From positions 1 to 64,000 of the forward strand of contig NZ_RHNO01000007.1 of the NCBI RefSeq assembly GCF_003946265.1: DNA of 64,000 nt, given 5' to 3'. Of the stretch, positions 1 to 64,000 are shown one piece after another. This stretch comes from Levilactobacillus yonginensis (GTDB taxonomy: Bacteria > Bacillota > Bacilli > Lactobacillales > Lactobacillaceae). Each line of letters starts with the position of its first letter. Position 1 is the stretch's first letter. The position numbers and the translations under genes were made by a program. The notes beneath the pieces were generated by a model that was given only the letters and a program-made list of their open reading frames with translations, searched no databases and had not been told where the DNA came from.

Positions 1-11
1 CTTCATTTTAC

Positions 12-38
12 AGGACTCAGGCTATGAGTTCTTTTTTA
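12..38 (+). terminator. Rho-independent terminator (plus strand)
   Basis: GGACTCA and TGAGTTC form a 7-bp stem (one G-U) around a 5-base loop, followed by TTTTTT. It should end a plus-strand transcript entering from left of the window; that gene is not visible. Confidence 0.6.
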
Positions 39-93
39 TTTTCTTCTTACTTGTTGCACTTCAATTGTAAATTCGTCATAACTGATTTACTAT

Positions 94-117
94 CCGCCCG
101 CATAGCGGGTGGTTTTT
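94..117 (+). terminator. Rho-independent terminator (plus strand)
   Basis: CCGCCCGC and GCGGGTGG pair around a short loop and run straight into TTTTTT. It is the second plus-strand terminator in 110 bases, so the unseen upstream gene has tandem terminators. A further perfect hairpin without a T-run (GCACGC TTTA GCGTGC) lies at 124-139. Confidence 0.65.
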
Positions 118-160
118 TGTTTCGCACGCTTTAGCGTGCTCAACCGGGCCTAAAGGCATA

Positions 161-189
161 AGAAAAGCCCATCTCCCAGCGGGAAATGG
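161..189 (-). terminator. rpsO terminator
   Basis: On the minus strand CCATTTCCC pairs with GGGAGATGG (one G-U) around GCT and is followed by GCTTTTCTT. It lies about 20 bases beyond the rpsO stop codon. Confidence 0.6.
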
Positions 190-208
190 ACCCATAAGTC
201 GCGTAGAA

Positions 209-478
209 TTAACGACGCAGACCTAAGCTCTTGATTAATTCACGGTAACGTTGAACATCAGTCTTACGTAAGTAAGCCAAAAGGTTACGACGGTGACCGA
301 TCTTCTTCATCAACCCACGTTGTGAGTGGAAGTCCTTACGGTGTTGTTGCATATGAACGTTGATTTCGTTGATATCAGCGGTCAAAACGGCAACTTGGAC
401 CTCAGTAGAACCCGTGTCACCTTCGTGACGGGCGTATTGCTTGATGATTTCGTTTTTCTTTGCTTGACTAATAGCCAT
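209..478 (-). CDS. rpsO: 30S ribosomal protein S15
   Basis: Primary 16S rRNA-binding protein of the small-subunit platform. The 89-residue product begins [21 protein letters not shown] and contains the family signature around [19 protein letters not shown] and the conserved [20 protein letters not shown] segment. Length and sequence are typical of the family. I start at the ATG of 478 because an AAAGGTGG ribosome site precedes it; the longer in-frame ATG at 499 would swallow that site. It is a single-gene unit with its own promoter and terminator and a structured leader that may bind S15 itself. Confidence 0.97.
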
Positions 479-573
479 GGTAAATATACCACCTTTCAAA
501 TAAGTGCCCCAAACTGAGTAAGTCGACGGTGGCCGCCCGACAAACTAAGTTAGAGGTTTGTGCTTTTGCACAG
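479..573 (-). promoter_or_regulatory. structured rpsO leader, candidate S15 autoregulatory RNA
   Basis: The roughly 95-base leader between the predicted transcription start and the rpsO ATG folds well on the minus strand. CCUCUAACU (548-556) pairs with AGUUUGGGG (507-515) as a 4+4 bp helix interrupted by a U-U mismatch. It encloses a hairpin at 522-541 in which GUC plus GGCGG pair with CCGUC plus GAC around CCA, with one bulged G. The ribosome site lies just 3' of the outer helix. rpsO leaders in many bacteria bind S15 and repress translation; that role here is inferred from position and fold only. Confidence 0.5.
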
Positions 574-579
574 TTATCA

Positions 580-608
580 ATCATACTTAACTTGCCTTGA
601 AATAGCAA
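580..608 (-). promoter_or_regulatory. rpsO promoter
   Basis: On the minus strand TTGCTA (603-608) and TATGAT (580-585) are separated by exactly 17 bases. The predicted start near 573 gives a leader of about 95 bases. Confidence 0.6.
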
Positions 609-666
609 GCCTTTTCCCCCAAGTAGCTATCAAGTAAAATTACTTTACATTTATCGAGCCTAGCTA

Positions 667-695
667 TTGCATTCAGTCGGTGCCTTCTGTATAAT
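667..695 (+). promoter_or_regulatory. rpsT promoter
   Basis: TTGCAT (667-672) and a perfect TATAAT (690-695) are spaced by 17 bases, 61 bases upstream of the rpsT ATG. It is divergent from the rpsO promoter. Confidence 0.75.
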
Positions 696-756
696 AACTT
701 ACGTTGAAATTAAGATTTCCGGTACAAAGGATTTCTCATTCGGAGGTGAAATTTTC

Positions 757-1011
757 ATGCCAATTATCAAATCAGCAATCGAACGTGCCAAGACGAACGT
801 GAAGGCTAACGAACGCAACTCTGCTCAATTGAGCACTATGCGGACTGCCGTTAAGCGTTTTGAAACAGCTAAGACGGCTGGCGCCGACAACGCAGAAGAA
901 TTATACCGCGCTGCTAGTGCTGCAGTTGACAAAGCCGCTTCAAAGGGCTTGATCAAGCGTAACAAGGCTTCCCGTGACAAGTCACGGATGGCTGCACGTT
1001 TAGCTAAGTAA
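757..1011 (+). CDS. rpsT: 30S ribosomal protein S20
   Basis: Small-subunit protein that binds the 5' domain of 16S rRNA early in assembly. The 84-residue product begins [20 protein letters not shown] and ends [20 protein letters not shown], the expected Lys/Arg/Ala-rich S20 pattern. The ATG at 757 follows GGAGGTG (742-748) with good spacing; the open frame extends further upstream to 667 but that part overlaps the promoter. It is a monocistronic plus-strand gene, convergent with holA and closed by a strong palindromic terminator. Confidence 0.96.
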
Positions 1012-1044
1012 TCAATTAATCAACATGATTAGATGATGCAATCA

Positions 1045-1076
1045 GGGGGTCGACCAATTGGTCGACCCCCTTTTTT
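1045..1076 (+). terminator. rpsT terminator, probably bidirectional
   Basis: A perfect 26-base palindrome (GGGGGTCGACC and its complement around AATT) is followed by TTTTTT. It separates convergent rpsT and holA and may serve both. Confidence 0.85.
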
Positions 1077-1091
1077 GTCTATTTTTCTTTT

Positions 1092-2123
1092 TTACGCGGG
1101 CACCTGAGCCGCAAACTGTGTCATGAAGAGTGAAAATAACATCTCCGGTTCCATGGCCGTCGACTTCATCTGCTGCTCAACCCGAAATAATCCTAAGTAA
1201 GCCCGGTTTAAATCAGTCAGCTTGAATCTGCGATGTGATTGCAACGCTAGTTTGATTCTATATGGATGAACTTTTAAAATGCTGGCCAATTTTCCTTGAC
1301 TATATCCCTGCTTAGCTAAAATTTTAGTCTGAATCAATAGCCGGAATTGTCCCTGCAAGATGGCATTGATTCGCAAAGGTTCTTCCTTAGCCAATAGCAA
1401 TTCCCGATAAAGGGTCACCGCCCCTGCCGTATCCTTAGCCAAGACGCGATTGACCAAATCAAAGACATTTTGGGTCAATGTCTGGCGAACTAGGCCGGTC
1501 ACAGCACTTAGCTGTATTTCCTTTGCCGGCAACGTGAAAAGTTCCAGCTTAGGTAACTCACTCATCATAAGGGTTAAATCAGCATCTGTTCGTTGAATCA
1601 ACTCGTTTAGCGCGTTCGGTGCCATGCTATACCCGTCACTCTTCAACTGGTCGCCAATAAACTGTCGGACATCTCGTTCGGAAAAATTACCGATTTCAAT
1701 CATCGTGGCCGTTTTTTTCAGTTGCTTGACGACCTTCTTACGACCGTCTAGTTTTTCGTAGGGCGCAAAGAAGACGAGTACCGTGCTCGGCATGGGTGAC
1801 CCCAAATATGTTTGAAGGCTGTCAATATCGTGATCAACCTTTTGTTTCTTCGTTTCTCCCGTCAGAAATTGCGGGTTGTCGATACAAACGACGCGTCGTT
1901 CGCCAAAGAATGGCGCTGCCATCGCGTCATCCAAGGCAACTGCCAATGGGACCGTATCCATGTCATAACTGACAAAATTCATGGTTTGTTCTTCTGCAGG
2001 CACACTATTTTTAAACCCTGCTTTTAGTCTGCGTTGTAAATAATCCGCCTCACCCAGAATCAGATAGACGTTCGCTAATTGGCCGCCTTGGCCCAATGTT
2101 TTTAAGAGTTCGTTAATCGTCAC
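1092..2123 (-). CDS. holA: DNA polymerase III delta subunit
   Basis: Clamp-loader subunit that opens the beta sliding clamp during replication. The 343-residue product (MTINELLKTLGQGG..., VYLILGEADYLQRRL) has the HolA layout: an N-terminal degenerate AAA-like domain with the Y-L-I-x-G-E motif near residue 20, a central ERDVRQFIGDQLKS region, and a C-terminal helical domain (LVNRVLAKDTAGAVTLYRELL). The start codon is GTG and overlaps the comEC stop by four bases, so the two are translationally coupled. The gene follows comEC as it does in many Firmicutes. Confidence 0.92.
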   Translation of the reverse strand: MTINELLKTLGQGGQLANVYLILGEADYLQRRLKAGFKNSVPAEEQTMNFVSYDMDTVPLAVALDDAMAAPFFGERRVVCIDNPQFLTGETKKQKVDHDIDSLQTYLGSPMPSTVLVFFAPYEKLDGRKKVVKQLKKTATMIEIGNFSERDVRQFIGDQLKSDGYSMAPNALNELIQRTDADLTLMMSELPKLELFTLPAKEIQLSAVTGLVRQTLTQNVFDLVNRVLAKDTAGAVTLYRELLLAKEEPLRINAILQGQFRLLIQTKILAKQGYSQGKLASILKVHPYRIKLALQSHRRFKLTDLNRAYLGLFRVEQQMKSTAMEPEMLFSLFMTQFAAQVPA

Positions 2124-4381
2124 GTCTCTTGGTCCCCTTTTAGTTTAGTTTGCCAAAAACCATGTGTGCCGTGATAGGAATAGCGGATCATTCCGCTCGT
2201 CTGGGTGCTGACCGCCGGTATCTTTAAATCGCTGAGGGTTGCAAGTGTCTCCTGATTAGGATGACCATAACGATTTTGCCGCCCCGCTGAAATAATCGCC
2301 CACTGTGGTTTCGTTTGCGCCAAAAATGCTGGCGCACTTGCCGTTTTACTACCATGATGTCCTAATTTTAACACGTCCGTCCGCAGCTGCGGGACCGCGT
2401 CTAATATTTTTTGTTCACCCGGACGGTCCAAATCTCCCATAAACAGAAAATTATGGCCACCAAAGCTTCCTTGCAATGCTAAGGAGTTGGCATTCTCAGC
2501 CGGCGCCGCTTCAAAAGGATGTAGCACTTTGAGCGGCATGACTGTTCCCACCTTAATGGGTTGGACTGAAACTCGACTACCATGGAGCAGATACTGCCAG
2601 CTCGGTTCCCGCTCCATCCCCGATGGTACCAGGATTCGGCCGACCCGCATGTCCTGCAAAAATGCTGGTAAATCCCCAATATGATCCGCATCATGGTGGG
2701 TCAGATAGAGATCATCAATGTGGGTAATACCACGACTACGTAAATAAGCCAAGCTGGTCCGCGTAGCTGCATATGTTGCGGGTAATCGTGGAACCCAGTC
2801 TGGCTCACGAAACCCCAAACGACCACCCGTATCGATCAAAGAGATTCGCCGATTATACGGCTCGCGAATCAAAATGCTGTCTCCTTGGCCCACGTCAAAA
2901 TAAGTCACTTCCCCGGAAAATGGTACGTGAATCAGTCCGTACGCAAGCCCATAGCTGGCCAATAGGCCGCAAATCCAGCGCCGGCGTTGAGCCACTGGAC
3001 GGGTAAATAGTCCCCAAGTCAGAGCCACCCACACCCACGTTAACCACCAGACTGGCTGACCAAAGACTACGTTACCCGGAAGCTTCCCAAACCACTCTAA
3101 AAGTTCGTCAAACCTGCCCAAAATATTTGCAATCCATTGACTGACTAGCGGCAAGTAGTGACCGCTCAGCGTACCAACAACGGTGAGTGGCAAAATAACA
3201 GTGGGAAACAGCGGCACAATCACCCAATTTGCCAGCAACGTCAAAAAATGCCACTGGAAAACACCGCTTAGTAGACTAGGCAGACTGAGGAGTGTCAAAC
3301 CTACTTGGCGCCAATGTACGCGTTCATTGGCTAACAAGATCAGGGCTAAAGATAGCCCATAGCTTAATTGACCACCTAGCTCAAATAATAAGCCCGGGTT
3401 CAGCACCAGACCACCTACGAGTGCACTCGCCCAGGCATCTAAAGTTCCGATCGGTCGACCGATTCTTTTCCCAAAGAGCTGTACTCCCCGCATTAAACAA
3501 GCCCGGAGGACACCACTGCCGCCACCCGCTAAAATAAAGTAGCCGGGTAATCCCAATAATAACAGCCACTCCCAGTGTTCCCGGGCCAACCGTAAGTGTA
3601 CTAGTACCCAAGTTAACACACCCAGGAGCAAGGCAACGTGCATTCCCGAAATTGCAAAAAGATGCAACAATCCCAGCTGACGCATCCCCTGTAACTCTAA
3701 GGCCGTCTCTGCCCGTTTTTGTCCCGGAAACAGACCCAACGCATAGACACTCAAAGCGCCTGGTAGCCCCTCACAGTAATGAATTAGTCTTGCCCGCCAA
3801 CTATGCCACCAATCACTAAACCAGCCGTACAGCGTACTCTGAGCGGGCTGTTGGCTAGTCAATTCCGTGACGGCAATTGTTTTAACGATTCCTCGTCGTC
3901 GCCAGTACTTGGCGGCATCAAATTGACCGAAGTTGGTCGCCGGTAAAATCCCCTGTTGTTGTCCTCGAATCACCCACAACTGCGGGACTGATACCCGTTT
4001 TAGGGCTGCCAATTCACCAGCAGTTTTCACCCGACCGTGAATCAGTACTGGCTCTCCGGTCGTCGCCACCCTGGCAGTCAGGTAATAAGCCGCGCCGCGC
4101 ACCGAAATAGCATCTGGTTGAACCCGCAGTCGCAAGCTCACAGGTGAACTGTGCAAATAACTAAGCTCTCGTTGCTTAAGCTGGTGCTCCCGCAATGCCA
4201 AATATCCAGCCATGAGAAGGAGCACGCCAACCATCACCCCCAGAGTTCGCCATGAACGTAGCGTGACGACTCGCCCCACCGCAATCACTAACAGCAAACA
4301 ACCACCCCAAAAGTGGCCACCAACTAAAACGGTATACGCCGCCACGACCAAACTGATGAGAAACCAATGGCCGGGAGCCAC
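2120..4381 (-). CDS. comEC: ComEC/Rec2 DNA-uptake channel
   Basis: Membrane channel that carries single-stranded DNA across the cytoplasmic membrane during transformation. The 753-residue protein has N-terminal hydrophobic segments with a DUF4131-like region, then the Competence domain (GLFPGQKRAETALELQGMR then LLHLFAISGMHVALLLG, about residues 215-250) with many membrane spans. The C-terminal third is a metallo-beta-lactamase-like domain with FDVGQGDSILI, THHDADHIGD and LGHHGSK, the parts linked to degrading the non-transforming strand. Length is normal and the frame is intact. The start is GTG, overlapping the comEB stop by one base, with no clear ribosome site, implying coupling. Competence in this organism is not proven by the gene alone. 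Confidence 0.94.
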   Translation of the reverse strand: MAPGHWFLISLVVAAYTVLVGGHFWGGCLLLVIAVGRVVTLRSWRTLGVMVGVLLLMAGYLALREHQLKQRELSYLHSSPVSLRLRVQPDAISVRGAAYYLTARVATTGEPVLIHGRVKTAGELAALKRVSVPQLWVIRGQQQGILPATNFGQFDAAKYWRRRGIVKTIAVTELTSQQPAQSTLYGWFSDWWHSWRARLIHYCEGLPGALSVYALGLFPGQKRAETALELQGMRQLGLLHLFAISGMHVALLLGVLTWVLVHLRLAREHWEWLLLLGLPGYFILAGGGSGVLRACLMRGVQLFGKRIGRPIGTLDAWASALVGGLVLNPGLLFELGGQLSYGLSLALILLANERVHWRQVGLTLLSLPSLLSGVFQWHFLTLLANWVIVPLFPTVILPLTVVGTLSGHYLPLVSQWIANILGRFDELLEWFGKLPGNVVFGQPVWWLTWVWVALTWGLFTRPVAQRRRWICGLLASYGLAYGLIHVPFSGEVTYFDVGQGDSILIREPYNRRISLIDTGGRLGFREPDWVPRLPATYAATRTSLAYLRSRGITHIDDLYLTHHDADHIGDLPAFLQDMRVGRILVPSGMEREPSWQYLLHGSRVSVQPIKVGTVMPLKVLHPFEAAPAENANSLALQGSFGGHNFLFMGDLDRPGEQKILDAVPQLRTDVLKLGHHGSKTASAPAFLAQTKPQWAIISAGRQNRYGHPNQETLATLSDLKIPAVSTQTSGMIRYSYHGTHGFWQTKLKGDQET

Positions 4382-4866
4382 TAATCGTGTTTAGGTTGAT
4401 CAAAGGACAAATGCGTCAACATTTCAGGAGCAACCGTCACTTGGTTTAACTCGACACCCTTTAAGGCAATCAATTTTTGGGCATACGGGTCGTTATGATA
4501 ATTGCGCATGTAAGTAATTTTACGAATTCCCGCTTGCAACAGCATCTTGGTACATTGTAAACAAGGGAAGTCAGTCACGTAAATTTCGGCGCCATCGGTT
4601 GCTTCACCAAACTTAGCGCACTGCAACACCGCATTCATTTCAGCGTGAATTGTGCGTACACAATGTCCATCAACCAAGTAACAACCGGCATCTAAACAAT
4701 GGTCATCCCCTGAAACGGAGCCATTGTACCCCGCCGCAATGATCCGCTTATCCCGGACAATCGTCGCGCCCACGGACAACCGATTACAAGTACTCCGCGT
4801 AGAAATCACTAACGCTTGCAACATAAAATACTGATCCCAAGGAATTCGTTCACGTTTCACAATCAT
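4381..4866 (-). CDS. comEB: ComEB, dCMP deaminase family protein
   Basis: Zinc-dependent deoxycytidylate deaminase of the ComE operon; in Bacillus its activity is dispensable for DNA uptake. The 161-residue product contains the zinc and catalytic motif HAEMNAVLQ and the second zinc motif PCLQC, plus the N-terminal WDQYFMLQALVISTRSTC typical of the family. I chose ATG 4866 (MIVKRERIPW); GTG at 4860, eight bases behind GGGG, is an equally good alternative, and the longest frame (GTG at 4902) has no ribosome site. It lies between comEA and comEC with tight spacing. Confidence 0.92.
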   Translation of the reverse strand: MIVKRERIPWDQYFMLQALVISTRSTCNRLSVGATIVRDKRIIAAGYNGSVSGDDHCLDAGCYLVDGHCVRTIHAEMNAVLQCAKFGEATDGAEIYVTDFPCLQCTKMLLQAGIRKITYMRNYHNDPYAQKLIALKGVELNQVTVAPEMLTHLSFDQPKHD

Positions 4867-4907
4867 TACCCCATTTTCAAATTTTATTTTTAAGTATACC
4901 ACGGTGC

Positions 4908-5618
4908 TTAAACGGTGAGTTGATCCTGCAAGTTGGCAACCGTTTTGTCTCCAAAACCCGGTACTTGACTCAAATCCTTGACCGCCTTAAAGGAGCCATG
5001 TTCAGAACGATAATCCACAATCTTCTGGGCCTTTTTCTCCCCAATTCCCGTTAACTGCTGAAGCTCTGTCACGGTTGCTGTATTCAAGTTGATCACCGCA
5101 GCTGGCCCACTACTACCTTGCTTAGCCGCTGGACTGCCACTGGCCGTATTCGCCGTTGAACTGGTAGCCTGCGCTGCCGGTGCTTTCTCACCGCGCAACG
5201 GAATATAGAGCTGTTGTTGATCCGTTAGCTTAGTTGCCAAATTGACCTGCTGTCGATCAGCGCGCACGGCCAATCCCCCGGCAGCCTTAATGGCATCCGC
5301 CACCCGCATCTCCGCTGAAAATTGATAAAGGCCAGGATGGTTAACGCCACCCTGAACATCGACAAACACCCGGGTATCATGGCTGCTAGCAGAACTGGCG
5401 TCCCCCCTCACACGAGCTGCATTCTCCCGAACAACGCCAGATTCACGCTGACTCCCCTGTGCTGCCGGCGGTACTGCAGCCGGTAGTGGGGCTGGCGTCG
5501 CAGGTTGATGTAATAACAAGCCCCCCATGATTCCCATAATAATCAACGCAACGACACCACCAATAAGCCACTTATCCCGTTGCGAACGGTCCCACCACCA
5601 CGACTTGATATTTTCCAA
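4908..5618 (-). CDS. comEA: ComEA, DNA receptor for transformation
   Basis: Membrane-anchored DNA-binding protein that receives incoming DNA on the cell surface. About 236 residues: a short basic N-terminus with WWWDRSQRDKW, one membrane segment (LIGGVVALIIMGIMGGLLL), a low-complexity Pro/Ala stretch, a SLBB-type domain (VFVDVQGGVNHPGLYQFSAEMRVADAIKAAGG) and a C-terminal helix-hairpin-helix pair (INLNTATVTELQQLTGIGEKKAQKIVDYR, then LSQVPGFGDKTVANLQ). TTG at 5618 is chosen because AAGGGGG lies about eight bases upstream; the longer GTG start at 5639 would contain that site. First gene of comEA-comEB-comEC-holA. Confidence 0.93.
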   Translation of the reverse strand: MENIKSWWWDRSQRDKWLIGGVVALIIMGIMGGLLLHQPATPAPLPAAVPPAAQGSQRESGVVRENAARVRGDASSASSHDTRVFVDVQGGVNHPGLYQFSAEMRVADAIKAAGGLAVRADRQQVNLATKLTDQQQLYIPLRGEKAPAAQATSSTANTASGSPAAKQGSSGPAAVINLNTATVTELQQLTGIGEKKAQKIVDYRSEHGSFKAVKDLSQVPGFGDKTVANLQDQLTV

Positions 5619-5666
5619 ACTAATGACCCCCTTTCCCACTAACTCCGTATTTAAGTCGAAATTTTT

Positions 5667-5704
5667 TTAGGAAAAATAAAAAAGCTTGAAAAATTCCAAG
5701 CTTT
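5667..5704 (-). terminator. terminator after the PDZ/Lon protease gene
   Basis: On the minus strand AAAGCTTG and CAAGCTTT (extended by GAA/TTC) form a hairpin followed by TTTTTTATTTTT. It closes the ftsW-ylbG-rsmD-coaD-protease run. Confidence 0.75.
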
Positions 5705-5710
5705 CGTTAG

Positions 5711-6752
5711 TTAATGAGTTTTCAGGTAATGCACCGCATCATTAAAGTTTTTAACTGGCACAACTTTCATGTTGGGGGCATACTTTTTAGCTGTCGATTT
5801 AGCCAGTTGATAGTTCGTTTGATGGTGTTCCTCATAGCAGTAACTTGCTAGGCTTGACGTATGGTGCAAAGAAAACCGTGGCACCGGCGCGTTTTGCAGC
5901 AATGATTTTCTTATCAATACCACCAATTTCACCGACGTTGCCATCGCCATCCACCGTCCCCGTTCCGGCAATTTTCTTGCCGTGGCGGAGGTTTTGACCC
6001 GTTACCTGCGTGTATACCTGCAAACTAAACATCAATCCACCAGACGGCCCACCAATATTACCAGCATCGATTGAAACCTTAGGCTTAGCAGTCACCTTCA
6101 CGTTATCCGTCAAGGTGATACCAATCCCAGCTTTCTTCGTTGGCAGACGCATAAGCTTGGCAGTCGCCTGTTTCGTCTTCCCTTTATGCTTAAAGGTAAT
6201 CGTTGCTTTTTGGCCGACCTTTTGCTTTTGAATGTACTTCTGATAGCCGACCATCGAATCAAAGTGGCGGCCGTTGACCTTGGTAACTGTATCGCCGACC
6301 TTCAACGCTTTCGCGAATGGTGAGGTCTTATCTACGCTCACCACGTAAATTCCGAGATACGTCCGTTTAACAGTTTTATTGGCTGCTTTATACGCCGTAT
6401 AGATTGATTCATTGATGGCGTCCTGCATGTAGAAGTCTTGCACCCGGTCGTACGTTGCCGTGCTAACGCCACCCGTGGCTTCATCAATACTCTCAATGGT
6501 GTCATAGGCGTGTAAACTAGCATACAAGTACGTTGCCGGGGTTGCTTGCGACTGCATGACCGACGTGATCATGAATTTTCCTTTATGGGTATCGGCATGA
6601 CCTGGCATTTTGACAAATGACTTTAAGTCGTCAGCCTCACCTGGACCCTCGATATACTTAGGAAGTGGTAGGAAAAAGAACGCCAACACGGCAATTCCGA
6701 TGGTAACCAGCAGAATTAATTGGCGCCATTGACGTCGCGTCCAATATCGCAT
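5711..6752 (-). pseudogene. SepM/YlbL-type PDZ-Lon serine protease, 3' frameshift
   Basis: Membrane-anchored PDZ plus Lon-like (S16) protease, the family of YlbL and streptococcal SepM. Residues 1-302 read in one frame: membrane anchor (LILLVTIGIAVLAFFFLPLP), PDZ region (VDKTSPFAKALKVGDTVTKVNGR) and catalytic domain with Ser in GGPSGGLMFSL and Lys in GGIDKKIIAAKRAG. That frame stops at TGA 5832-5834 after FAPYVKPSKLLL. The expected remainder, YEEHHQTNYQLAKSTAKKYAPNMKVVPVKNFNDAVHYL, continues in another frame to 5711. One extra base or two missing bases near 5835-5846 explains it. Both catalytic residues precede the break, so a shortened product might retain some function; a sequencing error is equally possible. 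Confidence 0.85.
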
Positions 6753-7238
6753 CTATTGATCACCCGCCAATCGCTGAGTCAAAGCCAATGCGACCGCTGC
6801 TGGGACCAAGTTCGTAAGGTCCCCGCCAAAGCGCGCCACTTCCTTCAATAAACTGGAGGAAACGAATTGATACTGTGGGTCAGTCATGAGACAAACCGTG
6901 TCCAAATCTGGGGCTAGCGTTCGGTTCATCCCGGCAATCCCCTGTTCAAATTCAAAATCCGCACTATTTCTAAGACCACGCACGAGGACAGTAGCATGAA
7001 CAGACCGCAAGAAATCAACGGTCAAGCCACTCTCCACCTGCACAGAAACGTTAGGTAGGTCCGCTGTACTGGCTTCAATAAAAGCTACTCGCTCAGCAGC
7101 CGTAAACAATCCCCGTTTGGCAGTGTTTTGGCCAACACCTACGATCAACTGGTCAAACATGCGGCTAGCCCGGGAAATTAGATCCAAATGACCGTTAGTC
7201 AACGGGTCAAAGCTCCCTGGGAAAACAGCAATCGTCAT
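6753..7238 (-). CDS. coaD: phosphopantetheine adenylyltransferase
   Basis: Fourth step of coenzyme A synthesis: 4'-phosphopantetheine plus ATP gives dephospho-CoA. The 161-residue protein starts MTIAVFPGSFDPLTNGHLDLI, with the nucleotidyltransferase signature (T-x-G-H), and carries the C-terminal YQFVSSSLLKEVARFGGDL motif that corresponds to the ISSTxVRE segment. Length is typical. It overlaps rsmD by four bases upstream and abuts the protease gene downstream; the coaD-rsmD-ylbG order matches the B. subtilis ylbG-ylbH-ylbI cluster. Confidence 0.96.
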   Translation of the reverse strand: MTIAVFPGSFDPLTNGHLDLISRASRMFDQLIVGVGQNTAKRGLFTAAERVAFIEASTADLPNVSVQVESGLTVDFLRSVHATVLVRGLRNSADFEFEQGIAGMNRTLAPDLDTVCLMTDPQYQFVSSSLLKEVARFGGDLTNLVPAAVALALTQRLAGDQ

Positions 7239-7798
7239 TCAGCTTCACTCCCTACCGCATAAATCGTCAACTCAGTGATCCCATAATCACGCCGTTCAAC
7301 CAAATCAAATCCAGCAATTTTATCAGGTAGCTGCGCGTTTTGATCAGTCTCACAAACGACTCGGGCTGTGGCCGTTAACAGGTTTAGCTCCCGCAAAACG
7401 CTCATTTGATCAACAATTTTCTGTTGGGCGTACGGTGGATCAAAGAACACTAAATCAAATTGATCCCCACGGTCGCTCAATTCCTTAACGGCTTTGTTTG
7501 CGTCACGTTTAATAATTTCAAACCGCCCCGCGGCCTTCGTCACTGCCACGTTATCCTTGATGGTTTTAATCGCCGCATATTGCCGATCAATCAAAACAGC
7601 CTGCTCGATTCCACGAGAAACGGCTTCAATACTCAACCCGCCGGAACCCGCAAACAGGTCCAGACTGCGGCCACCATCAAAGTACGGGCCGATAATGTTA
7701 AACAGCGCTTCCTTGACCTTATCAGTGGTCGGGCGGGTCGCCATTCCAGGAACGGCCTTTAACCGTCGTCCACCAAAGTCACCTGCGACAATTCTCAT
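7235..7798 (-). CDS. rsmD: 16S rRNA (guanine966-N2)-methyltransferase
   Basis: SAM-dependent methyltransferase acting on G966 of 16S rRNA in the assembled small subunit. The 187-residue product begins MRIVAGDFGGRRLKAVPG..TRPTTDKVKEALFNII, has the SAM site LDLFAGSGGLSIEAVSRG and the catalytic VFFDPPYA (NPPY-type) motif near residue 117. Overlaps both neighbours by four bases (coaD and ylbG), so expression is coupled. Confidence 0.95.
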   Translation of the reverse strand: MRIVAGDFGGRRLKAVPGMATRPTTDKVKEALFNIIGPYFDGGRSLDLFAGSGGLSIEAVSRGIEQAVLIDRQYAAIKTIKDNVAVTKAAGRFEIIKRDANKAVKELSDRGDQFDLVFFDPPYAQQKIVDQMSVLRELNLLTATARVVCETDQNAQLPDKIAGFDLVERRDYGITELTIYAVGSEAE

Positions 7799-8088
7799 TC
7801 CTCATCATCCTTCGTTTCATCTTCGGAATTTTCGGCGACCTCTTCGGCAACACCGTTAAAACTTTCGGTAATTTCTGGTCGGGCAGAGGCCACTACGCGC
7901 TTAACGAACCGAAGTTTATTCAATTGGTCCGTCAGACTCGTCACGTCCTTTTGGTCAACGTACATCACCACGTAGCGCATCTTCTTGGAGACGTACATAA
8001 CGGTGCCATACCGTTTTAGCTGCCGGGTCTGCTTTAAACTGTACGTGTAAACAATCAAGCTCTGCCGCGGCTGAATTTCAAATGCCAT
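7795..8088 (-). CDS. ylbG: UPF0298/YlbG family protein (DUF2129)
   Basis: Small conserved Firmicutes protein of unknown function. The 97 residues begin MAFEIQPRQSLIVYTYSLKQTRQLKRYGTVMYVSKKMRYVVMYV, matching the YlbG pattern, and end in a very acidic tail (EEVAENSEDETKDDEE) that is probably lineage-specific. An AGGAGG site precedes the ATG. Always found next to rsmD, as here, but no mechanism is established. Confidence 0.88.
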   Translation of the reverse strand: MAFEIQPRQSLIVYTYSLKQTRQLKRYGTVMYVSKKMRYVVMYVDQKDVTSLTDQLNKLRFVKRVVASARPEITESFNGVAEEVAENSEDETKDDEE

Positions 8089-8105
8089 GTTCTGACCTCC
8101 TCTGC

Positions 8106-9269
8106 TTAATGTGTCGCCCGGAACCGTTTCTGCCGGGCACTAATATTCATGACCGTTCCCATCACTAACGCTAAAGTCCAGGTACTGGACCCCCCGTAAC
8201 TGATGAATGGAAAAGTCACCCCGGTAATTGGTAGCATCCCAAGAACACCACCCAAGTTAAAAATCGATTGAATGGTCAAGTAGGTAGCTACCCCATAGCA
8301 AATCAGGGATTGGTACGTTGAATTACTGCGGATTCCGACTAACAGGGTCCGCAAAATCAAGATAAACAGTAGGGTCACGACAGCCAGTGCTGTAACGAGC
8401 CCCAACTCTTCCGTTAAAATTGCCATAATAAAATCGGTGTTCGGTTCAGGTAAGTACCCCGTTTTCTGAATACTGTTTCCCCAACCAACACCAAAGATGC
8501 CACCGTTACTCAACGCATAATAGGAATTGACTAATTGCTGGCCAACGCCCTGCGAATGAGCGAACGGGTGAACAAAGGCCACAATTCGTTGTAACTGGTA
8601 AACGTTCTTAGCAAAACCCATTTCGGAAATTTTGGTTAATAGCGGGAAAACGACCAGAACAACACCTAATAACGCCGCACCAAAAATTGACACGGACTTT
8701 TTGGTGCTGATACCACTCGCTAGCACCATTACAAAGATAATGGTGGCGTTGATGGTTGCCCCACCCAAATCGGGTTGCACCAGAATCAGGCCCACGATTC
8801 CCGCACAAATAGCTAGTGGCCAACGCATGGTCACCCACCATCCATACAACTCAATGTCATCCTGGCGTTGCGCAATGACGTTGGCTAGCCAAATAATCAC
8901 ATAAAATTTTACGAATTCAGCAGGTTGAATGCTGATGGGCCCCAGGTGGAACCACCCAGCCGCCCCATTAATGGTTTGCCCCATTACTAGCAAGAGTAAG
9001 AGTGACGCCAAAGCAACGTAACCAGCATACCGCAAAATGTTTTTATCACGGAGTTTATTAATGTTCAACATAATCATGAAGCTCACAATAATCAAACCCA
9101 TGATCACGTATATTGCTTGCTTGACCAGGTAACTCCCGGGACTCCCCCCGTTTTGCGAACCGATATCCGCACTCGCTGAGTACACCATGACGATACCCAA
9201 GACACTCAAAATGAGGTAAGGCACCACTAGCCAATAATCTAAATATTTTAACTTCTGCATACGATTCAT
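8106..9269 (-). CDS. ftsW: FtsW, septal peptidoglycan glycosyltransferase (SEDS)
   Basis: Polytopic membrane enzyme that polymerises lipid II at the septum together with a class B PBP. About 387 residues with ten hydrophobic spans; SEDS signatures are visible in QPAEFVKFYVIIWLANV, ILVQPDLGGATINATIIF and the C-terminal LLPITGVTFPFISYGGSS. ATG 9269 (MNRMQKLKYLDYW) or ATG 9260 are the plausible starts; the open frame runs upstream to 9380 but crosses the promoter and the typA terminator, so that extension is rejected. Position between typA and ylbG matches ylaO/ftsW of Bacillus. Confidence 0.93.
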   Translation of the reverse strand: MNRMQKLKYLDYWLVVPYLILSVLGIVMVYSASADIGSQNGGSPGSYLVKQAIYVIMGLIIVSFMIMLNINKLRDKNILRYAGYVALASLLLLLVMGQTINGAAGWFHLGPISIQPAEFVKFYVIIWLANVIAQRQDDIELYGWWVTMRWPLAICAGIVGLILVQPDLGGATINATIIFVMVLASGISTKKSVSIFGAALLGVVLVVFPLLTKISEMGFAKNVYQLQRIVAFVHPFAHSQGVGQQLVNSYYALSNGGIFGVGWGNSIQKTGYLPEPNTDFIMAILTEELGLVTALAVVTLLFILILRTLLVGIRSNSTYQSLICYGVATYLTIQSIFNLGGVLGMLPITGVTFPFISYGGSSTWTLALVMGTVMNISARQKRFRATH

Positions 9270-9312
9270 TCGCTCCAAGTCCACCGTCCAACGACGGCAA
9301 TCGAATGCTCTT

Positions 9313-9321
9313 ATTATAGCA
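9313..9321 (-). promoter_or_regulatory. ftsW promoter, extended -10
   Basis: On the minus strand TGC-TATAAT forms an extended -10 box. No good -35 hexamer is seen at normal spacing. It lies between the typA terminator and ftsW. Confidence 0.55.
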
Positions 9322-9343
9322 TAGCTGTTCGGGGTTCTGTCGA

Positions 9344-9389
9344 CAAAAAAACCGGCAAGACGCGTGGTTTGCCCACACACCTTGCCGGT
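9344..9389 (-). terminator. typA terminator
   Basis: On the minus strand ACCGGCAAG and CTTGCCGGT pair as a 9-bp stem (inner GTGG/CCAC pairing possible), followed by TTTTTTT. It lies 17 bases past the typA stop. Confidence 0.85.
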
Positions 9390-9405
9390 AAAGATTCATT
9401 TAAAT

Positions 9406-11256
9406 TTACTTTTTAGCCTTAGACGCAGTCCGGCGCTTCTTAGCAGCCTTTTCACGTTCACCAGTGTTCAAGATTTGCTTACGCAAACGAACGTGTTCTG
9501 GGGTAATTTCACAGTATTCATCTTCGTTGATGAATTCCAGTGATTCTTCCAGAGACATCTTCAATGGTGATTTAACCTTGGCAATATCTTCAGAACCGGC
9601 AGCCCGGACGTTGGTTTGGTTACGGCCACGCGTGATGTTGACAGAGATGTCATTGTCACGGCTGTTTTGACCCACAATCATACCTTCGTAGACTTCAGTA
9701 CCGGCATCAGTAAAGATAAGACCACGGTCTTGGACGGCCATGATTGCATACGTCGTAACCTTACCAGAGTTGATTGAAACCAAAGTCCCGTTGTGACGAC
9801 CAGGGTTCCAGTTCTTGATAACTGGCAAGTACTTAGCAAACGTATGGTTCATGATCCCGTATCCACGAGTTAATGACAAGAATTCAGTGGAGTAACCGAT
9901 CAACCCACGTGAAGGTGCCAAGAAAGTCAAACGCGTTTGACCGTTCCCAACAGCTTCCATGTTCTTCATTTCACCCTTACGTTGAGAAAGCGTGTCAATG
10001 ATTGAACCGGTATATTCGTCTGGCGTATCAATTTGAACGGATTCAAATGGTTCGCAACGAACGTTGTCCACGTTTCTGTAGATAACTTCTGGACGAGAAG
10101 CTTGCAATTCGTAACCTTCACGACGCATCGTTTCGATCAAGATGGACAAGTGAAGTTCACCACGACCGGAAACGACCCAGGCACCAGGATTGTCGGTGTC
10201 GTCAACTCGCAAGGAAACGTCGGTATGCAATTCACGCTTCAGACGTTCTTCGATTTGACGAGACGTCACAAACTTACCTTCACGACCAGCAAATGGTGAG
10301 TCGTTAGTCCGGAAAGTCATTTGCAGCGTTGGTTCGTCAATCCGTAAGATTGGTAGTGGTTCCAACGTATCAGGGGCCACAACTGTTTCCCCAACGTTGA
10401 TTTCATCCATACCAGAAACGGCAATCAAGTCACCAGCTTGGGCTTCGTTGATTTCCAAACGCTTCAAACCGAAGAAACCAAATAACTTGGTAACCCGGAA
10501 GTTTTGCTTAGTACCATCAAGCTTCATAACAGTAACACTGTCGCCGACTTTAACCTTCCCACGGAAGATCCGGCCAATCCCGATACGACCAACGAAATCG
10601 TTGTAGTCCAACATGGCAACTTGGAACTGTAAAGGTTCGTCAGTGTTGTCAATTGGTGCTGGGATGTGCTTGATGATTGTGTCAAAGACAGGCTTCATCG
10701 TGTGTTCTTGTGCTGAGATTTCTGGTTCATAACTAGAAGTCCCATTCATAGCAGATGCGTAAACCACTGGGAAGTCCAGTTGGTCTTCGTCAGCACCCAA
10801 TTCGATGAAGAGGTCTAAGACTTCGTCAACAACTTCGGATGGACGGGCACCTTCACGGTCAACTTTGTTGATGACCACGATAGGTGTTAAGTGTTGATCC
10901 AAGGCCTTCTTCAAAACGAAACGGGTCTGTGGCATCGTACCTTCATAGGCATCGACAACCAGCAAAACGCCGTCGACCATGCGCATGATCCGTTCAACTT
11001 CACCACCAAAATCGGCATGTCCTGGGGTATCCAAGATGTTGATTTGCTTGTCGCCGTAACGAACAGCGGTGTTCTTGGACAGGATCGTGATGCCCCGTTC
11101 CTTTTCGATTGCGTTAGTATCCATGGCACGGTCGTCAATGGCCGTGTGTTCGTCTAACGTGTCGGATTGTTTAAGCATTTCGTTAACCAGAGTCGTCTTC
11201 CCGTGGTCAACGTGGGCAATGATGGCAATGTTGCGGATATCATCTCTGAATTTCAA
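9406..11256 (-). CDS. typA: ribosome-associated GTPase BipA/TypA
   Basis: Translational GTPase needed for 50S assembly and growth under stress or low temperature. The 616-residue protein has G1 [11 protein letters not shown]3 [16 protein letters not shown]4 NKVDR, the EF-G-like domains II, III and V, and the BipA C-terminal domain with [22 protein letters not shown]. Ends with a basic tail ([14 protein letters not shown]). Start [15 protein letters not shown] is standard for the family. Single-gene unit between suhB and ftsW. Confidence 0.97.
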
Positions 11257-11373
11257 GTGTATTTCTTCCTTTCATGCTTGTTGAATTAGATGGATCACGG
11301 CATGCTTACGTCTGTAAGTACGCTTTATTGTAGCGTCAATAGCCGGTAAAGTCCATCCGTACTGACCGGTCGC

Positions 11374-11400
11374 ATAAAAAAACTGTGACAGTGTCACAGT
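11374..11400 (-). terminator. suhB-like gene terminator overlapping the stop codon
   Basis: On the minus strand ACTGTGACA and TGTCACAGT form a near-perfect palindrome followed by TTTTTTT. The TGA stop (11394-11396) of the phosphatase lies inside the stem. Confidence 0.8.
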
Positions 11401-12185
11401 GAGACGTCATCTTCTTCAATTTGGAGAATATCACGTTGCGCTTTTTCCGTCGCTACTAGTACAAGGTTAGATGATAGCATATTCAGTGGTTTCCCGTCAA
11501 TAGCAGACACCCGGACGCCCAACGTGTTCAACAAAATTTGACCGGCTGCAATATCCCATGGTTTGAGGTGGGAAATGTACCCCAGCGTTTTACCACGCAT
11601 GATATTAATCATTTCAATACCGGCACTGCCGTAGACCCGCATCCCCGCGCTAACGTGGATGATTTTGTGCATTTGAGCCACGTCGTGAATCACTAAGGGA
11701 CCACTGGCACCAATCAGCCCGTCAGCTAAAGCCAAGTTAGCTGGCGCACTGAGCTTTTCATCATTGGCCCAGACGCCACCAAGCTGCGGCCCGCCATAGT
11801 ACAGGACATCATTCATTACATCATCAATGTACCCCAGCTGCCCCACACCATCCTGATAGATACCAATCATAATGGCAAAATTATCTCGTTGCTTGACGAA
11901 ATTCATGGTGCCATCAATGGGATCGACAATCCACACGCGACCATCTAAACTCTTCAAGTCATCGCCGAATCCTTCTTCTCCTAGGATATGGGCCGTTGGG
12001 TCGATTCGTCGAATACCTGCAATTAAAAATTGCTCGTTGGCTTTATCAACGTTAGTGACCAAATCTTTGCGATTCGTTTTTTCATTGACCGTCAGTGGGT
12101 CCGTCATCTTTTCTAAGACGTTAGCCCGTGCTTCCTTAATTAACGCCGTAACCTCATCGTTCAGCCGTTGCCAATCCTGACTCAT
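11394..12185 (-). CDS. suhB: inositol monophosphatase family protein
   Basis: Metal-dependent sugar/inositol phosphatase fold. The 263-residue protein carries the FIG superfamily metal motifs GEEGF (about residue 73) and WIVDPIDGTMNFV (about residue 84), and the C-terminal LKPWDIAAGQILLNTLG motif. It starts MSQDWQRLNDEVTALI directly at the UPF0223 stop. Substrate cannot be told from sequence; related lactobacilli annotate it as myo-inositol-1(or 4)-monophosphatase, while E. coli SuhB also acts in rRNA transcription. Last gene of a three-gene unit. Confidence 0.88.
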   Translation of the reverse strand: MSQDWQRLNDEVTALIKEARANVLEKMTDPLTVNEKTNRKDLVTNVDKANEQFLIAGIRRIDPTAHILGEEGFGDDLKSLDGRVWIVDPIDGTMNFVKQRDNFAIMIGIYQDGVGQLGYIDDVMNDVLYYGGPQLGGVWANDEKLSAPANLALADGLIGASGPLVIHDVAQMHKIIHVSAGMRVYGSAGIEMINIMRGKTLGYISHLKPWDIAAGQILLNTLGVRVSAIDGKPLNMLSSNLVLVATEKAQRDILQIEEDDVSL

Positions 12186-12478
12186 TATTTCGCCGTCCCC
12201 TTCATTTTGATTTGTCCGCTCGTCTGTCGCGCCAACTTCATTGTCCGGTAAATACTGTAACCTGACGCAGTCTCAAAAGCCTTGTCCAGCTGTTTTTCCT
12301 CAAATTTCTGTGGGACAACCTGTTGAAAATCCCGGTAAGCCGTCAATAAATCAGCACTGGCCACGCCCTGACTCTGTTCGTAGGCATCTTCTACCCGTTG
12401 ATAAAGCGTGGTAACGGCCACAATGTCGGTCGTCGACCAGTCCGGCTGTAAGGGGTATTCATAATTATTGGGTTCCAT
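12185..12478 (-). CDS. UPF0223 family protein (YktA-like)
   Basis: Conserved small protein of unknown function. The 97 residues start MEPNNYEYPLQPDWSTTDIVAVTTLYQRVEDAYEQSQGV and contain the FxxVVPQKFEEKQLDKAFETASGYSIYRTMK core of the UPF0223 family. No membrane segment or catalytic motif. It overlaps suhB by one base and follows the LDH-like gene by three bases; the pdh-UPF0223-suhB order resembles the Bacillus yktA-yktC region. Confidence 0.85.
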   Translation of the reverse strand: MEPNNYEYPLQPDWSTTDIVAVTTLYQRVEDAYEQSQGVASADLLTAYRDFQQVVPQKFEEKQLDKAFETASGYSIYRTMKLARQTSGQIKMKGTAK

Positions 12479-12481
12479 ACT

Positions 12482-13390
12482 TTAGTTTCGTCCCTCCGTT
12501 TGGTGACTCTCAATTTCTTGAATTTGGTCACGTAATCCTTGAATCTGTTCATCATAGGCCTGCTGTTCGTCTTCGGACAGAACCAGATTAGTCAAATGTT
12601 TAACGCCACTGGTATTTACCAGGACCGGCGTTGCAGCCGCATATACTGGTTTCTCAGCCTGAATATTGCTGACTGCCACAATGAGTGGTTGCTCGGCTAA
12701 CACACCCCTTAGCAGGCGAATAAGCCCCATAAAACGCAAGGTAACTTGCTGCTCCATTGCCTCACGGTGTAACCAGGTAGCCATTTTGCTCAAATCTTCT
12801 GCACTAAATCCAGCATCTTCATTGGCTAAATACATCAAAATGGGTGCCGGACCTACGTACGTTCTACTCCAAGCCACGATTGGATCCACGGCCGTTCCAA
12901 CGACAGCGGCCTGAATGGCGGTAGCGCCGACGCCGAGTCGTTCAGCCAACCGATATGTCAGTAACCGGGTCAGTGGGTAGGTTCCCAAGCCCCAAATTTG
13001 ATTAGGCTGCAAACCGGATAACTTCCAGGCAAAGTACGTCATCAATTCATCTTGAGCCCCACAGAAGATTAATTGGCCCTTAAACCCGTTCTCCACAATT
13101 CTATTCATCAACACGCGCAGTTCAGCTACGGAAGTCGTAGCCTCGGTCTCAGCTTCATATCGGTCCAAAACGACCAACCAAGTGGCCTGACCGTAATCCG
13201 CAGCCGTTCCAACCCGTACGCTCAGATGCGGACAGATGGCGCTGGCCACCACGAGCGGCTGATAACGTGGCGTATCGTCAGTCGTATTCGGCATCACAAC
13301 CACATCCAACGGCAGGTCAGTGATCAACAACTGCTGAATCAATTGACTGGCCTCTTCATAGTTCCCTTGAATCATTAAAATCGGCTTCAT
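12482..13390 (-). CDS. lactate/malate-dehydrogenase-fold protein lacking the catalytic His
   Basis: About 302 residues with the length and layout of the LDH/MDH family: an N-terminal beta-alpha-beta start (MKPILMIQGNYEEASQLIQQLL) where the usual GxGxxG is degenerate, a central GLGTYPLTRLLTYRLAERLGVGATAIQAAVVG resembling the G-T-x-LD-x-x-R segment, and then GTAVDPIVAW where active LDHs have the G-E-H-G catalytic histidine. It therefore looks like an inactive or repurposed paralogue. ATG 13390 is preceded by GGGAGGG; the open frame reaches 13423 but overlaps the -10 region. First gene of the unit with UPF0223 and suhB. Confidence 0.65.
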   Translation of the reverse strand: MKPILMIQGNYEEASQLIQQLLITDLPLDVVVMPNTTDDTPRYQPLVVASAICPHLSVRVGTAADYGQATWLVVLDRYEAETEATTSVAELRVLMNRIVENGFKGQLIFCGAQDELMTYFAWKLSGLQPNQIWGLGTYPLTRLLTYRLAERLGVGATAIQAAVVGTAVDPIVAWSRTYVGPAPILMYLANEDAGFSAEDLSKMATWLHREAMEQQVTLRFMGLIRLLRGVLAEQPLIVAVSNIQAEKPVYAAATPVLVNTSGVKHLTNLVLSEDEQQAYDEQIQGLRDQIQEIESHQTEGRN

Positions 13391-13429
13391 GGTGACCCTC
13401 CCTTTTGACGAAAATGTAAACATGATTCC

Positions 13430-13457
13430 ATTATAAGTGAACCTACCGGGATAGCAA
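13430..13457 (-). promoter_or_regulatory. promoter of the LDH-like/UPF0223/suhB unit
   Basis: TTGCTA (13452-13457) and TATAAT (13430-13435) on the minus strand with a 16-base spacer, about 40 bases upstream of the ATG. Confidence 0.65.
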
Positions 13458-13576
13458 GTTGTTACGCCTATTTTGCCAAAGTGCTTAGCGGTAATGACAG
13501 GACGCCCCTCTCACAACGACTACTCATGTACGGATGCACAACAACTGCTCACCTGTATTGAAAAACCAAATGAACA

Positions 13577-13614
13577 CACGAAAAAGGACCACCATCTCTG
13601 GCAGTCCTTTTGTA
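13577..13614 (-). terminator. pdh operon terminator
   Basis: On the minus strand AAAAGGAC and GTCCTTTTT pair around an inner CCA/TGG hairpin, ending in a T-run. It lies about 25 bases past the pdhD stop. Confidence 0.75.
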
Positions 13615-13638
13615 ACACATGTTTGTTTACCAAGAATC

Positions 13639-15066
13639 TTAGACGTGGGTTGGCAGACCCATAGCAATATCAGCAGATTCCTGAATAGGTTCGTTCAACG
13701 TTGGGTGTGGGTGAATGGTCAAAGCAACGTCTTCAACGTTCATGCCGTCGTTAACGATGATTGACATTTCACCAGCCATCGTGCTGGCTTCAAAGCCAAC
13801 CGCTTCGGCACCAACAACGTTCTTGTTGTCGTCATCCGTGTAGATGAGACGGAAGAAGCCATCTGGCGCATCCAATGAAACGGCACGGGCGTTCCCAGCA
13901 AATGGGAACTTAGCCGTCTTGACCTTGATACCCTTGTCCTTGGCAGCAGCTTCACTGTAACCAACAGTTGCAATTTCAGGGTCAGAGAAGCAAACAGCTG
14001 GAACACTTAACCAGTCATTAGCAGTCTTTTCACCAGAGATAGCACCGGCAGCAGTCTTAGCTTCAGCAAAGGCCTTGTGAGCCAATGCAGCACCAGGAAC
14101 AACGTCACCAACAGCCCAGATGTGTTCTGAGGCCGTCCGACCTTGGTTATCAACTTCGATCAAACCACGATCGTTCAACTTAACCTTGGTGTATTCAAGA
14201 CCCAAGGTATCAGTGTTAGGCTTACGTCCAACGGTGACCATGCAGTAGTCAGCCTTGATCGTCGTTTCCTTGCCATCTACGGCATAGGTAACGCTAACAC
14301 TCTTGTCATCCTGTTCGGACTTCTTAGCCATCGCATTCGTGATGACGTCGACGCCCTTCTTCTTAAGCTTCTTAAGAACAACGGAAACCATGTCCTTAGC
14401 AAAGTTAGGCAGAATTGACTTCGTTCCTTCAATGATCGTTACGTGAGCGCCCAAGCTAGCGTATGCACCAGCAAGTTCAGTCCCAACGTATCCACCACCG
14501 ATAACAACGAATTCCTTAGGGATTTCAGGCAAGTTCAAGCCACCAGTTGAGTCCACGACCCGGCCTTCAAATTTGAAGTTAGGAATCTGGATTGGGTGAC
14601 TCCCGGTTGCAATAATCAAGTTATTGTATTCGAAAGTCTGACCCGTATCGGTTGACATGAATTGCTTTTCACCCGTAGGCATAACCCGAAGTTGGGTGTC
14701 GCTCAAGAAGACAGCTTCACCGTTAACAACGTCAACGTGATGCTTCTTCATTAACATTTGGACACCACTGGTCATCCGGTCAACAACCTTGGTTTGTTTC
14801 CATTCCTGGGTCTTCTTGAAGTCGATGGTAGCTGACTTCGTTGAGATGCCGTAGGTTGAGCCGTCTTCAGCTTGTTCCAAACGGTGACCCGCTTGAATTA
14901 AGGCTTTGGAAGGAACACAGCCAACGTTCAGACATACCCCACCAAGGGTATCGGACTTTTCAATTAAAGTAACCTTTTGACCTAATTCAGAAGCCCGGAT
15001 AGCGGCAACATATCCGCCGGGGCCGGCACCAATGATGACGGTGTCCTTTTTTTCAACATCTGCCAT
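13639..15066 (-). CDS. pdhD: dihydrolipoamide dehydrogenase (E3)
   Basis: Flavoprotein that reoxidises lipoyl groups of the pyruvate dehydrogenase complex using NAD. About 475 residues: FAD site VIIGAGPGGYVAAIRASELG, redox disulphide GGVCLNVGCVPSKAL, NAD site VVIGGGYVGTELAGAYASLG, and the C-terminal His-Glu pair in IHPHPTLNEP. ATG 15066 (MADVEKKDTV) is used; ATG 15078 overlaps the pdhC stop as ATGA but has no ribosome site of its own. Last gene of pdhABCD. Confidence 0.96.
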   Translation of the reverse strand: MADVEKKDTVIIGAGPGGYVAAIRASELGQKVTLIEKSDTLGGVCLNVGCVPSKALIQAGHRLEQAEDGSTYGISTKSATIDFKKTQEWKQTKVVDRMTSGVQMLMKKHHVDVVNGEAVFLSDTQLRVMPTGEKQFMSTDTGQTFEYNNLIIATGSHPIQIPNFKFEGRVVDSTGGLNLPEIPKEFVVIGGGYVGTELAGAYASLGAHVTIIEGTKSILPNFAKDMVSVVLKKLKKKGVDVITNAMAKKSEQDDKSVSVTYAVDGKETTIKADYCMVTVGRKPNTDTLGLEYTKVKLNDRGLIEVDNQGRTASEHIWAVGDVVPGAALAHKAFAEAKTAAGAISGEKTANDWLSVPAVCFSDPEIATVGYSEAAAKDKGIKVKTAKFPFAGNARAVSLDAPDGFFRLIYTDDDNKNVVGAEAVGFEASTMAGEMSIIVNDGMNVEDVALTIHPHPTLNEPIQESADIAMGLPTHV

Positions 15067-15074
15067 ACTTTCTG

Positions 15075-16391
15075 TCATCCTTCCATTAACAGCATTTCTG
15101 GATCATGCAGCAATGCTTTGAATTTGTTTAAAACGTTTTGAGCTAAGGCACCATCGATTAAACGGTGATCGTAACTCAGGGAAATCTTCAGCATCCGACC
15201 AACTGCGATGTCGCCATCTTCGTTGACGTAAGGTGCTTTTTCAATCCGGCCAACACCCAATATAGCAACTTCAGGTTGGTTGATAACTGGTGTAAACCAG
15301 CCACCACCGATTGACCCAACGTTACTGATGGTGATTGAACCACCGGACATTGAAGCTGGACTCAACTTGTTGTCGTAAGCAGCTTGTGAGTTTTCAGAGA
15401 TTTCCTTAGCGATTTCAAACATACCCTTGGAATCAGCTGCCTTGATGTTTGGTACGTAAAGACCATCATCAGTGTTGGTAGCGATACCAATATTGTAGTA
15501 GTGCTTGTAAACGATTTCTTGAGTCGTATCGTCAATAGACGCGTTCAATTCAGGGAATTCCTTCATAACGGCAACCAAAGCCTTAACCATGTATGGCAAG
15601 AAGGTCAAATGGATACCCTTGTCAGCAGCGGCTTCCTTGTACTTCTTACGGTTAGCCATCAGAGCTGAAACTTCAACTTCATCAAATGAAGTTACATGAG
15701 GAGCAATGTCTTTAGAAGTCCGCATGCTCTTGGCAATAATCTTCCGCATTGGTGACATTGGTTCACGAGTTTCCAGATCTGGATTGTCAGACTTCCAAGG
15801 CTTGATAGCTTGACCCGCAGTAGCTTTGCCAGCTGCTGGAGCAGCGGCTGCTGGTGCGGCAGCTTCAGCAGGTGCGGCAGCACCGTTAAAGTTATCGATA
15901 TCAGCCTTCAGAATTTGGCCATGGTTCCCGGTTGGGGCAACCTGGGTAATGTCGACACCTTTGTCACGGGCATATTGCCGAACAGAAGGCATTGCCATAA
16001 CCAACTTGTTAGGATCTGAAGCAGCTGGAACACCGGTTGGTGCGGCAGCTGGAGCTGGGGCAGCATCTGCGGCTGGAGCAGCTTCTTCAGCGGGTGCGGC
16101 TTCTTCTGCAGGAGCAGCATCAGCAGCGCCACCTAAGTCAGCAGGTGTATCTGAACCGTCATCAATAACAATCAGTGGATCACCGATTTCAACGGTGTCC
16201 CCTTCTTGTGCAACAATTTTTGAAATCGTGCCATCAACGGGTGATGGTAATTCTGAAACAGACTTATCGTTTTGGATTTCGACTAACGTGTCGTCTTCCT
16301 TAACTGCGTCTCCTTCTTTAACAAGCCATGAAGAAATTTCGCCTTCGGCCATCCCTTCACCAAGCTCTGGGAGTTTGAACGTATAAGCCAT
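15075..16391 (-). CDS. pdhC: dihydrolipoyl acetyltransferase (E2)
   Basis: Core of the pyruvate dehydrogenase complex; transfers acetyl from lipoamide to CoA. The 438-residue protein has one lipoyl domain (residues 1-78; lipoyl Lys in [14 protein letters not shown]), an Ala/Pro/Glu-rich flexible linker, a peripheral-subunit-binding domain ([25 protein letters not shown]), a second Ala/Pro linker and the catalytic domain with [12 protein letters not shown] near the C-terminus. Single-lipoyl architecture is usual for lactobacilli. A large antisense open frame here only mirrors the Ala-rich linker. Confidence 0.96.
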
Positions 16392-16467
16392 GGGAAAACT
16401 TCCTTTCTATCTCCTAATGCAGGATGTCTCCCACATTGTTTTTTGTGTTTTTTAAGTTAAGTTTAAA

Positions 16468-17445
16468 TTAGTAGTTGAAAATTTCGCGAGCCTTAGCTTC
16501 GATATCGTCTGAGTTTGGAATCCAGTCGTTTTCAGCTTGGGCAAATGGGTAAACACTATCTGGGGCAGCAACCCGGCCGATAGGTGCATCCAAGGACATG
16601 ATCTTTTCTTCAGCAATGTCAGATGCAACGACTGCACCAACACCAGCCATCCGTTGTGCTTCTTGGACGATAACGACCTTGTGAGTCTTATCAACGGAAG
16701 CAAAGATGGTATCCGTGTCAATTGGAGACAGTGAACGCAAGTCAATAACTTCGGCAGAAATGTTGTCTTTTGCCAGAGCATCAGCAGCAGTCAAAGCTTC
16801 GTTAACTTCAGCACTGTAGGCAACGATAGTGATATCAGTACCTTCGCGAACAACCTTAGCGGAGTCCAATGGAACAGTGTACTTTTCATCTGGAACTTCA
16901 TCCTTCATTGAACGGTAAAGTTTCAAGTTTTCCATGAACAGAACTGGGTCATCACTTTCAACAGCGGAGATAACTAAGCCCTTAGCATCGTATGGGTTAG
17001 ATGGGGTAACAACCCGCAGCCCAGGAGTGCTAGTGAAGTAGTTTTCCAAGTTGTCGGCATGCATTTCAGCGGTATGAGTCCCACCACCAAATGGTGTCCG
17101 TACAGTAACAGGGAAGTTCTTTTGTCCACCAAACCGGTAGTGATCACGAGCCAATTGGCCAACAATCCCATCCATTGCTTCGAAAGTGAAGCCCATGAAT
17201 TGGATTTCTGGAATTGGACGCCAGCCAGTTAAGGATAAACCAATAGCTAAACCAAGAATCCCAGATTCAGCTAATGGCGTATCGAATACCCGGTCTTCAC
17301 CGTACTTGTCTTGCAAGTCAACAGTCGTCCGGAACACACCACCGTTTTTACCAACGTCTTCACCGAAGATCAGGGTCTTAGGATCGTCGCCTAAGACTTG
17401 ATCCAATCCGGAAGTGATCGCTTTGATATACGTCATTTTAGCCAT
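16468..17445 (-). CDS. pdhB: pyruvate dehydrogenase E1 beta subunit
   Basis: Second half of the thiamine-diphosphate-dependent pyruvate decarboxylase component. The 325-residue product begins MAKMTYIKAITSGLDQVLGDDPKTLIFGEDVGKNGGVFR and has FDTPLAESGILGLAIGLS and the C-terminal RVAAPDSVYPFAQAENDWIPN region, all standard for E1 beta. It follows pdhA by three bases and precedes pdhC by about 75 bases. Confidence 0.96.
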   Translation of the reverse strand: MAKMTYIKAITSGLDQVLGDDPKTLIFGEDVGKNGGVFRTTVDLQDKYGEDRVFDTPLAESGILGLAIGLSLTGWRPIPEIQFMGFTFEAMDGIVGQLARDHYRFGGQKNFPVTVRTPFGGGTHTAEMHADNLENYFTSTPGLRVVTPSNPYDAKGLVISAVESDDPVLFMENLKLYRSMKDEVPDEKYTVPLDSAKVVREGTDITIVAYSAEVNEALTAADALAKDNISAEVIDLRSLSPIDTDTIFASVDKTHKVVIVQEAQRMAGVGAVVASDIAEEKIMSLDAPIGRVAAPDSVYPFAQAENDWIPNSDDIEAKAREIFNY

Positions 17446-17447
17446 GA

Positions 17448-18563
17448 TTACTTCGACTCCTTTGCTTCAAATTCTGCAATTTGTTTCTTAACTGCTGGAG
17501 TAGGAACGTTGTAAGTCCACTTCAAGAAGTCAGAAACCTTTTGTGCAGGAGCTGCTTCAGCTTCCTTCATTGCTTCCTTGAATTCGTCTTTGTATTGATC
17601 AACTAACTTGTCTTCGTCAGCTTGTGACCAAAGACCCTTGTCAGAAAGAACTTTACGGAAACGAATCAATGGATCAGCATCGAACCAAGGCTTTTCTTCT
17701 TCCTTAGTCCGGTAACGTGAAGGATCATCACCGGCAGATGAGTGCGCACCGAAACGGTAAGTTAACGTTTCAATAACGACAGGCCCATTACCAGCAGCAG
17801 CGTATTCCCGAGCAGCTTCAGCAACTTCGTGAACCGCAATGATATCCATCCCATCAACTTGGACGGAAGGAACACCCATGGCAACGGCTTTTTGTGCCAA
17901 AGTTTCGGCAGCCGTTTGCTTGCGACGAGGAACTGAAATTGCCCAGCCGTTGTTTTGAACAAAGAAGACAGCGGGTGCTTGGTAAGCACTGGCGAAGTTA
18001 ACCCCTTCATACCAGTCCCCTTGTGAAGTACCACCATCACCGGTGTAAGCAAAGGCGACACGATCTTCGTCCTTGTTCTTCTTGATACCTAAAGCAACAC
18101 CGGCAGTTTCAACATATTGTGCCCCGATAATAATTTGTGGGAATAACATGTTAGGATTTTCATGTTGATTACCTTCAACATGACCCTTGGACCATAAGAA
18201 ACCTTTTGCAACGGTAGTACCGTGTTGAATCATTTGTGGTAAATCACGGTAAGCAGGTAATAGGAAGTCTTGTTCCTTAAATGCAGAAACACTTCCCATT
18301 TCACTGGCTTCCTCACCGGCGGTTGGAGCATAGAAACCGAGACGACCCTGACGGGAGAAGTTCATTGTTTGTTCGTGTAACGTACGCTCCCAAACCATTT
18401 TCTTCATGAAGTCGACAAGTTGGTCATCTGAATATTTTGCCAACGTGTCTGGATCGACGACCTTACCTTCACGATCGATGACTTGAACCGGGTGCTTGTA
18501 TGGGTCGGCCATCGTAGCTTTGATCTTGGCAAAGTCTACAATCTGTTTGCTTCCATTAGCCAT
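17448..18563 (-). CDS. pdhA: pyruvate dehydrogenase E1 alpha subunit
   Basis: Thiamine-diphosphate-binding subunit that decarboxylates pyruvate. About 371 residues with the ThDP/Mg motif GDGGTSQGDWYEGVNFASAYQAPAVFFVQNN and the phosphorylation-loop equivalent YRFGAHSSAGDDPSRYR. ATG 18563 (MANGSKQIVDF) follows AAAGGAAAG; the frame upstream to 18572 begins at a GTG with worse spacing. First gene of the operon, with a good promoter, a cre site and nested inverted repeats upstream, so carbon control is likely. Confidence 0.96.
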   Translation of the reverse strand: MANGSKQIVDFAKIKATMADPYKHPVQVIDREGKVVDPDTLAKYSDDQLVDFMKKMVWERTLHEQTMNFSRQGRLGFYAPTAGEEASEMGSVSAFKEQDFLLPAYRDLPQMIQHGTTVAKGFLWSKGHVEGNQHENPNMLFPQIIIGAQYVETAGVALGIKKNKDEDRVAFAYTGDGGTSQGDWYEGVNFASAYQAPAVFFVQNNGWAISVPRRKQTAAETLAQKAVAMGVPSVQVDGMDIIAVHEVAEAAREYAAAGNGPVVIETLTYRFGAHSSAGDDPSRYRTKEEEKPWFDADPLIRFRKVLSDKGLWSQADEDKLVDQYKDEFKEAMKEAEAAPAQKVSDFLKWTYNVPTPAVKKQIAEFEAKESK

Positions 18564-18641
18564 AAGTAACACTTTCCTTTCACTTAAATATGAAATTGTT
18601 AACTAAAGTGAGTCAACGTTGCGTTTCCTGACTACGGTTAT

Positions 18642-18670
18642 AAAGTACCATTTTTTCAGAACCCATGCAA
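18642..18670 (-). promoter_or_regulatory. pdhA promoter
   Basis: On the minus strand TTGCAT (18665-18670) and TACTTT (18642-18647) are spaced by 17 bases, with a TGG extension before the -10. The -35 overlaps the left arm of the inverted repeat at 18666-18725. Confidence 0.6.
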
Positions 18671-18725
18671 GCCCTTTCATAGCGATTAATAAAGGGATGA
18701 GGTGAAATCCCTTGTGGGGCTTGCA
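18666..18725. repeat. nested inverted repeats in the pdhA-def control region
   Basis: TGCAAGCCC (18666-18674) and GGGCTTGCA (18717-18725) form a perfect 9-bp inverted repeat. Inside it AAGGGAT (18692-18698) and ATCCCTT (18707-18713) form a second perfect 7-bp repeat with an 8-base loop. The left outer arm covers the pdhA -35 box, which suits an operator for an unknown regulator; no regulator gene is adjacent. Confidence 0.55.
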
Positions 18726-18752
18726 GTTAAACGTTTTCGCTTTTTTTGAAAA

Positions 18753-18768
18753 AAGAAAGCGTTTTCTT
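18753..18768. promoter_or_regulatory. cre site (CcpA operator)
   Basis: AAGAAAGCGTTTTCTT fits the catabolite-responsive-element consensus WWGNAARCGNWWWCWW at nearly every position. It lies between the pdhA promoter (upstream of its -35) and the def promoter (just before it), so either or both could be under CcpA control. Confidence 0.65.
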
Positions 18769-18796
18769 TTCATTTCATGTTTTTTTCGTGTTATGT

Positions 18797-18802
18797 TACA
18801 AT
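18797..18802 (+). promoter_or_regulatory. def promoter, extended -10
   Basis: TGT-TACAAT resembles an extended -10; the upstream -35 is poor (TTTCAT at 18-base spacing). It sits about 40 bases before the def start. Confidence 0.4.
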
Positions 18803-18840
18803 GTAGAATATCTAGATTTTATTAGCGGAGGTAATTGCTC

Positions 18841-19401
18841 TTGTTTCTCATGAAAGATATCGTCCGTGACGGTGACCCCGTCTTACGGCAAGAAGCTGCA
18901 GATGTTAAATTTCCGCTCTCAGCGGAAGACCAACAACTTGCAAAAGACTTAATGGAATACTTAGTTGTTTCGCAAGATCCAGAACAATGTAAGAAATATG
19001 GGTTGCGGGCCGGTGTCGGCTTAGCCGCTCCCCAAGTCGGTGTCTCTGAGAAGATGGCATCCGTTCTGGTCCCTGCCCCCGAAGGCAGCGACAAGTCACC
19101 CTTCACTGATGTCATCATTAATCCAGTGATCATCTCGGAATCCGTTCAAGCGGGTGCCTTGACTGAAGGTGAAGGTTGTCTGTCCGTAGACAAAGACGTT
19201 CCTGGCTTTGTTCCTCGTCATGACCGCATCACCCTGCGGTATTACGACGTTAATGGTGAAAAACACCAGGTTCGCCTAAAAAACTACCCCGCCATCGTGT
19301 GCCAACATGAAATTGACCACTTGCACGGGACCCTCTTCTACGACCATATCAGTAAGGATGAACCCTTCGGCCGTGATGAAGACATGATTATGATTGAGTA
19401 G
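18841..19401 (+). CDS. def: peptide deformylase
   Basis: Metalloenzyme that removes the formyl group from new polypeptides. The 186-residue protein has all three signatures: [16 protein letters not shown] and [13 protein letters not shown] (the HExxH metal site). TTG at 18841 ([13 protein letters not shown]) is chosen because GGAGG lies nine bases upstream; TTG 18835 is too close to that site and ATG 18850 too far. Divergent from pdhA, matching the Bacillus defB-pdhA neighbourhood. Confidence 0.95.
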
Positions 19402-19420
19402 TTTCTATAGAGTATGTGCA

Positions 19421-19458
19421 AAAAAGGTGTGACCGAAAAATTCGGTCACACCTTTTTT
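19421..19458. terminator. bidirectional terminator between def and the 19536 gene
   Basis: AAGGTGTGACCGAA and its perfect complement around AAA, flanked by A-run and T-run, serve both converging genes. Confidence 0.85.
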
Positions 19459-19535
19459 ACCGCCATAATGCCATCAATTCGCAGTTTATCTTGCTCACTA
19501 ACGAACAAAATAATCCTGTTTCTACCATTGTATAA

Positions 19536-20030
19536 CTAGTGTTCTGAATCACCCAATTTTTTTAAATCTTTGAGGTACTCCACCGTTGATTCATTCATCA
19601 AATAGGCCACGTCGATATGTAACCGATCTTCGTACACCCAAATGTCACTGACCACAAAGGCTGAGCCGGAAACCACGGACTTGATCTGATGATCTGCACT
19701 AAAGCTAGCCAAGGCATCATTAAAGGCCTGCTCTAGCTCCGGCAACCGTCGTTCGACATCCATTCCGATGGGCATCGCATACTCAAACGCCATGACGCCG
19801 CGGCCCCAGACATCCGCCACTGTTTCAGCCGAGCTAATCTTACACTCCTCTTCCGTCAACACATCTTCATTGACCAGTCGCTGTAACGCGGCCTTAAACG
19901 CCACGTCAGTCTCATTTTGAGCCGAATAACGAACCATTCGGGTTGCCCGTTGGACAATCATGTGGTGAATCATTTCATAAATAATGAAGGCAATGACAAT
20001 GCCGATAATTATTTCCACTGTTAGTGCCAT
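19536..20030 (-). CDS. hypothetical membrane-anchored protein
   Basis: Not recognised. About 164 residues with one N-terminal membrane segment (MALTVEIIIGIVIAFIIYEMIHHMIV) followed by a soluble part rich in acidic residues that includes VADVWGRGVMAFEYAMPIGMDVERRLPELEQAFNDALASF and a plausible beta region (VVSDIWVYEDRLHIDVAYLM). ATG 20030 follows GGAGGAGACGCC; the longer GTG start is inside that site. Its place between def and rpoY-rnjA matches a lineage-specific gene; no function is inferred. Confidence 0.75.
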   Translation of the reverse strand: MALTVEIIIGIVIAFIIYEMIHHMIVQRATRMVRYSAQNETDVAFKAALQRLVNEDVLTEEECKISSAETVADVWGRGVMAFEYAMPIGMDVERRLPELEQAFNDALASFSADHQIKSVVSGSAFVVSDIWVYEDRLHIDVAYLMNESTVEYLKDLKKLGDSEH

Positions 20031-20095
20031 GGCGTCTCCTCCGTTCACTTCATGCTAGTTTAATCATAGCATGTTTTAACGTCTAGGGGTAATTC

Positions 20096-20124
20096 TATAC
20101 AATCGGCCCAAACTATGCTAAAAT
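20096..20124 (+). promoter_or_regulatory. rpoY-rnjA promoter
   Basis: TATACA (20096-20101) and TAAAAT (20119-20124) are spaced by 17 bases, with a TGC extended -10. About 110 bases of leader precede rpoY. Confidence 0.5.
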
Positions 20125-20232
20125 TGTGCTAATTGTTGTGTAAGCAACCCGCAGTTCGGAAGGACATTCATGATTCGCTACAATAGTGTCAAACCGGCGG
20201 ATTAAATCGTTTAAATTAAAGGAGTTTTGTTA

Positions 20233-20451
20233 GTGATTTACAAAGTATATTACCAAAACGATAACAAGCGGAATCCTAAGCGCGAGGATACCCACTCTCT
20301 CTACTTAGACGCCCCAACGGAAGTTGAAGCACGGGCGTTGGTAGAAGAACACACAGATCACAATATCGAATTCATTGAAGCCATTGAGGGTAAAACCTTG
20401 GCTTACGAACAAGAGAATCCGAATTACAAATTAACGGAGTTCGGTGAATGA
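20233..20451 (+). CDS. rpoY: RNA polymerase epsilon subunit
   Basis: Small Firmicutes-specific RNA polymerase subunit (DUF1447, YkzG). The 72-residue product begins [41 protein letters not shown], matching the family. GTG 20233 is chosen because AAAGGAG is eight bases upstream; TTG 20227 overlaps too closely. Its stop overlaps the rnjA start (ATGA), the conserved rpoY-rnjA coupling. Confidence 0.92.
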
Positions 20452-22127
20452 ACAAGTTAAACGTCAAAAATAACGAGACTGCTATCTTTGGCGTGGGTGG
20501 ACTTGGTGAAATTGGGAAGAACACTTACGGTATCCAATTTCAGGACGAAATTATTCTGATTGATGCCGGAATCAAATTCCCGGAAGACGAACTATTAGGA
20601 ATCGATTATGTAATTCCCGATTATCAATACCTCGTTGAAAACCAATCCAAGATCAAGGCGCTAGTGATCACCCACGGCCATGAAGACCATATTGGCGGTA
20701 TCCCGTATTTGCTGAAGGCTTTGAACGTTCCCGTTTACGCGGGGCCCCTGGCCTTGGCACTGATTAAGAACAAACTTGAAGAACACGGATTACTTAAATC
20801 GACTGAACTACACACAATTGATGACGACACTGTGCTCAAGTTCCGAAAGATGAGTGTCACCTTCTTCCGGACGACCCACTCAATTCCTGATACTTTGGGG
20901 ATTGCTGTTCATACGCCGGTTGGGACAATTGTGGAAACGGGTGACTATAAGTTCGACTTAACACCCGTTACGAACCAGCCGCCTGATCTTCAAAAGATGG
21001 CCAAACTTGGTGCCGATGGTGTTCTGTGTCTCATGTCGGATAGTACCAACGCTGAACGCCCAATTTGGACGAAGTCAGAAAAATGGGTAGGTAAATCTAT
21101 CCGGAAGATTTTTGACCAAGTTGAGGGTCGAGTCATCTTTGCAACATTCGCTTCAAACATTTCACGGATCGAAACGGCCTGCGAGACGGCCCTCGCCCAC
21201 GGGCGTAAGATTGCTGTCTTCGGTCGTTCCATGGAAGCTGCCATTGTTAACGGTCGGGAATTGGGTTACCTCAATATTCCGGATGACGCTCTGGTTGATG
21301 CCAACACGATTCGCTCAATGCCGGCTAACAAAGTCATGATTCTTTGTACCGGGTCACAGGGTGAACCCATGGCGGCCCTTTCACGGATCGCCAACGGAAC
21401 TCATCGGCAAATCGCCATTCAACCTGGCGATACGGTCGTCTTCTCCAGTAACCCAATCCCTGGGAACACAATTTCTGTGAACCGGGTGATCAACGAGCTG
21501 GAAGAAGCTGGTGCCAACGTTATTCACGGTAAGGTCAACAACATCCATACGTCTGGCCATGGTGGTCAAGAAGAACAGAAGCTGATGCTGCGGCTGATGC
21601 AACCTAAATTCTTCATGCCAATTCATGGTGAATACCGGATGTTGAAGATTCATACTGAGCTTGCTGAACAATGTGGTGTCCCACTTGATCACAGCTTCAT
21701 CCTCCAAAACGGGGATGTCTTGGCCTTGACCAAGGACTCTGCTCGGGTGGCGGGTCACTTCGCCGCTGGTGACGTGTACATCGATGGTTCTGGTATTGGT
21801 GATATCGGTAACGTTGTGTTACGTGACCGGCAATTGCTTTCTGAAGAAGGGTTAGTTGTCGTTGTGGCAACCATTGACCTGAAGAATCAGGAAATCAAAG
21901 CTGGTCCCGACCTCCTCTCTCGTGGATTCGTCTACATGCGTGAATCTGGCGAGTTGTTAAATGAAGGTCGTCGGCGTGTCTTCCAAACGATTCGGCGGGC
22001 GATGCGCAATCCGAAGGCTACCGAAGCTTCCATTCGCAACGCTGTCATTGATGATCTTCAGAACTTCTTATTCGAGAAGACTGAACGGCATCCAATGATT
22101 TTACCAATGTTTATTATGACCAAGTAA
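20448..22127 (+). CDS. rnjA: ribonuclease J1
   Basis: Metallo-beta-lactamase RNase with 5'-to-3' exo- and endonuclease activity, central to mRNA turnover and rRNA maturation in Firmicutes. The 559-residue protein has HGHEDHIGG near residue 78, the beta-CASP motifs ([25 protein letters not shown]) and [11 protein letters not shown], then a C-terminal domain. Length is normal for RNase J1. Second gene after rpoY, ending in a strong terminator. Confidence 0.96.
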
Positions 22128-22135
22128 ATTTCATG

Positions 22136-22166
22136 AGGTGATTGGCTAATGCCAATCACCTTTTTT
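22136..22166 (+). terminator. rnjA terminator
   Basis: AGGTGATTGGC TAAT GCCAATCACCT, an 11-bp perfect stem, followed by TTTTTT. Confidence 0.9.
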
Positions 22167-22300
22167 ATGCACTAAATCAATCCTAAAAAGACTCGCAGCC
22201 GACTTCCTTGTAGCCTACCCAAAGGAGTCTGATTGTGAGTCAATCAAATCAGTTCTTTCAATTCATTACCAGTCCCCTAGGAAACTGTCACACAGAACCA

Positions 22301-22663
22301 TTAAGAATCAATCACTACCTGTAGAAAACTTATTTTATCGTTTTGATCAAACGTATAGGTATCGGTCCCATGAAATGCAAATAGTTGTCCCATCTGCTTA
22401 CGTCCAGCAACTGCCCACTCTGCCTGATAGCCATCCTTTGTGGCGACGACGTGGCAAAGATGCCGCAGTTCTTGATTGTCCTTGAAAAAGTTCTCAAAAA
22501 AGCGTGCAATTCCACTTGGCGTCTCAACCGTCATACCATTCGCGCTCTTAACAACCGCCTTACTCGAAAAGAGCGCAATTATCGCACTTAATGCCTGTCG
22601 ATCATTGGATGCCAAGTCTGACAGTTGAAAATACTGCTTAACTATTTCCACTCTTGTATCCAT
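22301..22663 (-). CDS. SnoaL/NTF2-like fold protein
   Basis: Small protein of about 120 residues. MDTRVEIVKQYFQLSDLASNDRQALSAIIALFSSKAVVKSANG followed by a strand-rich half (YQAEWAVAGRKQMGQLFAFHGTDTYTF) is the pattern of NTF2-like domains, which occur both as enzymes and as binding proteins; no catalytic residues can be assigned. ATG 22663 follows GGAGGGGG with ideal spacing; the longer frame has no ribosome site. It stands alone between the rnjA terminator and a gene-poor stretch. Confidence 0.6.
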   Translation of the reverse strand: MDTRVEIVKQYFQLSDLASNDRQALSAIIALFSSKAVVKSANGMTVETPSGIARFFENFFKDNQELRHLCHVVATKDGYQAEWAVAGRKQMGQLFAFHGTDTYTFDQNDKISFLQVVIDS

Positions 22664-23142
22664 ACAGATTCCCCCTCCATAATCACTTAGTTTAGACAAA
22701 ACCGGCAAGAAGTAAAGAAATCTAAAGATTGAAAAACAAACTGGATTAGGCACTAAGGTTGCATCTTAACTGTCGTCATTTTCTCGGAGGAACAGTTAGC
22801 AAGCAATGCTAAAGCTCCGACAATTCACGCAATGTTTCGGCGGTTCAACTGCCTAAATCACGCCAAAGTCTGCATAGTTGCAGGATACATCTTGTTCGGT
22901 GCAAAGCCGATACCGCAGCATCTTGTATATAGCAATTCAAAATTTCTTTGATACTGATTGATTCGCGAGTTAAGTCAGCTCTATATCTTGACCGTTCAAT
23001 GCTCAGAACCGACCGCTAAAAAAAAATTAATCACCCATTATGGCCATTTCTTATAACAAAGGAAAGTTCCTCCGGAATTACTAGGCACCATTGACGTTTT
23101 CGTTTATAATGAAATGGACTAAAAATTGAGAGGAGCAGTACG
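22664..23142. other. gene-poor stretch with a decayed plus-strand frame
   Basis: About 480 bases with no clear gene. A plus-strand frame without a start or ribosome site runs from 22757 to the TGA at 22951 and reads like coding sequence in its second half (IVAGYILFGAKPIPQHLVYSNSKFL), so a degraded gene is possible; I do not recognise it. A TATAAT at 23105-23110 is the best -10 candidate for the lipid kinase gene, but no -35 sits at normal spacing. Confidence 0.4.
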
Positions 23143-24102
23143 GTGAGTGTCCAGTTCTATATCATCTTAAACGAACATGCGGGAAGTGGCCACGCCGGAA
23201 CGCTTTGGCCTCAGATTAAAGAGCGTCTCGATGCTGCTCAGGTCTCCTACCAAGTAGCGGTTTCGGAGTACCCCCACCACACCGTGTTATTAAGCGAACA
23301 ATTCGGTAAACAATTACCGGATGAACCGCATCAAGGATGGGTCGTCCTCGCCGTTGGTGGCGATGGCACCCTCCACGAGGCCATCAATGGCCTCACGCAG
23401 CTTCACCGTGAATATCCCATTCCAGTAGCTTACATTCCGATTGGTTCAGGGAACGATTTTGCTCGTGGTGCCGGCATGGCACTTAACTGGCACGAAGCGT
23501 TAAACCAAGTGATTCAGTGTACCCACTCGACCAACTATGACATTGGGACCTACAACGAAACGATCAAGCAGGAACGTGGTGTTTTCACCAATAATCTTGG
23601 TATTGGTTTCGATGCCGCCATCATCTCCCAAGCGAACCAGTCGCGGGCAAAAGTTTGGCTCAATAAACATCATCTGGGGTCGCTTTCGTACCTGGCCTCT
23701 GCTCTGAGCGTGTACTACAACCAAACTGGCTTCACCTTGACCGTGCACGTTGGCAATCGGCGGGATATCTACCCGCACGCCTTCTTGGTTACCACGACCA
23801 ATCACCCCTACTTTGGGGGCGGCGTTGGCATTGCACCTAACGCCAAAATCACCGATCACAAACTTCATTTAGTCGTTATTGAAAAACCAAATTTCTTCAA
23901 ATTGCTCTGGCTAGCTTTACGGCTCGTATTTAAGCGTCATTTGTCGTCTAAGGCCGTTCACTACTATCAGGCATCACGAGTCCACCTAACCGTCCCAGCC
24001 ATCGAATATGGCCAGTTAGACGGTGAAGAGATGGGTGGTCGCTTCTTCGACGTGTACGCTGGCGTTGAACAGTACCCATTTTGGTTCGATATCACGATTT
24101 AG
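23143..24102 (+). CDS. diacylglycerol/lipid kinase family protein (YegS/DagK type)
   Basis: Likely phosphorylates a membrane lipid such as diacylglycerol. The 319-residue protein has the family N-terminus (IILNEHAGSGHAG), the nucleotide-binding VVLAVGGDGTLHEAINGL, PIGSGNDFARG and the later FGGGVGIAPNAKITDHKLHLVVI and QLDGEEM motifs. GTG 23143 follows GAGGAG by seven bases. Single-gene plus-strand unit with its own terminator; whether it is the housekeeping DagK or a paralogue cannot be decided. Confidence 0.88.
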   Translation: MSVQFYIILNEHAGSGHAGTLWPQIKERLDAAQVSYQVAVSEYPHHTVLLSEQFGKQLPDEPHQGWVVLAVGGDGTLHEAINGLTQLHREYPIPVAYIPIGSGNDFARGAGMALNWHEALNQVIQCTHSTNYDIGTYNETIKQERGVFTNNLGIGFDAAIISQANQSRAKVWLNKHHLGSLSYLASALSVYYNQTGFTLTVHVGNRRDIYPHAFLVTTTNHPYFGGGVGIAPNAKITDHKLHLVVIEKPNFFKLLWLALRLVFKRHLSSKAVHYYQASRVHLTVPAIEYGQLDGEEMGGRFFDVYAGVEQYPFWFDITI

Positions 24103-24112
24103 TCACAAAAAA

Positions 24113-24149
24113 AGCCTCACCATCAATCATTGATGGTGAGGCTTTTTTT
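24113..24149 (+). terminator. lipid kinase terminator, probably bidirectional
   Basis: GCCTCACCATCAAT and ATTGATGGTGAGGC flanked by A-run and TTTTTTT; also suitable for the converging minus-strand gene at 24181. Confidence 0.85.
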
Positions 24150-24180
24150 GTGAGTTATTTGACCCACTCACAGGTTTAAT

Positions 24181-24387
24181 TTAGTCTTCAGAAGCTTCCA
24201 TAGCTTCCAGAATCATGTCCAGCTGAGCGCACTTATTGGACAAGTCATTCATTTCTTTCCCAAACTGGGGTTCAATTAGAACCGTGTCAGCACTAGAATG
24301 AACACTTTCGGATTCCTTCCGTTTTAACGTAGCCAGCTGTGAATTAGCCCGCCGATACTCTTCCAGAATCTCAATTCGATTACTCAC
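24181..24387 (-). CDS. hypothetical small protein
   Basis: Not recognised. 68 residues, predicted largely helical with heptad-like leucines: MSNRIEILEEYRRANSQLATLKRKESESVH...MNDLSNKCAQLDMILEAMEASED. No membrane segment or catalytic motif. GTG 24387 is chosen because GAGGAG lies nine bases upstream. Its leader is strongly structured (24413-24493), which suggests regulation at the RNA level. Confidence 0.6.
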   Translation of the reverse strand: MSNRIEILEEYRRANSQLATLKRKESESVHSSADTVLIEPQFGKEMNDLSNKCAQLDMILEAMEASED

Positions 24388-24412
24388 CTTTAACAACTCC
24401 TCTTGATTTAAT

Positions 24413-24493
24413 GATATTGTGGTTCAGTTTCTCACCTCGTGGTAGAAACTTAAACATCTTTACTGAACCGTAATTCGATGTCACTACAATATC
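24413..24493 (-). promoter_or_regulatory. nested inverted repeats in the leader of the small 24181 gene
   Basis: Three perfect inverted repeats are nested: GATATTGT (24413-24420) with ACAATATC (24486-24493); GGTTCAGT (24421-24428) with ACTGAACC (24462-24469); AGTTTC (24426-24431) with GAAACT (24445-24450). A promoter TTGCAA-17-TATTGT with a TGA extended -10 reads leftward, its -10 lying in the outer right arm. The inner two repeats would be in the transcript just before the ribosome site. Confidence 0.55.
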
Positions 24494-24633
24494 ACCAAAC
24501 ATTTGGATTTGCAAGAAGATTGTGAAAAGTTTTGTGCCCCACATCTTGCGGAGTGTTGCGACTTAAGTTGCCTTCAAATGAACTTTTTTCACAACCAATT
24601 AATTCTCAGAAACGGTCGCCCTTTTGAAAACGA

Positions 24634-26205
24634 TTACTTGACCGTCCCGGCAAAGGATGGCATGAAGTACTTGCTAAGGGATTGGACCTTTACATTTTGA
24701 CCAGGAGCTGGTGCGTGAACGTATTGGTTGTTCCCTAAGTAAATGGCATCGTGATAACTAGCACCCTTGCTTCCCCAGAATAAAATATCTCCTGGTTGTG
24801 CATTGGCTACAGAGTGCGTTGAGACACGGCTTTCTTGTGAAACTGTGTTATGTGGCAAACTCACGCCGTTCGCATGAGCATAAACGTAAGCCACTAAGCC
24901 AGAACAATCCATCCCACTTAATGATGAACCGCCCCAAACGTAAGGAATGCTTGCGGTGGACAACTTCAAAGCTAAACTCGTAACAGAGCCTGAGGTTAAA
25001 CCAGCTGTGTTGGCTGGTTTGGTATTGCTAGAAGTCTTAACTGCGGCCGTCGAACTACTACTTTGCGTGGTAGCAGAGCTACTAGACGTTGCTGCTGATT
25101 GCGCCACAGCAGAACGGGTAGTCGTCTTGATCCGTTTCTTAGTTGTCTTAGTCGATTGGGCCGAAGTCGTAGCCGTCGCATTTTGACTACCGGTTTGCGT
25201 GGTAGTACTGGACGTTGCAGCTGATTGGCTGGTTGATGGTGCGACAGCCGCACGCGTCGTTTTCGGTGCAACAGATGTGGACGACTGGGTCGATTGCTGA
25301 CTAGTAGCTGATGACTGAACGCTTGCCTGAGTCGTTGACTTTTGTGGCGTCGATTGACTCGTTGCCGTGGCACTTGACCCTGAAGATGCAACTGACTGGC
25401 TTTGTGTCGTAGCTGGTTGGCTCTGGCTTTGGCTCACAGTCGTTGATTGACTGGCACTAGAACTTGGTGCTGCCTTCGTCAAAGCTGCTCGTGAAGGTGC
25501 CTGTGTAGCTGATGATGTTGATGCTTGTTGGTGCTTGTACGTACTGGTACTAGTAGATTGCGTAGAAGATTGGCTCTGACTAGCAGCCTGGCTCTGTGAC
25601 TGTGATGAAGAACCAGTTACAGAACTGGCACTGGAAGTCTTAGTGTTAGAGCTCCCCGTCGTAGCGGGCGCTTGCTTTTGTTGCTGCTTGCTAGCTGCTG
25701 CCTGTTGTGCGGCAACAATTTGTGCTTGAACGGCAGCGGCCTTTTGAGTCGATTGCCGGGTTGCACTAGGGGTTGCTTGAGTACTCTGGTTAGTTTGTGC
25801 GGTCTTAGTGGCACTAGATGGGATGATCAAGTTTTGACCAACACTTAACGTGTCACCTGACAACCCATTGGCCTTCTGTAATTGTGCGACTGTTAAGTGG
25901 TAAGTCTGTGCAAGATCCCAAAGAGTATCCCCAGACTTTACCGTATATGATTGCTGACTATTCTTAGCTGATTTAACCTGTAACCGTTGCCCAACAAAAA
26001 TCAGGTCAGTCTTAGCGTCGATTGAATTCTGTTGTTCTAAATCTGAAATAGAGACATTGTACTTTTGAGAAAGGTCCCAAACGGTGTCCCCTTGTTGAAC
26101 TTTGATGCTATCTGCGTTTGCGGTGATCGTGGCCCCAGCGGCAAATGCGCCAATGGCACCGACGACCCCAACGACTGCTTTAGTTGTTCGTTGTCCTGTA
26201 CTCAT
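24634..26205 (-). CDS. secreted LysM-NlpC/P60 peptidoglycan hydrolase
   Basis: Cell-wall hydrolase of about 523 residues. Order: signal peptide (AVVGVVGAIGAFAAGATITANADS), two LysM domains (IKVQQGDTVWDLSQKYNVSI... and YTVKSGDTLWDLAQTYHLTV...), a very long Ser/Thr/Gln/Ala low-complexity linker (about residues 135-400), and a C-terminal NlpC/P60 catalytic domain with Cys in GMDCSGLVAYVYAH, His in SYHDAIYLG and a final HAPAPG. It should cut stem peptides between D-Glu and the diamino acid. ATG 26205 (MSTGQRTTK) is the sensible start. Own promoter with a repeat box upstream. Confidence 0.92.
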   Translation of the reverse strand: MSTGQRTTKAVVGVVGAIGAFAAGATITANADSIKVQQGDTVWDLSQKYNVSISDLEQQNSIDAKTDLIFVGQRLQVKSAKNSQQSYTVKSGDTLWDLAQTYHLTVAQLQKANGLSGDTLSVGQNLIIPSSATKTAQTNQSTQATPSATRQSTQKAAAVQAQIVAAQQAAASKQQQKQAPATTGSSNTKTSSASSVTGSSSQSQSQAASQSQSSTQSTSTSTYKHQQASTSSATQAPSRAALTKAAPSSSASQSTTVSQSQSQPATTQSQSVASSGSSATATSQSTPQKSTTQASVQSSATSQQSTQSSTSVAPKTTRAAVAPSTSQSAATSSTTTQTGSQNATATTSAQSTKTTKKRIKTTTRSAVAQSAATSSSSATTQSSSSTAAVKTSSNTKPANTAGLTSGSVTSLALKLSTASIPYVWGGSSLSGMDCSGLVAYVYAHANGVSLPHNTVSQESRVSTHSVANAQPGDILFWGSKGASYHDAIYLGNNQYVHAPAPGQNVKVQSLSKYFMPSFAGTVK

Positions 26206-26638
26206 CTTTACCAACACGTCCTTTTATGACTTTAGATTTCAAAAACAGCGTGAACGACAACTGCACATCAATCGTGTGACAGTCACGTTCGTTCATACTC
26301 AATACGAATCACAAATTCATATTACCACACGTTTTCCCAGTTTCTTGTGAATTATTAAGGAAATATTAACGGATTTTAGGCCAAGAACATGTATTCCCCG
26401 TAATCGTTTTCACGAGATTGTTGTCTTTTAAAAGCCTATTATATCAAGGAACTATTCTTGTTAGCTAGCAAACGTTAGTTCTTTTGCCTGATGAATCCAA
26501 ACACAATTATTTAGTTGACAGCGGCAGCGTTTTCATCCGGTTGGTCAAATTGCAAAATACAAGTTGTTCTCGATGTCGCTTTCTGTACATTACAACTAAA
26601 TCATTTCAGCCAGACTTTGTGAAATAAAATTTTCTGCA
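26206..26638. other. intergenic stretch upstream of the LysM/P60 gene
   Basis: It holds the P60 promoter and repeat box near 26319-26369. Beyond that I see only a plus-strand hairpin (GGAACTA with TAGTTC, about 26459-26493, followed by TTTT) with no gene in front of it, and no credible frame. Confidence 0.5.
26319..26369 (-). promoter_or_regulatory. P60 promoter with tandem TTAATA box
   Basis: On the minus strand TGG-TAATAT (-10 at 26319-26324) is an extended -10 without a clear -35. Directly upstream, TTAATA occurs twice with a 5-base gap (26353-26369), an 11-base period typical of OmpR-family response-regulator sites such as those of PhoP or WalR. The regulator is inferred, not shown. Confidence 0.4.
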
Positions 26639-26639
26639 C

Positions 26640-26667
26640 AAAAAAACGGGCGTCTTTACGCCCGTTT
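26640..26667 (-). terminator. DUF1002 gene terminator
   Basis: AAACGGGCGT AAAG ACGCCCGTTT on the minus strand followed by TTTT, about 30 bases past the stop. Confidence 0.85.
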
Positions 26668-26695
26668 ATTAGTTATCTCACCGTTCCGGTGACTT

Positions 26696-27736
26696 TTAAT
26701 TGCCTAATCCTTTAAAGAAATTAACGATGCTGTTCCAAATTCTCACAATGAAATTCTCAGCTTTTTGGGCATCAGCACTGTTTGCAAAGTCTTTCACACC
26801 CGCCATTTTATTGCCAATACTGTTGGCTAGACTATTTGCCACATTTGTTACATTGGTGACGTAACTCTTACTCGTAGAAACTGGGGCTTGTTGCACCTTG
26901 CTCAAAGCTACCGCGATATTGGTAATCTGTGTTGAACTGGTATTATCAGAAATTCCCCGTTTAGCCAAGGCCTTGTTCAACATGTCTTCAATGTCCGACT
27001 TGGTTGCCAAGTCGTTACCGTTCTGGCGTTGTTTAGCCAAATCAGAGGAAACATCCCCTACGGCAGCCATCAGCTTCCCAGGGTACTTCTTGTCACTACT
27101 GTTTGAATCAATGGCTGGTTGAGTCGCATCCAGCACACCGTTTGCTGCTTGCGTGTTTTCTGAATTCAGCGTTAAACCATCGGCTGCCAGAGCTTTATAA
27201 ACTCCAGTCAGCGCTGACTCACCAGAAACGGACTTATCGGCCGTGACCGTGATAATCACGTCCTTAACCCCGGCCATCGTGGCAACCATCGCATATTGCT
27301 GAGAGGTCACTTCTGTAATGTTATTACTACCATTGTAGTTGGCAATGTTGACTTTGACGCCGGTACCAGGGTCCGCTGGTGCTAACGCCACGGAACTGAT
27401 CATACTGGCATCGGTCGTCCCAGCTGAATTCAGATACTTCGCGTAATCACTACCGGAAGCGGTCAACGACGTATAATTAGACTTAACGCCCAACGCGTTT
27501 GAAACGGTATCCTTGTCCTCGCTAGCCAATCCAGCGCCGTAAACCACGTACGCCTTGGAGAGTGCCTTGGTCTGAACGGTACTGCCACTATCAGACGAAG
27601 TGCTGTCACCAGTTGTGCTACTCGTCGTATCTGCAGTGTCCGCTGTATCGGCGTGGACCCGAACGGTACTACCACCAATTCCCACAGCCAAAACGGCGGC
27701 TGCAAGTCCTAAAATAACGTGTTTGAGTTTCATCAT
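26696..27736 (-). CDS. secreted DUF1002 family protein
   Basis: Exported protein of unknown role. 346 residues: signal peptide (MKLKHVILGLAAAVLAVGIGGSTVRVHA), a short Thr/Ser/Asp-rich spacer, then a DUF1002 domain (SKAYVVYGAGLASEDKDTVSNALGV ... SQQYAMVATMAGVKDVIITVTADKSVSGESALTGVYKAL). The C-terminal part is helical (ADAQKAENFIVRIWNSIVNFFKGLGN). Two adjacent ATGs (27736, 27733) are possible; the second has better spacing to AGAGG. Lies between two NlpC/P60 hydrolases, but no functional link is proven. Confidence 0.8.
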   Translation of the reverse strand: MMKLKHVILGLAAAVLAVGIGGSTVRVHADTADTADTTSSTTGDSTSSDSGSTVQTKALSKAYVVYGAGLASEDKDTVSNALGVKSNYTSLTASGSDYAKYLNSAGTTDASMISSVALAPADPGTGVKVNIANYNGSNNITEVTSQQYAMVATMAGVKDVIITVTADKSVSGESALTGVYKALAADGLTLNSENTQAANGVLDATQPAIDSNSSDKKYPGKLMAAVGDVSSDLAKQRQNGNDLATKSDIEDMLNKALAKRGISDNTSSTQITNIAVALSKVQQAPVSTSKSYVTNVTNVANSLANSIGNKMAGVKDFANSADAQKAENFIVRIWNSIVNFFKGLGN

Positions 27737-27781
27737 GATTCCTCTCTTTTCACTTTTTTCTTAATCGATTCCCTTAAGCTG

Positions 27782-27790
27782 AGTATAGCA
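27782..27790 (-). promoter_or_regulatory. DUF1002 gene promoter, extended -10
   Basis: TGC-TATACT on the minus strand about 45 bases before the start; no clear -35. Confidence 0.5.
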
Positions 27791-27849
27791 TGGACCGTGT
27801 AGCTGACCGCATTTTAGCCCAGACCTTAGAGAATTCTTCAGACTTGAAA

Positions 27850-28743
27850 TTATTGCCAGAACCGCCGTGCACCAGCATATTCAGCCGCAAATTTCGGTGT
27901 TGTCAGAGAGGTTAACCGGACGTTTTCGCCCGGTTTAGGTGCGTGTAAGACCTGTCCGCTACCTGCATAGAGTCCGACGTGGTGAATTGCCCCCGTACCA
28001 TGTTCCCGGGCAAAGAAGACGAGGTCCCCAGCCGCCAACGCCTCTGGGGCGATGGGATAACCATTCGCAAACTGGTCTTGAGCATCTCGCGGTACCGTGT
28101 ATCCCAGCGCTCGATGTAAGGCGTAAACTAAACCAGAACAATCAAACCCTTGTGGGGTAATGCCACCCCACAGGTACGGCGTATCAATGAACTGTTTGCC
28201 TAGCGTTAATAACCGACTGCCATCATCGGCACCAGTAACGCCCAGCTTAGCAGCACTCGCCGAAATCCAGCCGCGGCCTAAGGGCGTCACTACTTGAATC
28301 CACTCTGAATCTTGGCCAGTGGTCGTCAAAATCGTGCCCAATGGTAACTGCGCAATCGGTTGACGGTCACCGTCAAGTAAAGGTGTTTCAGGTTGTACGA
28401 GCCGGACCGTGGTCGTGGGATATTCCAGTTCTTCGTCGTCAGCAGTCATCTGTGATAATGGTAACCAGCCTGGATACCCCCGCCGCTCTTGACGATTATC
28501 TTGACGCTTAACAAAGACATGAGCCCAGTCACCTTCAACCCGATCCAAGACGACGCGGTCGTTGAATAATGCCTCGGTAACAATACAGTCTTGATCAGAT
28601 AGGCGCTCCTGGTCTGCAGGCTGCAAGCTCGCTAACCATTTGGTCAAATCGCCATCTTGTATGTAGTCTTGATCCACTTCAGTTACAGCAGTCGGCGCTG
28701 ACCAAACCAGTGCCGTCGGAACCTTGATCCGTCTAATTTCCAT
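27850..28743 (-). CDS. NlpC/P60 family peptidase with SH3-like domains (YkfC type)
   Basis: About 297 residues without a signal peptide, so probably a cytoplasmic gamma-D-glutamyl-diamino acid endopeptidase acting on recycled muropeptides. Two SH3-like segments precede the catalytic domain (DRVEGDWAHVFVKRQ... and LPLGTILTTTGQDSEWIQVVTPLGRGWISASAAKLG). The C40 domain has Cys in FDCSGLVYALHRALG, His in AIHHVGLYAG and HAPKPGENV. ATG 28743 (MEIRRIKVPTALVW) follows GGAGGC by about nine bases. Confidence 0.85.
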   Translation of the reverse strand: MEIRRIKVPTALVWSAPTAVTEVDQDYIQDGDLTKWLASLQPADQERLSDQDCIVTEALFNDRVVLDRVEGDWAHVFVKRQDNRQERRGYPGWLPLSQMTADDEELEYPTTTVRLVQPETPLLDGDRQPIAQLPLGTILTTTGQDSEWIQVVTPLGRGWISASAAKLGVTGADDGSRLLTLGKQFIDTPYLWGGITPQGFDCSGLVYALHRALGYTVPRDAQDQFANGYPIAPEALAAGDLVFFAREHGTGAIHHVGLYAGSGQVLHAPKPGENVRLTSLTTPKFAAEYAGARRFWQ

Positions 28744-28877
28744 TAAAACCGCCTCCAGTGTCTTTACGTCCAATATACCAATAATTTCGAAAACTTACTA
28801 GTTGAGGACGTGACTTTCTTTAAATCCGGTCCGAAAAAAAGAGCATCTGGCTCTCAGTCGCAGATACTCTTTCCAGG

Positions 28878-30902
28878 TTATTTCAGTTGTAGGTAAGCTT
28901 GTACGACGGCGTCTGGGGTAAAACCAGCCATCTTCATCACGGCTGGACCATTTCCACTCGCACCAAACTGTTCCTGTAATAAAGCGGTTCCATCAAGTCC
29001 GATGTACCTATACCAATCACCACCGCTGGCCATTTCAATGGCTACTCGGCGACGAAGATGGGCTGGCAACACACTCTCACGGTAGTCTGCTGACTGCGCA
29101 TTGAAGGTCGCCATTCCCGGCATGGAAACGACCCGGACATCGTGGCCCAACGCTAATAATTTTTCCTGTGCTTGTAAGGCTAACTGAACTTCAGAACCAG
29201 AAGCCATCAGAATCCCTTCTGCCTCATCCTGAGCATCGGCGACCACGTACGCTCCCCGCTTAACACCGCTCCGAACGCGAGCAGCAGGCTTAGGTAACGT
29301 CGGCAACCCCTGACGGGTCAACACGATTGCTGTTGGGTGATCAGTTGCTAGTAGTGCTTCACGCCAAGCGGCGACCGTCTCATTGCCATCGGCTGGCCGA
29401 TAGACAGTGAGCCCCGGAATCGACCGTAATGCTGCTAATTGTTCCACTGGTTCATGAGTCGGGCCATCCTCACCCACGGCTAATGAATCATGGGTAAAGA
29501 CGTAAATTACGGGTAGTTGTTGTAGCGCTGCCAAACGAATGGCTGGCTTCATGTAGTCCGAGAAAACAAAGAACGTTGACCCGTAAACTCGGGTCCCACC
29601 ATGTAGCGCAATACCGTTCATTGCTGCAGCTTCGGCAAATTCCCGCACGCCAAACCACAGGTTACGACCAGTTAGATTATCCGGTGCAAACCGTTCTTCA
29701 TCGTTGACAGCCGTCTTGTTGGAACTAAAGAGATCGGCGGACCCACCCCACAGGTTTGGACACTGGGCACTCAATTGTTGCAAGACCTCATGACCACTGG
29801 CACGTGAGGCCAATGCATCCTTCTTATAATAAGTTGGTAATTGCTGATCTAAGTCAGCTGGAACGGCCTTACTGATACCTTTAGCAAACTGAGCTGCTAA
29901 TTCAGGCTCCTCATTTGAGTACCGGGCAATGAGATTGGACCATTCCTGATGGCTTGCCCAGCCACGCGACTTGATGGTGGTCATAAACCGTTCGTGAACC
30001 GCCGCTGGTACCGTGAAAGGATCGGCATTCCAGTGATAGAATTTCCGAGTTGCTGCTAAATCTTCATCATTTAGTGGTGCGCCGTGAACCTTGTTTGTAC
30101 CAGCATTAGGACTCCCGGCCCCAATTTCGGTTTTCACTTCAATTAAGGTTGGACCGTCCACATTAGCCTTAGCCGCTTCAATGGCGCGATTAATTGCCGA
30201 CAAGTCGTTACCATCTTCAACCAACCAGTAGTTCCACCCGTAACTGGTAAAGCGCTGGCCGACATTGTCATGACTAGCATTGGCCAGGGGACCATCGAGT
30301 GAAATATCGTTTGAATCATACAACACAATTAGTTTGTTTAAGTTTAACTGGCCCGCTAGGCTAGCAGACTCTGCTGCTACCCCTTCCAGCAGGTCGCCGT
30401 CCCCACATAATGCGTAAGTATAGTGATCGACAACATCAAACCCATCTTGATTATAATCCCCGCGCAGATGAGCTTCTGCCATGGCCATCCCCACAGCCAT
30501 GCCGATTCCTTGCCCTAATGGACCCGTTGTGGCGTCAACACCGGGGGTAACCCCGTACTCTGGATGACCAGGCGTTTTACTACCCAATTGTCGAAAATTC
30601 ATTAAATCGTCCCGACTCAACGTAAATCCACTGAGGTGCAATAGGCTGTAGAGCATCGCTGAACCGTGACCTGCGGATAAAACAAACCGATCTCGGTTAA
30701 ACCACTGTGGAAATGAGGGATCCACCCGCAAGTGCCGTGAAAATAGGACGTATGCCATGGGTGCTGCCCCCAATGGCAACCCAGGGTGACCGGAACGAGC
30801 CCGCGAAATCATATCCATGCTCAGCATACGAACGGCATTAACCGCTTGCTGATCAGTTTCATCAAAATTAGTCGATTCGGAACGTGTAGCTGTATTCAAC
30901 AT
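28878..30902 (-). CDS. tkt: transketolase
   Basis: Thiamine-diphosphate enzyme of the pentose phosphate pathway that moves two-carbon units between sugar phosphates. 674 residues with [14 protein letters not shown], the ThDP motif [32 protein letters not shown], and [56 protein letters not shown] 30902 is preceded by GAGG at nine bases. Single-gene unit; upstream lies a promoter and a cluster of palindromes. Its neighbour ribokinase feeds ribose phosphate into the same pathway. Confidence 0.96.
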
Positions 30903-30967
30903 CACAAATAACCTCACTTAATCCGGCCGGACTGACCACGGCCAATCATTTTCGTTATACCAAAGTA

Positions 30968-31121
30968 CAACCTGGTTGGTGGGTAACTACCAACTTTCAT
31001 AACTATACCAATTAAGCAATTGTAATGCAACTGGTTTTATGAATACTGGTCTATAGCGGTTTAAAAGTCACTTTCCCACTCGTATGAAAATATACCGATT
31101 TCACAATGTTGCAACCGGTTG
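30968..31121. repeat. three CAAC-palindromes upstream of tkt
   Basis: CAACCTGGTTG (30968-30978), CAACTGGTTT (31028-31037) and CAACCGGTTG (31112-31121) are similar palindromic sites in the tkt-rbsK gap. The middle one covers the edge of the tkt -35 and the first lies about 25 bases past the -10. A further GTTGGT/ACCAAC repeat is at 30975-30994. The pattern suggests operators for an unidentified regulator. Confidence 0.45.
31002..31030 (-). promoter_or_regulatory. tkt promoter
   Basis: TTGCAT (31025-31030) and TATAGT (31002-31007) on the minus strand, 17-base spacer, TGG extension before the -10. Leader about 95 bases. Confidence 0.6.
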
Positions 31122-31133
31122 TCACAAATTCTA

Positions 31134-31180
31134 CAAAAAAACGACTATCTTTCCGAAAATTAATCGAAAGATAGTCGTTT
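31134..31180 (-). terminator. rbsK terminator
   Basis: AACGACTATCTTTC and GAAAGATAGTCGTT on the minus strand form a long stem followed by TTTTTTT. Confidence 0.85.
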
Positions 31181-31199
31181 GTTAAGTTATTTTCTGAAA

Positions 31200-32123
31200 C
31201 TAGCCTTTAGCGTTCGCAGCTTGAACTTGATCAAACGTTGGAATCGATGGCATAGCACCTAAACCTTGAACCGTTAATGAACTTGCCCGTTGTGCAAAGA
31301 CTAAAGCCGTGGCAATGTTGCTCAGGTCTGGCAACAGTTGTGAACTCAATGCACCAATGAATGTGTCACCAGCGGCCGTCGTATCCACTGCCTTGACCTT
31401 GAAGGCTGGCACGAACCCATTTTCTTTTTCAGTTGCGTAGTAAGCACCCTTACTCCCAACCGTAATGATCAGGTTTTTGACACCCATTTCACGGAATTTC
31501 TTGGCATTGGCATCCATGGACGCAACGTCAGTCACTTCAATCCCAGTTAATTCAGCACTTTCAGTTTCATTAGGCACCACTAAGTCGGTTACCTTTAAGA
31601 TTTCAGGGTCGATCTTAGCAGCTGGCGCTGGATTCAAAATCGTCGTAACGTCATGTTGCTTAGCTACTTTAAATGCAGCCAACGTGGCCGCCTGTGGCGT
31701 TTCAAACTGGGTGATCAGGAAATCTGCCTTGGCGATTTCACTTTCGCGAGCAACCACTTCAGCCGCCTCAATCTGTTGATTGGATCCCCCGTAAACCAAG
31801 ATACTGTTTTGGCCCGCTTCATCTAACAGAATGAAGGCAGAACCGGTTCCCACCGTCTTGTCCGTGATAACGGCACTGGTGTCAATGTTATCGTTATTCA
31901 GAGATTCTACCATGAAACGACCGGCGTCATCATTGCCGACCTTCCCGATAAAGCTAGTCTGTGCACCAGCTCGGGCAGCAGCAACCGCCTGATTGGCCCC
32001 CTTCCCACCAGCAGCACTCGTCTTGTTTTCAGTAGACAGCGTCTCTCCTGGTTGGGGCATCCGTGCAACTCGTAGCGTCGTATCAACGTTGAGACTTCCC
32101 AGAACCGTAACTTTGTTTGACAT
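31200..32123 (-). CDS. rbsK: ribokinase
   Basis: PfkB-family kinase that phosphorylates D-ribose to ribose 5-phosphate. The 307-residue product has the N-terminal GGKGANQAVAAARAGA motif and the C-terminal VDTTAAGDTFIGAL motif with the catalytic Asp. Length normal. The LacI-type regulator lies directly upstream and a perfect palindrome overlaps the rbsK -10. No ribose transporter or RbsD is in the window, so ribose must enter through a system encoded elsewhere. Confidence 0.94.
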   Translation of the reverse strand: MSNKVTVLGSLNVDTTLRVARMPQPGETLSTENKTSAAGGKGANQAVAAARAGAQTSFIGKVGNDDAGRFMVESLNNDNIDTSAVITDKTVGTGSAFILLDEAGQNSILVYGGSNQQIEAAEVVARESEIAKADFLITQFETPQAATLAAFKVAKQHDVTTILNPAPAAKIDPEILKVTDLVVPNETESAELTGIEVTDVASMDANAKKFREMGVKNLIITVGSKGAYYATEKENGFVPAFKVKAVDTTAAGDTFIGALSSQLLPDLSNIATALVFAQRASSLTVQGLGAMPSIPTFDQVQAANAKG

Positions 32124-32155
32124 AATTAACTTTCACTCCTTAAGCAGAATCGTTT

Positions 32156-32169
32156 GTAAAACGTTTTAC
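32156..32169. promoter_or_regulatory. operator palindrome for the LacI-type regulator
   Basis: GTAAAACGTTTTAC is a perfect 14-bp palindrome centred on CG, the hallmark of LacI/GalR-family operators. It contains the rbsK -10 box, a position that favours repression by RbsR; CcpA is a less likely binder because the half-sites are one base longer than cre. Confidence 0.65.
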
Positions 32170-32191
32170 GTATTGCCGACACACTGGGCAA
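32163..32191 (-). promoter_or_regulatory. rbsK promoter
   Basis: TTGCCC (32186-32191) and TAAAAC (32163-32168) on the minus strand with a 17-base spacer; the -10 lies within the operator palindrome. Confidence 0.5.
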
Positions 32192-32252
32192 CCCGTTTTG
32201 AATAACCCTAGCGTATCATGTTTCGAAAAGGCTTACAAGAACTAAATAAAAT

Positions 32253-33260
32253 TTATTTCACCGGCCCCGTGCTTTCACGGTCCCGCAGTTCAACCGGTAA
32301 ATTGACCAGTTGCTCTGGTTGGCGTTGGTCCTGAATTCGATTGATCAGCAAGGTCGTTGCCTGCTGGCCCATCGTCACAACTGGCTGATGAATCGTACTC
32401 AGCTTGGGGACAACGTACTCATCCAAGTCGATGTCATCGTACCCCAATACCGAAATGTCCTCGGGAACCTTGAGGCCCTGTTCATGTAATCCACGAATCA
32501 GGCCCAGGGCCGTCTCATCGTTAATGGCAAAGACTGCCGTTGGTTTCTGAGCTAAGACAGCTGAGGTGGCCTGGTAGCCCCCTAATTTCGTCATGGCTGC
32601 CGTCACAACTGCCGTAGTGGCCAATTGCACACCCAGCTCAGCCAATTGCTTGCGAAACCCATCCAACCGAATCAGTAAGTTTTGGGTGGGATGCTCGGGC
32701 ATCACCACGGCAATTCGTTGGTGTCCCAGCGCTACTAAATGCTGTGCAGCCAGCTGTCCTCCCTGTTGATCATTAATTCGGACCCGGTCAACGCTGGGGC
32801 CGCCGTTCTGATCGATCAGCAGGTAAGGAATCCCATTTTTCTTTAAGATATTATCAATTGCTTCACCCGTGATGGAGGCACTCGCAATAATCAGGCCATC
32901 CACCGCCCGTTTAATCAGTTCTTGGAGGTAATAACTTTCTAATTTTTCGTCATGATTAGCGCCAAAAATCAACGGGATGAAGTGCCGCTCCCGACTGGTC
33001 TGCTGAACACCGCGAATGAACATACTGAAGAAAGGGTTCCCCAGGTTTGGCACCAACACACCAATGGTCTGCGCGGACTTCATGATTAAATTACGGGCGT
33101 TGAAGTCGGGCACGTAGCCCATCTCTTCTTGTAGTTGATGGACCCGTCGACGCGTATCCAGGCTAAAACGTTCGCCCTTGCCATTCAGAATCTGTGAAAC
33201 TGTCGTGACCGAGACGCCCGCCGCTTCTGCAAGGTCCCGAATCGTTACTTTACGTGTCAT
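32253..33260 (-). CDS. rbsR: LacI-family transcriptional regulator, probable ribose repressor
   Basis: DNA-binding repressor of about 335 residues: N-terminal LacI helix-turn-helix (MTRKVTIRDLAEAAGVSVTTVSQILNGKGERFSLDTRRRV) and a sugar-binding domain (IGVLVPNLGNPFFSMFIRGVQQ ... VLGYDDIDLDEYVVPKLSTIHQPV). ATG 33260 follows GGAGG by five to six bases; the frame upstream to 33296 crosses the promoter. Ribose as effector is inferred from the adjacent ribokinase and the operator on its promoter. Confidence 0.85.
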   Translation of the reverse strand: MTRKVTIRDLAEAAGVSVTTVSQILNGKGERFSLDTRRRVHQLQEEMGYVPDFNARNLIMKSAQTIGVLVPNLGNPFFSMFIRGVQQTSRERHFIPLIFGANHDEKLESYYLQELIKRAVDGLIIASASITGEAIDNILKKNGIPYLLIDQNGGPSVDRVRINDQQGGQLAAQHLVALGHQRIAVVMPEHPTQNLLIRLDGFRKQLAELGVQLATTAVVTAAMTKLGGYQATSAVLAQKPTAVFAINDETALGLIRGLHEQGLKVPEDISVLGYDDIDLDEYVVPKLSTIHQPVVTMGQQATTLLINRIQDQRQPEQLVNLPVELRDRESTGPVK

Positions 33261-33294
33261 AGCAACCTCCACCATTTCCTTTAAACCTGTACTC

Positions 33295-33300
33295 ATTATA
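33295..33300 (-). promoter_or_regulatory. rbsR promoter -10 box
   Basis: Perfect TATAAT on the minus strand, 35 bases before the ATG. No convincing -35 at 16-18 bases. It lies downstream of the structured element at 33379-33548, so that element is not required to be part of the rbsR mRNA. Confidence 0.45.
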
Positions 33301-33378
33301 CCCCACGCCCGGGTAAATTATGTGACCAATTTTGATTAATCATCTAATGCGTTGGATTCTCCCAAATCCGTCGTCTCC

Positions 33379-33548
33379 GGCGGTCAAAGCGAGGGCCAGC
33401 TGTGGGGATCGGAGAAAGCCAGAGGGCGGTCTTTCTCCTCGACTTGCAGCCTCGGCAAATCACCGAAGCTTCAAGCTCGTCCCACGATATCACTTGGCCA
33501 ACCCACCAAGTGATATCGTCTGCACAGCTGACCCCCGCTTTGACCGCC
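33379..33548 (-). ncRNA. structured intergenic element, copy C
   Basis: Read on the minus strand. Outer helix: 26 consecutive pairs between 33523-33548 and 33379-33404, two of them G-U. Apical hairpin with ACGATATCACTTGG and its perfect complement. Then GGGACGAGCTTG, a hairpin GCTTCGG/CCGAGGC with GGTGA at its loop, AAGTCGA, hairpin GGAGAAAG/CTTTCTCC (33431-33438 with 33411-33418) with loop ACCGCCCTCTGG, and CCGATCCCCAC. Core segments match copies A and B while the stems differ and compensate. Lies between the aldo/keto reductase terminator and the rbsR promoter; no own promoter is evident. Confidence 0.65.
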
Positions 33549-33655
33549 TCCGACTTCATTGGTGACTAAAATTTCAACTTTGTGCGACCTAACCTGCATA
33601 ACAATTAGCAATCAAAATTTACCCTAATAAAATTACTTTAAAACCCTATTAGACA

Positions 33656-33688
33656 CAAAAATGGCCATCAAGTTGCGACAGCCATTTT
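33656..33688 (-). terminator. aldo/keto reductase terminator
   Basis: AAATGGC and GCCATTTTT pair on the minus strand around a 14-base loop, ending in T's, about 20 bases past the stop. Confidence 0.65.
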
Positions 33689-33705
33689 GAATATTCCAAT
33701 TAAAA

Positions 33706-34695
33706 TTAAGCTTTTAAAATCTTATCGATAGCAGCTAATTGCTCCGGATCAAATTCTAAGTTCTGGACTGCCTTGATATTTTCCAACAAGTGTTCAGACT
33801 TAGATGCCCCAGTAATCACACTGGTAATCACCAGATTGTGCAACAACCAGGCCAGTGCCATGTGTGACAGTTTTTGACCACGACTCTGCGCAATCTGATT
33901 CAGACCTAACAGCTTGTGATAAAGCTTGTCACGCCCCTGCTTCAAGATGTATTCACTGGACCAGTGAATATCAACGTCTTCAGGAATCCCATCCAAGTAT
34001 TTGTCAGTCAATAAGCCCTCACATAAGGGACCGTACGCAATCGCGCCGGCATTATTTTCCCGTAAGCGGTCAAATAACCCGTCGTCGGCAGCAGACTGAT
34101 TCAGCATATTATAAGAAACTTGGTCGACCACAAATGGTGTATGCAAGTCTTTAAATATTTTGATCATTGCCAGAGCTTGTGGCGCCGTGTAATTAGAAAT
34201 ACCAACGTACAAAGTCTTACCCTGCTTCACCAGATTATCCAAGGCAACCGCCGTTTCCTCTGGGTCCGTTTCTGGGTCAAACCGGTGACTGTAGAAAATG
34301 TCGACGTAGTCCAAGCCCATGGCTTGAAGTGACCGATCCAATGAAGCGGTCAATGCTTTACGCGAACTCATTTGTCCGTAAGGCCCAGGCCACATGTGGA
34401 AGCCCGCCTTACTACTGATGATCAATTCATCACGGTAGGGCTTCAATTCTCGTTCCAAGACTTGACCAAACAACCGCTCTGCCTCGTAAGAACCAGGACC
34501 ATAGTTGGCTGCTAAATCAAAGCTAAAAATTCCGGCGTCAAACGCCTTGAGAATGATGTCGCGGGTGTCACCGTAATTCGCGTTCTCCCCAAAACTATGC
34601 CACATACCAAAAGAAATAGCTGGTAACTGAAAACCCGTGTTACCAGCCCGCCGAATTGGCATTTTTTCATAACGATGTTCATCTGCAAGATACAT
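33706..34695 (-). CDS. aldo/keto reductase (YghZ/Gpr type)
   Basis: NADPH-dependent reductase of the AKR superfamily. 329 residues with the catalytic set visible: Asp and Tyr in FDLAANYGPGSYEAE, Lys in ELIISSKAGFHMWPGPYG, His in VDIFYSHRFD. The GPYGQMSSRKAL stretch and the N-terminal MPIRRAGNTGFQLPAISFGMW resemble E. coli YghZ (L-glyceraldehyde 3-phosphate reductase), but the substrate is inferred only. Own promoter and terminator. Confidence 0.9.
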   Translation of the reverse strand: MYLADEHRYEKMPIRRAGNTGFQLPAISFGMWHSFGENANYGDTRDIILKAFDAGIFSFDLAANYGPGSYEAERLFGQVLERELKPYRDELIISSKAGFHMWPGPYGQMSSRKALTASLDRSLQAMGLDYVDIFYSHRFDPETDPEETAVALDNLVKQGKTLYVGISNYTAPQALAMIKIFKDLHTPFVVDQVSYNMLNQSAADDGLFDRLRENNAGAIAYGPLCEGLLTDKYLDGIPEDVDIHWSSEYILKQGRDKLYHKLLGLNQIAQSRGQKLSHMALAWLLHNLVITSVITGASKSEHLLENIKAVQNLEFDPEQLAAIDKILKA

Positions 34696-34730
34696 TTTGC
34701 CACTTTCCTTTCCTCTTATACCTAGTGTAA

Positions 34731-34759
34731 AGTATAGAGAATTGGTGTGGACCAGTCAA
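34731..34759 (-). promoter_or_regulatory. aldo/keto reductase promoter
   Basis: TTGACT (34754-34759) and TATACT (34731-34736), 17-base spacer, minus strand. The -35 is next to the murQ stop region. Confidence 0.7.
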
Positions 34760-34768
34760 GCCATGGTG

Positions 34769-35677
34769 TTACTGTTGATCATCATTTAACTTGACGGCTT
34801 GTGACACGTGACCACCGGTAGCCGCCAACAAACTCTTGGCCTCAGCGATGGTTCCCTTCGTTTCAATCAGCACAATGGCCAAAGGAACGTTGTTGCCCGC
34901 TCGATCTAGAGCCCGCTCTGCAGCAATCATAGATGTCTGAGTGGCTTCAGCAATAATTTTTTTGGCCCGTTCAAACGTCTTGCCATTGGTTGGCACCACG
35001 TTGATCATCAGGTTTTGATAGACCTTGCCGGACTTAACCATAATTCCCGTGGACAACATGTTCAGTACCATTTTTTCCGCAGTCCCCGCCTTTAAAAGCG
35101 TGGCCCCCGTGATGATTTCAGGACCAACGACTGGTGTAATTGGGTAATCCGCCAGTTCAGCCAAAGGACTGCCCTCAATACAAGAAAAACCAATACCCAG
35201 GGCCCCCTGTTTCTGTGCAAAGTCCAGGGCAGCTAGTGTGTATGGCGTTTGGCCGGAAGCAGCGCTCGCCACCACCACGTCCTGCGCCGTTAAATTGACT
35301 GCTGCTAAATCGTCGTGGGCTAGTTCCGGCGAATCTTCAGCCGATTGCACCGTGTGCGTCAGTGCATCAGCTCCACCGGCAATCAGGCCAAAAGTCTGTT
35401 CAGCCGTCAACCCATAAGTTGGTTGTAGTTCAGTGGCATCGATCACACCTAACCGACCCGAAGTCCCAGCGCCAATATAAATCAACCGGCCACCCTGATC
35501 AAACTTGGGATAGGCAGCGTCAATCGCCGCCGCAATTTGAGGCAATTCCTTCTGTACCGCCCTTGCTACCCGGTGGTCCTCCCGGTTAATCGTTGCTACC
35601 ATTTCTAACGTGGATTCCCGATCGATGTGCGTCGACCGGTGATTACGTTGCTCTGTTAGTAAGTCGTCAAATTGCAT
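34769..35677 (-). CDS. murQ: N-acetylmuramic acid 6-phosphate etherase
   Basis: Cleaves the lactyl ether of MurNAc-6-phosphate to GlcNAc-6-phosphate and D-lactate in cell-wall recycling. The 302-residue protein has the SIS-domain signature GGRLIYIGAGTSGRLGVIDATELQPTYG and the catalytic segment around QSAEDSPELAHDDL, and the C-terminal UBA-like helices (SLLAATGGHVSQAVKL). No MurP transporter or MurR regulator is adjacent. A cre site just downstream of the promoter suggests catabolite repression. Confidence 0.93.
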   Translation of the reverse strand: MQFDDLLTEQRNHRSTHIDRESTLEMVATINREDHRVARAVQKELPQIAAAIDAAYPKFDQGGRLIYIGAGTSGRLGVIDATELQPTYGLTAEQTFGLIAGGADALTHTVQSAEDSPELAHDDLAAVNLTAQDVVVASAASGQTPYTLAALDFAQKQGALGIGFSCIEGSPLAELADYPITPVVGPEIITGATLLKAGTAEKMVLNMLSTGIMVKSGKVYQNLMINVVPTNGKTFERAKKIIAEATQTSMIAAERALDRAGNNVPLAIVLIETKGTIAEAKSLLAATGGHVSQAVKLNDDQQ

Positions 35678-35709
35678 AGTGTTCTGCCTCCAGCTCCGTG
35701 AATTGTTTA

Positions 35710-35723
35710 TGTATTCGCTTTCA
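35710..35723. promoter_or_regulatory. cre site in the murQ leader
   Basis: TGAAAGCGAATACA on the minus strand matches TGWAANCGNTNWCA except one position. It lies about 15-28 bases past the murQ -10, a position where CcpA blocks initiation or elongation. Confidence 0.55.
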
Positions 35724-35737
35724 TAAATCTTACTCTA

Positions 35738-35766
35738 GGTATAACATGTTTCATACGCAATTTCAA
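35738..35766 (-). promoter_or_regulatory. murQ promoter
   Basis: TTGAAA (35761-35766) and TATACC (35738-35743) with a 17-base spacer and a TGT extension before the -10. Confidence 0.6.
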
Positions 35767-35927
35767 TTCTCAATTAAAATCAGCCGAGAGTTTCGCCGGT
35801 CACCAGTCAAAATCCGACCACCTCTCGCCCACTGCAAAAATTTTCTGAAACGATGTGAACACCTTGACTCATCCACCTTTTAAGCACCTTGCTTTTCAAA
35901 TTGAAGCCGCGGATTTAATCCCTAAAT

Positions 35928-35959
35928 AAAAAAAACGTACAGAATTTTCATTCTGTACG
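35928..35959 (-). terminator. amidase-oppA terminator
   Basis: CGTACAGAAT GAAA ATTCTGTACG on the minus strand followed by TTTTTTTT. Confidence 0.9.
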
Positions 35960-35972
35960 CCCACTGATCTAA

Positions 35973-37619
35973 CTATTTTTTCAATTCCATCCATTGGTAC
36001 CCGCGACTCATCCCCGCTGGATTCCAAACGTAACCAGCGACCTTTGAATTCCACATCTCAACCGTAGCTGGTTGATACAGTGGTACCAGGCCTTGCTGCG
36101 TCATCAGCCGCTTTTCAGCGCTGACTAAGTCTTGGTAACGAGCGGTTGGGTTGTTGGCATCCTGATTCTCGGACTTCTTAACATCGCTATCGTACTGGGC
36201 ATCGGAGAAACCACCATTATTATTGGTGTTACCAGTACTCATCAACGACAAGAAGTTAATTGGATCAGCAAAGTCGGCACCCCAACTGGAGATAACCAAA
36301 TCAAAGTTACCGGCATTCGACCGACTTAACCGAGTCTTGTACGGTAAGGTATTGATAGAAACCTTTACGTTCGGCAACTTCTGCAGCTCTGCTTGAACGT
36401 ACTGAGCAACCGTCTTCGTAACACTGGTGTCATCAGCCATCAGCGTTAAGTCCAATTGCTTCGTACCAGACGCTTTCAACCCGGCCTTCATCAATTTCTT
36501 GGCTGCGGTCAAATTGTAGGCAACCCCATCCTTGACGTAAGCGTCCTTAGCAAAGTCTGCCTTGGTCTTGGGGTTCTGCGTCAAATTCTCAGACACGAAG
36601 CCCAGTGGTGCCTTGGACCCATCCCGTAACACACTCTTAGCCAGTTGCTTTTTATCAATTGCCAATGACAGAGCTTGACGAACCTTCAAGTTCTTCAGTG
36701 CCTTGACCCGCTTTTGATTCATCTGCATGTAATAGGTCGTGCCACCGACAAAGGTTTTCATGTCACTGTTGTTCTTCAGGTTCGCAACCTGTGTCCCATC
36801 TAAAGTCGTGGCATCAAGTTCCTTCTTTTGATACAAGTTCAGACCCGTTGATGGATCAGCCACGACCTGGAAGTTTAACTTCTTTAAAGTGATGGTCTTT
36901 TTATCCCAAAATTGTGGGTTCTTTGCCAACGTCCAGCTTTGATCAGTCCCCTGCCACTTGGTCATGACAAATGGCCCATCGTAGGCCGTCTTACCACTGG
37001 AATGACCGTAGTCGCTACCATACTTCTCCACGACACTCTGTTCCTGTGGGAAGAAGGTTGGAAAGGCCAACAACAATTTAAAGTAAGCCACTGGTTTGCT
37101 CAACGTTACCTGTAGTGTCGACTTGTTCAGTGCCTTCACACCCAGCTGACTAGGCGCCACTTTGCCACTCTGAACGGCACTATAATTTTTAAGGCCTGCC
37201 ATCAAATAGGCGTATTCAGCCGCCGTCTTAGGTGCGACCGTCCGCCGCCAAGAATAAACGAAATCCTGGGCAGTGACCGTCTTACCGTCGTTCCAATGGT
37301 TATTCTTCCGGAGGTTAAAGACGTAGGTCTTCCCACCGTTTGAAACCGTGGTCTTCGTAGCCAATGCGTTAATTAATTTTTCCTTTTTACCTAACCGATA
37401 CAATCCCTCTTGGGTGTGGTATAGCTGGGTCAAACTGGTCGAGTCCGCCGCTTTAGATACATCCAGCGTGGTTACCTCGGATTTAGTCGAGAGCTTGACG
37501 TCTTGCTTAGCCGCCAACTGTCCCGAATTGTTCGAAGACGTTGACTTACCACAGGCAGCCAATCCCCCGGCTACCAATAGTGTCGCTCCGATTAAAAGTC
37601 TTAACTGTTTTCCCTTCAA
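35973..37619 (-). CDS. peptide ABC transporter substrate-binding lipoprotein (OppA family)
   Basis: Extracellular solute-binding protein family 5, which captures oligopeptides for an Opp-type importer. 548 residues with a lipoprotein signal (LRLLIGATLLVAGGLAACGKS, lipobox LAAC), the family-5 signature region (TVTAQDFVYSWRRTVAPKTAAEYAYLMAGLKN) and DLVISSWGADFADPINFL. The start is TTG at 37619, behind GAGGAG. It is 12 bases downstream of the amidase, with no permease or ATPase genes, so it must partner with an importer elsewhere. Confidence 0.9.
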   Translation of the reverse strand: MKGKQLRLLIGATLLVAGGLAACGKSTSSNNSGQLAAKQDVKLSTKSEVTTLDVSKAADSTSLTQLYHTQEGLYRLGKKEKLINALATKTTVSNGGKTYVFNLRKNNHWNDGKTVTAQDFVYSWRRTVAPKTAAEYAYLMAGLKNYSAVQSGKVAPSQLGVKALNKSTLQVTLSKPVAYFKLLLAFPTFFPQEQSVVEKYGSDYGHSSGKTAYDGPFVMTKWQGTDQSWTLAKNPQFWDKKTITLKKLNFQVVADPSTGLNLYQKKELDATTLDGTQVANLKNNSDMKTFVGGTTYYMQMNQKRVKALKNLKVRQALSLAIDKKQLAKSVLRDGSKAPLGFVSENLTQNPKTKADFAKDAYVKDGVAYNLTAAKKLMKAGLKASGTKQLDLTLMADDTSVTKTVAQYVQAELQKLPNVKVSINTLPYKTRLSRSNAGNFDLVISSWGADFADPINFLSLMSTGNTNNNGGFSDAQYDSDVKKSENQDANNPTARYQDLVSAEKRLMTQQGLVPLYQPATVEMWNSKVAGYVWNPAGMSRGYQWMELKK

Positions 37620-37631
37620 AACGTTCGCTCC

Positions 37632-39119
37632 TCAATCTAATTTAGTTGCATGTAACCATTTTAACCGTCCTGCCCGTTCAAATAAAGCGCCAAGACTCAA
37701 AAGCCGTAATTCTTCTCCCTTGGCAGCGTTGAATTGAATGCCCAGTGGCAATCCGTCGGCCGTAATCGCAGTTGGCAGGCTAATGGCCGGTTCACCGGTA
37801 AGATTGGCCTGTTGCGTGAATGGTGAGCGGGTCAGTGCGGGTAACCATTGGTCATAGATCAACTGTTTCTGTGCAGCCGCAGACAATCCCGCAATATCGG
37901 CCATTTTTGCTGCATTTTCAGGTGAGACTAGTGAATCTCCCACCTTAGGCGCTGGCCAAGCAGTCGTTGGTGTCAGCACCACCGGATACTTCGCGTGTAA
38001 TTGTGCCATCTGCCAGGCAGCCTGATCCCATTTACCCAGTGCCAGGCTGTAATCAGCGGCGGTCGTCTTCAGCCCAGTCTGATAAAGAGCCCAGGTCAGC
38101 AGTTCCATGTCGTCCGCTTGCAAAGGCCGTCCAATTTGTGCGGCCAATTCACTCATAAAGGCCGCGGTCTCACCAGCATTCATGGTGTAGTAACTTTCCA
38201 TGAGCGCAACGCCATCGATTGGGTTATGCACCTCTTCCACGTCGAATCCTTGCTCCGTCAGAAAACTAACGGCCGCCATTACCGCCTGAACGGCATCGGG
38301 ACTAACTGGCGTCCCCACCGGTGACTCAGTAGTATAACCAATCACGCCAGGTTGAACCGGTTGTTCTAACTGGGCAAAAAATCCTGGACGAACTAAAGGT
38401 GTTTGAAAGACCGCGGCGGGCTGTAAGACCTGCAAGCTGTCCAGTAAAGCGGCCGTATCTTTAATGGAGCGGGTCAGTCCAAAATCAATCGCTGCCCCCT
38501 GCCAGGACCGCCAGTCGCCCGGCCCCACGGGGACCCGACCGCGCGTTGGCTTTAACCCAATCGTGCCGGACCAGGATGATGGGATTCGGATCGAACCGCC
38601 CCCGTCACTCCCGGCTGCGATGGGGACCAAGCCAGCCGCAACCGCAGCACCAGCCCCGCCGGAGGAACCACCGGGTTGATAGTCTAGATTCCAGGGATTA
38701 TGCGCGTCCCCGTATAACTGCGAATCCGTAATATTTTTAAACCCAAATTCAGGATAATTGGTCTGACCAATCACAATGAACCCGGCCCGTTGTAAAGCTT
38801 CGACAAAAAAACTAGTCTGTGATGCCACGTTAGCTTTCAATAATCGAGAGCCACTGGTACTTGGCAAGCCCTGCAACTGTTGACCTAATCCCTTCAATAG
38901 TAAAGGAACTCCCAAAAAGGGCTGACCCGTATCAACTTGTTCAGCAGCTTCCTGTAACGCCTGGGCCTTGCGCGTAGAAATTACCGCGTTCAACTGTGGG
39001 TTCTGCCGGTCGATTTCCGCAAACGCCGCTTCAACTAACTCTTGACTAGTGACTTCACCGCCACGCACCCGTTGCGCCCACGTTAATGCGGGCGTACCAA
39101 TCCAATCGTTCAGTTCCAA
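37632..39119 (-). CDS. amidase signature family enzyme
   Basis: Hydrolase of the amidase-signature superfamily, 495 residues. The Ser-cisSer-Lys machinery is visible: Lys in VPLLLKGLG (about residue 76) and the Gly/Ser-rich YQPGGSSGGAGAAVAAGLVPIAAGSDGGGSIRIPSSWSG (about 145-185). It is a stand-alone enzyme, not GatA, because gatC/gatB are absent and the C-terminal region differs. TTG 39119 follows GAGGAGG by eight bases. Co-transcribed with a peptide-binding lipoprotein, hinting at amide or peptide use; the substrate is unknown. Confidence 0.85.
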   Translation of the reverse strand: MELNDWIGTPALTWAQRVRGGEVTSQELVEAAFAEIDRQNPQLNAVISTRKAQALQEAAEQVDTGQPFLGVPLLLKGLGQQLQGLPSTSGSRLLKANVASQTSFFVEALQRAGFIVIGQTNYPEFGFKNITDSQLYGDAHNPWNLDYQPGGSSGGAGAAVAAGLVPIAAGSDGGGSIRIPSSWSGTIGLKPTRGRVPVGPGDWRSWQGAAIDFGLTRSIKDTAALLDSLQVLQPAAVFQTPLVRPGFFAQLEQPVQPGVIGYTTESPVGTPVSPDAVQAVMAAVSFLTEQGFDVEEVHNPIDGVALMESYYTMNAGETAAFMSELAAQIGRPLQADDMELLTWALYQTGLKTTAADYSLALGKWDQAAWQMAQLHAKYPVVLTPTTAWPAPKVGDSLVSPENAAKMADIAGLSAAAQKQLIYDQWLPALTRSPFTQQANLTGEPAISLPTAITADGLPLGIQFNAAKGEELRLLSLGALFERAGRLKWLHATKLD

Positions 39120-39273
39120 ACGGACCGCCTCCTCGGTTTCAATGTAAAATAAAATTGTGCAACTTGTGCGCTCTGGAAACCAAAGATATGACCTGTCCCC
39201 AAACCAGGTCAGTCCAACTCCTTGGTGCGACGCAGCTTAACGTTTATCCTATGGCTTAACCTAGCGTCAATTG

Positions 39274-39405
39274 CCCCTGAAAGAATTCAGAGGTTTGTCG
39301 CTCACGTGTCTTGCAACACAGTAGTCCAACATGCCCGTTAGGCACTCCTACTCGTAGTGGCAACATCATCGGGTAATTGACGGCTACCCGTTTAACTATC
39401 AGGAT
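39274..39405 (-). ncRNA. probable omega-RNA / right end of the TnpB element
   Basis: Directly 3' of the tnpB stop the minus strand carries a run of small hairpins: CGGGTA/TACCCG (39370-39390), CACT-CTAC/GTAG-AGTG (39343-39359), GCC/GGC (39333-39343), GTGT/ACAC (39306-39319) and a terminal CCTCTGAA TTCT TTCAGGGG (39274-39293). IS605-type TnpB proteins use an RNA from exactly this place, whose guide lies just beyond the element end. The end itself is inferred to be near 39265-39274. Confidence 0.45.
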
Positions 39406-40626
39406 CTACCCAATAGCTGTTAGCTTCTTAATCTTTGGTCGTTTGATACCGTTCAACCAGTCTTGGCCGAGCATCGCAATATTCATGGCTCCTAATCGGT
39501 CATCGTTACAACGATACTGGCATTGTTTACACCAATACTCGTGAGTATCGTGATGCCGGTTGGCCTTCTCAACCAATCCACACTTGGGACAGCGCTGTGA
39601 AGTAAAGGCCGGATTGACTTTCACAACAGTACTTTGAATAGCCTGAGCCTTGTATGTTAAGAACAGTTCTAGCTGGAAAAATGACCAGGAACGATGACTA
39701 TTACGCAACGACTTAGGCAGGTCATCAGTGTTAAACGTCACGTTAGTTAAATCTTCCAAAGCAAAAAGTGTATGTGAACCATATGCCGCAACGAGTGTCT
39801 TAGCTAGCCGATGATTCACATCAGTCATCCAGCGGTTCTCTCGTTGAGCTAGTTTCTTCAATTTTTTCTTGGCAGATTTAGTACATTTACTTTGTAGTTG
39901 TCGACGGGTCTCAAGCAACTTCTTCCGCTTGCGTAAGATTTTTTGACCATCAAAGAATAGTGTCTTTCCTTCACTATCAAAAGCGGTTGCCAAGAACCGT
40001 AAACCGCGGTCAACACCCACAATTTTGGGATTGTTCCTGTTATCAAAATCACCAGTCTCTTTCGTGATTCCAATATGCAAAAACCACTTACCCCGATTGT
40101 GGACCAACTTAGCAGTTCCAAGCTTCCAGTCCTCAGTAAAGTATTTTTCAAATCCCTTGTCGGTGAATCTTAACTTAGTTCGTTTACTTAGAGTGCTTAT
40201 TGAGATTTGTTGCATCTTATCTACAAAAGAGTAATTACTTTGACGAACTAAATCTGCCTGTGGTCGCCGAAAATGGATAGGTTTCACCAGCCAAGTCAAA
40301 TCCTTTGGAATCTGAATCCACTTATTCTCTTCGTTCTTGAAACGGTAAGGATGTTGTTTCATTTGTTCCTTAACTGTCTTATAGCGGGCCACAACCGTTC
40401 GAAAGACCGATTGGACCATCTGACTATTGAGCGGTGACTCTTGTCTGAATCGTTTGTACAGCTGGTGGTTGATTTTTAACCAACTCAACTGAAACTCGTG
40501 GTCAAAGATCCATTGACTAACAATATTAGCTAATCGTTGATATTCCTGACTCATTACTAGAAATTCATCTGCTTGTTCAGTGTCTGGATAGAGTCTCAGT
40601 TTGATTGTTCGCCCTAACTTAACCAA
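39406..40626 (-). CDS. tnpB: TnpB, IS605/IS1341-type RNA-guided nuclease
   Basis: 406 residues, full length. The split RuvC-like site is complete: Asp in VGVDRGLRFLATAF, Glu in LFALEDLTNV and Asp in CNDDRLGAMNIA. The zinc finger has CPKC and CKQC. N-terminal helix-turn-helix-like segment MVKLGRTIKLRLYPDTEQADEF is typical. TTG 40626 follows GGGAGG by about seven bases. No TnpA transposase is nearby, so the element is either mobilised in trans or retained for TnpB function. Codon style does not differ strongly from neighbours. Confidence 0.92.
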   Translation of the reverse strand: MVKLGRTIKLRLYPDTEQADEFLVMSQEYQRLANIVSQWIFDHEFQLSWLKINHQLYKRFRQESPLNSQMVQSVFRTVVARYKTVKEQMKQHPYRFKNEENKWIQIPKDLTWLVKPIHFRRPQADLVRQSNYSFVDKMQQISISTLSKRTKLRFTDKGFEKYFTEDWKLGTAKLVHNRGKWFLHIGITKETGDFDNRNNPKIVGVDRGLRFLATAFDSEGKTLFFDGQKILRKRKKLLETRRQLQSKCTKSAKKKLKKLAQRENRWMTDVNHRLAKTLVAAYGSHTLFALEDLTNVTFNTDDLPKSLRNSHRSWSFFQLELFLTYKAQAIQSTVVKVNPAFTSQRCPKCGLVEKANRHHDTHEYWCKQCQYRCNDDRLGAMNIAMLGQDWLNGIKRPKIKKLTAIG

Positions 40627-41017
40627 TAGCTACCTCCCCTGTAGATTGGATCAAGTATACCATGGTTAGCTTTCCAGGGGAACATACGTTTCAAAAAATA
40701 ACATTAAATTCTGGCATTCATCCCGCAATTAAAATCGCAGATTTTCTGCTTGGTTTTTAATAAAACGTGAGTCAACGCCATATTTACGACTGATCTGACT
40801 GCTAACTTCAATGAACGTCAAGGGAATCATGAATCATACTTGTCAGCACGACCGTAAATTCATGATTGCCGTACAAAATAAGTAACTGCTGTATGACAGA
40901 AGGTAGTTAGCTAGTGAGCATCAGCTTCGTGCGTTGAAAAATCCTGACTATGCGTTATTTTCACAGCAAAGCTTACCTGCCTTCTGACGCATATTTCAGC
41001 AAAGTAGGCTGAGCGCT
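40627..41017. other. gene-free stretch with several inverted repeats
   Basis: Next to tnpB, CCCCTG (40636-40641) and CAGGGG (40675-40680) flank a TGG-TATACT promoter-like box (40654-40659) and may be the left end of the element. AATCATGAAT (40825-40834) and ATTCATGATT (40858-40867) form a perfect 10-bp inverted repeat. A longer imperfect repeat pairs 40892-40912 with 40971-40993. A short minus-strand frame (MIPLTFIEVSSQISRKYGVDSRFIKNQ..., 40729-40830) lacks a ribosome site and looks like a remnant. Confidence 0.4.
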
Positions 41018-41046
41018 AAAAAAAGAGTGAGACTTTTGCCTCACTC
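41018..41046 (-). terminator. prs terminator
   Basis: GAGTGAG and CTCACTC on the minus strand around GCAAAAGT, followed by TTTTTTT. Confidence 0.85.
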
Positions 41047-41067
41047 CCCTTAACTCATACTTTAATT

Positions 41068-42054
41068 CTATTGTTTCTGTCGCTTAACCACCGGGTGGAA
41101 CAATGAATCGACTGGTTCTTCATGGTAGATCAAGTCGATAGCCTTCCCGAACAACTCACCCACGGACATCACAACAAACTTGTCGATCTGCTTTGCCTCT
41201 GGTAGTTGAATGGAGTCGGTAATGACGACCTTCTTCAACACGGACTTTTCAATCCGCTCCGGTGCATCGCCAGACAGTACGGCGTGGGTCGCACAGGCGT
41301 AAACATCGTCCGCACCAGCAGCCTTCAGAGCATCCGCAGAGACCGTGATTCGAATAGCCGTGTCAATAATATCATCAACCAGGATACAGTGCTTACCGCG
41401 TACGTCCCCAATCACCGCTTCCGGATGAGCCACACTTTCTGTGTCCGTCCGGTTATCAATGATGGCAATTGGTGCGCCAAGAATTTCAGCTAACCGACGA
41501 GCCCGACTCACACCAGCATGATCCGGTGCTACGACAACGATATCCTCATCAGCTAAACTCGTGCTGTCTTCAAACCAACTCGTTAACAGTTGGTCGCTTT
41601 GTAAGTGATCGACTGGAATGTCAAAGAAACCTTGTAACTGTGCCGCATGGAGGTCCAAGGCAATCACCCGGTTGACCCCATCCATCTGCATCAGTGACGC
41701 AATTAATTTAGCCGTAATTGGTTCCCGTGAACGAGCTTTACGGTCGGCCCGTGAATACCCGTAGTACGGAATAACCACGTTGATCTTGGCAGCACTTGCC
41801 CGCCGAGCGGCATCTACCATGATCAAGAGTTCCATCAAATTGGTGTTAACGGGATCGGATACGGATTGAATCAAGAAGAGCTCATCGCCCCGAATACTTT
41901 CATCGATACTGATCTGAATTTCGCCATCACTAAAGTGCTTAATTGTTGCTTTACCTAATTCAACGCCTGCCGCCTTTGCAATCTTTTCAGCAAGCGGCCG
42001 ATTAGAATTTAACGCAAAGACTTTCATTCTGCCAGCTTCGACGTGTTCTGCCAT
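41068..42054 (-). CDS. prs: ribose-phosphate pyrophosphokinase paralogue with altered active site
   Basis: PRPP synthetase family, 328 residues. The flexible loop ([20 protein letters not shown]) and [18 protein letters not shown] are normal. Three catalytic segments are not: the usual PDHGGVTRAR reads [15 protein letters not shown] reads IDNRT, and the ribose-5-phosphate loop DTAGT reads DTAIR. It may be a weak or regulatory paralogue beside a standard prs elsewhere. ATG 42054 follows GGGAGG. Confidence 0.88.
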
Positions 42055-42101
42055 AACAGCCTCCCAGTGGGTTCACCACAATCTTAGTTTTTACTGTCTA
42101 C

Positions 42102-42130
42102 ATTATCGCAATCTTTTTTCAGAAACGCAA
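42102..42130 (-). promoter_or_regulatory. prs promoter
   Basis: TTGCGT (42125-42130) and GATAAT (42102-42107) with a 17-base spacer and TGC extension, minus strand. Confidence 0.55.
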
Positions 42131-42147
42131 CGCTTGTGTCATCGAAT

Positions 42148-44667
42148 TTAAGTCGATGGCATAAATTGTTGCGGTGTAACGCCTTGCATACCAATCATCG
42201 GGTCCACCTTACCTGCCAGAATCAGCTCGGAAGTCAACCGATAATCCGGTGGCGTGGTAGGCGTCGCCGGTTCAGATGCAGCCGGTGTCCCTTCCTCAGA
42301 TTCACTCTCACCAGTATCAGTTGCTTCTGGTTGGGTCGGAGTCGTTTCCGCTTGTTTCGCCGGTTGTGCTTCATCAGGCGCCAATACCGACTGAATCCGA
42401 GTCGTCAGAGTGGTATTTCGATTGACCGACAGATTCGTGACACAAGCTTCGAAGGCCCGTGGCTCCCCTAATAAAATAAGCATATCGGCTGCCCGCGTCA
42501 CCGCCGTGTACAACAGGTTTCGCTGAAGCATCCGGTTATACTGACTGACCATCGGGAGAATCACCAATTTAAATTCTGACCCCTGTGCCTTATGAATCGA
42601 CATGCAGTAAGCCAACGTCAGCCGAATCCAATCGTTTCGAGCGTAGGTGACTTCAGTCTGTTCAAAGGCAATGGTCAACTGGTCACTCTTAACCTTGCTA
42701 TTCTTATCACTGGCCAGGTCGATTCCCGTAATCGTGCCAATGTCACCGTTAAACACGTTGTTCTCAGGACTATTAACGAGGTGTAACACCTTGTCACCAA
42801 TCCGAAAATGCTGATTGCGGAACTCAACTTCCTTGGTTCGTTCACTCTTCTTGGGGTTTAAAATCTCTTGAAGAATCACGTTCAATTGGTCAATGCCGGC
42901 GGCCCCACGGTACATGGGTGCCAGTACCTGAATATCACTCGCCGAGAAACCCTTGGCGTGCGCCTTAGCCACAATTTGATCAATGACAGCGCCCACCTGG
43001 TTTGCTCGACACGGGATGAACGAGCGGTCTGGCTGATTCTTAGTGAAATCAGCCGGAAGGGTTCCCTGCTTAATGGCGTGGGCCAAGGGAATGATCGACG
43101 ACCCGTCCCCTTGACGATAAATGGTATCCAGCTGAATCTTGGCCAGTTGCTCACTGGCCAATAGGTCGTGAAAGACTTGACCAGGTCCGACTGAAGGGAG
43201 TTGGTCTTTATCACCCACTAAAATCACCTGCATCCCCTCGGGAACTGCCCGGAGCAACGTCTTCATCAGGTAGACATCCACCATGGAGACCTCGTCGATA
43301 ATCAACAGACCACCCTCTAAGTCCTTGGTGGCCGCCTCATCGGGATTCGCTTCCCGCCCAGTCAACCCAAGTAGGCGGTGAATCGTACTAGCCGGTAAAC
43401 CAGTTGACTCACTCATCCGCTTAGCTGCTCGTCCAGTCGGTGCCGCTAACAGGATGGGAAACGGCTTATCCTTATATTCATTGATGTCTAAAGAAACATC
43501 ATGCAGCCGGGCGTAGAGGTTGACCAGGCCCCGAATGATTGTCGTTTTCCCGGTTCCGGGACCCCCAGTCAGCAACATGATTTTGGCCCGTACAGCCGCA
43601 GATAACGCCGCAGTTTGTGAATCATCATAAACGATGTCGCCCTGTTTCTCAACGATCCGAATCTGTTTACGAATGGCCTCGTCATTGAACTTATCACCGA
43701 CACCATCAGCGTTGAGTAACCGCTGCAAGTGCTCAGCAATCTGCCATTCGGCATCGTACAGGCCCTTGAGATAGATCCGTTGGTCGTCACCCACAACTTT
43801 TTGTTGTTTGGCCAACTCTAATAGTTGATCCGCCAATTTTTGCGGGTCCAATCGAACGTTACGCGAATTCTCCAAGAGTCGCAATGAATTACCGAGGAGC
43901 GGTTTAGCCGTGGTAAACGTGTCACCGTTAGACACTGACAGATCGGCTAACGTTTGTAACAGACCAGCCTGCAATCGTTCCGGACGGTCAGCCTCGTAGC
44001 CCAGCTGCGTCGCAATCTGGTCAGCCCGTTTGAAACTGACCCCCTGAATATCTTCCGCCAACTGGTAAGGATTTTCGTGAATAACATCCAACGTTTTCTC
44101 CTGATACCGGTTATAAATTGCAGCCGCCAGTGAGCTCCCAAAACCATAGCCGTTCAAGCCAATGATGATTTGTTCCATCCCATTGTTGGTCTGTAACTGG
44201 CTAACCAAAGTCGCCACAATTTTAGGAGATAGATGGAGCGGCGTGAGGATCGAACTGTCATTGAGAATCGCCTCGATGGCGTTGGTCCCCAGGGCATCCA
44301 CAATCTTCTCGGCTGTCTTTTTCCCGAGTCCAGGAAAGTCGTCGCCACTTAAATAAGCGACCACCCCGGCCCGAGAGGTTGGCGTTTCATTTTGATAATT
44401 GTCCGCTTGAAACTGGACACCGTACTTCGGGTGCTCGACCCGTTTCCCCGTAAACCGGTAGGTAACGTCATCCTTGATGTCCGCAAAGTTCCCGGTCACC
44501 ACGATTTCATCCTCATGCCAGTCCAGACTAGTCTCTGATACCTTGACCAGCATGACCTTATAGAAGCTGTCCTGACTCGCGAAGAAGACCGCACTGACGG
44601 TACCGACCACGTAATCGGCTTTCGTCGTGCTCTCGCCTGCAAATAAATCTAGTGATTCGGTTGCCAT
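42148..44667 (-). CDS. recD2: RecD2-type ATP-dependent DNA helicase
   Basis: 5'-to-3' superfamily 1B helicase that works without RecBC in Gram-positives. 839 residues: N-terminal OB-like part, helix-hairpin-helix (DDFPGLGKKTAEKIVDALG), Walker A LLTGGPGTGKTT, Walker B LLIIDEVSMVD, VGDKDQLPSVGPGQVFHDLL, and the C-terminal MSIHKAQGSEFKLVILP and LLYTAVTRAADMLIL. The C-terminal tail (TGESESEEGTPAASEPATP) is low complexity. Start follows GGAGGAG. The mnmA-TPR-recD2 neighbourhood is conserved in Firmicutes. Confidence 0.95.
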   Translation of the reverse strand: MATESLDLFAGESTTKADYVVGTVSAVFFASQDSFYKVMLVKVSETSLDWHEDEIVVTGNFADIKDDVTYRFTGKRVEHPKYGVQFQADNYQNETPTSRAGVVAYLSGDDFPGLGKKTAEKIVDALGTNAIEAILNDSSILTPLHLSPKIVATLVSQLQTNNGMEQIIIGLNGYGFGSSLAAAIYNRYQEKTLDVIHENPYQLAEDIQGVSFKRADQIATQLGYEADRPERLQAGLLQTLADLSVSNGDTFTTAKPLLGNSLRLLENSRNVRLDPQKLADQLLELAKQQKVVGDDQRIYLKGLYDAEWQIAEHLQRLLNADGVGDKFNDEAIRKQIRIVEKQGDIVYDDSQTAALSAAVRAKIMLLTGGPGTGKTTIIRGLVNLYARLHDVSLDINEYKDKPFPILLAAPTGRAAKRMSESTGLPASTIHRLLGLTGREANPDEAATKDLEGGLLIIDEVSMVDVYLMKTLLRAVPEGMQVILVGDKDQLPSVGPGQVFHDLLASEQLAKIQLDTIYRQGDGSSIIPLAHAIKQGTLPADFTKNQPDRSFIPCRANQVGAVIDQIVAKAHAKGFSASDIQVLAPMYRGAAGIDQLNVILQEILNPKKSERTKEVEFRNQHFRIGDKVLHLVNSPENNVFNGDIGTITGIDLASDKNSKVKSDQLTIAFEQTEVTYARNDWIRLTLAYCMSIHKAQGSEFKLVILPMVSQYNRMLQRNLLYTAVTRAADMLILLGEPRAFEACVTNLSVNRNTTLTTRIQSVLAPDEAQPAKQAETTPTQPEATDTGESESEEGTPAASEPATPTTPPDYRLTSELILAGKVDPMIGMQGVTPQQFMPST

Positions 44668-44682
44668 CCGTTCGTCTCCTCC

Positions 44683-45366
44683 TTACTTTGTGTCGTGACC
44701 GCCCTGAGTTTGAATGAATTTTTCAATATCAGCAAGGCGCTTCTGGCCCTGTTGAAAGTACTGTGGATCTAATTGTTCTGCTCGCTTAAAGTAGTCGGCA
44801 TAGGGCGTCCCCTGAACCATGGCCACCAAACCGCGATCAAATGCGGCTCGGCCGTTCTGATCATCCAGCGTTAACACCTGATCATAGTACGTGGCTGCTT
44901 GGGCAAAGTTGCCCACTGCCAGCAGGTTTTCTGCCACGACCTGCAGTGTTGCCACATCTTGTGGTTGGCTCGTCAATGCCGTCAACGCAAAGGCTAACGC
45001 CCGTTTGTGGTCGCCATTAGCCATGTAGCTTTGCGCCAACATTAAGTAACCGGCGCCCTTCCATTTCGGCCCTAATTGGTCAAATTGTTGAATTGCCTTG
45101 GGATAGTCTTGAGCGGCATAGTAAACGTTGCCGAGCCCATAGTGCAGTTTCTCCACCGTTTCTGGTTGGGCACCAAACAGGCCAAGCGATTTCATCAATA
45201 GCTCCTCAGCTTGGGCAAATGAATTCAAATCGACCAGTGCGGTCGCCAATTCATAGTACGCATCGGCATCCCCTGGATTAAGGTCTATTTGTTGAACCAA
45301 TTTGTGAACCAATTGTTCTGAACGTTGTTTGCTAGCTGCTCTATCAGTTGTTTGTTTTTCAGTCAT
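44683..45366 (-). CDS. TPR repeat protein
   Basis: 227 residues made of consecutive tetratricopeptide repeats (for example GDADAYYELATALVDLNSFAQAEELLMKSL and LHYGLGNVYYAAQDYPKAIQQFDQLG). No signal peptide or enzymatic motif; likely a cytoplasmic protein-interaction scaffold. Equivalent to B. subtilis YrrB, found between mnmA and recD2. 16 bases upstream of recD2 and 10 bases downstream of the phosphatase gene, so probably co-transcribed. Confidence 0.85.
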   Translation of the reverse strand: MTEKQTTDRAASKQRSEQLVHKLVQQIDLNPGDADAYYELATALVDLNSFAQAEELLMKSLGLFGAQPETVEKLHYGLGNVYYAAQDYPKAIQQFDQLGPKWKGAGYLMLAQSYMANGDHKRALAFALTALTSQPQDVATLQVVAENLLAVGNFAQAATYYDQVLTLDDQNGRAAFDRGLVAMVQGTPYADYFKRAEQLDPQYFQQGQKRLADIEKFIQTQGGHDTK

Positions 45367-45375
45367 TTTTTACCT

Positions 45376-46032
45376 CTAAATCGTATCGGTCGGCTTAGCA
45401 GTTGCTGTTAAAAAGCTGGTGTTGTTCCAGTCGATCAACTCGAAATTCTGGCCATCACTAGTCTCAAGTACCGTCACACTGGTATTCCGTAAACCGCCAC
45501 GCTTCCGCAGGTCAGCTAGTGGCGTGCCTAACAATGCATTGATCTCAGCATTCAGGGCAGCACCATGGCTGAATACCAGAACGTTGTCACTGGGGTTAGG
45601 ATTGGCTGCCACGATAGCCTGAATCCCCGGTGTCATGCGGTCAATGACCTCAGTAAAGGTCTCCCCGCCAACTCGACTGGTGTCGTACTGATCGGGATGA
45701 TTCCGAAAGCCATCCAGCTCAGCGGGATATTCGGTCTTCACGTCATCAAAGGCCATTCCCTCTAGCTTGCCCAAATGAAACTCTTCTAGTCGACTCATCA
45801 GTGTCAGTGGGACGTGTTGATGCAGTTCCCTAACCACGTGTTGCGCCGTGATCCGTGCCCGTTTGATGGGACTTGAATACGCATGTTGAAAGGGAATTCC
45901 CTTCAAATACCGGCCGACTTGGACCATTTGCTGGTAGCTTTCAGTTAACAGCGGCGAGTCCCCACCAGCCCCCTGAAACCGCCCTTCCAAATTCCACTGC
46001 GTTTTACCATGGCGAATAAAGTATAATTTCAC
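45376..46032 (-). CDS. histidine phosphatase (phosphoglycerate mutase family)
   Basis: 218 residues. The phospho-histidine motif LYFIRHGKTQWNLEGRFQG is at the N-terminus, with the second His in VLVFSHGAALNAEI and the acid in SRLEEFHLGKLEGM. Such proteins are broad-specificity phosphatases or cofactor-dependent mutases; the short length and lack of glycolytic context favour a phosphatase. Start is GTG 46032, with AAAGGAC about 13 bases upstream (a little long). Confidence 0.88.
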   Translation of the reverse strand: MKLYFIRHGKTQWNLEGRFQGAGGDSPLLTESYQQMVQVGRYLKGIPFQHAYSSPIKRARITAQHVVRELHQHVPLTLMSRLEEFHLGKLEGMAFDDVKTEYPAELDGFRNHPDQYDTSRVGGETFTEVIDRMTPGIQAIVAANPNPSDNVLVFSHGAALNAEINALLGTPLADLRKRGGLRNTSVTVLETSDGQNFELIDWNNTSFLTATAKPTDTI

Positions 46033-46159
46033 TGATTATTGCCGTCCTTTCCGTTTAGTCACATAACCTATATTATGCCAGTTTTTCACAAGTTTTCAAA
46101 GAAACTCCTTCAGAAAAGCCAGAATAATTCCTGCGAACTGCCGTCTAACCCCATTATAC

Positions 46160-46206
46160 CGAAAAAGTCCCACCAAACCGGTCAAACCAGCTCGGTGGGA
46201 CTTGTT
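46160..46206 (-). terminator. mnmA terminator (distal)
   Basis: AAGTCCCACC and GGTGGGACTT pair on the minus strand and run into TTTTT. It lies 330 bases past the mnmA stop, beyond structured element A. Confidence 0.7.
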
Positions 46207-46535
46207 AATATTTTGATTATGGTTGTTGGCTGAAAATCTATTGGCCAACCACACACCCATCAGTGTCACCTTTTTTCAACAAATACTTCACTTACACATA
46301 AGCCAGATTGACTTATCATGCAACTTCAGTACAGCTGGAGGTTGGCAGAGATGGTATCGGTTGTGTCGATGGCGTTAGCTTGGGCGAATTATCCCAAGCC
46401 TAGGCCATGGGACGAGTTGGAAGACTCAGTGAACTTCTGAGACTCCCAGTCGAGGAGCAAGACCGCACTATGGCTTGCTCCGGTCCCCACAACAGACGCC
46501 ATCTTTGCCAACCGGAAGCGACAATTGCGACCAAA
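46207..46535. other. long mnmA downstream region
   Basis: No protein gene. It contains a hairpin GTTGGC/GCCAAC near 46226-46249 and, from 46340 to 46513, copy A of the structured element. A TTGACT at 46309-46314 lacks a matching -10. Confidence 0.5.
46340..46513 (+). ncRNA. structured intergenic element, copy A
   Basis: Plus strand. Outer helix GGTTGGCAGAGATGG with CCATCTTTGCCAACC (15 pairs, one G-U), inner helix GTTGTG/CACAAC, apical hairpin GCTTGGG/CCCAAGC, then GGGACGAGTTGGA, hairpin CTCAG/CTGAG with GTGA at the loop, AGTCGA, hairpin GGAGCAAG/CTTGCTCC (46454-46461 with 46474-46481) with loop ACCGCACTATGG, and GGTCCCCAC. Antisense to the mnmA transcript tail. No promoter of its own is recognised. 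Confidence 0.65.
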
Positions 46536-47732
<1,197 letters not shown>

Positions 47733-47734
47733 CT

Positions 47735-47763
47735 AGTTTACCCATTCTCAAGCCGTTTTGCAA
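47735..47763 (-). promoter_or_regulatory. mnmA promoter
   Basis: TTGCAA (47758-47763) and TAAACT (47735-47740), 17-base spacer, minus strand. A perfect AGATTC TGGA GAATCT hairpin follows in the leader (47684-47699). Confidence 0.55.
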
Positions 47764-47835
47764 GCCTGGCGTATCCTTTCACCGTTTTGCTCACTATGAA
47801 AACAACTGAGTGGGTAATCTGCCCACTGATGGTCT

Positions 47836-47868
47836 AAAAAACGCAGCCACTTTCGACTACGCACGGCT
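47836..47868 (-). terminator. terminator after the acetyltransferase pair
   Basis: CAGCC and GGCTG pair on the minus strand around a partly structured 15-base loop, followed by CGTTTTTT. Confidence 0.55.
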
Positions 47869-47876
47869 GATTCGGT

Positions 47877-48716
47877 TCAGGACTCCCGCAAAGATGCCTG
47901 CAACATCGCCGTAGTCAACGGCTGTGGCTCATAGGCCGCTAAGTCTGCCTGAGCCACTAGTGTTGCTATCTGACTGATGACCCCTTTGATGGGACCGTCT
48001 GCTTGCACACCGTGAAACTTGGCAAAATCGTACTGCCACCACCTTAAATCTAAGAGCTCGTCAATCGTTTTAAAATCAAACCGGTACTTGATCACGCGCG
48101 CCGGCCAACCGGCCACAACCGCGTACGGCGGCACGTCATGGGTTACCAGACTACCGGCCGCAATCACCGCCCCGTCACTCACGACGATGCCACTATTGCC
48201 AAAGACCACGTCATCCCCAACCATCACGTCGTTACCAATGACGATTGGCTTCACCGTTGCCTCTGGATTAGCAACCGCCTGAAAGTCTGACTGCTCATTC
48301 TGCAGGTGATCCTGATACGCTTGAATATGGCTGTCAAAACTCACACTAGACGTTGTGAATCGTTGCAACGGGTGATTGTGACCCATTTGGCGAACACGGC
48401 TGCCAATGGACGTGTAGCGGCCCACTAGCGTATTGACCGGCAACTGACTCCAGGAATAGCTAAACGCGCCCATGGTAAAAAAATGTCTCCCTGACCCAAA
48501 GGTGGTAAACGGTTCGATTGCCACGTTCTGGCCCACTCTGATTCGGTCAGTGTCCAGGCTGAAACGTTGAGCCACCGTGTTAAAACGGGTATAGACGTGA
48601 CGTTGCCGGAAACAGTCTGCTACCTTGGTCTGAAACGGCAACGTAACTGCCCGGGGCCGCGTCTGAAGACTGATCTCTTGCTGAAAGAATGTATTATGTC
48701 GAATCTCAGTTGCCAT
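47877..48716 (-). CDS. CatB/Vat-like hexapeptide O-acetyltransferase, second copy
   Basis: 279 residues with left-handed beta-helix repeats ([30 protein letters not shown] ... [56 protein letters not shown]), the pattern of xenobiotic or sugar acetyltransferases using acetyl-CoA. It starts immediately after the stop of its neighbour and is clearly a paralogue of it, aligned over the full length. The acceptor is unknown; resistance should not be assumed. Confidence 0.85.
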
Positions 48717-49565
48717 CTACTCATCCTCCTGCTTCGCAGCCGCCTGAATCATCGTTACCGTTAAGGGTGTCGGCGCATAAGGCCTGAGCTGACCTTGACT
48801 CTGAAGCGTTCGCACTTTTTGCATGAAACTGGCGATGTCTTCCTTAACTTCAATCCCTTGAAACTGCCCAAAGTCATACCGCCACCACTGCAGACGCATT
48901 AATTCGTGGATGGTCGCAAAATCAAACCGAAACTTGATCACCTTCGCTGGCCAACCACCCACAACTGCGTACGGTGGCACATCTTTCGTCACCAGTGACC
49001 CAGCCGCAACGACGGCACCATCGTTGACGACAATCCCTTTGTTACCGAAAACGCAGCCCTTGCCGATCCACACATCATTGCCAATGACGACCGGCTTAAT
49101 CCGATACATGCCGTCCTGGCCAACCGTATCGAACGACAACTCGGGATTGTCAGTCAAATAGTCTTTGAACGGCTGGTGGTAGCGGTCAAACGTGAGACTC
49201 GAGGTCGTAAAGTGGTGTAGCGCGTGATCCACATTCATCACACTCGACCCAGCAGCAACCGAAGAATAGCGACCCATAATGGTATTAGCGGGCAGCTCAC
49301 TCCAAGAATAACTGAACGCGCCCATAGAATGAAAGACGCGCCCACGGCCAAACGCTGCATACGGTTCAATGACCGCATGATTCCCCACAATGATCTTATC
49401 CAGACCAACTTTGAACCGGGTTTCCTGTGACTTAATTTGCGAATACACGCGTTGCTCTCGGAATAACGTGTTTACCGGCTTAGAGTATAAAATCTGTTGC
49501 CGCTGTCGATTCTCCTGATAGGTCAAGTCTTGCTGAAAAAAAGTGATACCCGCAATCTCGGTCAT
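48717..49565 (-). CDS. CatB/Vat-like hexapeptide O-acetyltransferase, first copy
   Basis: 282 residues, the same architecture: AITFFQQ-type N-terminus, GRYSSVAAGSSVMNVDHALHHFTTSSLTFD, then [59 protein letters not shown] 49565 (MTEIAGITFFQQDL) follows GGGAG; the longer frame to 49613 has no ribosome site. Promoter TTGACG-17-TAAGAT lies upstream. The pair interrupts the common nifS-mnmA adjacency, suggesting insertion followed by tandem duplication. Confidence 0.85.
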   Translation of the reverse strand: MTEIAGITFFQQDLTYQENRQRQQILYSKPVNTLFREQRVYSQIKSQETRFKVGLDKIIVGNHAVIEPYAAFGRGRVFHSMGAFSYSWSELPANTIMGRYSSVAAGSSVMNVDHALHHFTTSSLTFDRYHQPFKDYLTDNPELSFDTVGQDGMYRIKPVVIGNDVWIGKGCVFGNKGIVVNDGAVVAAGSLVTKDVPPYAVVGGWPAKVIKFRFDFATIHELMRLQWWRYDFGQFQGIEVKEDIASFMQKVRTLQSQGQLRPYAPTPLTVTMIQAAAKQEDE

Positions 49566-49655
49566 GACTGTCGCTCCCGTCGTTACGTGATTTTTGAAGC
49601 TAAATTTTGGCAAGGTTAGCGCCTAAAGTTCTTTCATCTGCTAATTAATAACTTC

Positions 49656-49684
49656 ATCTTAGCGCCTTTAATTACTATCGTCAA
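49656..49684 (-). promoter_or_regulatory. acetyltransferase pair promoter
   Basis: TTGACG (49679-49684) and TAAGAT (49656-49661) with a 17-base spacer, minus strand. Confidence 0.65.
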
Positions 49685-49732
49685 CGGTTAATATAATGCT
49701 TTAAATTATCAGTCCCTATCCAGCTAGATAGC

Positions 49733-49793
49733 GGTTCAAAAGTTGCCCCACATTGTCAGATGTGTCACCATAGCTATGGTCCGAGATTGAACC
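49733..49793. repeat. three-way-junction inverted repeat
   Basis: GGTTCAA (49733-49739) and TTGAACC (49787-49793) enclose two hairpins: CACAT/ATGTG (49749-49764) and the perfect palindrome ACCATAGCTATGGT (49767-49780). It lies between the DUF1831 terminator and the acetyltransferase promoter. Function unknown. Confidence 0.45.
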
Positions 49794-49812
49794 AGATCCA
49801 CTTTTCTTCTAC

Positions 49813-49842
49813 AAAAAAAGTGGCCTCCCTTAGGAGCACCAC
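49813..49842 (-). terminator. nifS operon terminator
   Basis: GTGG-CTCC TAAG GGAG-CCAC on the minus strand followed by TTTTTTT, right after the DUF1831 stop. Confidence 0.8.
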
Positions 49843-49849
49843 CACATAA

Positions 49850-50191
49850 TTACTTCTTTTGTAAAATCTCACGGTCAATCAAGTTTTGCAGAATAAAGTG
49901 ATACTGTTCCACGTTACCCTCAGCATGGGTACCCTTGAAAATATTGACTCGCGCGTTGCCGGACGCATTGGTCGTGGACATCTTGAAGCCACTCAAGTCC
50001 TTGGCCACGATAACCTTTAACATTTGGTTCTTGTTGTAGGGTGACGTTGGATCAACGGAACGTTCGAGCGTGTAGTTTCCCGCATTGGAGACCTGAAACC
50101 CGACATCCTTCAGTGCGTATGGCTTCACGTTGGGGTGAAGTTCATACGTATCCGTATCGCCATCAACCTGCATTGTTTTTTCAAATAACAT
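49850..50191 (-). CDS. DUF1831 family protein
   Basis: 113-residue protein (MLFEKTMQVDGDTDTYELHPNVKPYALKDVGFQVSNAGNYTLERSVDPTSPYNKNQMLKVIVAKDL) of a Lactobacillales family of unknown function that habitually follows a cysteine desulphurase gene. One base separates it from nifS. A role in sulphur or Fe-S transfer is only suggested by that association. Confidence 0.75.
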   Translation of the reverse strand: MLFEKTMQVDGDTDTYELHPNVKPYALKDVGFQVSNAGNYTLERSVDPTSPYNKNQMLKVIVAKDLSGFKMSTTNASGNARVNIFKGTHAEGNVEQYHFILQNLIDREILQKK

Positions 50192-50192
50192 C

Positions 50193-51389
50193 CTACTTCA
50201 CCTCACTGTGGGATAGGCGCTTCACAATTGCGCTCACATTTTTAACAAACGCGTCGATCTCTGCGCTCGTCGTTTGCTGCCCAAAGGACAACCGAATCGA
50301 CTCGGCAATCCGGGGACTGTCTTCGCCAAACATGGCGGTCAACACGTGCGATGGCTCGATTGAACCAGCGGTACATGCGGACCCACCAGAAACGGCGATG
50401 CCAGCCAAGTCAAGGTTCGTTTGCATCACGTAGGTCGAAATACCCTTGATCCAGATATTCAAAACGTGCTCCAAATTTTCACCTTCCAGGGACCCGTTGA
50501 TATCGAAGTCAACGCCATTGGCGGTCAACCCCTTCACAACCTGTTCCTTGAAGCCGTGGAAACGGACCCGTTTTTCTTCCTTAGCTGCTGGCGTCAGGAG
50601 TTCAACGGCCTTAGCAAAACCAGCAATGGCTGGGACGTTTTCCGTACCGGCCCGCCGCTTTTCCTCTTGGTCGCCACCCTTGATTAGGCTAGGGAAGTTG
50701 ACCCCTTCCCGTTTGTACAGGAAACCAATCATCTTAGGACCATTGATTTTGTGAGCAGACGTCGACAGTAAGTCAATGTGATCTGCCTGCACGTCAATAT
50801 CTAATGAACCGTAAGCCTGAACGGCATCCGTATGGAACCAAGCTTGGTGATCCTTTAAGATCTCACCAATCTCGTGAATCGGCATCCGACTTCCAACTTC
50901 ATTGTTCCCCATCATGATCGTCACTAAAATCGTGTCGTCACGCAGAGCCGCCTTGAAGTCATCCAAACTGATTCGCCCATGCTCATCAACGGGAAGATAC
51001 GTGACCTCAAACCCTTTTTCTTCCAACGCGTGCAGTGGGCGTAACACGGCTTCGTGTTCAACTGCGGTCGAGATGATGTGTTTGCCTAAGGACTGGCGGG
51101 TCAATGCCGTCTGAGTAATGGCGGTGTTATCGCCCTCACTCCCACCACTGGTGAAGATGATTTCTTCATCGTGGGCAGCGTTGATGCTATTGGCAATTAC
51201 CTGCCGGCTATTTTCCATCAGGGTGTGGGCTTGACGCCCTAACCCATACAACGTCGAAGCGTTGCCATAAACATTAGCCATCTTATCCGTCATCTCTGCC
51301 AAGACCTCTGGGGCCATTGGTGTCGTGGCGGCGTTGTCCAGGTAGATTTCCTGGACAGCATTACTATTACTTACATGAACCTCTTGCAA
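50193..51389 (-). CDS. nifS: cysteine desulfurase
   Basis: PLP enzyme that takes sulphur from cysteine for tRNA thiolation or cofactor assembly. 398 residues with EIYLDNAATTPM, PLP lysine in STSAHKINGPKMIGFLY and the active cysteine in GGSACTAGSIEPSHVL. The cysteine-loop type and genome context suggest it supplies MnmA. Start TTG 51389 follows AGGAGG by eight bases. Part of csp-nudF-hyp-mtnN-nifS-DUF1831. Confidence 0.94.
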   Translation of the reverse strand: MQEVHVSNSNAVQEIYLDNAATTPMAPEVLAEMTDKMANVYGNASTLYGLGRQAHTLMENSRQVIANSINAAHDEEIIFTSGGSEGDNTAITQTALTRQSLGKHIISTAVEHEAVLRPLHALEEKGFEVTYLPVDEHGRISLDDFKAALRDDTILVTIMMGNNEVGSRMPIHEIGEILKDHQAWFHTDAVQAYGSLDIDVQADHIDLLSTSAHKINGPKMIGFLYKREGVNFPSLIKGGDQEEKRRAGTENVPAIAGFAKAVELLTPAAKEEKRVRFHGFKEQVVKGLTANGVDFDINGSLEGENLEHVLNIWIKGISTYVMQTNLDLAGIAVSGGSACTAGSIEPSHVLTAMFGEDSPRIAESIRLSFGQQTTSAEIDAFVKNVSAIVKRLSHSEVK

Positions 51390-51417
51390 CCTAAAAACCT
51401 CCTGAATAAAACCTAAA

Positions 51418-52110
51418 TTAGTCCTGTGCGGCTAGCAGGTCCAGTAACATTTGTGCGGAACGGTGGCCCGCATCAACGATAAAGTCATCAAAATTAACAC
51501 CAGAATCATTGTCGGCATTGTCGGACATTGCCCGAACCACCACATAAGGGATGTCAAACTGGTGGGCAACTTGACCCACAGCGGCCCCTTCCATTTCACC
51601 AGAAAGTGCATCTGGGAAGTGACCCATGATATCCTTAATGGTTTCTGGACTGTTTAAGAACTGGTCGCCAGACACAATCAAGCCCAACTTCGTCTTCAAG
51701 CCTGTGTCAGCAGCAGCGGCCACAATCTTTTGACCCCACTCCTTGGAGGCTGCAAACCGCGCTGGTTGTTGTGGTAATTGGCCGTATTCATACCCAAATG
51801 CCCGAGCGTCAGCGTCGTGATAGGCCGTTTCAGTCGAGACCACCACGTCACCGATGTTTAAGTCAGGTGCCAGGGCACCGGCAGAACCAGAGTTGATCAC
51901 AATATCCACGTTGAACTGGGTGATCAACAGGGCCGTCGTCAAGCCAGCTTCAACCTTACCAATACCGGAACGCACTAACACGACTTGTTGGCCGTGAATC
52001 GTTCCTTGATAAAATTCCAGCCCGTGAATATCAGTCGTTTGACCGTCTTCCAAGGCATCGTGCAGTTCTTTAATTTCTTCTTCCATGGCGCAGAGAATTC
52101 CAAATGTCAT
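51418..52110 (-). CDS. mtnN: 5'-methylthioadenosine/S-adenosylhomocysteine nucleosidase
   Basis: Hydrolyses MTA and SAH to adenine plus the thioribose sugar, recycling SAM by-products and feeding AI-2 synthesis where LuxS is present. 230 residues with MTFGILCAMEEEIKEL, VINSGSAGALAPDLNIGDVVVS and the catalytic Asp in VVRAMSDNADNDSGVNF. Frame and length normal. Confidence 0.95.
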   Translation of the reverse strand: MTFGILCAMEEEIKELHDALEDGQTTDIHGLEFYQGTIHGQQVVLVRSGIGKVEAGLTTALLITQFNVDIVINSGSAGALAPDLNIGDVVVSTETAYHDADARAFGYEYGQLPQQPARFAASKEWGQKIVAAAADTGLKTKLGLIVSGDQFLNSPETIKDIMGHFPDALSGEMEGAAVGQVAHQFDIPYVVVRAMSDNADNDSGVNFDDFIVDAGHRSAQMLLDLLAAQD

Positions 52111-52127
52111 GTGCTGTGTTCCACTCC

Positions 52128-52427
52128 TTAAATTTCAACAAAAAATAGTATTACGTAAACAATAATGATTAAAACTGATAGCCAAAAAATGGCCCAATTT
52201 AAACGGTGGCCCAACCGTTTTTGCTTACTTTCAGTTGGGTTGACCCGCTGTTCCTCAGGACGTTCATCATTGGCCGGTTCGTTACCATGCCGCCGCGCGT
52301 ATTCCTTTTCTACCTGAACCCGTTTCCGGTCACGTTCTTGAAATTCTTGCTCGGCTTGTTCCTGTTCACGACGATAATCTGCCCGGGTTTTAGGCCGGTC
52401 ACTGGTTTCTCGGTCGTCTGAATGCAT
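52128..52427 (-). CDS. hypothetical tail-anchored membrane protein
   Basis: Not recognised. About 99 residues: a very charged, Glu/Arg-rich helical N-terminal part (DYRREQEQAEQEFQERDRKRVQVEKEYARRHG) and one C-terminal membrane segment (WAIFWLSVLIIIVYVILFFVEI). ATG 52427 is preferred over the upstream GTG. Sits between nudF and mtnN; no function inferred. Confidence 0.7.
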   Translation of the reverse strand: MHSDDRETSDRPKTRADYRREQEQAEQEFQERDRKRVQVEKEYARRHGNEPANDERPEEQRVNPTESKQKRLGHRLNWAIFWLSVLIIIVYVILFFVEI

Positions 52428-52436
52428 CGCTGTCAC

Positions 52437-52979
52437 CTACTTCTGTAATAGCCAGTAATAGATGGCCGTAATCGTCTTGGCATCGTTGATCTCGCCACTT
52501 TCAATCATGGCTTGCGCTTGGTCCTTGGTTACCGTCAGCAATTCCAGGTTTTCACCCTTGTCACGTGGTAACTCAGTTTGAACAGGCTGCAAGTCTGTAG
52601 CTAAGAACAGCGTCATGTACTCATCCGAGAACCCAACGCTGGAATAGAAACCGGTAATTCGTTTTAACTGCCCTGGTTGCATCCGAATTTCTTCGTTTAA
52701 CTCCCGTTTAACGGCGTGTTCAACGTTATCAGCATCCCGACTGTCCAATTTACCCGCTGGAATTTCCAAGGTCACTGCCGCAACCGGCGCGCGCCACTGT
52801 TTTTCCAGAATCATTTGGTTGTCCGCCGTCAGGGCCAAAATCCCCACAGCACCGGAGTGCCGCACGATTTCCCGAAAAGCTTGTTTGCCATCCGGTAACC
52901 GCACTTCTTGGCGTTCCAATTTTAAAATGGCACCGTCGTAAATCTCTTCGGTATTCTCAACGTGTTCTTCTAAGTCCAT
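52437..52979 (-). CDS. nudF: ADP-ribose pyrophosphatase (NUDIX)
   Basis: NUDIX hydrolase of about 180 residues that likely cleaves ADP-ribose. The Nudix box reads GKLDSRDADNVEHAVKRELNEEIRMQPG, matching GX5EX7REUXEEXGU with small changes. ATG 52979 (MDLEEHVENTEEIYDGAILKLER) follows GAGGAGG; the frame reaching 53009 runs into csp. Confidence 0.9.
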   Translation of the reverse strand: MDLEEHVENTEEIYDGAILKLERQEVRLPDGKQAFREIVRHSGAVGILALTADNQMILEKQWRAPVAAVTLEIPAGKLDSRDADNVEHAVKRELNEEIRMQPGQLKRITGFYSSVGFSDEYMTLFLATDLQPVQTELPRDKGENLELLTVTKDQAQAMIESGEINDAKTITAIYYWLLQK

Positions 52980-52980
52980 G

Positions 52981-53205
52981 TTAGGCCTCCTCAGTGGAGC
53001 CCGTAACAACGGGTGTTACTTTAGCCGCTTGGAGGCCACGCAACCCTTGGACAACAACAAATTGTACCGTTTGACCAACTTCCAGCTTCTTGAAGCCTTC
53101 ACCAACGATGGCCGTGTAGTAGACGAAAATGTCGCCGTCTGCGGGTGTCGTAATGAATCCAAAGCCGCGTTGTTCACTGTAACTCTTTACTTTTCCGGTT
53201 AACAT
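52981..53205 (-). CDS. cold-shock-domain protein, atypical
   Basis: 74-residue single cold-shock domain. RNP1 is RGFGFIT and RNP2 is DIFVYYTAI, where the usual His of VFVHFSAI is Tyr. The second half (QTVQFVVVQGLRGLQAAKVTPVV) is more hydrophobic and less acidic than standard CspA-type proteins, so nucleic-acid binding may differ. ATG 53205 follows GGGAGGG. First gene of the operon that ends with nifS; only one base separates it from nudF. Confidence 0.85.
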   Translation of the reverse strand: MLTGKVKSYSEQRGFGFITTPADGDIFVYYTAIVGEGFKKLEVGQTVQFVVVQGLRGLQAAKVTPVVTGSTEEA

Positions 53206-53230
53206 GGTATCCCTCCCATACATAGCACAA

Positions 53231-53259
53231 ATTATACTCGCTTGCGTTGTCGACCGCAA
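53231..53259 (-). promoter_or_regulatory. csp-nifS operon promoter
   Basis: TTGCGG (53254-53259) and a perfect TATAAT (53231-53236) with a 17-base spacer. The leader is only about 20 bases, unlike the long leaders of classical cold-shock genes. Confidence 0.7.
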
Positions 53260-53309
53260 ACCCGGGCACTTATTGCGCCGTTATATTCGACATCCCAACT
53301 AATTCTACA

Positions 53310-53366
53310 CACAAAAGAAGCGCTATGCCAACCACCCCTCCCAATGAACGAGGTGGTTCTCATAGC
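53310..53366. terminator. terminator between ileS and csp
   Basis: A long imperfect stem (AGAAG-GCTATG-AACCACC with GGTGGTT-CATAGC-CTTCT) flanked by TTTT on the minus side and TATTTTTT on the plus side. It closes the ileS transcript about 450 bases past its stop codon. Confidence 0.65.
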
Positions 53367-53596
53367 ACTTCTTATTTTTTAGCTAAATTCGTCATCCAAT
53401 ATGGTCTGGCGACCTCTCGGCTTACACAAGATTTCGCCACAACCAAGATGAACTTAAAGTCTGTTACCAATCCAACCTCATAACGAGTACTCCGGCTGAT
53501 AGTGATAAAACTTCGTAGTTACCTGGTAGCCATTAGTCAACCTAAAGCAAATGTTGAACCTAATGACTCCTAACCGATTGGCCGATAGAGGTCATC
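53367..53596. other. gene-free ileS downstream region
   Basis: About 230 bases with no credible frame and no recognised promoter for structured element B, which follows on the plus strand. Confidence 0.4.
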
Positions 53597-53781
53597 CGTC
53601 TCGAAGGTTGGCCGGGTCAACACCAGCCGTGTAGGTGTTAGTTGCCTGTGATTTTCAGGTAACTAACACGGGACGAACTTGGAGACGCGGTGAGTTTCCG
53701 TGGCTTCAAGTCGAGGAACAAGACCGCTTTCCGGCTTGTTCCGATCCCCACGGCAGCTGCTGACCCGGCCAACCGGAGACG
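53597..53781 (+). ncRNA. structured intergenic element, copy B
   Basis: Plus strand. Outer helix CGTCTC then GGTTGGCCGGGTCA with TGACCCGGCCAACC then GAGACG (20 pairs), inner helix GCCGTG/CACGGC, apical hairpin GTGTTAGTT/AACTAACAC (extended by CCTG/CAGG), then GGGACGAACTTGGA, hairpin CGCGG/CCGTG (one G-U) with GGTGA at its loop, AAGTCGA, hairpin GGAACAAG/CTTGTTCC (53715-53722 with 53735-53742) with loop ACCGCTTTCCGG, and CCGATCCCCAC. Antisense to the ileS transcript tail; a weak AATCAG/CTGATT hairpin plus TTTTC follows at about 53795. Confidence 0.65.
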
Positions 53782-53808
53782 CCATGACCCGCTCAATCAG
53801 CTAACTGA

Positions 53809-56619
53809 TTACTTTTCTTCGAAACCTTCAGTAGCAGTTTCAGGGAAGTTTTGACGAACGATTGCGGCACAACGCGCACAGAAGTGTGGGTAGTCCGTAT
53901 CACTGCCAACATCCTCTTTGACCAACCGACAACGGTCACAAACGTCACCAGTGGCTGGCGTTACCTTAACAGCAACGTGGTCAAAGCTCAATGCATCAGC
54001 GGGCGCTTGGTCTAAGGCGGCAACGTCTAAACCGGAAACCAGCAAGATTTGTTGCACGTTGATAGCCAACTTGTCTAGCATTGCTTGCGTTTCATCGTCA
54101 ACGTATAAGTCGAGGTGGGCTTCAGCAGCCTTCCCAATCAACTTAGCATCGCGGGCTTCTTCCAAAGCCTTCAAGACGTGACTCCGCAACTTCATGAAGT
54201 GGTCCCAGTCTGACTTTTCATCATCCCCGGCAACTTCAGTGGCATCGTCCATATCCATAACCTTTGGCATCTCAGCCAATTGAACGAAGTCTTCTGGTTC
54301 CTTTAAGAAGTCCCAGATTTCTTCGGCCGTATGTGGCAGGATTGGTGTGATCAGCTTCGTCAATGTCACGGCGATTTGGTAGAAGACCGTTTGCATTGAC
54401 CGACGAGCTTGACTGTCTTCAGCTTCGATGTACAAAACATCCTTGGCGAAGTCCAGGTAGAAGGCTGACAAATCAGTGATAACAAAGTTCGTGAGTTCCT
54501 TGTAGATGTTCAGGAAGTCGTAGTCTTCGTAGTGGGCCAAGATACTCTTGGTGAAGGCGTTCAACTTGTACAGCATGTGACGGTCAACCGCCTCTAACTG
54601 GTCAAATGCCACCCCGTTAGTCTCAGGATCGAAATCACTGGTGTTAGCCAACAAGTAACGCATGGTGTTCCGCAGCTTCTTATAGCTGTCAGAAATCTTC
54701 ACGAAGGCTTCGGTCGACACCCGCACGTCGGCAGATGAATCCACAGAAGTAACCCAGAGACGAACGATGTCGGCCCCCATCTTCTTGATAATTTCATCCG
54801 GTGCAATCGTGTTCCCGAGAGACTTAGACATCTTGTGACCATCTTTGTCCAACGTGAATCCTTGGGAAACAACTTGCTTGTAAGGGGCCTTGCCAGTTGC
54901 GGCAACACTCGTAATTAAACTAGAGTTGAACCACCCACGGTATTGGTCTGAACCTTCCAGGTACAGATCAGCTGGGAATTCAAGGTTATCCCGTTCTGCT
55001 AAGACACCTTGGTGTGAGGAACCTGAATCGAACCAAACGTCCATGATATCAGTTTCCTTAGTGAACTCACCGTTTGGCGAATGTTCACTGGTAAAGCCTT
55101 CAGGTAATAAGTCCTTGGCTTCACGCTTGAACCATTCGTTAGACCCAAATTTTTCAAAAATATCAGCAACGTGGCTAACCGTTTCTGGCGTGATGATAGC
55201 TTCACCATCTTCACCATAGAAGATAGGCAATGGCACACCCCAGACCCGTTGACGGGAGATAACCCAGTCGCCACGGTCTTTGATCATGTTGGCCAAACGG
55301 CGTTGACCCCAGTCAGGCTTGAACTTAACGTCCTTCAAGTTAGCCAGGATTTCGTCACGAATCTTGTCAACGGACGCAAACCATTGTGGCGTTGCCCGGA
55401 AGATAACGGGCTTCTTGGTCCGCCAGTCAAATGGGTAACTGTGTTCGTAAGGCATGTACTTGAGCAACGCGTTCGTTTCCTTCAACTTGTTCAAGGCAAT
55501 GTCATTTGCATCTTCGTAGAAGACGCCGTCAAAGTCGGGACCAGCTTCGGCTGTCATGAATCCTTGGTCGTTGACTGGTACAATGACCGGCAAGCCGTAC
55601 TGCATCCCAACGTTAAAGTCATCTTCCCCTAAGCCTGGTGCGGTATGAACCAACCCAGTACCGGTTTCATCAGTAACGAAATCGCCCAGCATAACCAGTA
55701 ATTTCCGGTCCATGAATGGGTGTTGCGCCGTGATCTTTTCGAGGTCTTGACCCTTGATGGTTTGTAAGACCTTAACGTCTTCCCAACCAAATAATTTAGC
55801 GTCTTCGTCAATCAACGTGCTAGCTAAGACGAATTTACGGTCTTCACCAGCTGGTTGAACAACTTGGTATTCTAACCCGGCGTCAATCGTGATTCCTTCA
55901 GAAGCGGGCACCGTCCAAGGCGTCGTCGTCCAGACAACCAGGTACGTATCGTTATCCAAAACGCCCTTGCCGTCAACGACCTTCAACCCATAGTAAGCGG
56001 AAGGTGACGTCACATCGTGGTATTCAACTTCGGCTTCAGCCATGGCTGATTCAGAGGACCATGACCAGTAAACTGGCTTCTTCCCCTTGTAGATCAACCC
56101 ACGCTTGGCCATTTCACCAAAGACCCGAACTTCTTGTGCTTCAAATTCTGGATTCAACGTCAAGTATGGCTTATCCCATTCGCCGGCAACCCCTAAACGC
56201 TTGAAACCTTCGCGTTGTTGGTCAACCTGCTTCAAAGCGTATTCGCGACAAAGGTCACGGAAGTCCGCCGTTGACATCTTTTTCCGGTCGTAACCAGCCT
56301 TTGTCAATTGTTGTTCAATTGGCAAACCGTGAGTATCCCAACCAGGAACGTAAGGTGCCCGGAAACCATTCATTGATTTGTAGCGAATGATGATATCCTT
56401 AGAGATTTTGTTTAACGCGTGACCCATGTGAATGGGACCGTTGGCGTATGGAGGCCCATCGTGCAAAATAAAGCTGGGCTTCCCTTCGTTTAATTTTTGA
56501 CGGGCTTCGTAAACTTTGTTGTCAGCCCAGGCCTTTTGCCGGTCAACTTCTTTGACTGGTAAGTTCCCGCGCATCTTAAACTTAGTTTTACCCAAGTTCA
56601 GTGTGTCTTTCACTCGCAT
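53809..56619 (-). CDS. ileS: isoleucyl-tRNA synthetase
   Basis: Class I aminoacyl-tRNA synthetase, 936 residues. HIGH motif in [20 protein letters not shown] in [11 protein letters not shown], editing domain in between ([15 protein letters not shown]), and a C-terminal zinc finger ([24 protein letters not shown]). Length normal, frame intact. A strong AAGGAGG site precedes the ATG. Regulated by an upstream T-box; the leader between T-box and gene is unusually long. Confidence 0.97.
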
Positions 56620-57085
56620 ACCGTTTTCCTCCTTGATTTTTGTTCCTCGGTTGGTGAACCGGTGAGCTCAAACTGCTTAGCAGTCTCAGCTCACCGGTCA
56701 ACCCGACCGTTAGTTTCCCTAATTATCTTTTGGGGTGGTGGTGGGTGTTTTCTCGCCTTGCCGGTCGCCAGCCAGGGGCTGGAACGCTGTGCGCGCGTTT
56801 GGGAGCCAAAGTACGGTCTCCCAAGCCGGCGTTGCCTAACCACGGAAAACCACCGTGATAAGGCAATTCCACGGCTGAGCCCCTGGCTGGCTCCCTCTCG
56901 GCTAACACTCACCACTTCCCCAAGATTCTTCACCTATTTTGTTTATATGTTTTAATCAGGCTCAGAATCTCGTACTTGATTACTTGCAATGAAGCCTTAT
57001 CAATTACCTCATGCCACAAAATCCGTCTAGCCCAGTTCAGCTAAACAAATCTTCAACACCACAACTACCTTAACGTAAGACAAAC
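56620..57085 (-). other. long ileS leader between T-box terminator and start codon
   Basis: About 465 untranslated bases. It contains structured element D (56767-56891) and, next to the ribosome site, a hairpin at 56649-56703 with an 11-bp perfect stem ACCGGTGAGCT/AGCTCACCGGT topped by ACTGC/GCAGT. No credible coding frame on the minus strand. Normal T-box leaders end within a few dozen bases of the gene. Confidence 0.6.
56767..56891 (-). ncRNA. structured intergenic element, reduced copy D
   Basis: Minus strand. Outer helix GCCAGCCAGGGGCT/AGCCCCTGGCTGGC (14 pairs), CAGCCGTG as in copy B facing CACAGC, apical hairpin TTGCCT/AGGCAA with inner CACGG/CCGTG, and hairpin TTGGGAG/CTCCCAA with the 12-base loop ACCGTACTTTGG, 10 of 12 identical to copy A. 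The GGGACGA segment, the GGTGA hairpin, AGTCGAGGA and GATCCCCAC are missing, so the relationship to A-C is probable rather than certain. It is within the ileS transcript. Confidence 0.45.
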
Positions 57086-57299
57086 AAAAAACGACCCGTC
57101 GCAAGGGACGAAGTCGTTCGTGGTACCACCCAAATTCGGTAGACAACGGTGACGTTGCCTACCCTCAGATGCCGTTATCGGGGCAATCCGCCACAGCTTA
57201 CTACGCGTTCAGCTGTGGAACTTGGGAGAATGATACCTGTTAAAAAGAGCGGGTCGTTAGCCTTCCACTATCGCTAACTCGCTAGTACCATCTTTTTAA
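57086..57299 (-). promoter_or_regulatory. T-box riboswitch of ileS
   Basis: Minus strand. The T-box core GGGTGGTACCACG (complement of 57119-57131) is followed by a terminator (ACGACTTCGTCCC/GACGGGTCGT then TTTTTT). Upstream are stem III (GGTAGGCAACG/CGTTGTCTACC), a CCACAGC/GCTGTGG stem, and a compact stem I with AGCGAG-GTTAGC/GCTAAC. The ATC in AGGTATCATT is the likely isoleucine specifier. Binding of uncharged tRNA-Ile would favour the antiterminator. Confidence 0.85.
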
Positions 57300-57326
57300 T
57301 TGGCTAGTTTCTCTGGCCGTATTTAT

Positions 57327-58028
57327 CTAGTTTTTATCGTATTGTTGTTGGTCATTGTCCGGGAAAATGACAACCGTTTCGCCGTTGTCATCGCCTGAAT
57401 CCGTGACAGGTGCTTCCGCAACTGGTGCTTCTTCAGCTGGTTGCGATGCTACTGAGTTTACGCCCTGGGAAGCTTCATTGTCAAGTCGGTCACCAACGAC
57501 CTTCTTGATTTCTTCGTAGCTGGACATGGAGCCTTCCTTCAGCAAGCGATCCCAATCATTGGACTTAACCACTTCTAACTGGCTTTCCAACATAACTTGA
57601 AGGCGTTGCCGGAAGACCCGGGTGCTCTTCTTCAAGTCATCGGTCTCAACCGCCAACTTCTTGGCCCGTTGGGAAGCTTCCGCCATAATCTGGTTACCCT
57701 TGTTCGTGGCTTCGGAAACGATATCGGAGCTTTGTTTTTGGGCTTCGCGGATAATAATTTCAGATTCCTTTTGCGAGTTGGCCTTGACCTTGTCAGCAGC
57801 CTCTTGAGCAACCAAGATGGATTGGTTCAAGGAGTCCTTCAAGTCATTGAAATACTTGAGTTTTCCGTTCGCCGCATCAAGTTGTTCCTCTAATTCTTTG
57901 TTGTGATTCAACGTGATTTGGTAATCCTTGATCACCTGATCTAAGAAATCATTGACCTCATCAACGTTGTAACCACGCATCTTTGTACCAAACTCTTTAT
58001 TATGAATATCTAATGGACTAAGTACCAT
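57327..58028 (-). CDS. divIVA: cell-division protein DivIVA
   Basis: Coiled-coil protein that senses curved membrane at poles and septa. 233 residues: the conserved N-terminal lipid-binding domain (MVLSPLDIHNKEFGTKMRGYNVDEVNDFLDQVIKDY), a long coiled coil to about residue 165, and an acidic C-terminal tail (VIFPDNDQQQYDKN). Downstream of ylmH in the usual division cluster order. Confidence 0.94.
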   Translation of the reverse strand: MVLSPLDIHNKEFGTKMRGYNVDEVNDFLDQVIKDYQITLNHNKELEEQLDAANGKLKYFNDLKDSLNQSILVAQEAADKVKANSQKESEIIIREAQKQSSDIVSEATNKGNQIMAEASQRAKKLAVETDDLKKSTRVFRQRLQVMLESQLEVVKSNDWDRLLKEGSMSSYEEIKKVVGDRLDNEASQGVNSVASQPAEEAPVAEAPVTDSGDDNGETVVIFPDNDQQQYDKN

Positions 58029-58047
58029 CGCACTGTTCCCTCCGCAT

Positions 58048-58827
58048 CTATTTCTTCAGTACCGCTAGGGTGACCCGAATTTTTTCCTTTTTGGTGCGGC
58101 CACCGACTTCATCCAACCGGATTCGGCCGAAGCCCCGTACGGAAACGATATCGGCTACGTCTAATTCATAGTCGGGCTTCATCGTTTCCGCCCAGTTCAA
58201 TCTAACACGCCCAGCCTCAATCAGTTCCTTGGCCCGGTGTCGTGATAAATGGAAGCCCGTCCCCACGATGTTGTCTAGCCGCAGCGATGAGAGCGATGCG
58301 CCCTCTGATTCCCATTCATTCAACGGCGCCACCAAGGTATCCCAGCTCGTCGTCACTAATCGGGATTTTACCCGACCAATGTGATCGACCTGACCAATCA
58401 AGTAGTCCGCCATAGAACGTTCCGTAATGACTTGCCAGACTTCGCCGTCCGTCAGGATATCACCCAAGATTTCTCGTTCAATTCCGGCCCCTAACAACGT
58501 TCCCAGAATTTGGCTGTGATGAAGGGTCGCAAATTTCACGGGATAATCGACTCGCATTAAAGTGACTTCAAAGTCCTTCTCAGCCGGTTCGTAGTAATCC
58601 GGGTAAAATAGTGCGCGCTGCATCTCAGCGTGTTCGTGGCCCCCACTAAACGCCACGTGCATGTCCGCACGCCGCGCCAGAGTGGTCGCAATGTAAACTT
58701 GTCGGGGGTTCAAAAAGTGAGTGAGAACTGGACGGTATTCGTCTTGAACTTGCTGGATCCAGCCGCCAATTGCATCAATGAACGGCCCCTCATCAGGCCG
58801 AAAATGCTGCAAGACATTCTCATCCAC
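58048..58827 (-). CDS. ylmH: YlmH, S4-domain RNA-binding protein
   Basis: RNA-binding protein of the division cluster, in Bacillus linked to ribosome quality control. About 259 residues with a C-terminal S4 domain (SSLRLDNIVGTGFHLSRHRAKELIEAGRVRLNWAETMKPDYELDVADIVSVRGFGR). GTG 58827 follows GGGAG by eight bases; the upstream part of the frame overlaps yggT and is rejected. Confidence 0.9.
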   Translation of the reverse strand: MDENVLQHFRPDEGPFIDAIGGWIQQVQDEYRPVLTHFLNPRQVYIATTLARRADMHVAFSGGHEHAEMQRALFYPDYYEPAEKDFEVTLMRVDYPVKFATLHHSQILGTLLGAGIEREILGDILTDGEVWQVITERSMADYLIGQVDHIGRVKSRLVTTSWDTLVAPLNEWESEGASLSSLRLDNIVGTGFHLSRHRAKELIEAGRVRLNWAETMKPDYELDVADIVSVRGFGRIRLDEVGGRTKKEKIRVTLAVLKK

Positions 58828-58846
58828 AGTCGTTTCTCCCTTCAGG

Positions 58847-59131
58847 TTAAGTAAACAATACGCGCAGAACAACCATTTCGATTGCCTGAATCCCGTATTG
58901 CACCAGCGATAGGACGATAATGGCCACAACGGGTCCAAAACCAATTGGTCCTAACGCCACAAAATTAAAGTATTTCAAGAATGGTTCCACCAGTCGCACA
59001 ATGATTTGACCAATGCGAGACTGATAGCCACCAGGTAGCCAACTGAGTAACGCGTAGATTACGATCAATAAGATGTAAGCCGACACGCCCCAGTTCAACG
59101 CTTTAAAAAGATAAAGTACAAGTGTTAGCAC
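58847..59131 (-). CDS. YggT family membrane protein
   Basis: 94 residues with two membrane segments (YLFKALNWGVSAYILLIVIYALLSWLPG and FGPVVAIIVLSLVQYGIQAIEMVVL) and the family motif RIGQIIVRLVEPFLKYF. Role unknown, but linked to division or osmotic adaptation in other bacteria. Sits between sepF and ylmH as in most Firmicutes. Confidence 0.9.
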   Translation of the reverse strand: MLTLVLYLFKALNWGVSAYILLIVIYALLSWLPGGYQSRIGQIIVRLVEPFLKYFNFVALGPIGFGPVVAIIVLSLVQYGIQAIEMVVLRVLFT

Positions 59132-59143
59132 AACGTCGCTCCT

Positions 59144-59575
59144 TTACTGCTTAAACTGCGTTCCTAAGTTAGCTGCGACGTCTCCGCTGACCTCAAAATT
59201 ATGAGGGGTGCACAGAAAAATCTGTTCACCGATGCGTTTGATTTCACCGCCCACCGCAAACGCGGTCCCGTTCAGGAAGTCCACGATCCGCTGTGCTTGC
59301 GTTTCATCGACCCGCGCAAAGTTTACCAGAACGGCATCACCGTTAGTAAGCTGTTTGGCAATCGACTTCGCATCTGAGTAAATTCGCGGTTCGCAGATGG
59401 CGATGTGACTCGTATTTGGTTTCGCTGTCCGCATGGCAACCACCTTTCGACTATCGTTCGGTCGACTTGGGGCAGCTGATGTTGGCTTAGCTACCGGGGT
59501 TGGGTCCTCTTGATAGTCTTCGTCATAATCATCGTTCATTCCGAAAAACTTACTAAGACTAAACTTCTCCGCCAT
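59144..59575 (-). CDS. sepF: SepF, FtsZ-ring membrane anchor
   Basis: Assembles on the membrane and aligns FtsZ filaments. 143 residues: N-terminal amphipathic helix ([15 protein letters not shown]), acidic linker, and a core domain ([72 protein letters not shown]). Position immediately after ftsZ is standard. Confidence 0.95.
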
Positions 59576-59613
59576 GGTTGGCCACTCCTCTCACAACGAA
59601 TTTTTTGACGAGG

Positions 59614-60879
59614 TTACTTGCGCCGCCGCTTGAAGAATGGTGGCGTGTCTTCACCCTTGTTATCATCACTAGCTGAGCTCTCAGTTGATGAGCTAGGGTT
59701 GAAAATGTTGAAATCAGGCTTGTCAACACCGGCAAATTCATCATGCCCAGTTGCTTGGCTTTCTGGTGCTGGCCGGTGAGCTGGTTCGCGAATGTCCCAG
59801 TTTCCAAATGGATCCTGCTCAGTTTTCTGAGCAGCTGATTCATTGGCTTGGTCTGCTTGCCGTGGTTGGCTGGCTTCACGCCGAGCAACCCGACTGTGTT
59901 GAGCAGCTTCACGTTCTTCCTTCTTCTTATCGATCCCGGTAGCAATTACCGTGACCCGGACTTCATCGCCAAGGTCTTCATCGATAGACGTCCCGAAGAT
60001 GATGTTGACATCGCTGGTAGCAGCGTCAGACACAATCTGTGAAGCAGCTTGGGCTTCAAACAAGGACAGGTCCGGTCCACCGGTAATGTTCAACAGAACT
60101 TGTTCGGCACCGTCGATGGAAACTTCCAACAATGGTGAAGAAATTGCCTTCTTGGTAGCATCTTCCGTCCGGTTTTCACCGTTAGCGGAACCGATACCCA
60201 TTAAGGCAGCCCCTTGGTCCTTCATAACCGTCTTCACATCAGCAAAGTCCAAGTTAACGTAACCAGGACTCGTGATCAGGTCGGAGATTCCTTGAACCCC
60301 TTGACGTAACACGTTGTCGGCTTCTTGGAAGGCTTCCATCATCGGCGTCTTCTTGTCCACGATTTCTAACAAGCGGTTGTTGGCAATGACGATCAACGTA
60401 TCCACGTTTTCCTTCATTTCCGCAACCCCTTCGGCAGCGAAACGACCGCGCCGTGGGCCTTCAAAACTAAATGGCCGCGTGACGACCCCAACGGTCAAAG
60501 CGCCACTTTCTTTAGCGATTTTAGCCACGATTGGTGCAGCACCGTTACCAGTACCACCGCCCATACCGGCAGTCACGAAGACCATGTCGGCACCTTCTAA
60601 GGCTTCGGTGATCGCTTCTTCGCTTTCTTCGGCGGCCTTGGCACCAACCTCAGGGTTAGCACCGGCACCCAAACCCTTGGTCAGCTTCGGCCCGAGTTGG
60701 ATCTTGGTTTCAGCCTTTGAGGCCTCCAGGGCCTGCACATCCGTGTTGGCCACGATAAATTCGACACCTTTGACGTCTTCAGCAATCATGCGGTTAACAG
60801 CGTTGTTACCACCGCCACCAACACCGATCACCTTAATGATTGCGCCGTTATTTTGCGCAGAATCTAGTGAGTATTCCAT
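59614..60879 (-). CDS. ftsZ: cell-division GTPase FtsZ
   Basis: Tubulin homologue forming the division ring. 421 residues: [14 protein letters not shown], tubulin signature [20 protein letters not shown]7-loop region [22 protein letters not shown], a Gln/Ala/Glu-rich variable linker and the C-terminal peptide [11 protein letters not shown] that binds FtsA and SepF. Frame and length normal. Confidence 0.98.
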
Positions 60880-60901
60880 TTGTGTATTCCTCCATCTCGC
60901 G

Positions 60902-62230
60902 TTAGTCGAAGAAGTCGCTGAAGAATTTTTTGAACCCTTCTGTCCGATTTTTCTTCTTCTTTGGTTTTGGTTGCTTACCCTGACTCGAACGTGCCGGATT
61001 GGCTACAGGTGACTCTTCAGCCTGCTCACGGTGACGAATCTCGTCGGTTTCATCGGCTAGTTGGGTGGAGCCCGTCAAGGCACTCTTGATGAGCAAATCA
61101 ATCTCACTCAGCCCCCCAAAGTATTTCACTAAGGCCAACGCCAACGTAAATGACGGGTGGCGTAACCCCATTTGATCTGGCACGTAGACCCGAACGTTAG
61201 TATCGAACTCTGCGGTTGCCAGTTCAGTAATTCCTGGTAAGGCGGCGACCCCACCAGTCAAAACGATACCCCCAGGTAGTTCGAGGGCCTGAACCTTGTC
61301 GAGGTTCGTCCGGAGACGGCCAAAGATTTGGTCCAACCGGGCCTCGACGATTTCTGCTAAGTATTTTTCTGAAATGGGCGTTGGCTGACTCTGACCGACC
61401 ACGTCGACCGGAAATTCATCCTCGTCACTTGCTTGAGCAGAATCGGCGTAACCGTAATCACGCTTCAACTTCTCCGCACTGTCTAGTGACGTATTCAACA
61501 CAACAGAAATGTCCTTTGTGATGAATTGGCCACCCTCCTGATCAACATCAATGTACTTGAGTTGGTGATCATGAATCACAGCAGCAGTTGCTTGACCACC
61601 ACCCAAATCAATCAGGACAGTCCCAAAGTCTTGTTCACCATCGTTCATGACCATCATCCCTTGAGCCATTGGGTTGATCACAGTCCCGCGAATGCTCAAG
61701 CCGGCTTGTTCAACGGCCTTGCGGGTATTATGCATAATGGTCTTGGGACCGGTAAAGAGCGTCCCCCGGAGTTCTAAGCGAACACCGACCATGCCTCTAG
61801 GATCTTTGATGCCATCAAAACCGTCAACGATAAATTCGTCGGCAAGAATTTCAACCACTTCACGTTCCGGTGGCAAGCTTTGAATCAAAGCCGCCTGAGC
61901 AACGTTCCGTACGTCTCGGCCAGTAATCTCCCGAGACTGATCGTCAATGGCAATCATGCCACTGCAAGGTTCAATTTTTAACATATTTGCGGGTATTCCC
62001 ACAATCACATCGTGAATTTCAATGCTGGCCTTCTCTTCGGCTTGCCGAACGGCCCGTTGAATTGCTTCAGCGGCTTTGTCGATATCCACGATCACACCGC
62101 GGCTAACACCGTTCGAACGTTCGTTTCCCACACCAATAACGTTCATTTGCCCTTTAACATTCTCAGCAACAATGACTTTTATTGAGGTGGTTCCTATATC
62201 GAGGCCAACGTACATCCCTGAATTATCCAT
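60902..62230 (-). CDS. ftsA: cell-division protein FtsA
   Basis: Actin-fold protein tethering FtsZ to the membrane. 442 residues: [49 protein letters not shown], and the C-terminal amphipathic helix [22 protein letters not shown] site precedes the ATG. A 140-base gap to divIB contains a weak AAAAAGC/GCTTTTT hairpin (about 62325-62348). Confidence 0.97.
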
Positions 62231-62371
62231 AGAAAAAGGAACCTCCTAAGTTAATCTATCTATAACACTGCATGAATTCGCTTTTTCCCTAATTATTTTA
62301 CAGTTTACCACATTTACTAGGGGTTAAAAAAGCCTTTATGACGCTTTTTCTTTGCTGCAATCAAAATGAAA

Positions 62372-63229
62372 TTATTTTTTAAAGGCGTATGAGTAAGCGC
62401 CCACTTCCAAATTGACCACACCCTTGTGTTTCATCTTGGCCGCAATGCTTGGATAATAGGCCATTTTCTTGGCAAAACTCGGGATGCTAGCGTAGACCTC
62501 ATTGCCGTCATTCATGAAAAGATGGATACGGTTGGGGTTGTCTTTGGTTGGGGAATCTTGAATCTCACTGATACTACTTTTGATTTCACTATCTAACTTT
62601 GCATACTGCAGAATCATTCGGTGCAGCTTCTGGGTCCGTTTAAAACTGCCGTAGACTGGCGTACCACTCTTGGGTTGGGTCACGGACTGTTGACTCACAA
62701 TGCCGTTCTCCAACACTTCATAGTACCGGTCCTGCTTCATCACGTACCCCGCCGTCGCGTACTCCACCACCCGAATCGTGGCGTGATTAGGCTGCCGAAA
62801 CTGAATCTTGACGGTTTTTAACCGTGAATTCCGTTTAACTGCCTGCCGGGCGAGTTGCTGCTGATGGCCCACCACATTGTAAATGGAATCGCCGGGACGT
62901 ACCCGCACAGCCTTTTGTACCTGCTTGCTCGAGAGCGCCTCGGCTCCCATCACCCGTACCGTCTTGAAATGACTTAACGGTGACACCAGATAGACCATGG
63001 CCAGAATCACCACGGTGAATGTGGTGAGTAGAATCGTCATGCGGCGAATGAGTTTCCGGTTACGCTGGTGCTTTAATCGGGGCAGTTTATCCCCAATTCG
63101 TTTGGCCTTGTGCACCCACTTAGGGGCCTTGTCCTGCTTACGCTTCCGTTCCGCCTGGGCTTGGTACTCCTCCCAGGGCGTCATCGAACGCTGTTGTTTA
63201 GAATCGTCACGGTTTAACCGAAATTTCAT
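62372..63229 (-). CDS. divIB: cell-division protein DivIB/FtsQ
   Basis: Bitopic membrane protein of the divisome. 285 residues: long basic cytoplasmic N-terminus, one membrane segment (MTILLTTFTVVILAMVYLVSPL), a POTRA domain (FKTVRVMGAEALSSKQVQKAVRVRPGDSIYNVV) and the FtsQ/DivIB domain (ATIRVVEYATAGYVMKQDRYYEVLENG). Lies between murG and ftsA as usual. Confidence 0.93.
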   Translation of the reverse strand: MKFRLNRDDSKQQRSMTPWEEYQAQAERKRKQDKAPKWVHKAKRIGDKLPRLKHQRNRKLIRRMTILLTTFTVVILAMVYLVSPLSHFKTVRVMGAEALSSKQVQKAVRVRPGDSIYNVVGHQQQLARQAVKRNSRLKTVKIQFRQPNHATIRVVEYATAGYVMKQDRYYEVLENGIVSQQSVTQPKSGTPVYGSFKRTQKLHRMILQYAKLDSEIKSSISEIQDSPTKDNPNRIHLFMNDGNEVYASIPSFAKKMAYYPSIAAKMKHKGVVNLEVGAYSYAFKK

Positions 63230-63262
63230 GGCTGCACACCTCCCATTCGCTGGATTTGCGTG

Positions 63263-64000
63263 CTAGTCACGCTTGAGTTCGAGAACCACGTCCAAGACAC
63301 GATCAGCTGCATCAGGAACACCCAATTGTTTGGAGGCCGCTGCCATATCCTGACGTAAAGCGTCGTCGTTCATCAGTTGGTCAGCCTTCTTAACTAACGT
63401 TTCACCAGTCAAATCAGCTTCCGTAATAATCTCGGCGGCACCGACCGTAGCCAAGGACTTGGCATTCTTGGTTTGGTGATCGGCCGTCACGTACGGACTA
63501 GGAATCAAAATTGAAGGAATCCCATCCGCTGTGATTTCAGCCAAGCTGGTTGCGCCAGCCCGACCCACAATAGCGGCCACCTTTGGTAAGACCTCAGGCA
63601 TGTTCGGAATGTAGGGTTTAACCACCACATTGGCCGCAATCTTCGTATCCTTCAGTTGGTCCATAACGCCATCATAGCGCTTCTGACCCGTGACAAAGAC
63701 GACCTGGTACTTACGGTCATTGAACGCGGGAATCGCTGCGACGGTCGCTGAATTGATCTTCAAGGCCCCTTGGGACCCCCCGAAGATCAATAAGGTTGGG
63801 ACGTCGTCTTGCAACTGGTATTCGGACCAGCTAAAGTGACTCACGACCTCGGCCGCTTCTTGGGCCCGAGGATTCCCAGTCTTCACCATTTTATTAACTG
63901 GTAGTTGATCCAAAGCGGCGTCAAAAACGTACGCAATCCGGTCAACGTAACGACTGAGGAAGCGGTTGGTCACCCCAACCACACTGTTTTGTTCATGGAT
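63263..64000 (-). CDS. murG: UDP-GlcNAc:lipid I glycosyltransferase MurG, 5'-truncated by window edge
   Basis: Makes lipid II from lipid I at the inner membrane face. The visible 245 residues start inside the gene at IHEQNSVVGVTNRFLSRYVDRIAYVF, which is the MurG IHEQN motif, and include TLLIFGGSQGALKIN, VGRAGATSLAEITADGIPSILIPSPYVTADHQTKNA. The open frame continues past base 64000, so roughly the first 115 residues are outside the window; the internal GTG at 63982 is not a real start. Confidence 0.95.
   Translation of the reverse strand: MHEQNSVVGVTNRFLSRYVDRIAYVFDAALDQLPVNKMVKTGNPRAQEAAEVVSHFSWSEYQLQDDVPTLLIFGGSQGALKINSATVAAIPAFNDRKYQVVFVTGQKRYDGVMDQLKDTKIAANVVVKPYIPNMPEVLPKVAAIVGRAGATSLAEITADGIPSILIPSPYVTADHQTKNAKSLATVGAAEIITEADLTGETLVKKADQLMNDDALRQDMAAASKQLGVPDAADRVLDVVLELKRD

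Follow-up and report, generated by a model that had tools for sequence, protein, structure and literature searches.

REP and REPIN elements, which are associated with RAYTs, are short, structured, intergenic sequences of high copy number that tend to have inverted neighbours and are apparently excised (PMC3116915, in part). MITEs and the stem-loop repeats ERIC, YPAL and Bcr1 are 100-200 nt long, dispersed, in many cases intergenic and predicted to fold (PMC2267715, in part); the table part of that bacterial repeat survey includes one Lactobacillus genome, that of L. johnsonii. The element described here, from Levilactobacillus yonginensis, resembles REPs and REPINs in being structured, intergenic, palindromic and of high copy number, with inverted neighbours and apparent excision, and resembles MITEs, ERIC, YPAL and Bcr1 in occurring as numerous dispersed, non-coding copies whose ends are defined. 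However, REPs are short palindromes (PMC3116915, in part), whereas this element is a 187-nt multibranched fold, and it differs from MITEs and stem-loop repeats in being many-branched and strongly covarying, with conserved unpaired junctions and a fold that is constrained after insertion. With Rfam families it has in common that it is a covarying structured non-coding sequence. Rfam release 15 includes HEARO-type transposon RNAs, and none of its 4227 families scored up to the gathering threshold, either in the window or at six other loci over the element, in agreement with a preliminary description, made from the letters alone, that recognised no known family; a sub-threshold scan around one copy (copy A, below) returned three snoRNA/scaRNA models, at chance level only. 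A described family or transposon end, named beforehand as a refuting outcome, did not turn up in Rfam, although the element may still correspond to a transposon end that Rfam does not list. No literature title among those ranked best for broad queries, with few subscription journals covered, described this repeat, which is weak evidence of absence.

The window, i.e. the whole stretch of DNA that was analysed (64,000 nt, or 64 kb), contains three full units and a fourth, shorter match:

46331..46524, plus strand: copy A, full unit, made up of a 5' motif, the outer stem P1, the core (46360-46493) and the 3' motif CCGGAAGCGACAA; ends placed by eye from the family consensus
53598..53784, plus strand: copy B, full unit (core 53626-53754)
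33370..33557, minus strand: copy C, full unit (core 33399-33528)
56786..56875, minus strand: fourth match, short and weaker (core of about 90 nt; 36.5 bits, E 1.4e-5)

The three full copies were present at essentially the coordinates given in the preliminary description, which was also correct about their common junction segments and compensating stems; the unit itself is slightly longer than noted there, running from (GT)AGCCGGAGG to CCGGAGGCGGC(AA). A first covariance model was built from 17 copies of the same genome. In a window scan without filters it found cores A, B and C with E values of 1.2e-23 to 1.9e-23, which merely locate these copies because all three are among the 17. Compared with dinucleotide shuffles, the fold stability of A, B and C corresponded to z values of -8.1, -10.5 and -12.1, respectively. 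Copy A is antisense to both adjoining ORFs; some 10 nt separate its 3' end from the stop codon of a minus-strand ORF (46536-47663). For the 3' end of copy B this distance is about 25 nt, measured to the stop of another minus-strand ORF (53809-56619), and copy C is flanked by two minus-strand ORFs and is sense to both. The locus of copy A can be aligned throughout in genomes G027 and G028, and G028 has model matches at the same places as A and B. The site in G028 orthologous to copy C is without a model match, and apparently only the 3' end of the element is retained there.

Three copies per 64 kb are a small sample of the at least 150 model matches in this genome. In G028, the covariance model found 106 matches in the 2.0 Mb read, about 1% of that sequence (106 x 187 nt), with no strand bias (55 plus, 51 minus) and at a patchy density. 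In a first genome set, the element was detected in 33 of 35 genomes belonging to the genus and in none of the 23 that represent other genera of its order; G021 and G031 had no element by the first model, and G002 and G011 were element-rich, with at least 58 matches each. A second model gave matches in 124 of 397 sampled family genomes, in 13 of 40 genera, so that the further copies looked for in this genome and in other Lactobacillaceae were indeed found. Phage and plasmid collections, each searched with one copy, yielded no match. Loci from a pattern scan comprised 67 genome-contig stretches, 17 of them named Levilactobacillus, and 53 viral ones; of the 103 others, 100 were without a model match at E 0.5, and the pattern-scan hits on genome and viral contigs were otherwise at chance level.

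Four parts make up the fold: P1 (outer stem), P2 (inner helix), P3 (a variable hairpin) and a helix rich in G-C that bears two hairpins. Its shape is held while the sequence letters vary. Among 150 aligned matches, 40 of the 45 core pairs were altered on both sides, and paired cells amounted to 96.2% versus 73.6% in shuffles; with P1 included, 41 of 66 pairs were altered on both sides in 17 copies. By pair counts the covariation is strong, and its lack had been named beforehand as an outcome that would speak against the element. The statement that the outer stems differ totally was wrong, as a consensus GCCAGGG ... CCCTGGC runs across the 17 copies. The fold of the family is strand-specific; consensus pairs showed G.U over A.C at 234:32, 194:48 and 136:35 in three alignments, which partly overlap and are fitted to the structure. 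Since the shape is kept while the letters change, the family has the appearance of a small mobile DNA element, perhaps one that has acquired a use.

Paired sites also change more slowly after insertion. Out of 105 hits, 46 lacked synteny, 22 were not filled and 37 were filled, and 28 ortholog pairs passed one-to-one, edge and 80% identity filters. In these 28 orthologous copies, divergence was 3.7% at paired sites (paired in the predicted minimum-energy fold) and 9.2% at unpaired sites, whereas flank windows showed no such difference (20.7 versus 20.2% and 7.2 versus 8.1%). Single changes in the element led to G.U in 74 cases versus to A.C in 42 (p 0.004), with no such bias in the flanks (114:133 and 61:67), which argues that the fold of one strand is still constrained in place. 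Together with the 40 covarying core pairs, this upholds the earlier proposal that the structure, as RNA or single-stranded DNA, is under selection. Neutral drift had been suggested by a first ortholog test with 50 nt of flank folded along (single changes: 79 kept, 85 broken; double changes: 8 kept, 8 broken) and was rejected when the element-only test (17 pairs, 52:24) and the flank-controlled test showed constraint. In the 5' flank windows, the pair was restored in 44 of 88 double changes, these being counted in both directions; some flanks contain terminators or a partner copy. Constraint in place is not what is expected of a purely selfish element.

The unit has a mean length of 187 nt with sharp ends (113 copies), and shorter variants exist. 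A near-identical direct repeat of 7-8 nt stands on either side of the outer stem. Copies are mostly intergenic, with long-ORF overlap in 1 of 106 copies in G028 and 2 of 79 in G000. They are enriched between convergent genes, and their gene contexts are mixed; a riboswitch or leader RNA was rejected, as there is no fixed sense position 5' of one gene class. One alternative is that the element is a functional RNA or an RNA-level barrier at gene ends, whose copies are kept for use: the plus strand would be read in transcripts running antisense toward a gene 3' end, for example in read-through from an opposing gene, and the fold would stop, cleave or protect RNA there. The slower change of paired sites and the G.U excess, both absent from the flanks, fit this explanation, as does the placement of the copies. 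The 5' side of the core is the more distant from a gene in 61 of 77 isolated copies and in 30 of the 31 placed antisense between a pair of co-directional ORFs (median distance from core 3' edge to ORF 55 nt in the 31), and adjacent copies less than 700 nt apart are divergent in 50 cases, convergent in none and same-strand in 7. However, among the 77 isolated copies, 9 are located between divergent genes and 17 have the sense orientation relative to both neighbours; in co-directional regions, the 31 antisense copies stand against 17 sense ones (p 0.06). No sigma-70-like promoter (at least 10 of 12 matches) was found 30-330 nt upstream of 46 unpaired copies, whereas the reverse strand gave 5 and shuffled sequences 4. 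T-runs after the element showed no excess (2 versus 3.0 expected), terminators (5' side in 39 of 113 copies, 3' side in 26 of 113) have no fixed place, and copies were lost at several sites. We regard this alternative as unlikely on balance.

As for mobility, relatives more than 95% identical were found in the same data for 14 of 106 copies in G028 and 3 of 79 in G000. Six cores in G308 are 97-100% identical; four of them have IS110-derived flanks in common, and these flanks are 77-87% identical. Single G028 sites carry one-copy deletion scars, and some copies were lost exactly between flanking CCGGAGG direct repeats. Near-identical cores in diverged contexts and the scars suggest a miniature mobile element, and it seems that the mobile lineage itself depends on the fold. 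As evidence for scars, a single site counts only if it has a counterpart in G000: as a class, scar-like motifs in G028 (61 matches with up to 3 mismatches) were not above chance, with 27 of the 61 away from elements versus 5-33 for ten shuffled motifs. Since 27 of 41 syntenic intervals contain a G028 model match, many copies predate the split of G000 and G028. A clean pre-insertion site was not observed; where the element was absent, the sites inspected resembled deletions of existing copies. Unlike MITEs, the element showed no target duplication at aligned ends and no transposase with matching ends (2.0 Mb of G028, 449 kb of G000). The preliminary description had held that covariation argues against a MITE. 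The covariation itself stands, but the argument is weaker because sharp ends, copy number, intergenic position, near-identical cores and scars fit a miniature mobile element.

No transposase or other protein linked to the element was found. Y1, reverse transcriptase and IS110 enzymes, present in 23, 10 and 9 of 34 genomes, respectively, do not track the element and were rejected as its mobiliser. An autonomous copy was sought: by eye, neither the six intervals (1.5-4 kb) that lie between separated halves nor the element-to-element intervals of 0.6-3.5 kb contained ORFs resembling element-borne transposases. Two IS3-like ORFs lie between elements in G028 (1297058-1298622), and their other copies are 5-29 kb from any element. 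Other multi-copy genes, among the 25 largest clusters shown, are mostly thousands of bases from elements, and a few small ORFs are multi-copy because they overlap elements.

For a REP/REPIN-type element, the mobiliser would be a Y1 tyrosine transposase (RAYT), and inverted doublets would be excised as single-stranded DNA. Much in the family agrees with this: mostly intergenic position, high copy number, structure, inverted neighbours, precise deletions and the sequence GTAG, which is often found at the 5' foot of the element and is linked to REPs. However, a Y1_Tnp match was obtained in only 23 of 34 Levilactobacillus genomes; among the 11 without one are the element-rich G002, G011, G016, G029, G030 and G032, single absences being weak because these genomes are drafts. 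Moreover, Y1 matches are present in G021 and G031, element-free by the first model, and only 2 of 30 Y1 loci contain the element at E <1e-9. The doublets are, unlike REPINs, generally not co-inherited. In two genomes (in each, 25 pairs and 41 members that have a relative of 75% or more), the partners of related copies had a likeness of 0.622 and 0.617, compared with 0.613 and 0.617 for random copies, and 416 and 1002 of 2000 permutations reached the observed value. As related copies' partners are no more alike than random, the doublet is generally not the unit, and the inverted doublet was rejected in that role. A few pairs do match as pairs, and a composite subfamily whose linker measures about 135 nt forms an exception. 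A decayed partner was detected in only 4 of 46 unpaired copies, on the expected strand in all four. In the window, a plus-strand match at 56653-56769 (E 0.074 only), just ahead of the minus-strand match at 56786-56875, is a possible exception to the orientation rule. Altogether, we consider a REPIN-type origin quite improbable.

The guide RNAs of IS110 elements have loops that match target and donor sequence. The core might represent such a guide RNA (bridge or seeker) or another non-coding end of an IS110 element, with solitary copies as its reduced remains. In three genomes (G308, G246 and the Levilactobacillus genome G005), the core indeed follows a degenerate C-terminus resembling IS110-family transposases, in the 3' non-coding part of these relics (about 70 nt past the stop in G308), and is itself followed by sequence common to IS110-like relics of Enterococcus plasmids. 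The NCBIfam IS110 model matched two of three fragments far below cut-off (E 0.0035 and 0.036), and Pfam detected no IS110 domain in four fragments. Against an IS110 origin, the element model, with filters off, gave nothing beyond chance (best E 0.35) on five plasmid IS110 regions (three annotated genes, two relics), and Transposase_20 (IS110) occurs in only 9 of the 34 genomes of the genus. Moreover, the cores in G308 are homogenised apart from the transposase remnants and far more alike than these, which indicates that the core is a module of its own, probably an inserted one. The IS110 origin thus appears very unlikely. No insertion of the core into an empty IS110 site was found in G308: L420 and L421 are deletions inside the core and L419 retains its 5' part only; L422 is without the core, and a short direct repeat CACT permits a deletion there.

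We therefore lean, with limited assurance, towards a new REP/MITE-like structured family that moves as a folded single strand. Miniature non-coding elements of about 187 nt would spread, now or recently, via a single strand whose fold is recognised (P1, P2, P3 and the G-C rich helix with two hairpins); an enzyme supplied in trans would copy or move them into intergenic DNA, mostly beside gene ends, and copies would later be deleted, sometimes exactly between the flanking CCGGAGG repeats. Divergent pairing and the 5'/3' distance asymmetry are without explanation in the mobile-element model.

The element is abundant and covarying, with at least 150 matches in one genome; it has no Rfam 15 match and occurs in 13 or more genera of a family of food bacteria. 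It joins two questions, namely how non-coding repeats of bacteria move when no transposase is visible and whether repeats of this kind acquire a use. Both can be tested directly, since species about 90% identical allow a comparison of orthologous copies. It is conceivable, if doubtful, that formerly mobile copies, at least 100 per genome, have been retained at gene ends as structured, strand-specific RNAs or as single-stranded DNA folds, their fold being selected in place; they would then form a genome-wide layer of gene-end control in Lactobacillaceae, for example as barriers to antisense read-through.

The element belongs to a new family of structured, dispersed elements that is very abundant. 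The three copies (A, B and C) are present in the window as the preliminary description had them, and a scan with the covariance model R1 added a fourth, weak match:

46331 to 46524, plus strand: copy A, full unit
53598 to 53784, plus strand: copy B, full unit
33370 to 33557, minus strand: copy C, full unit
56786 to 56875, minus strand: weak element match from the R1 scan

All three copies were far more stable than their dinucleotide shuffles (folding energy z of -8.1, -10.5 and -12.1 for A, B and C). The earlier failure to recognise a known RNA family was borne out, as Rfam 15 had no match in the window at gathering thresholds and, at the same thresholds, none to the element in six further loci. 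The sole Rfam match in those six loci was a TPP riboswitch adjoining an element copy in the relative G028 (locus L049, 1307-1411, plus strand, about 90 nt away).

The full unit averages about 187 nt (113 copies), begins with (GT)AGCCGGAGG and ends with CCGGAGGCGGC(AA); outside these ends conservation falls sharply and weak preferences remain. The fold consists, in order, of an outer stem P1, an inner helix P2 (frequently GCTGTG/CACAGC), a variable hairpin P3 and a helix GGGAC/GGTCCC enclosing two hairpins, the loop of the second beginning with GACCGC, a motif that was itself part of the seed pattern. Short variants with a core of 90-119 nt made up 21 of 106 matches in G028 and 17 of 79 in the window's own genome (G000), and in a composite subfamily a spacer of about 135 nt separates two halves in inverted orientation. 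On G000 contig C61 (72098-72455; about 8098-8455 of locus L291), the 3' half of the element occurs as three partial tandem copies spaced about 125 nt.

The exact seed pattern found 17 copies in the own genome and none in reverse-read controls. These were aligned as full units (A1) and cores (A2), yielding R1 (131 positions, 45 pairs). Further copies, proposed in the preliminary description as a check, were indeed found in the own genome and relatives: R1 gave at least 150 matches in the own genome (150 of 796 candidates scored), 79 in 449 kb of it on contigs picked for high copy content, and 106 in G028 (first 2.0 Mb of one contig). In the set of close relatives, R1 matched 33 of 35 Levilactobacillus genomes (the genus of the window) and had no match in 23 genomes of other genera within the order; wider sampling of the order gave 17 of 395 genomes and 6 of 80 genera. 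R2, a broader model made from 150 aligned matches, matched 124 of 397 sampled family genomes, in 13 of 40 genera. The exact pattern in named genomes came in 17 of 67 stretches from L. tongjiangensis, L. fuyuanensis or L. parabrevis; at E 0.5, R1 found nothing in 100 of 103 other loci with the seed pattern. Copy density along G028 contig C1 varied from 4 in 500 kb (700-1200 kb) to 11-14 per 100 kb (1200-1600 kb).

The covariation claimed from three copies held in alignment A3 (best 150 of 168 matches, 98 loci, 143 distinct), where both sides changed at 40 of 45 core pairs. Cells were paired in 96.2%, compared with 73.6% in shuffles and 34-47% when pairings were slid. With P1 included, the 17 copies showed both-side changes in 41 of 66 pairs, and in 14 of 18 of the main P1 helix. 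Consensus pairs held G.U over A.C at 234:32, 194:48 and 136:35, but these alignments had been fitted to the structure, so a test on G000 and G028 copies at the same loci carries more weight. Its 105 hits comprised 46 non-syntenic, 22 unfilled and 37 filled cases, and 28 one-to-one pairs were kept. Divergence in the element was 3.7% at paired and 9.2% at unpaired sites, a gap absent from flank windows folded alike (5' 20.7 vs 20.2%, 3' 7.2 vs 8.1%). Single changes off Watson-Crick pairs led to G.U in 74 cases and to A.C in 42 (p 0.004; bootstrap over loci 0.55-0.74), where equal counts are expected if no strand-specific selection acts; the flanks lacked this excess (114:133 and 61:67). A cruder earlier test, with 50 nt of flank folded together with the element, gave no such signal. 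From the slowdown at paired sites and the G.U excess, both absent in flanks, it therefore seems that the fold of one strand, as RNA or single-stranded DNA, is constrained after insertion.

With genes taken as our longest-ORF calls, copies are mainly intergenic (long-ORF overlap in 1 of 106 in G028 and 2 of 79 in G000) and enriched in convergent-gene gaps (37 of 106 G028 copies vs 137 of 778 intergenic gaps). The nearer gene lay on the 3' side in 61 of 77 isolated copies (p 2.4e-7) and in 30 of 31 antisense to both neighbours (median core-ORF distance 55 nt). Copies A and B conform to the antisense placement; copy C is sense to both neighbours, the nearer gene being again on its 3' side. At elements, neither promoter enrichment nor a T-run excess was found, and terminators had no fixed place. 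Adjacent copies less than 700 nt apart were divergent in 25 cases, convergent in none and same-strand in 3 in G028 (25, 0 and 4 in G000). Partners of related copies were no more alike than random copies; therefore, most pairs seem to arise by placement, not co-transposition.

As for mobility, six cores in G308, of another genus, are 97-100% identical, with flanks 77-87% identical among the four sharing an IS110-like remnant. Eight copies in G365, among the matches listed, are alike across the element and a short flank, and for 14 of the 106 G028 copies, identity to a related copy elsewhere exceeds 95%. Both genomes had a model match in 27 of 41 syntenic G000/G028 intervals, and the absent sites inspected resemble deletions: one direct-repeat copy remains at C23:15350 and at 56554/56789 (GTAGCCGGAGGTGGC, GTAGCCGAAGGCGG), while G028 1323059 has an exact GTAGCCGGAGGCGGCAA and its G000 counterpart retains a 3' remnant. 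Of copy C, apparently only the 3' end is left in G028. As a class, scar-like motifs were not above shuffled controls. Insertion itself we infer, because neither a clean empty target site nor a target duplication was seen at the sites looked at. Several elements have flanks of 98-99.9% identity between G000:C23 (about 143-156 kb) and G028:C1 (about 1448-1461 kb), compared with mostly about 85-94% elsewhere, which may point to recent exchange between these species.

Among 34 genomes, Y1 transposases were matched in 23, IS110 transposases in 9 and reverse transcriptases in 10, and the distribution of none of them tracks the element. No multi-copy genes were regularly found beside it, nor any version with a transposase inside in the DNA read. 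A core does adjoin degenerate IS110-like remnants in G308, G246 and the Levilactobacillus genome G005. Five plasmid IS110 loci lack a core, and the cores beside the remnants evolve separately from them; we read the association as a core that probably either inserted into an IS110 derivative or was captured by one. Unannotated IS110-like C-terminal fragments on Enterococcus plasmids (L414, NZ_CP032307.1 2151-2306, and L417), also without a core, are close to those adjoining the element in G308 and have the downstream motif CTTGACTAATCGTAGGAA in common. Near-identical genes for a 392-aa IS110 transposase, probably recently moved, lie in differing surroundings at G000:C61 108828-110006, where no structured element was seen, and G028:C1 608603-609781, with an element about 300 nt downstream on the opposite strand.

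In its manner of life the family is like REP/MITE elements, although the defining features tested for REPINs and for classical MITEs were not found in it. We slightly favour a mechanism in which the element would move as a folded single strand, mobilised in trans by a putative enzyme, with resident copies coming under constraint later. On the boldest reading, which we consider rather improbable, the element would have given rise to a set of gene-end RNAs spread across the whole genome.
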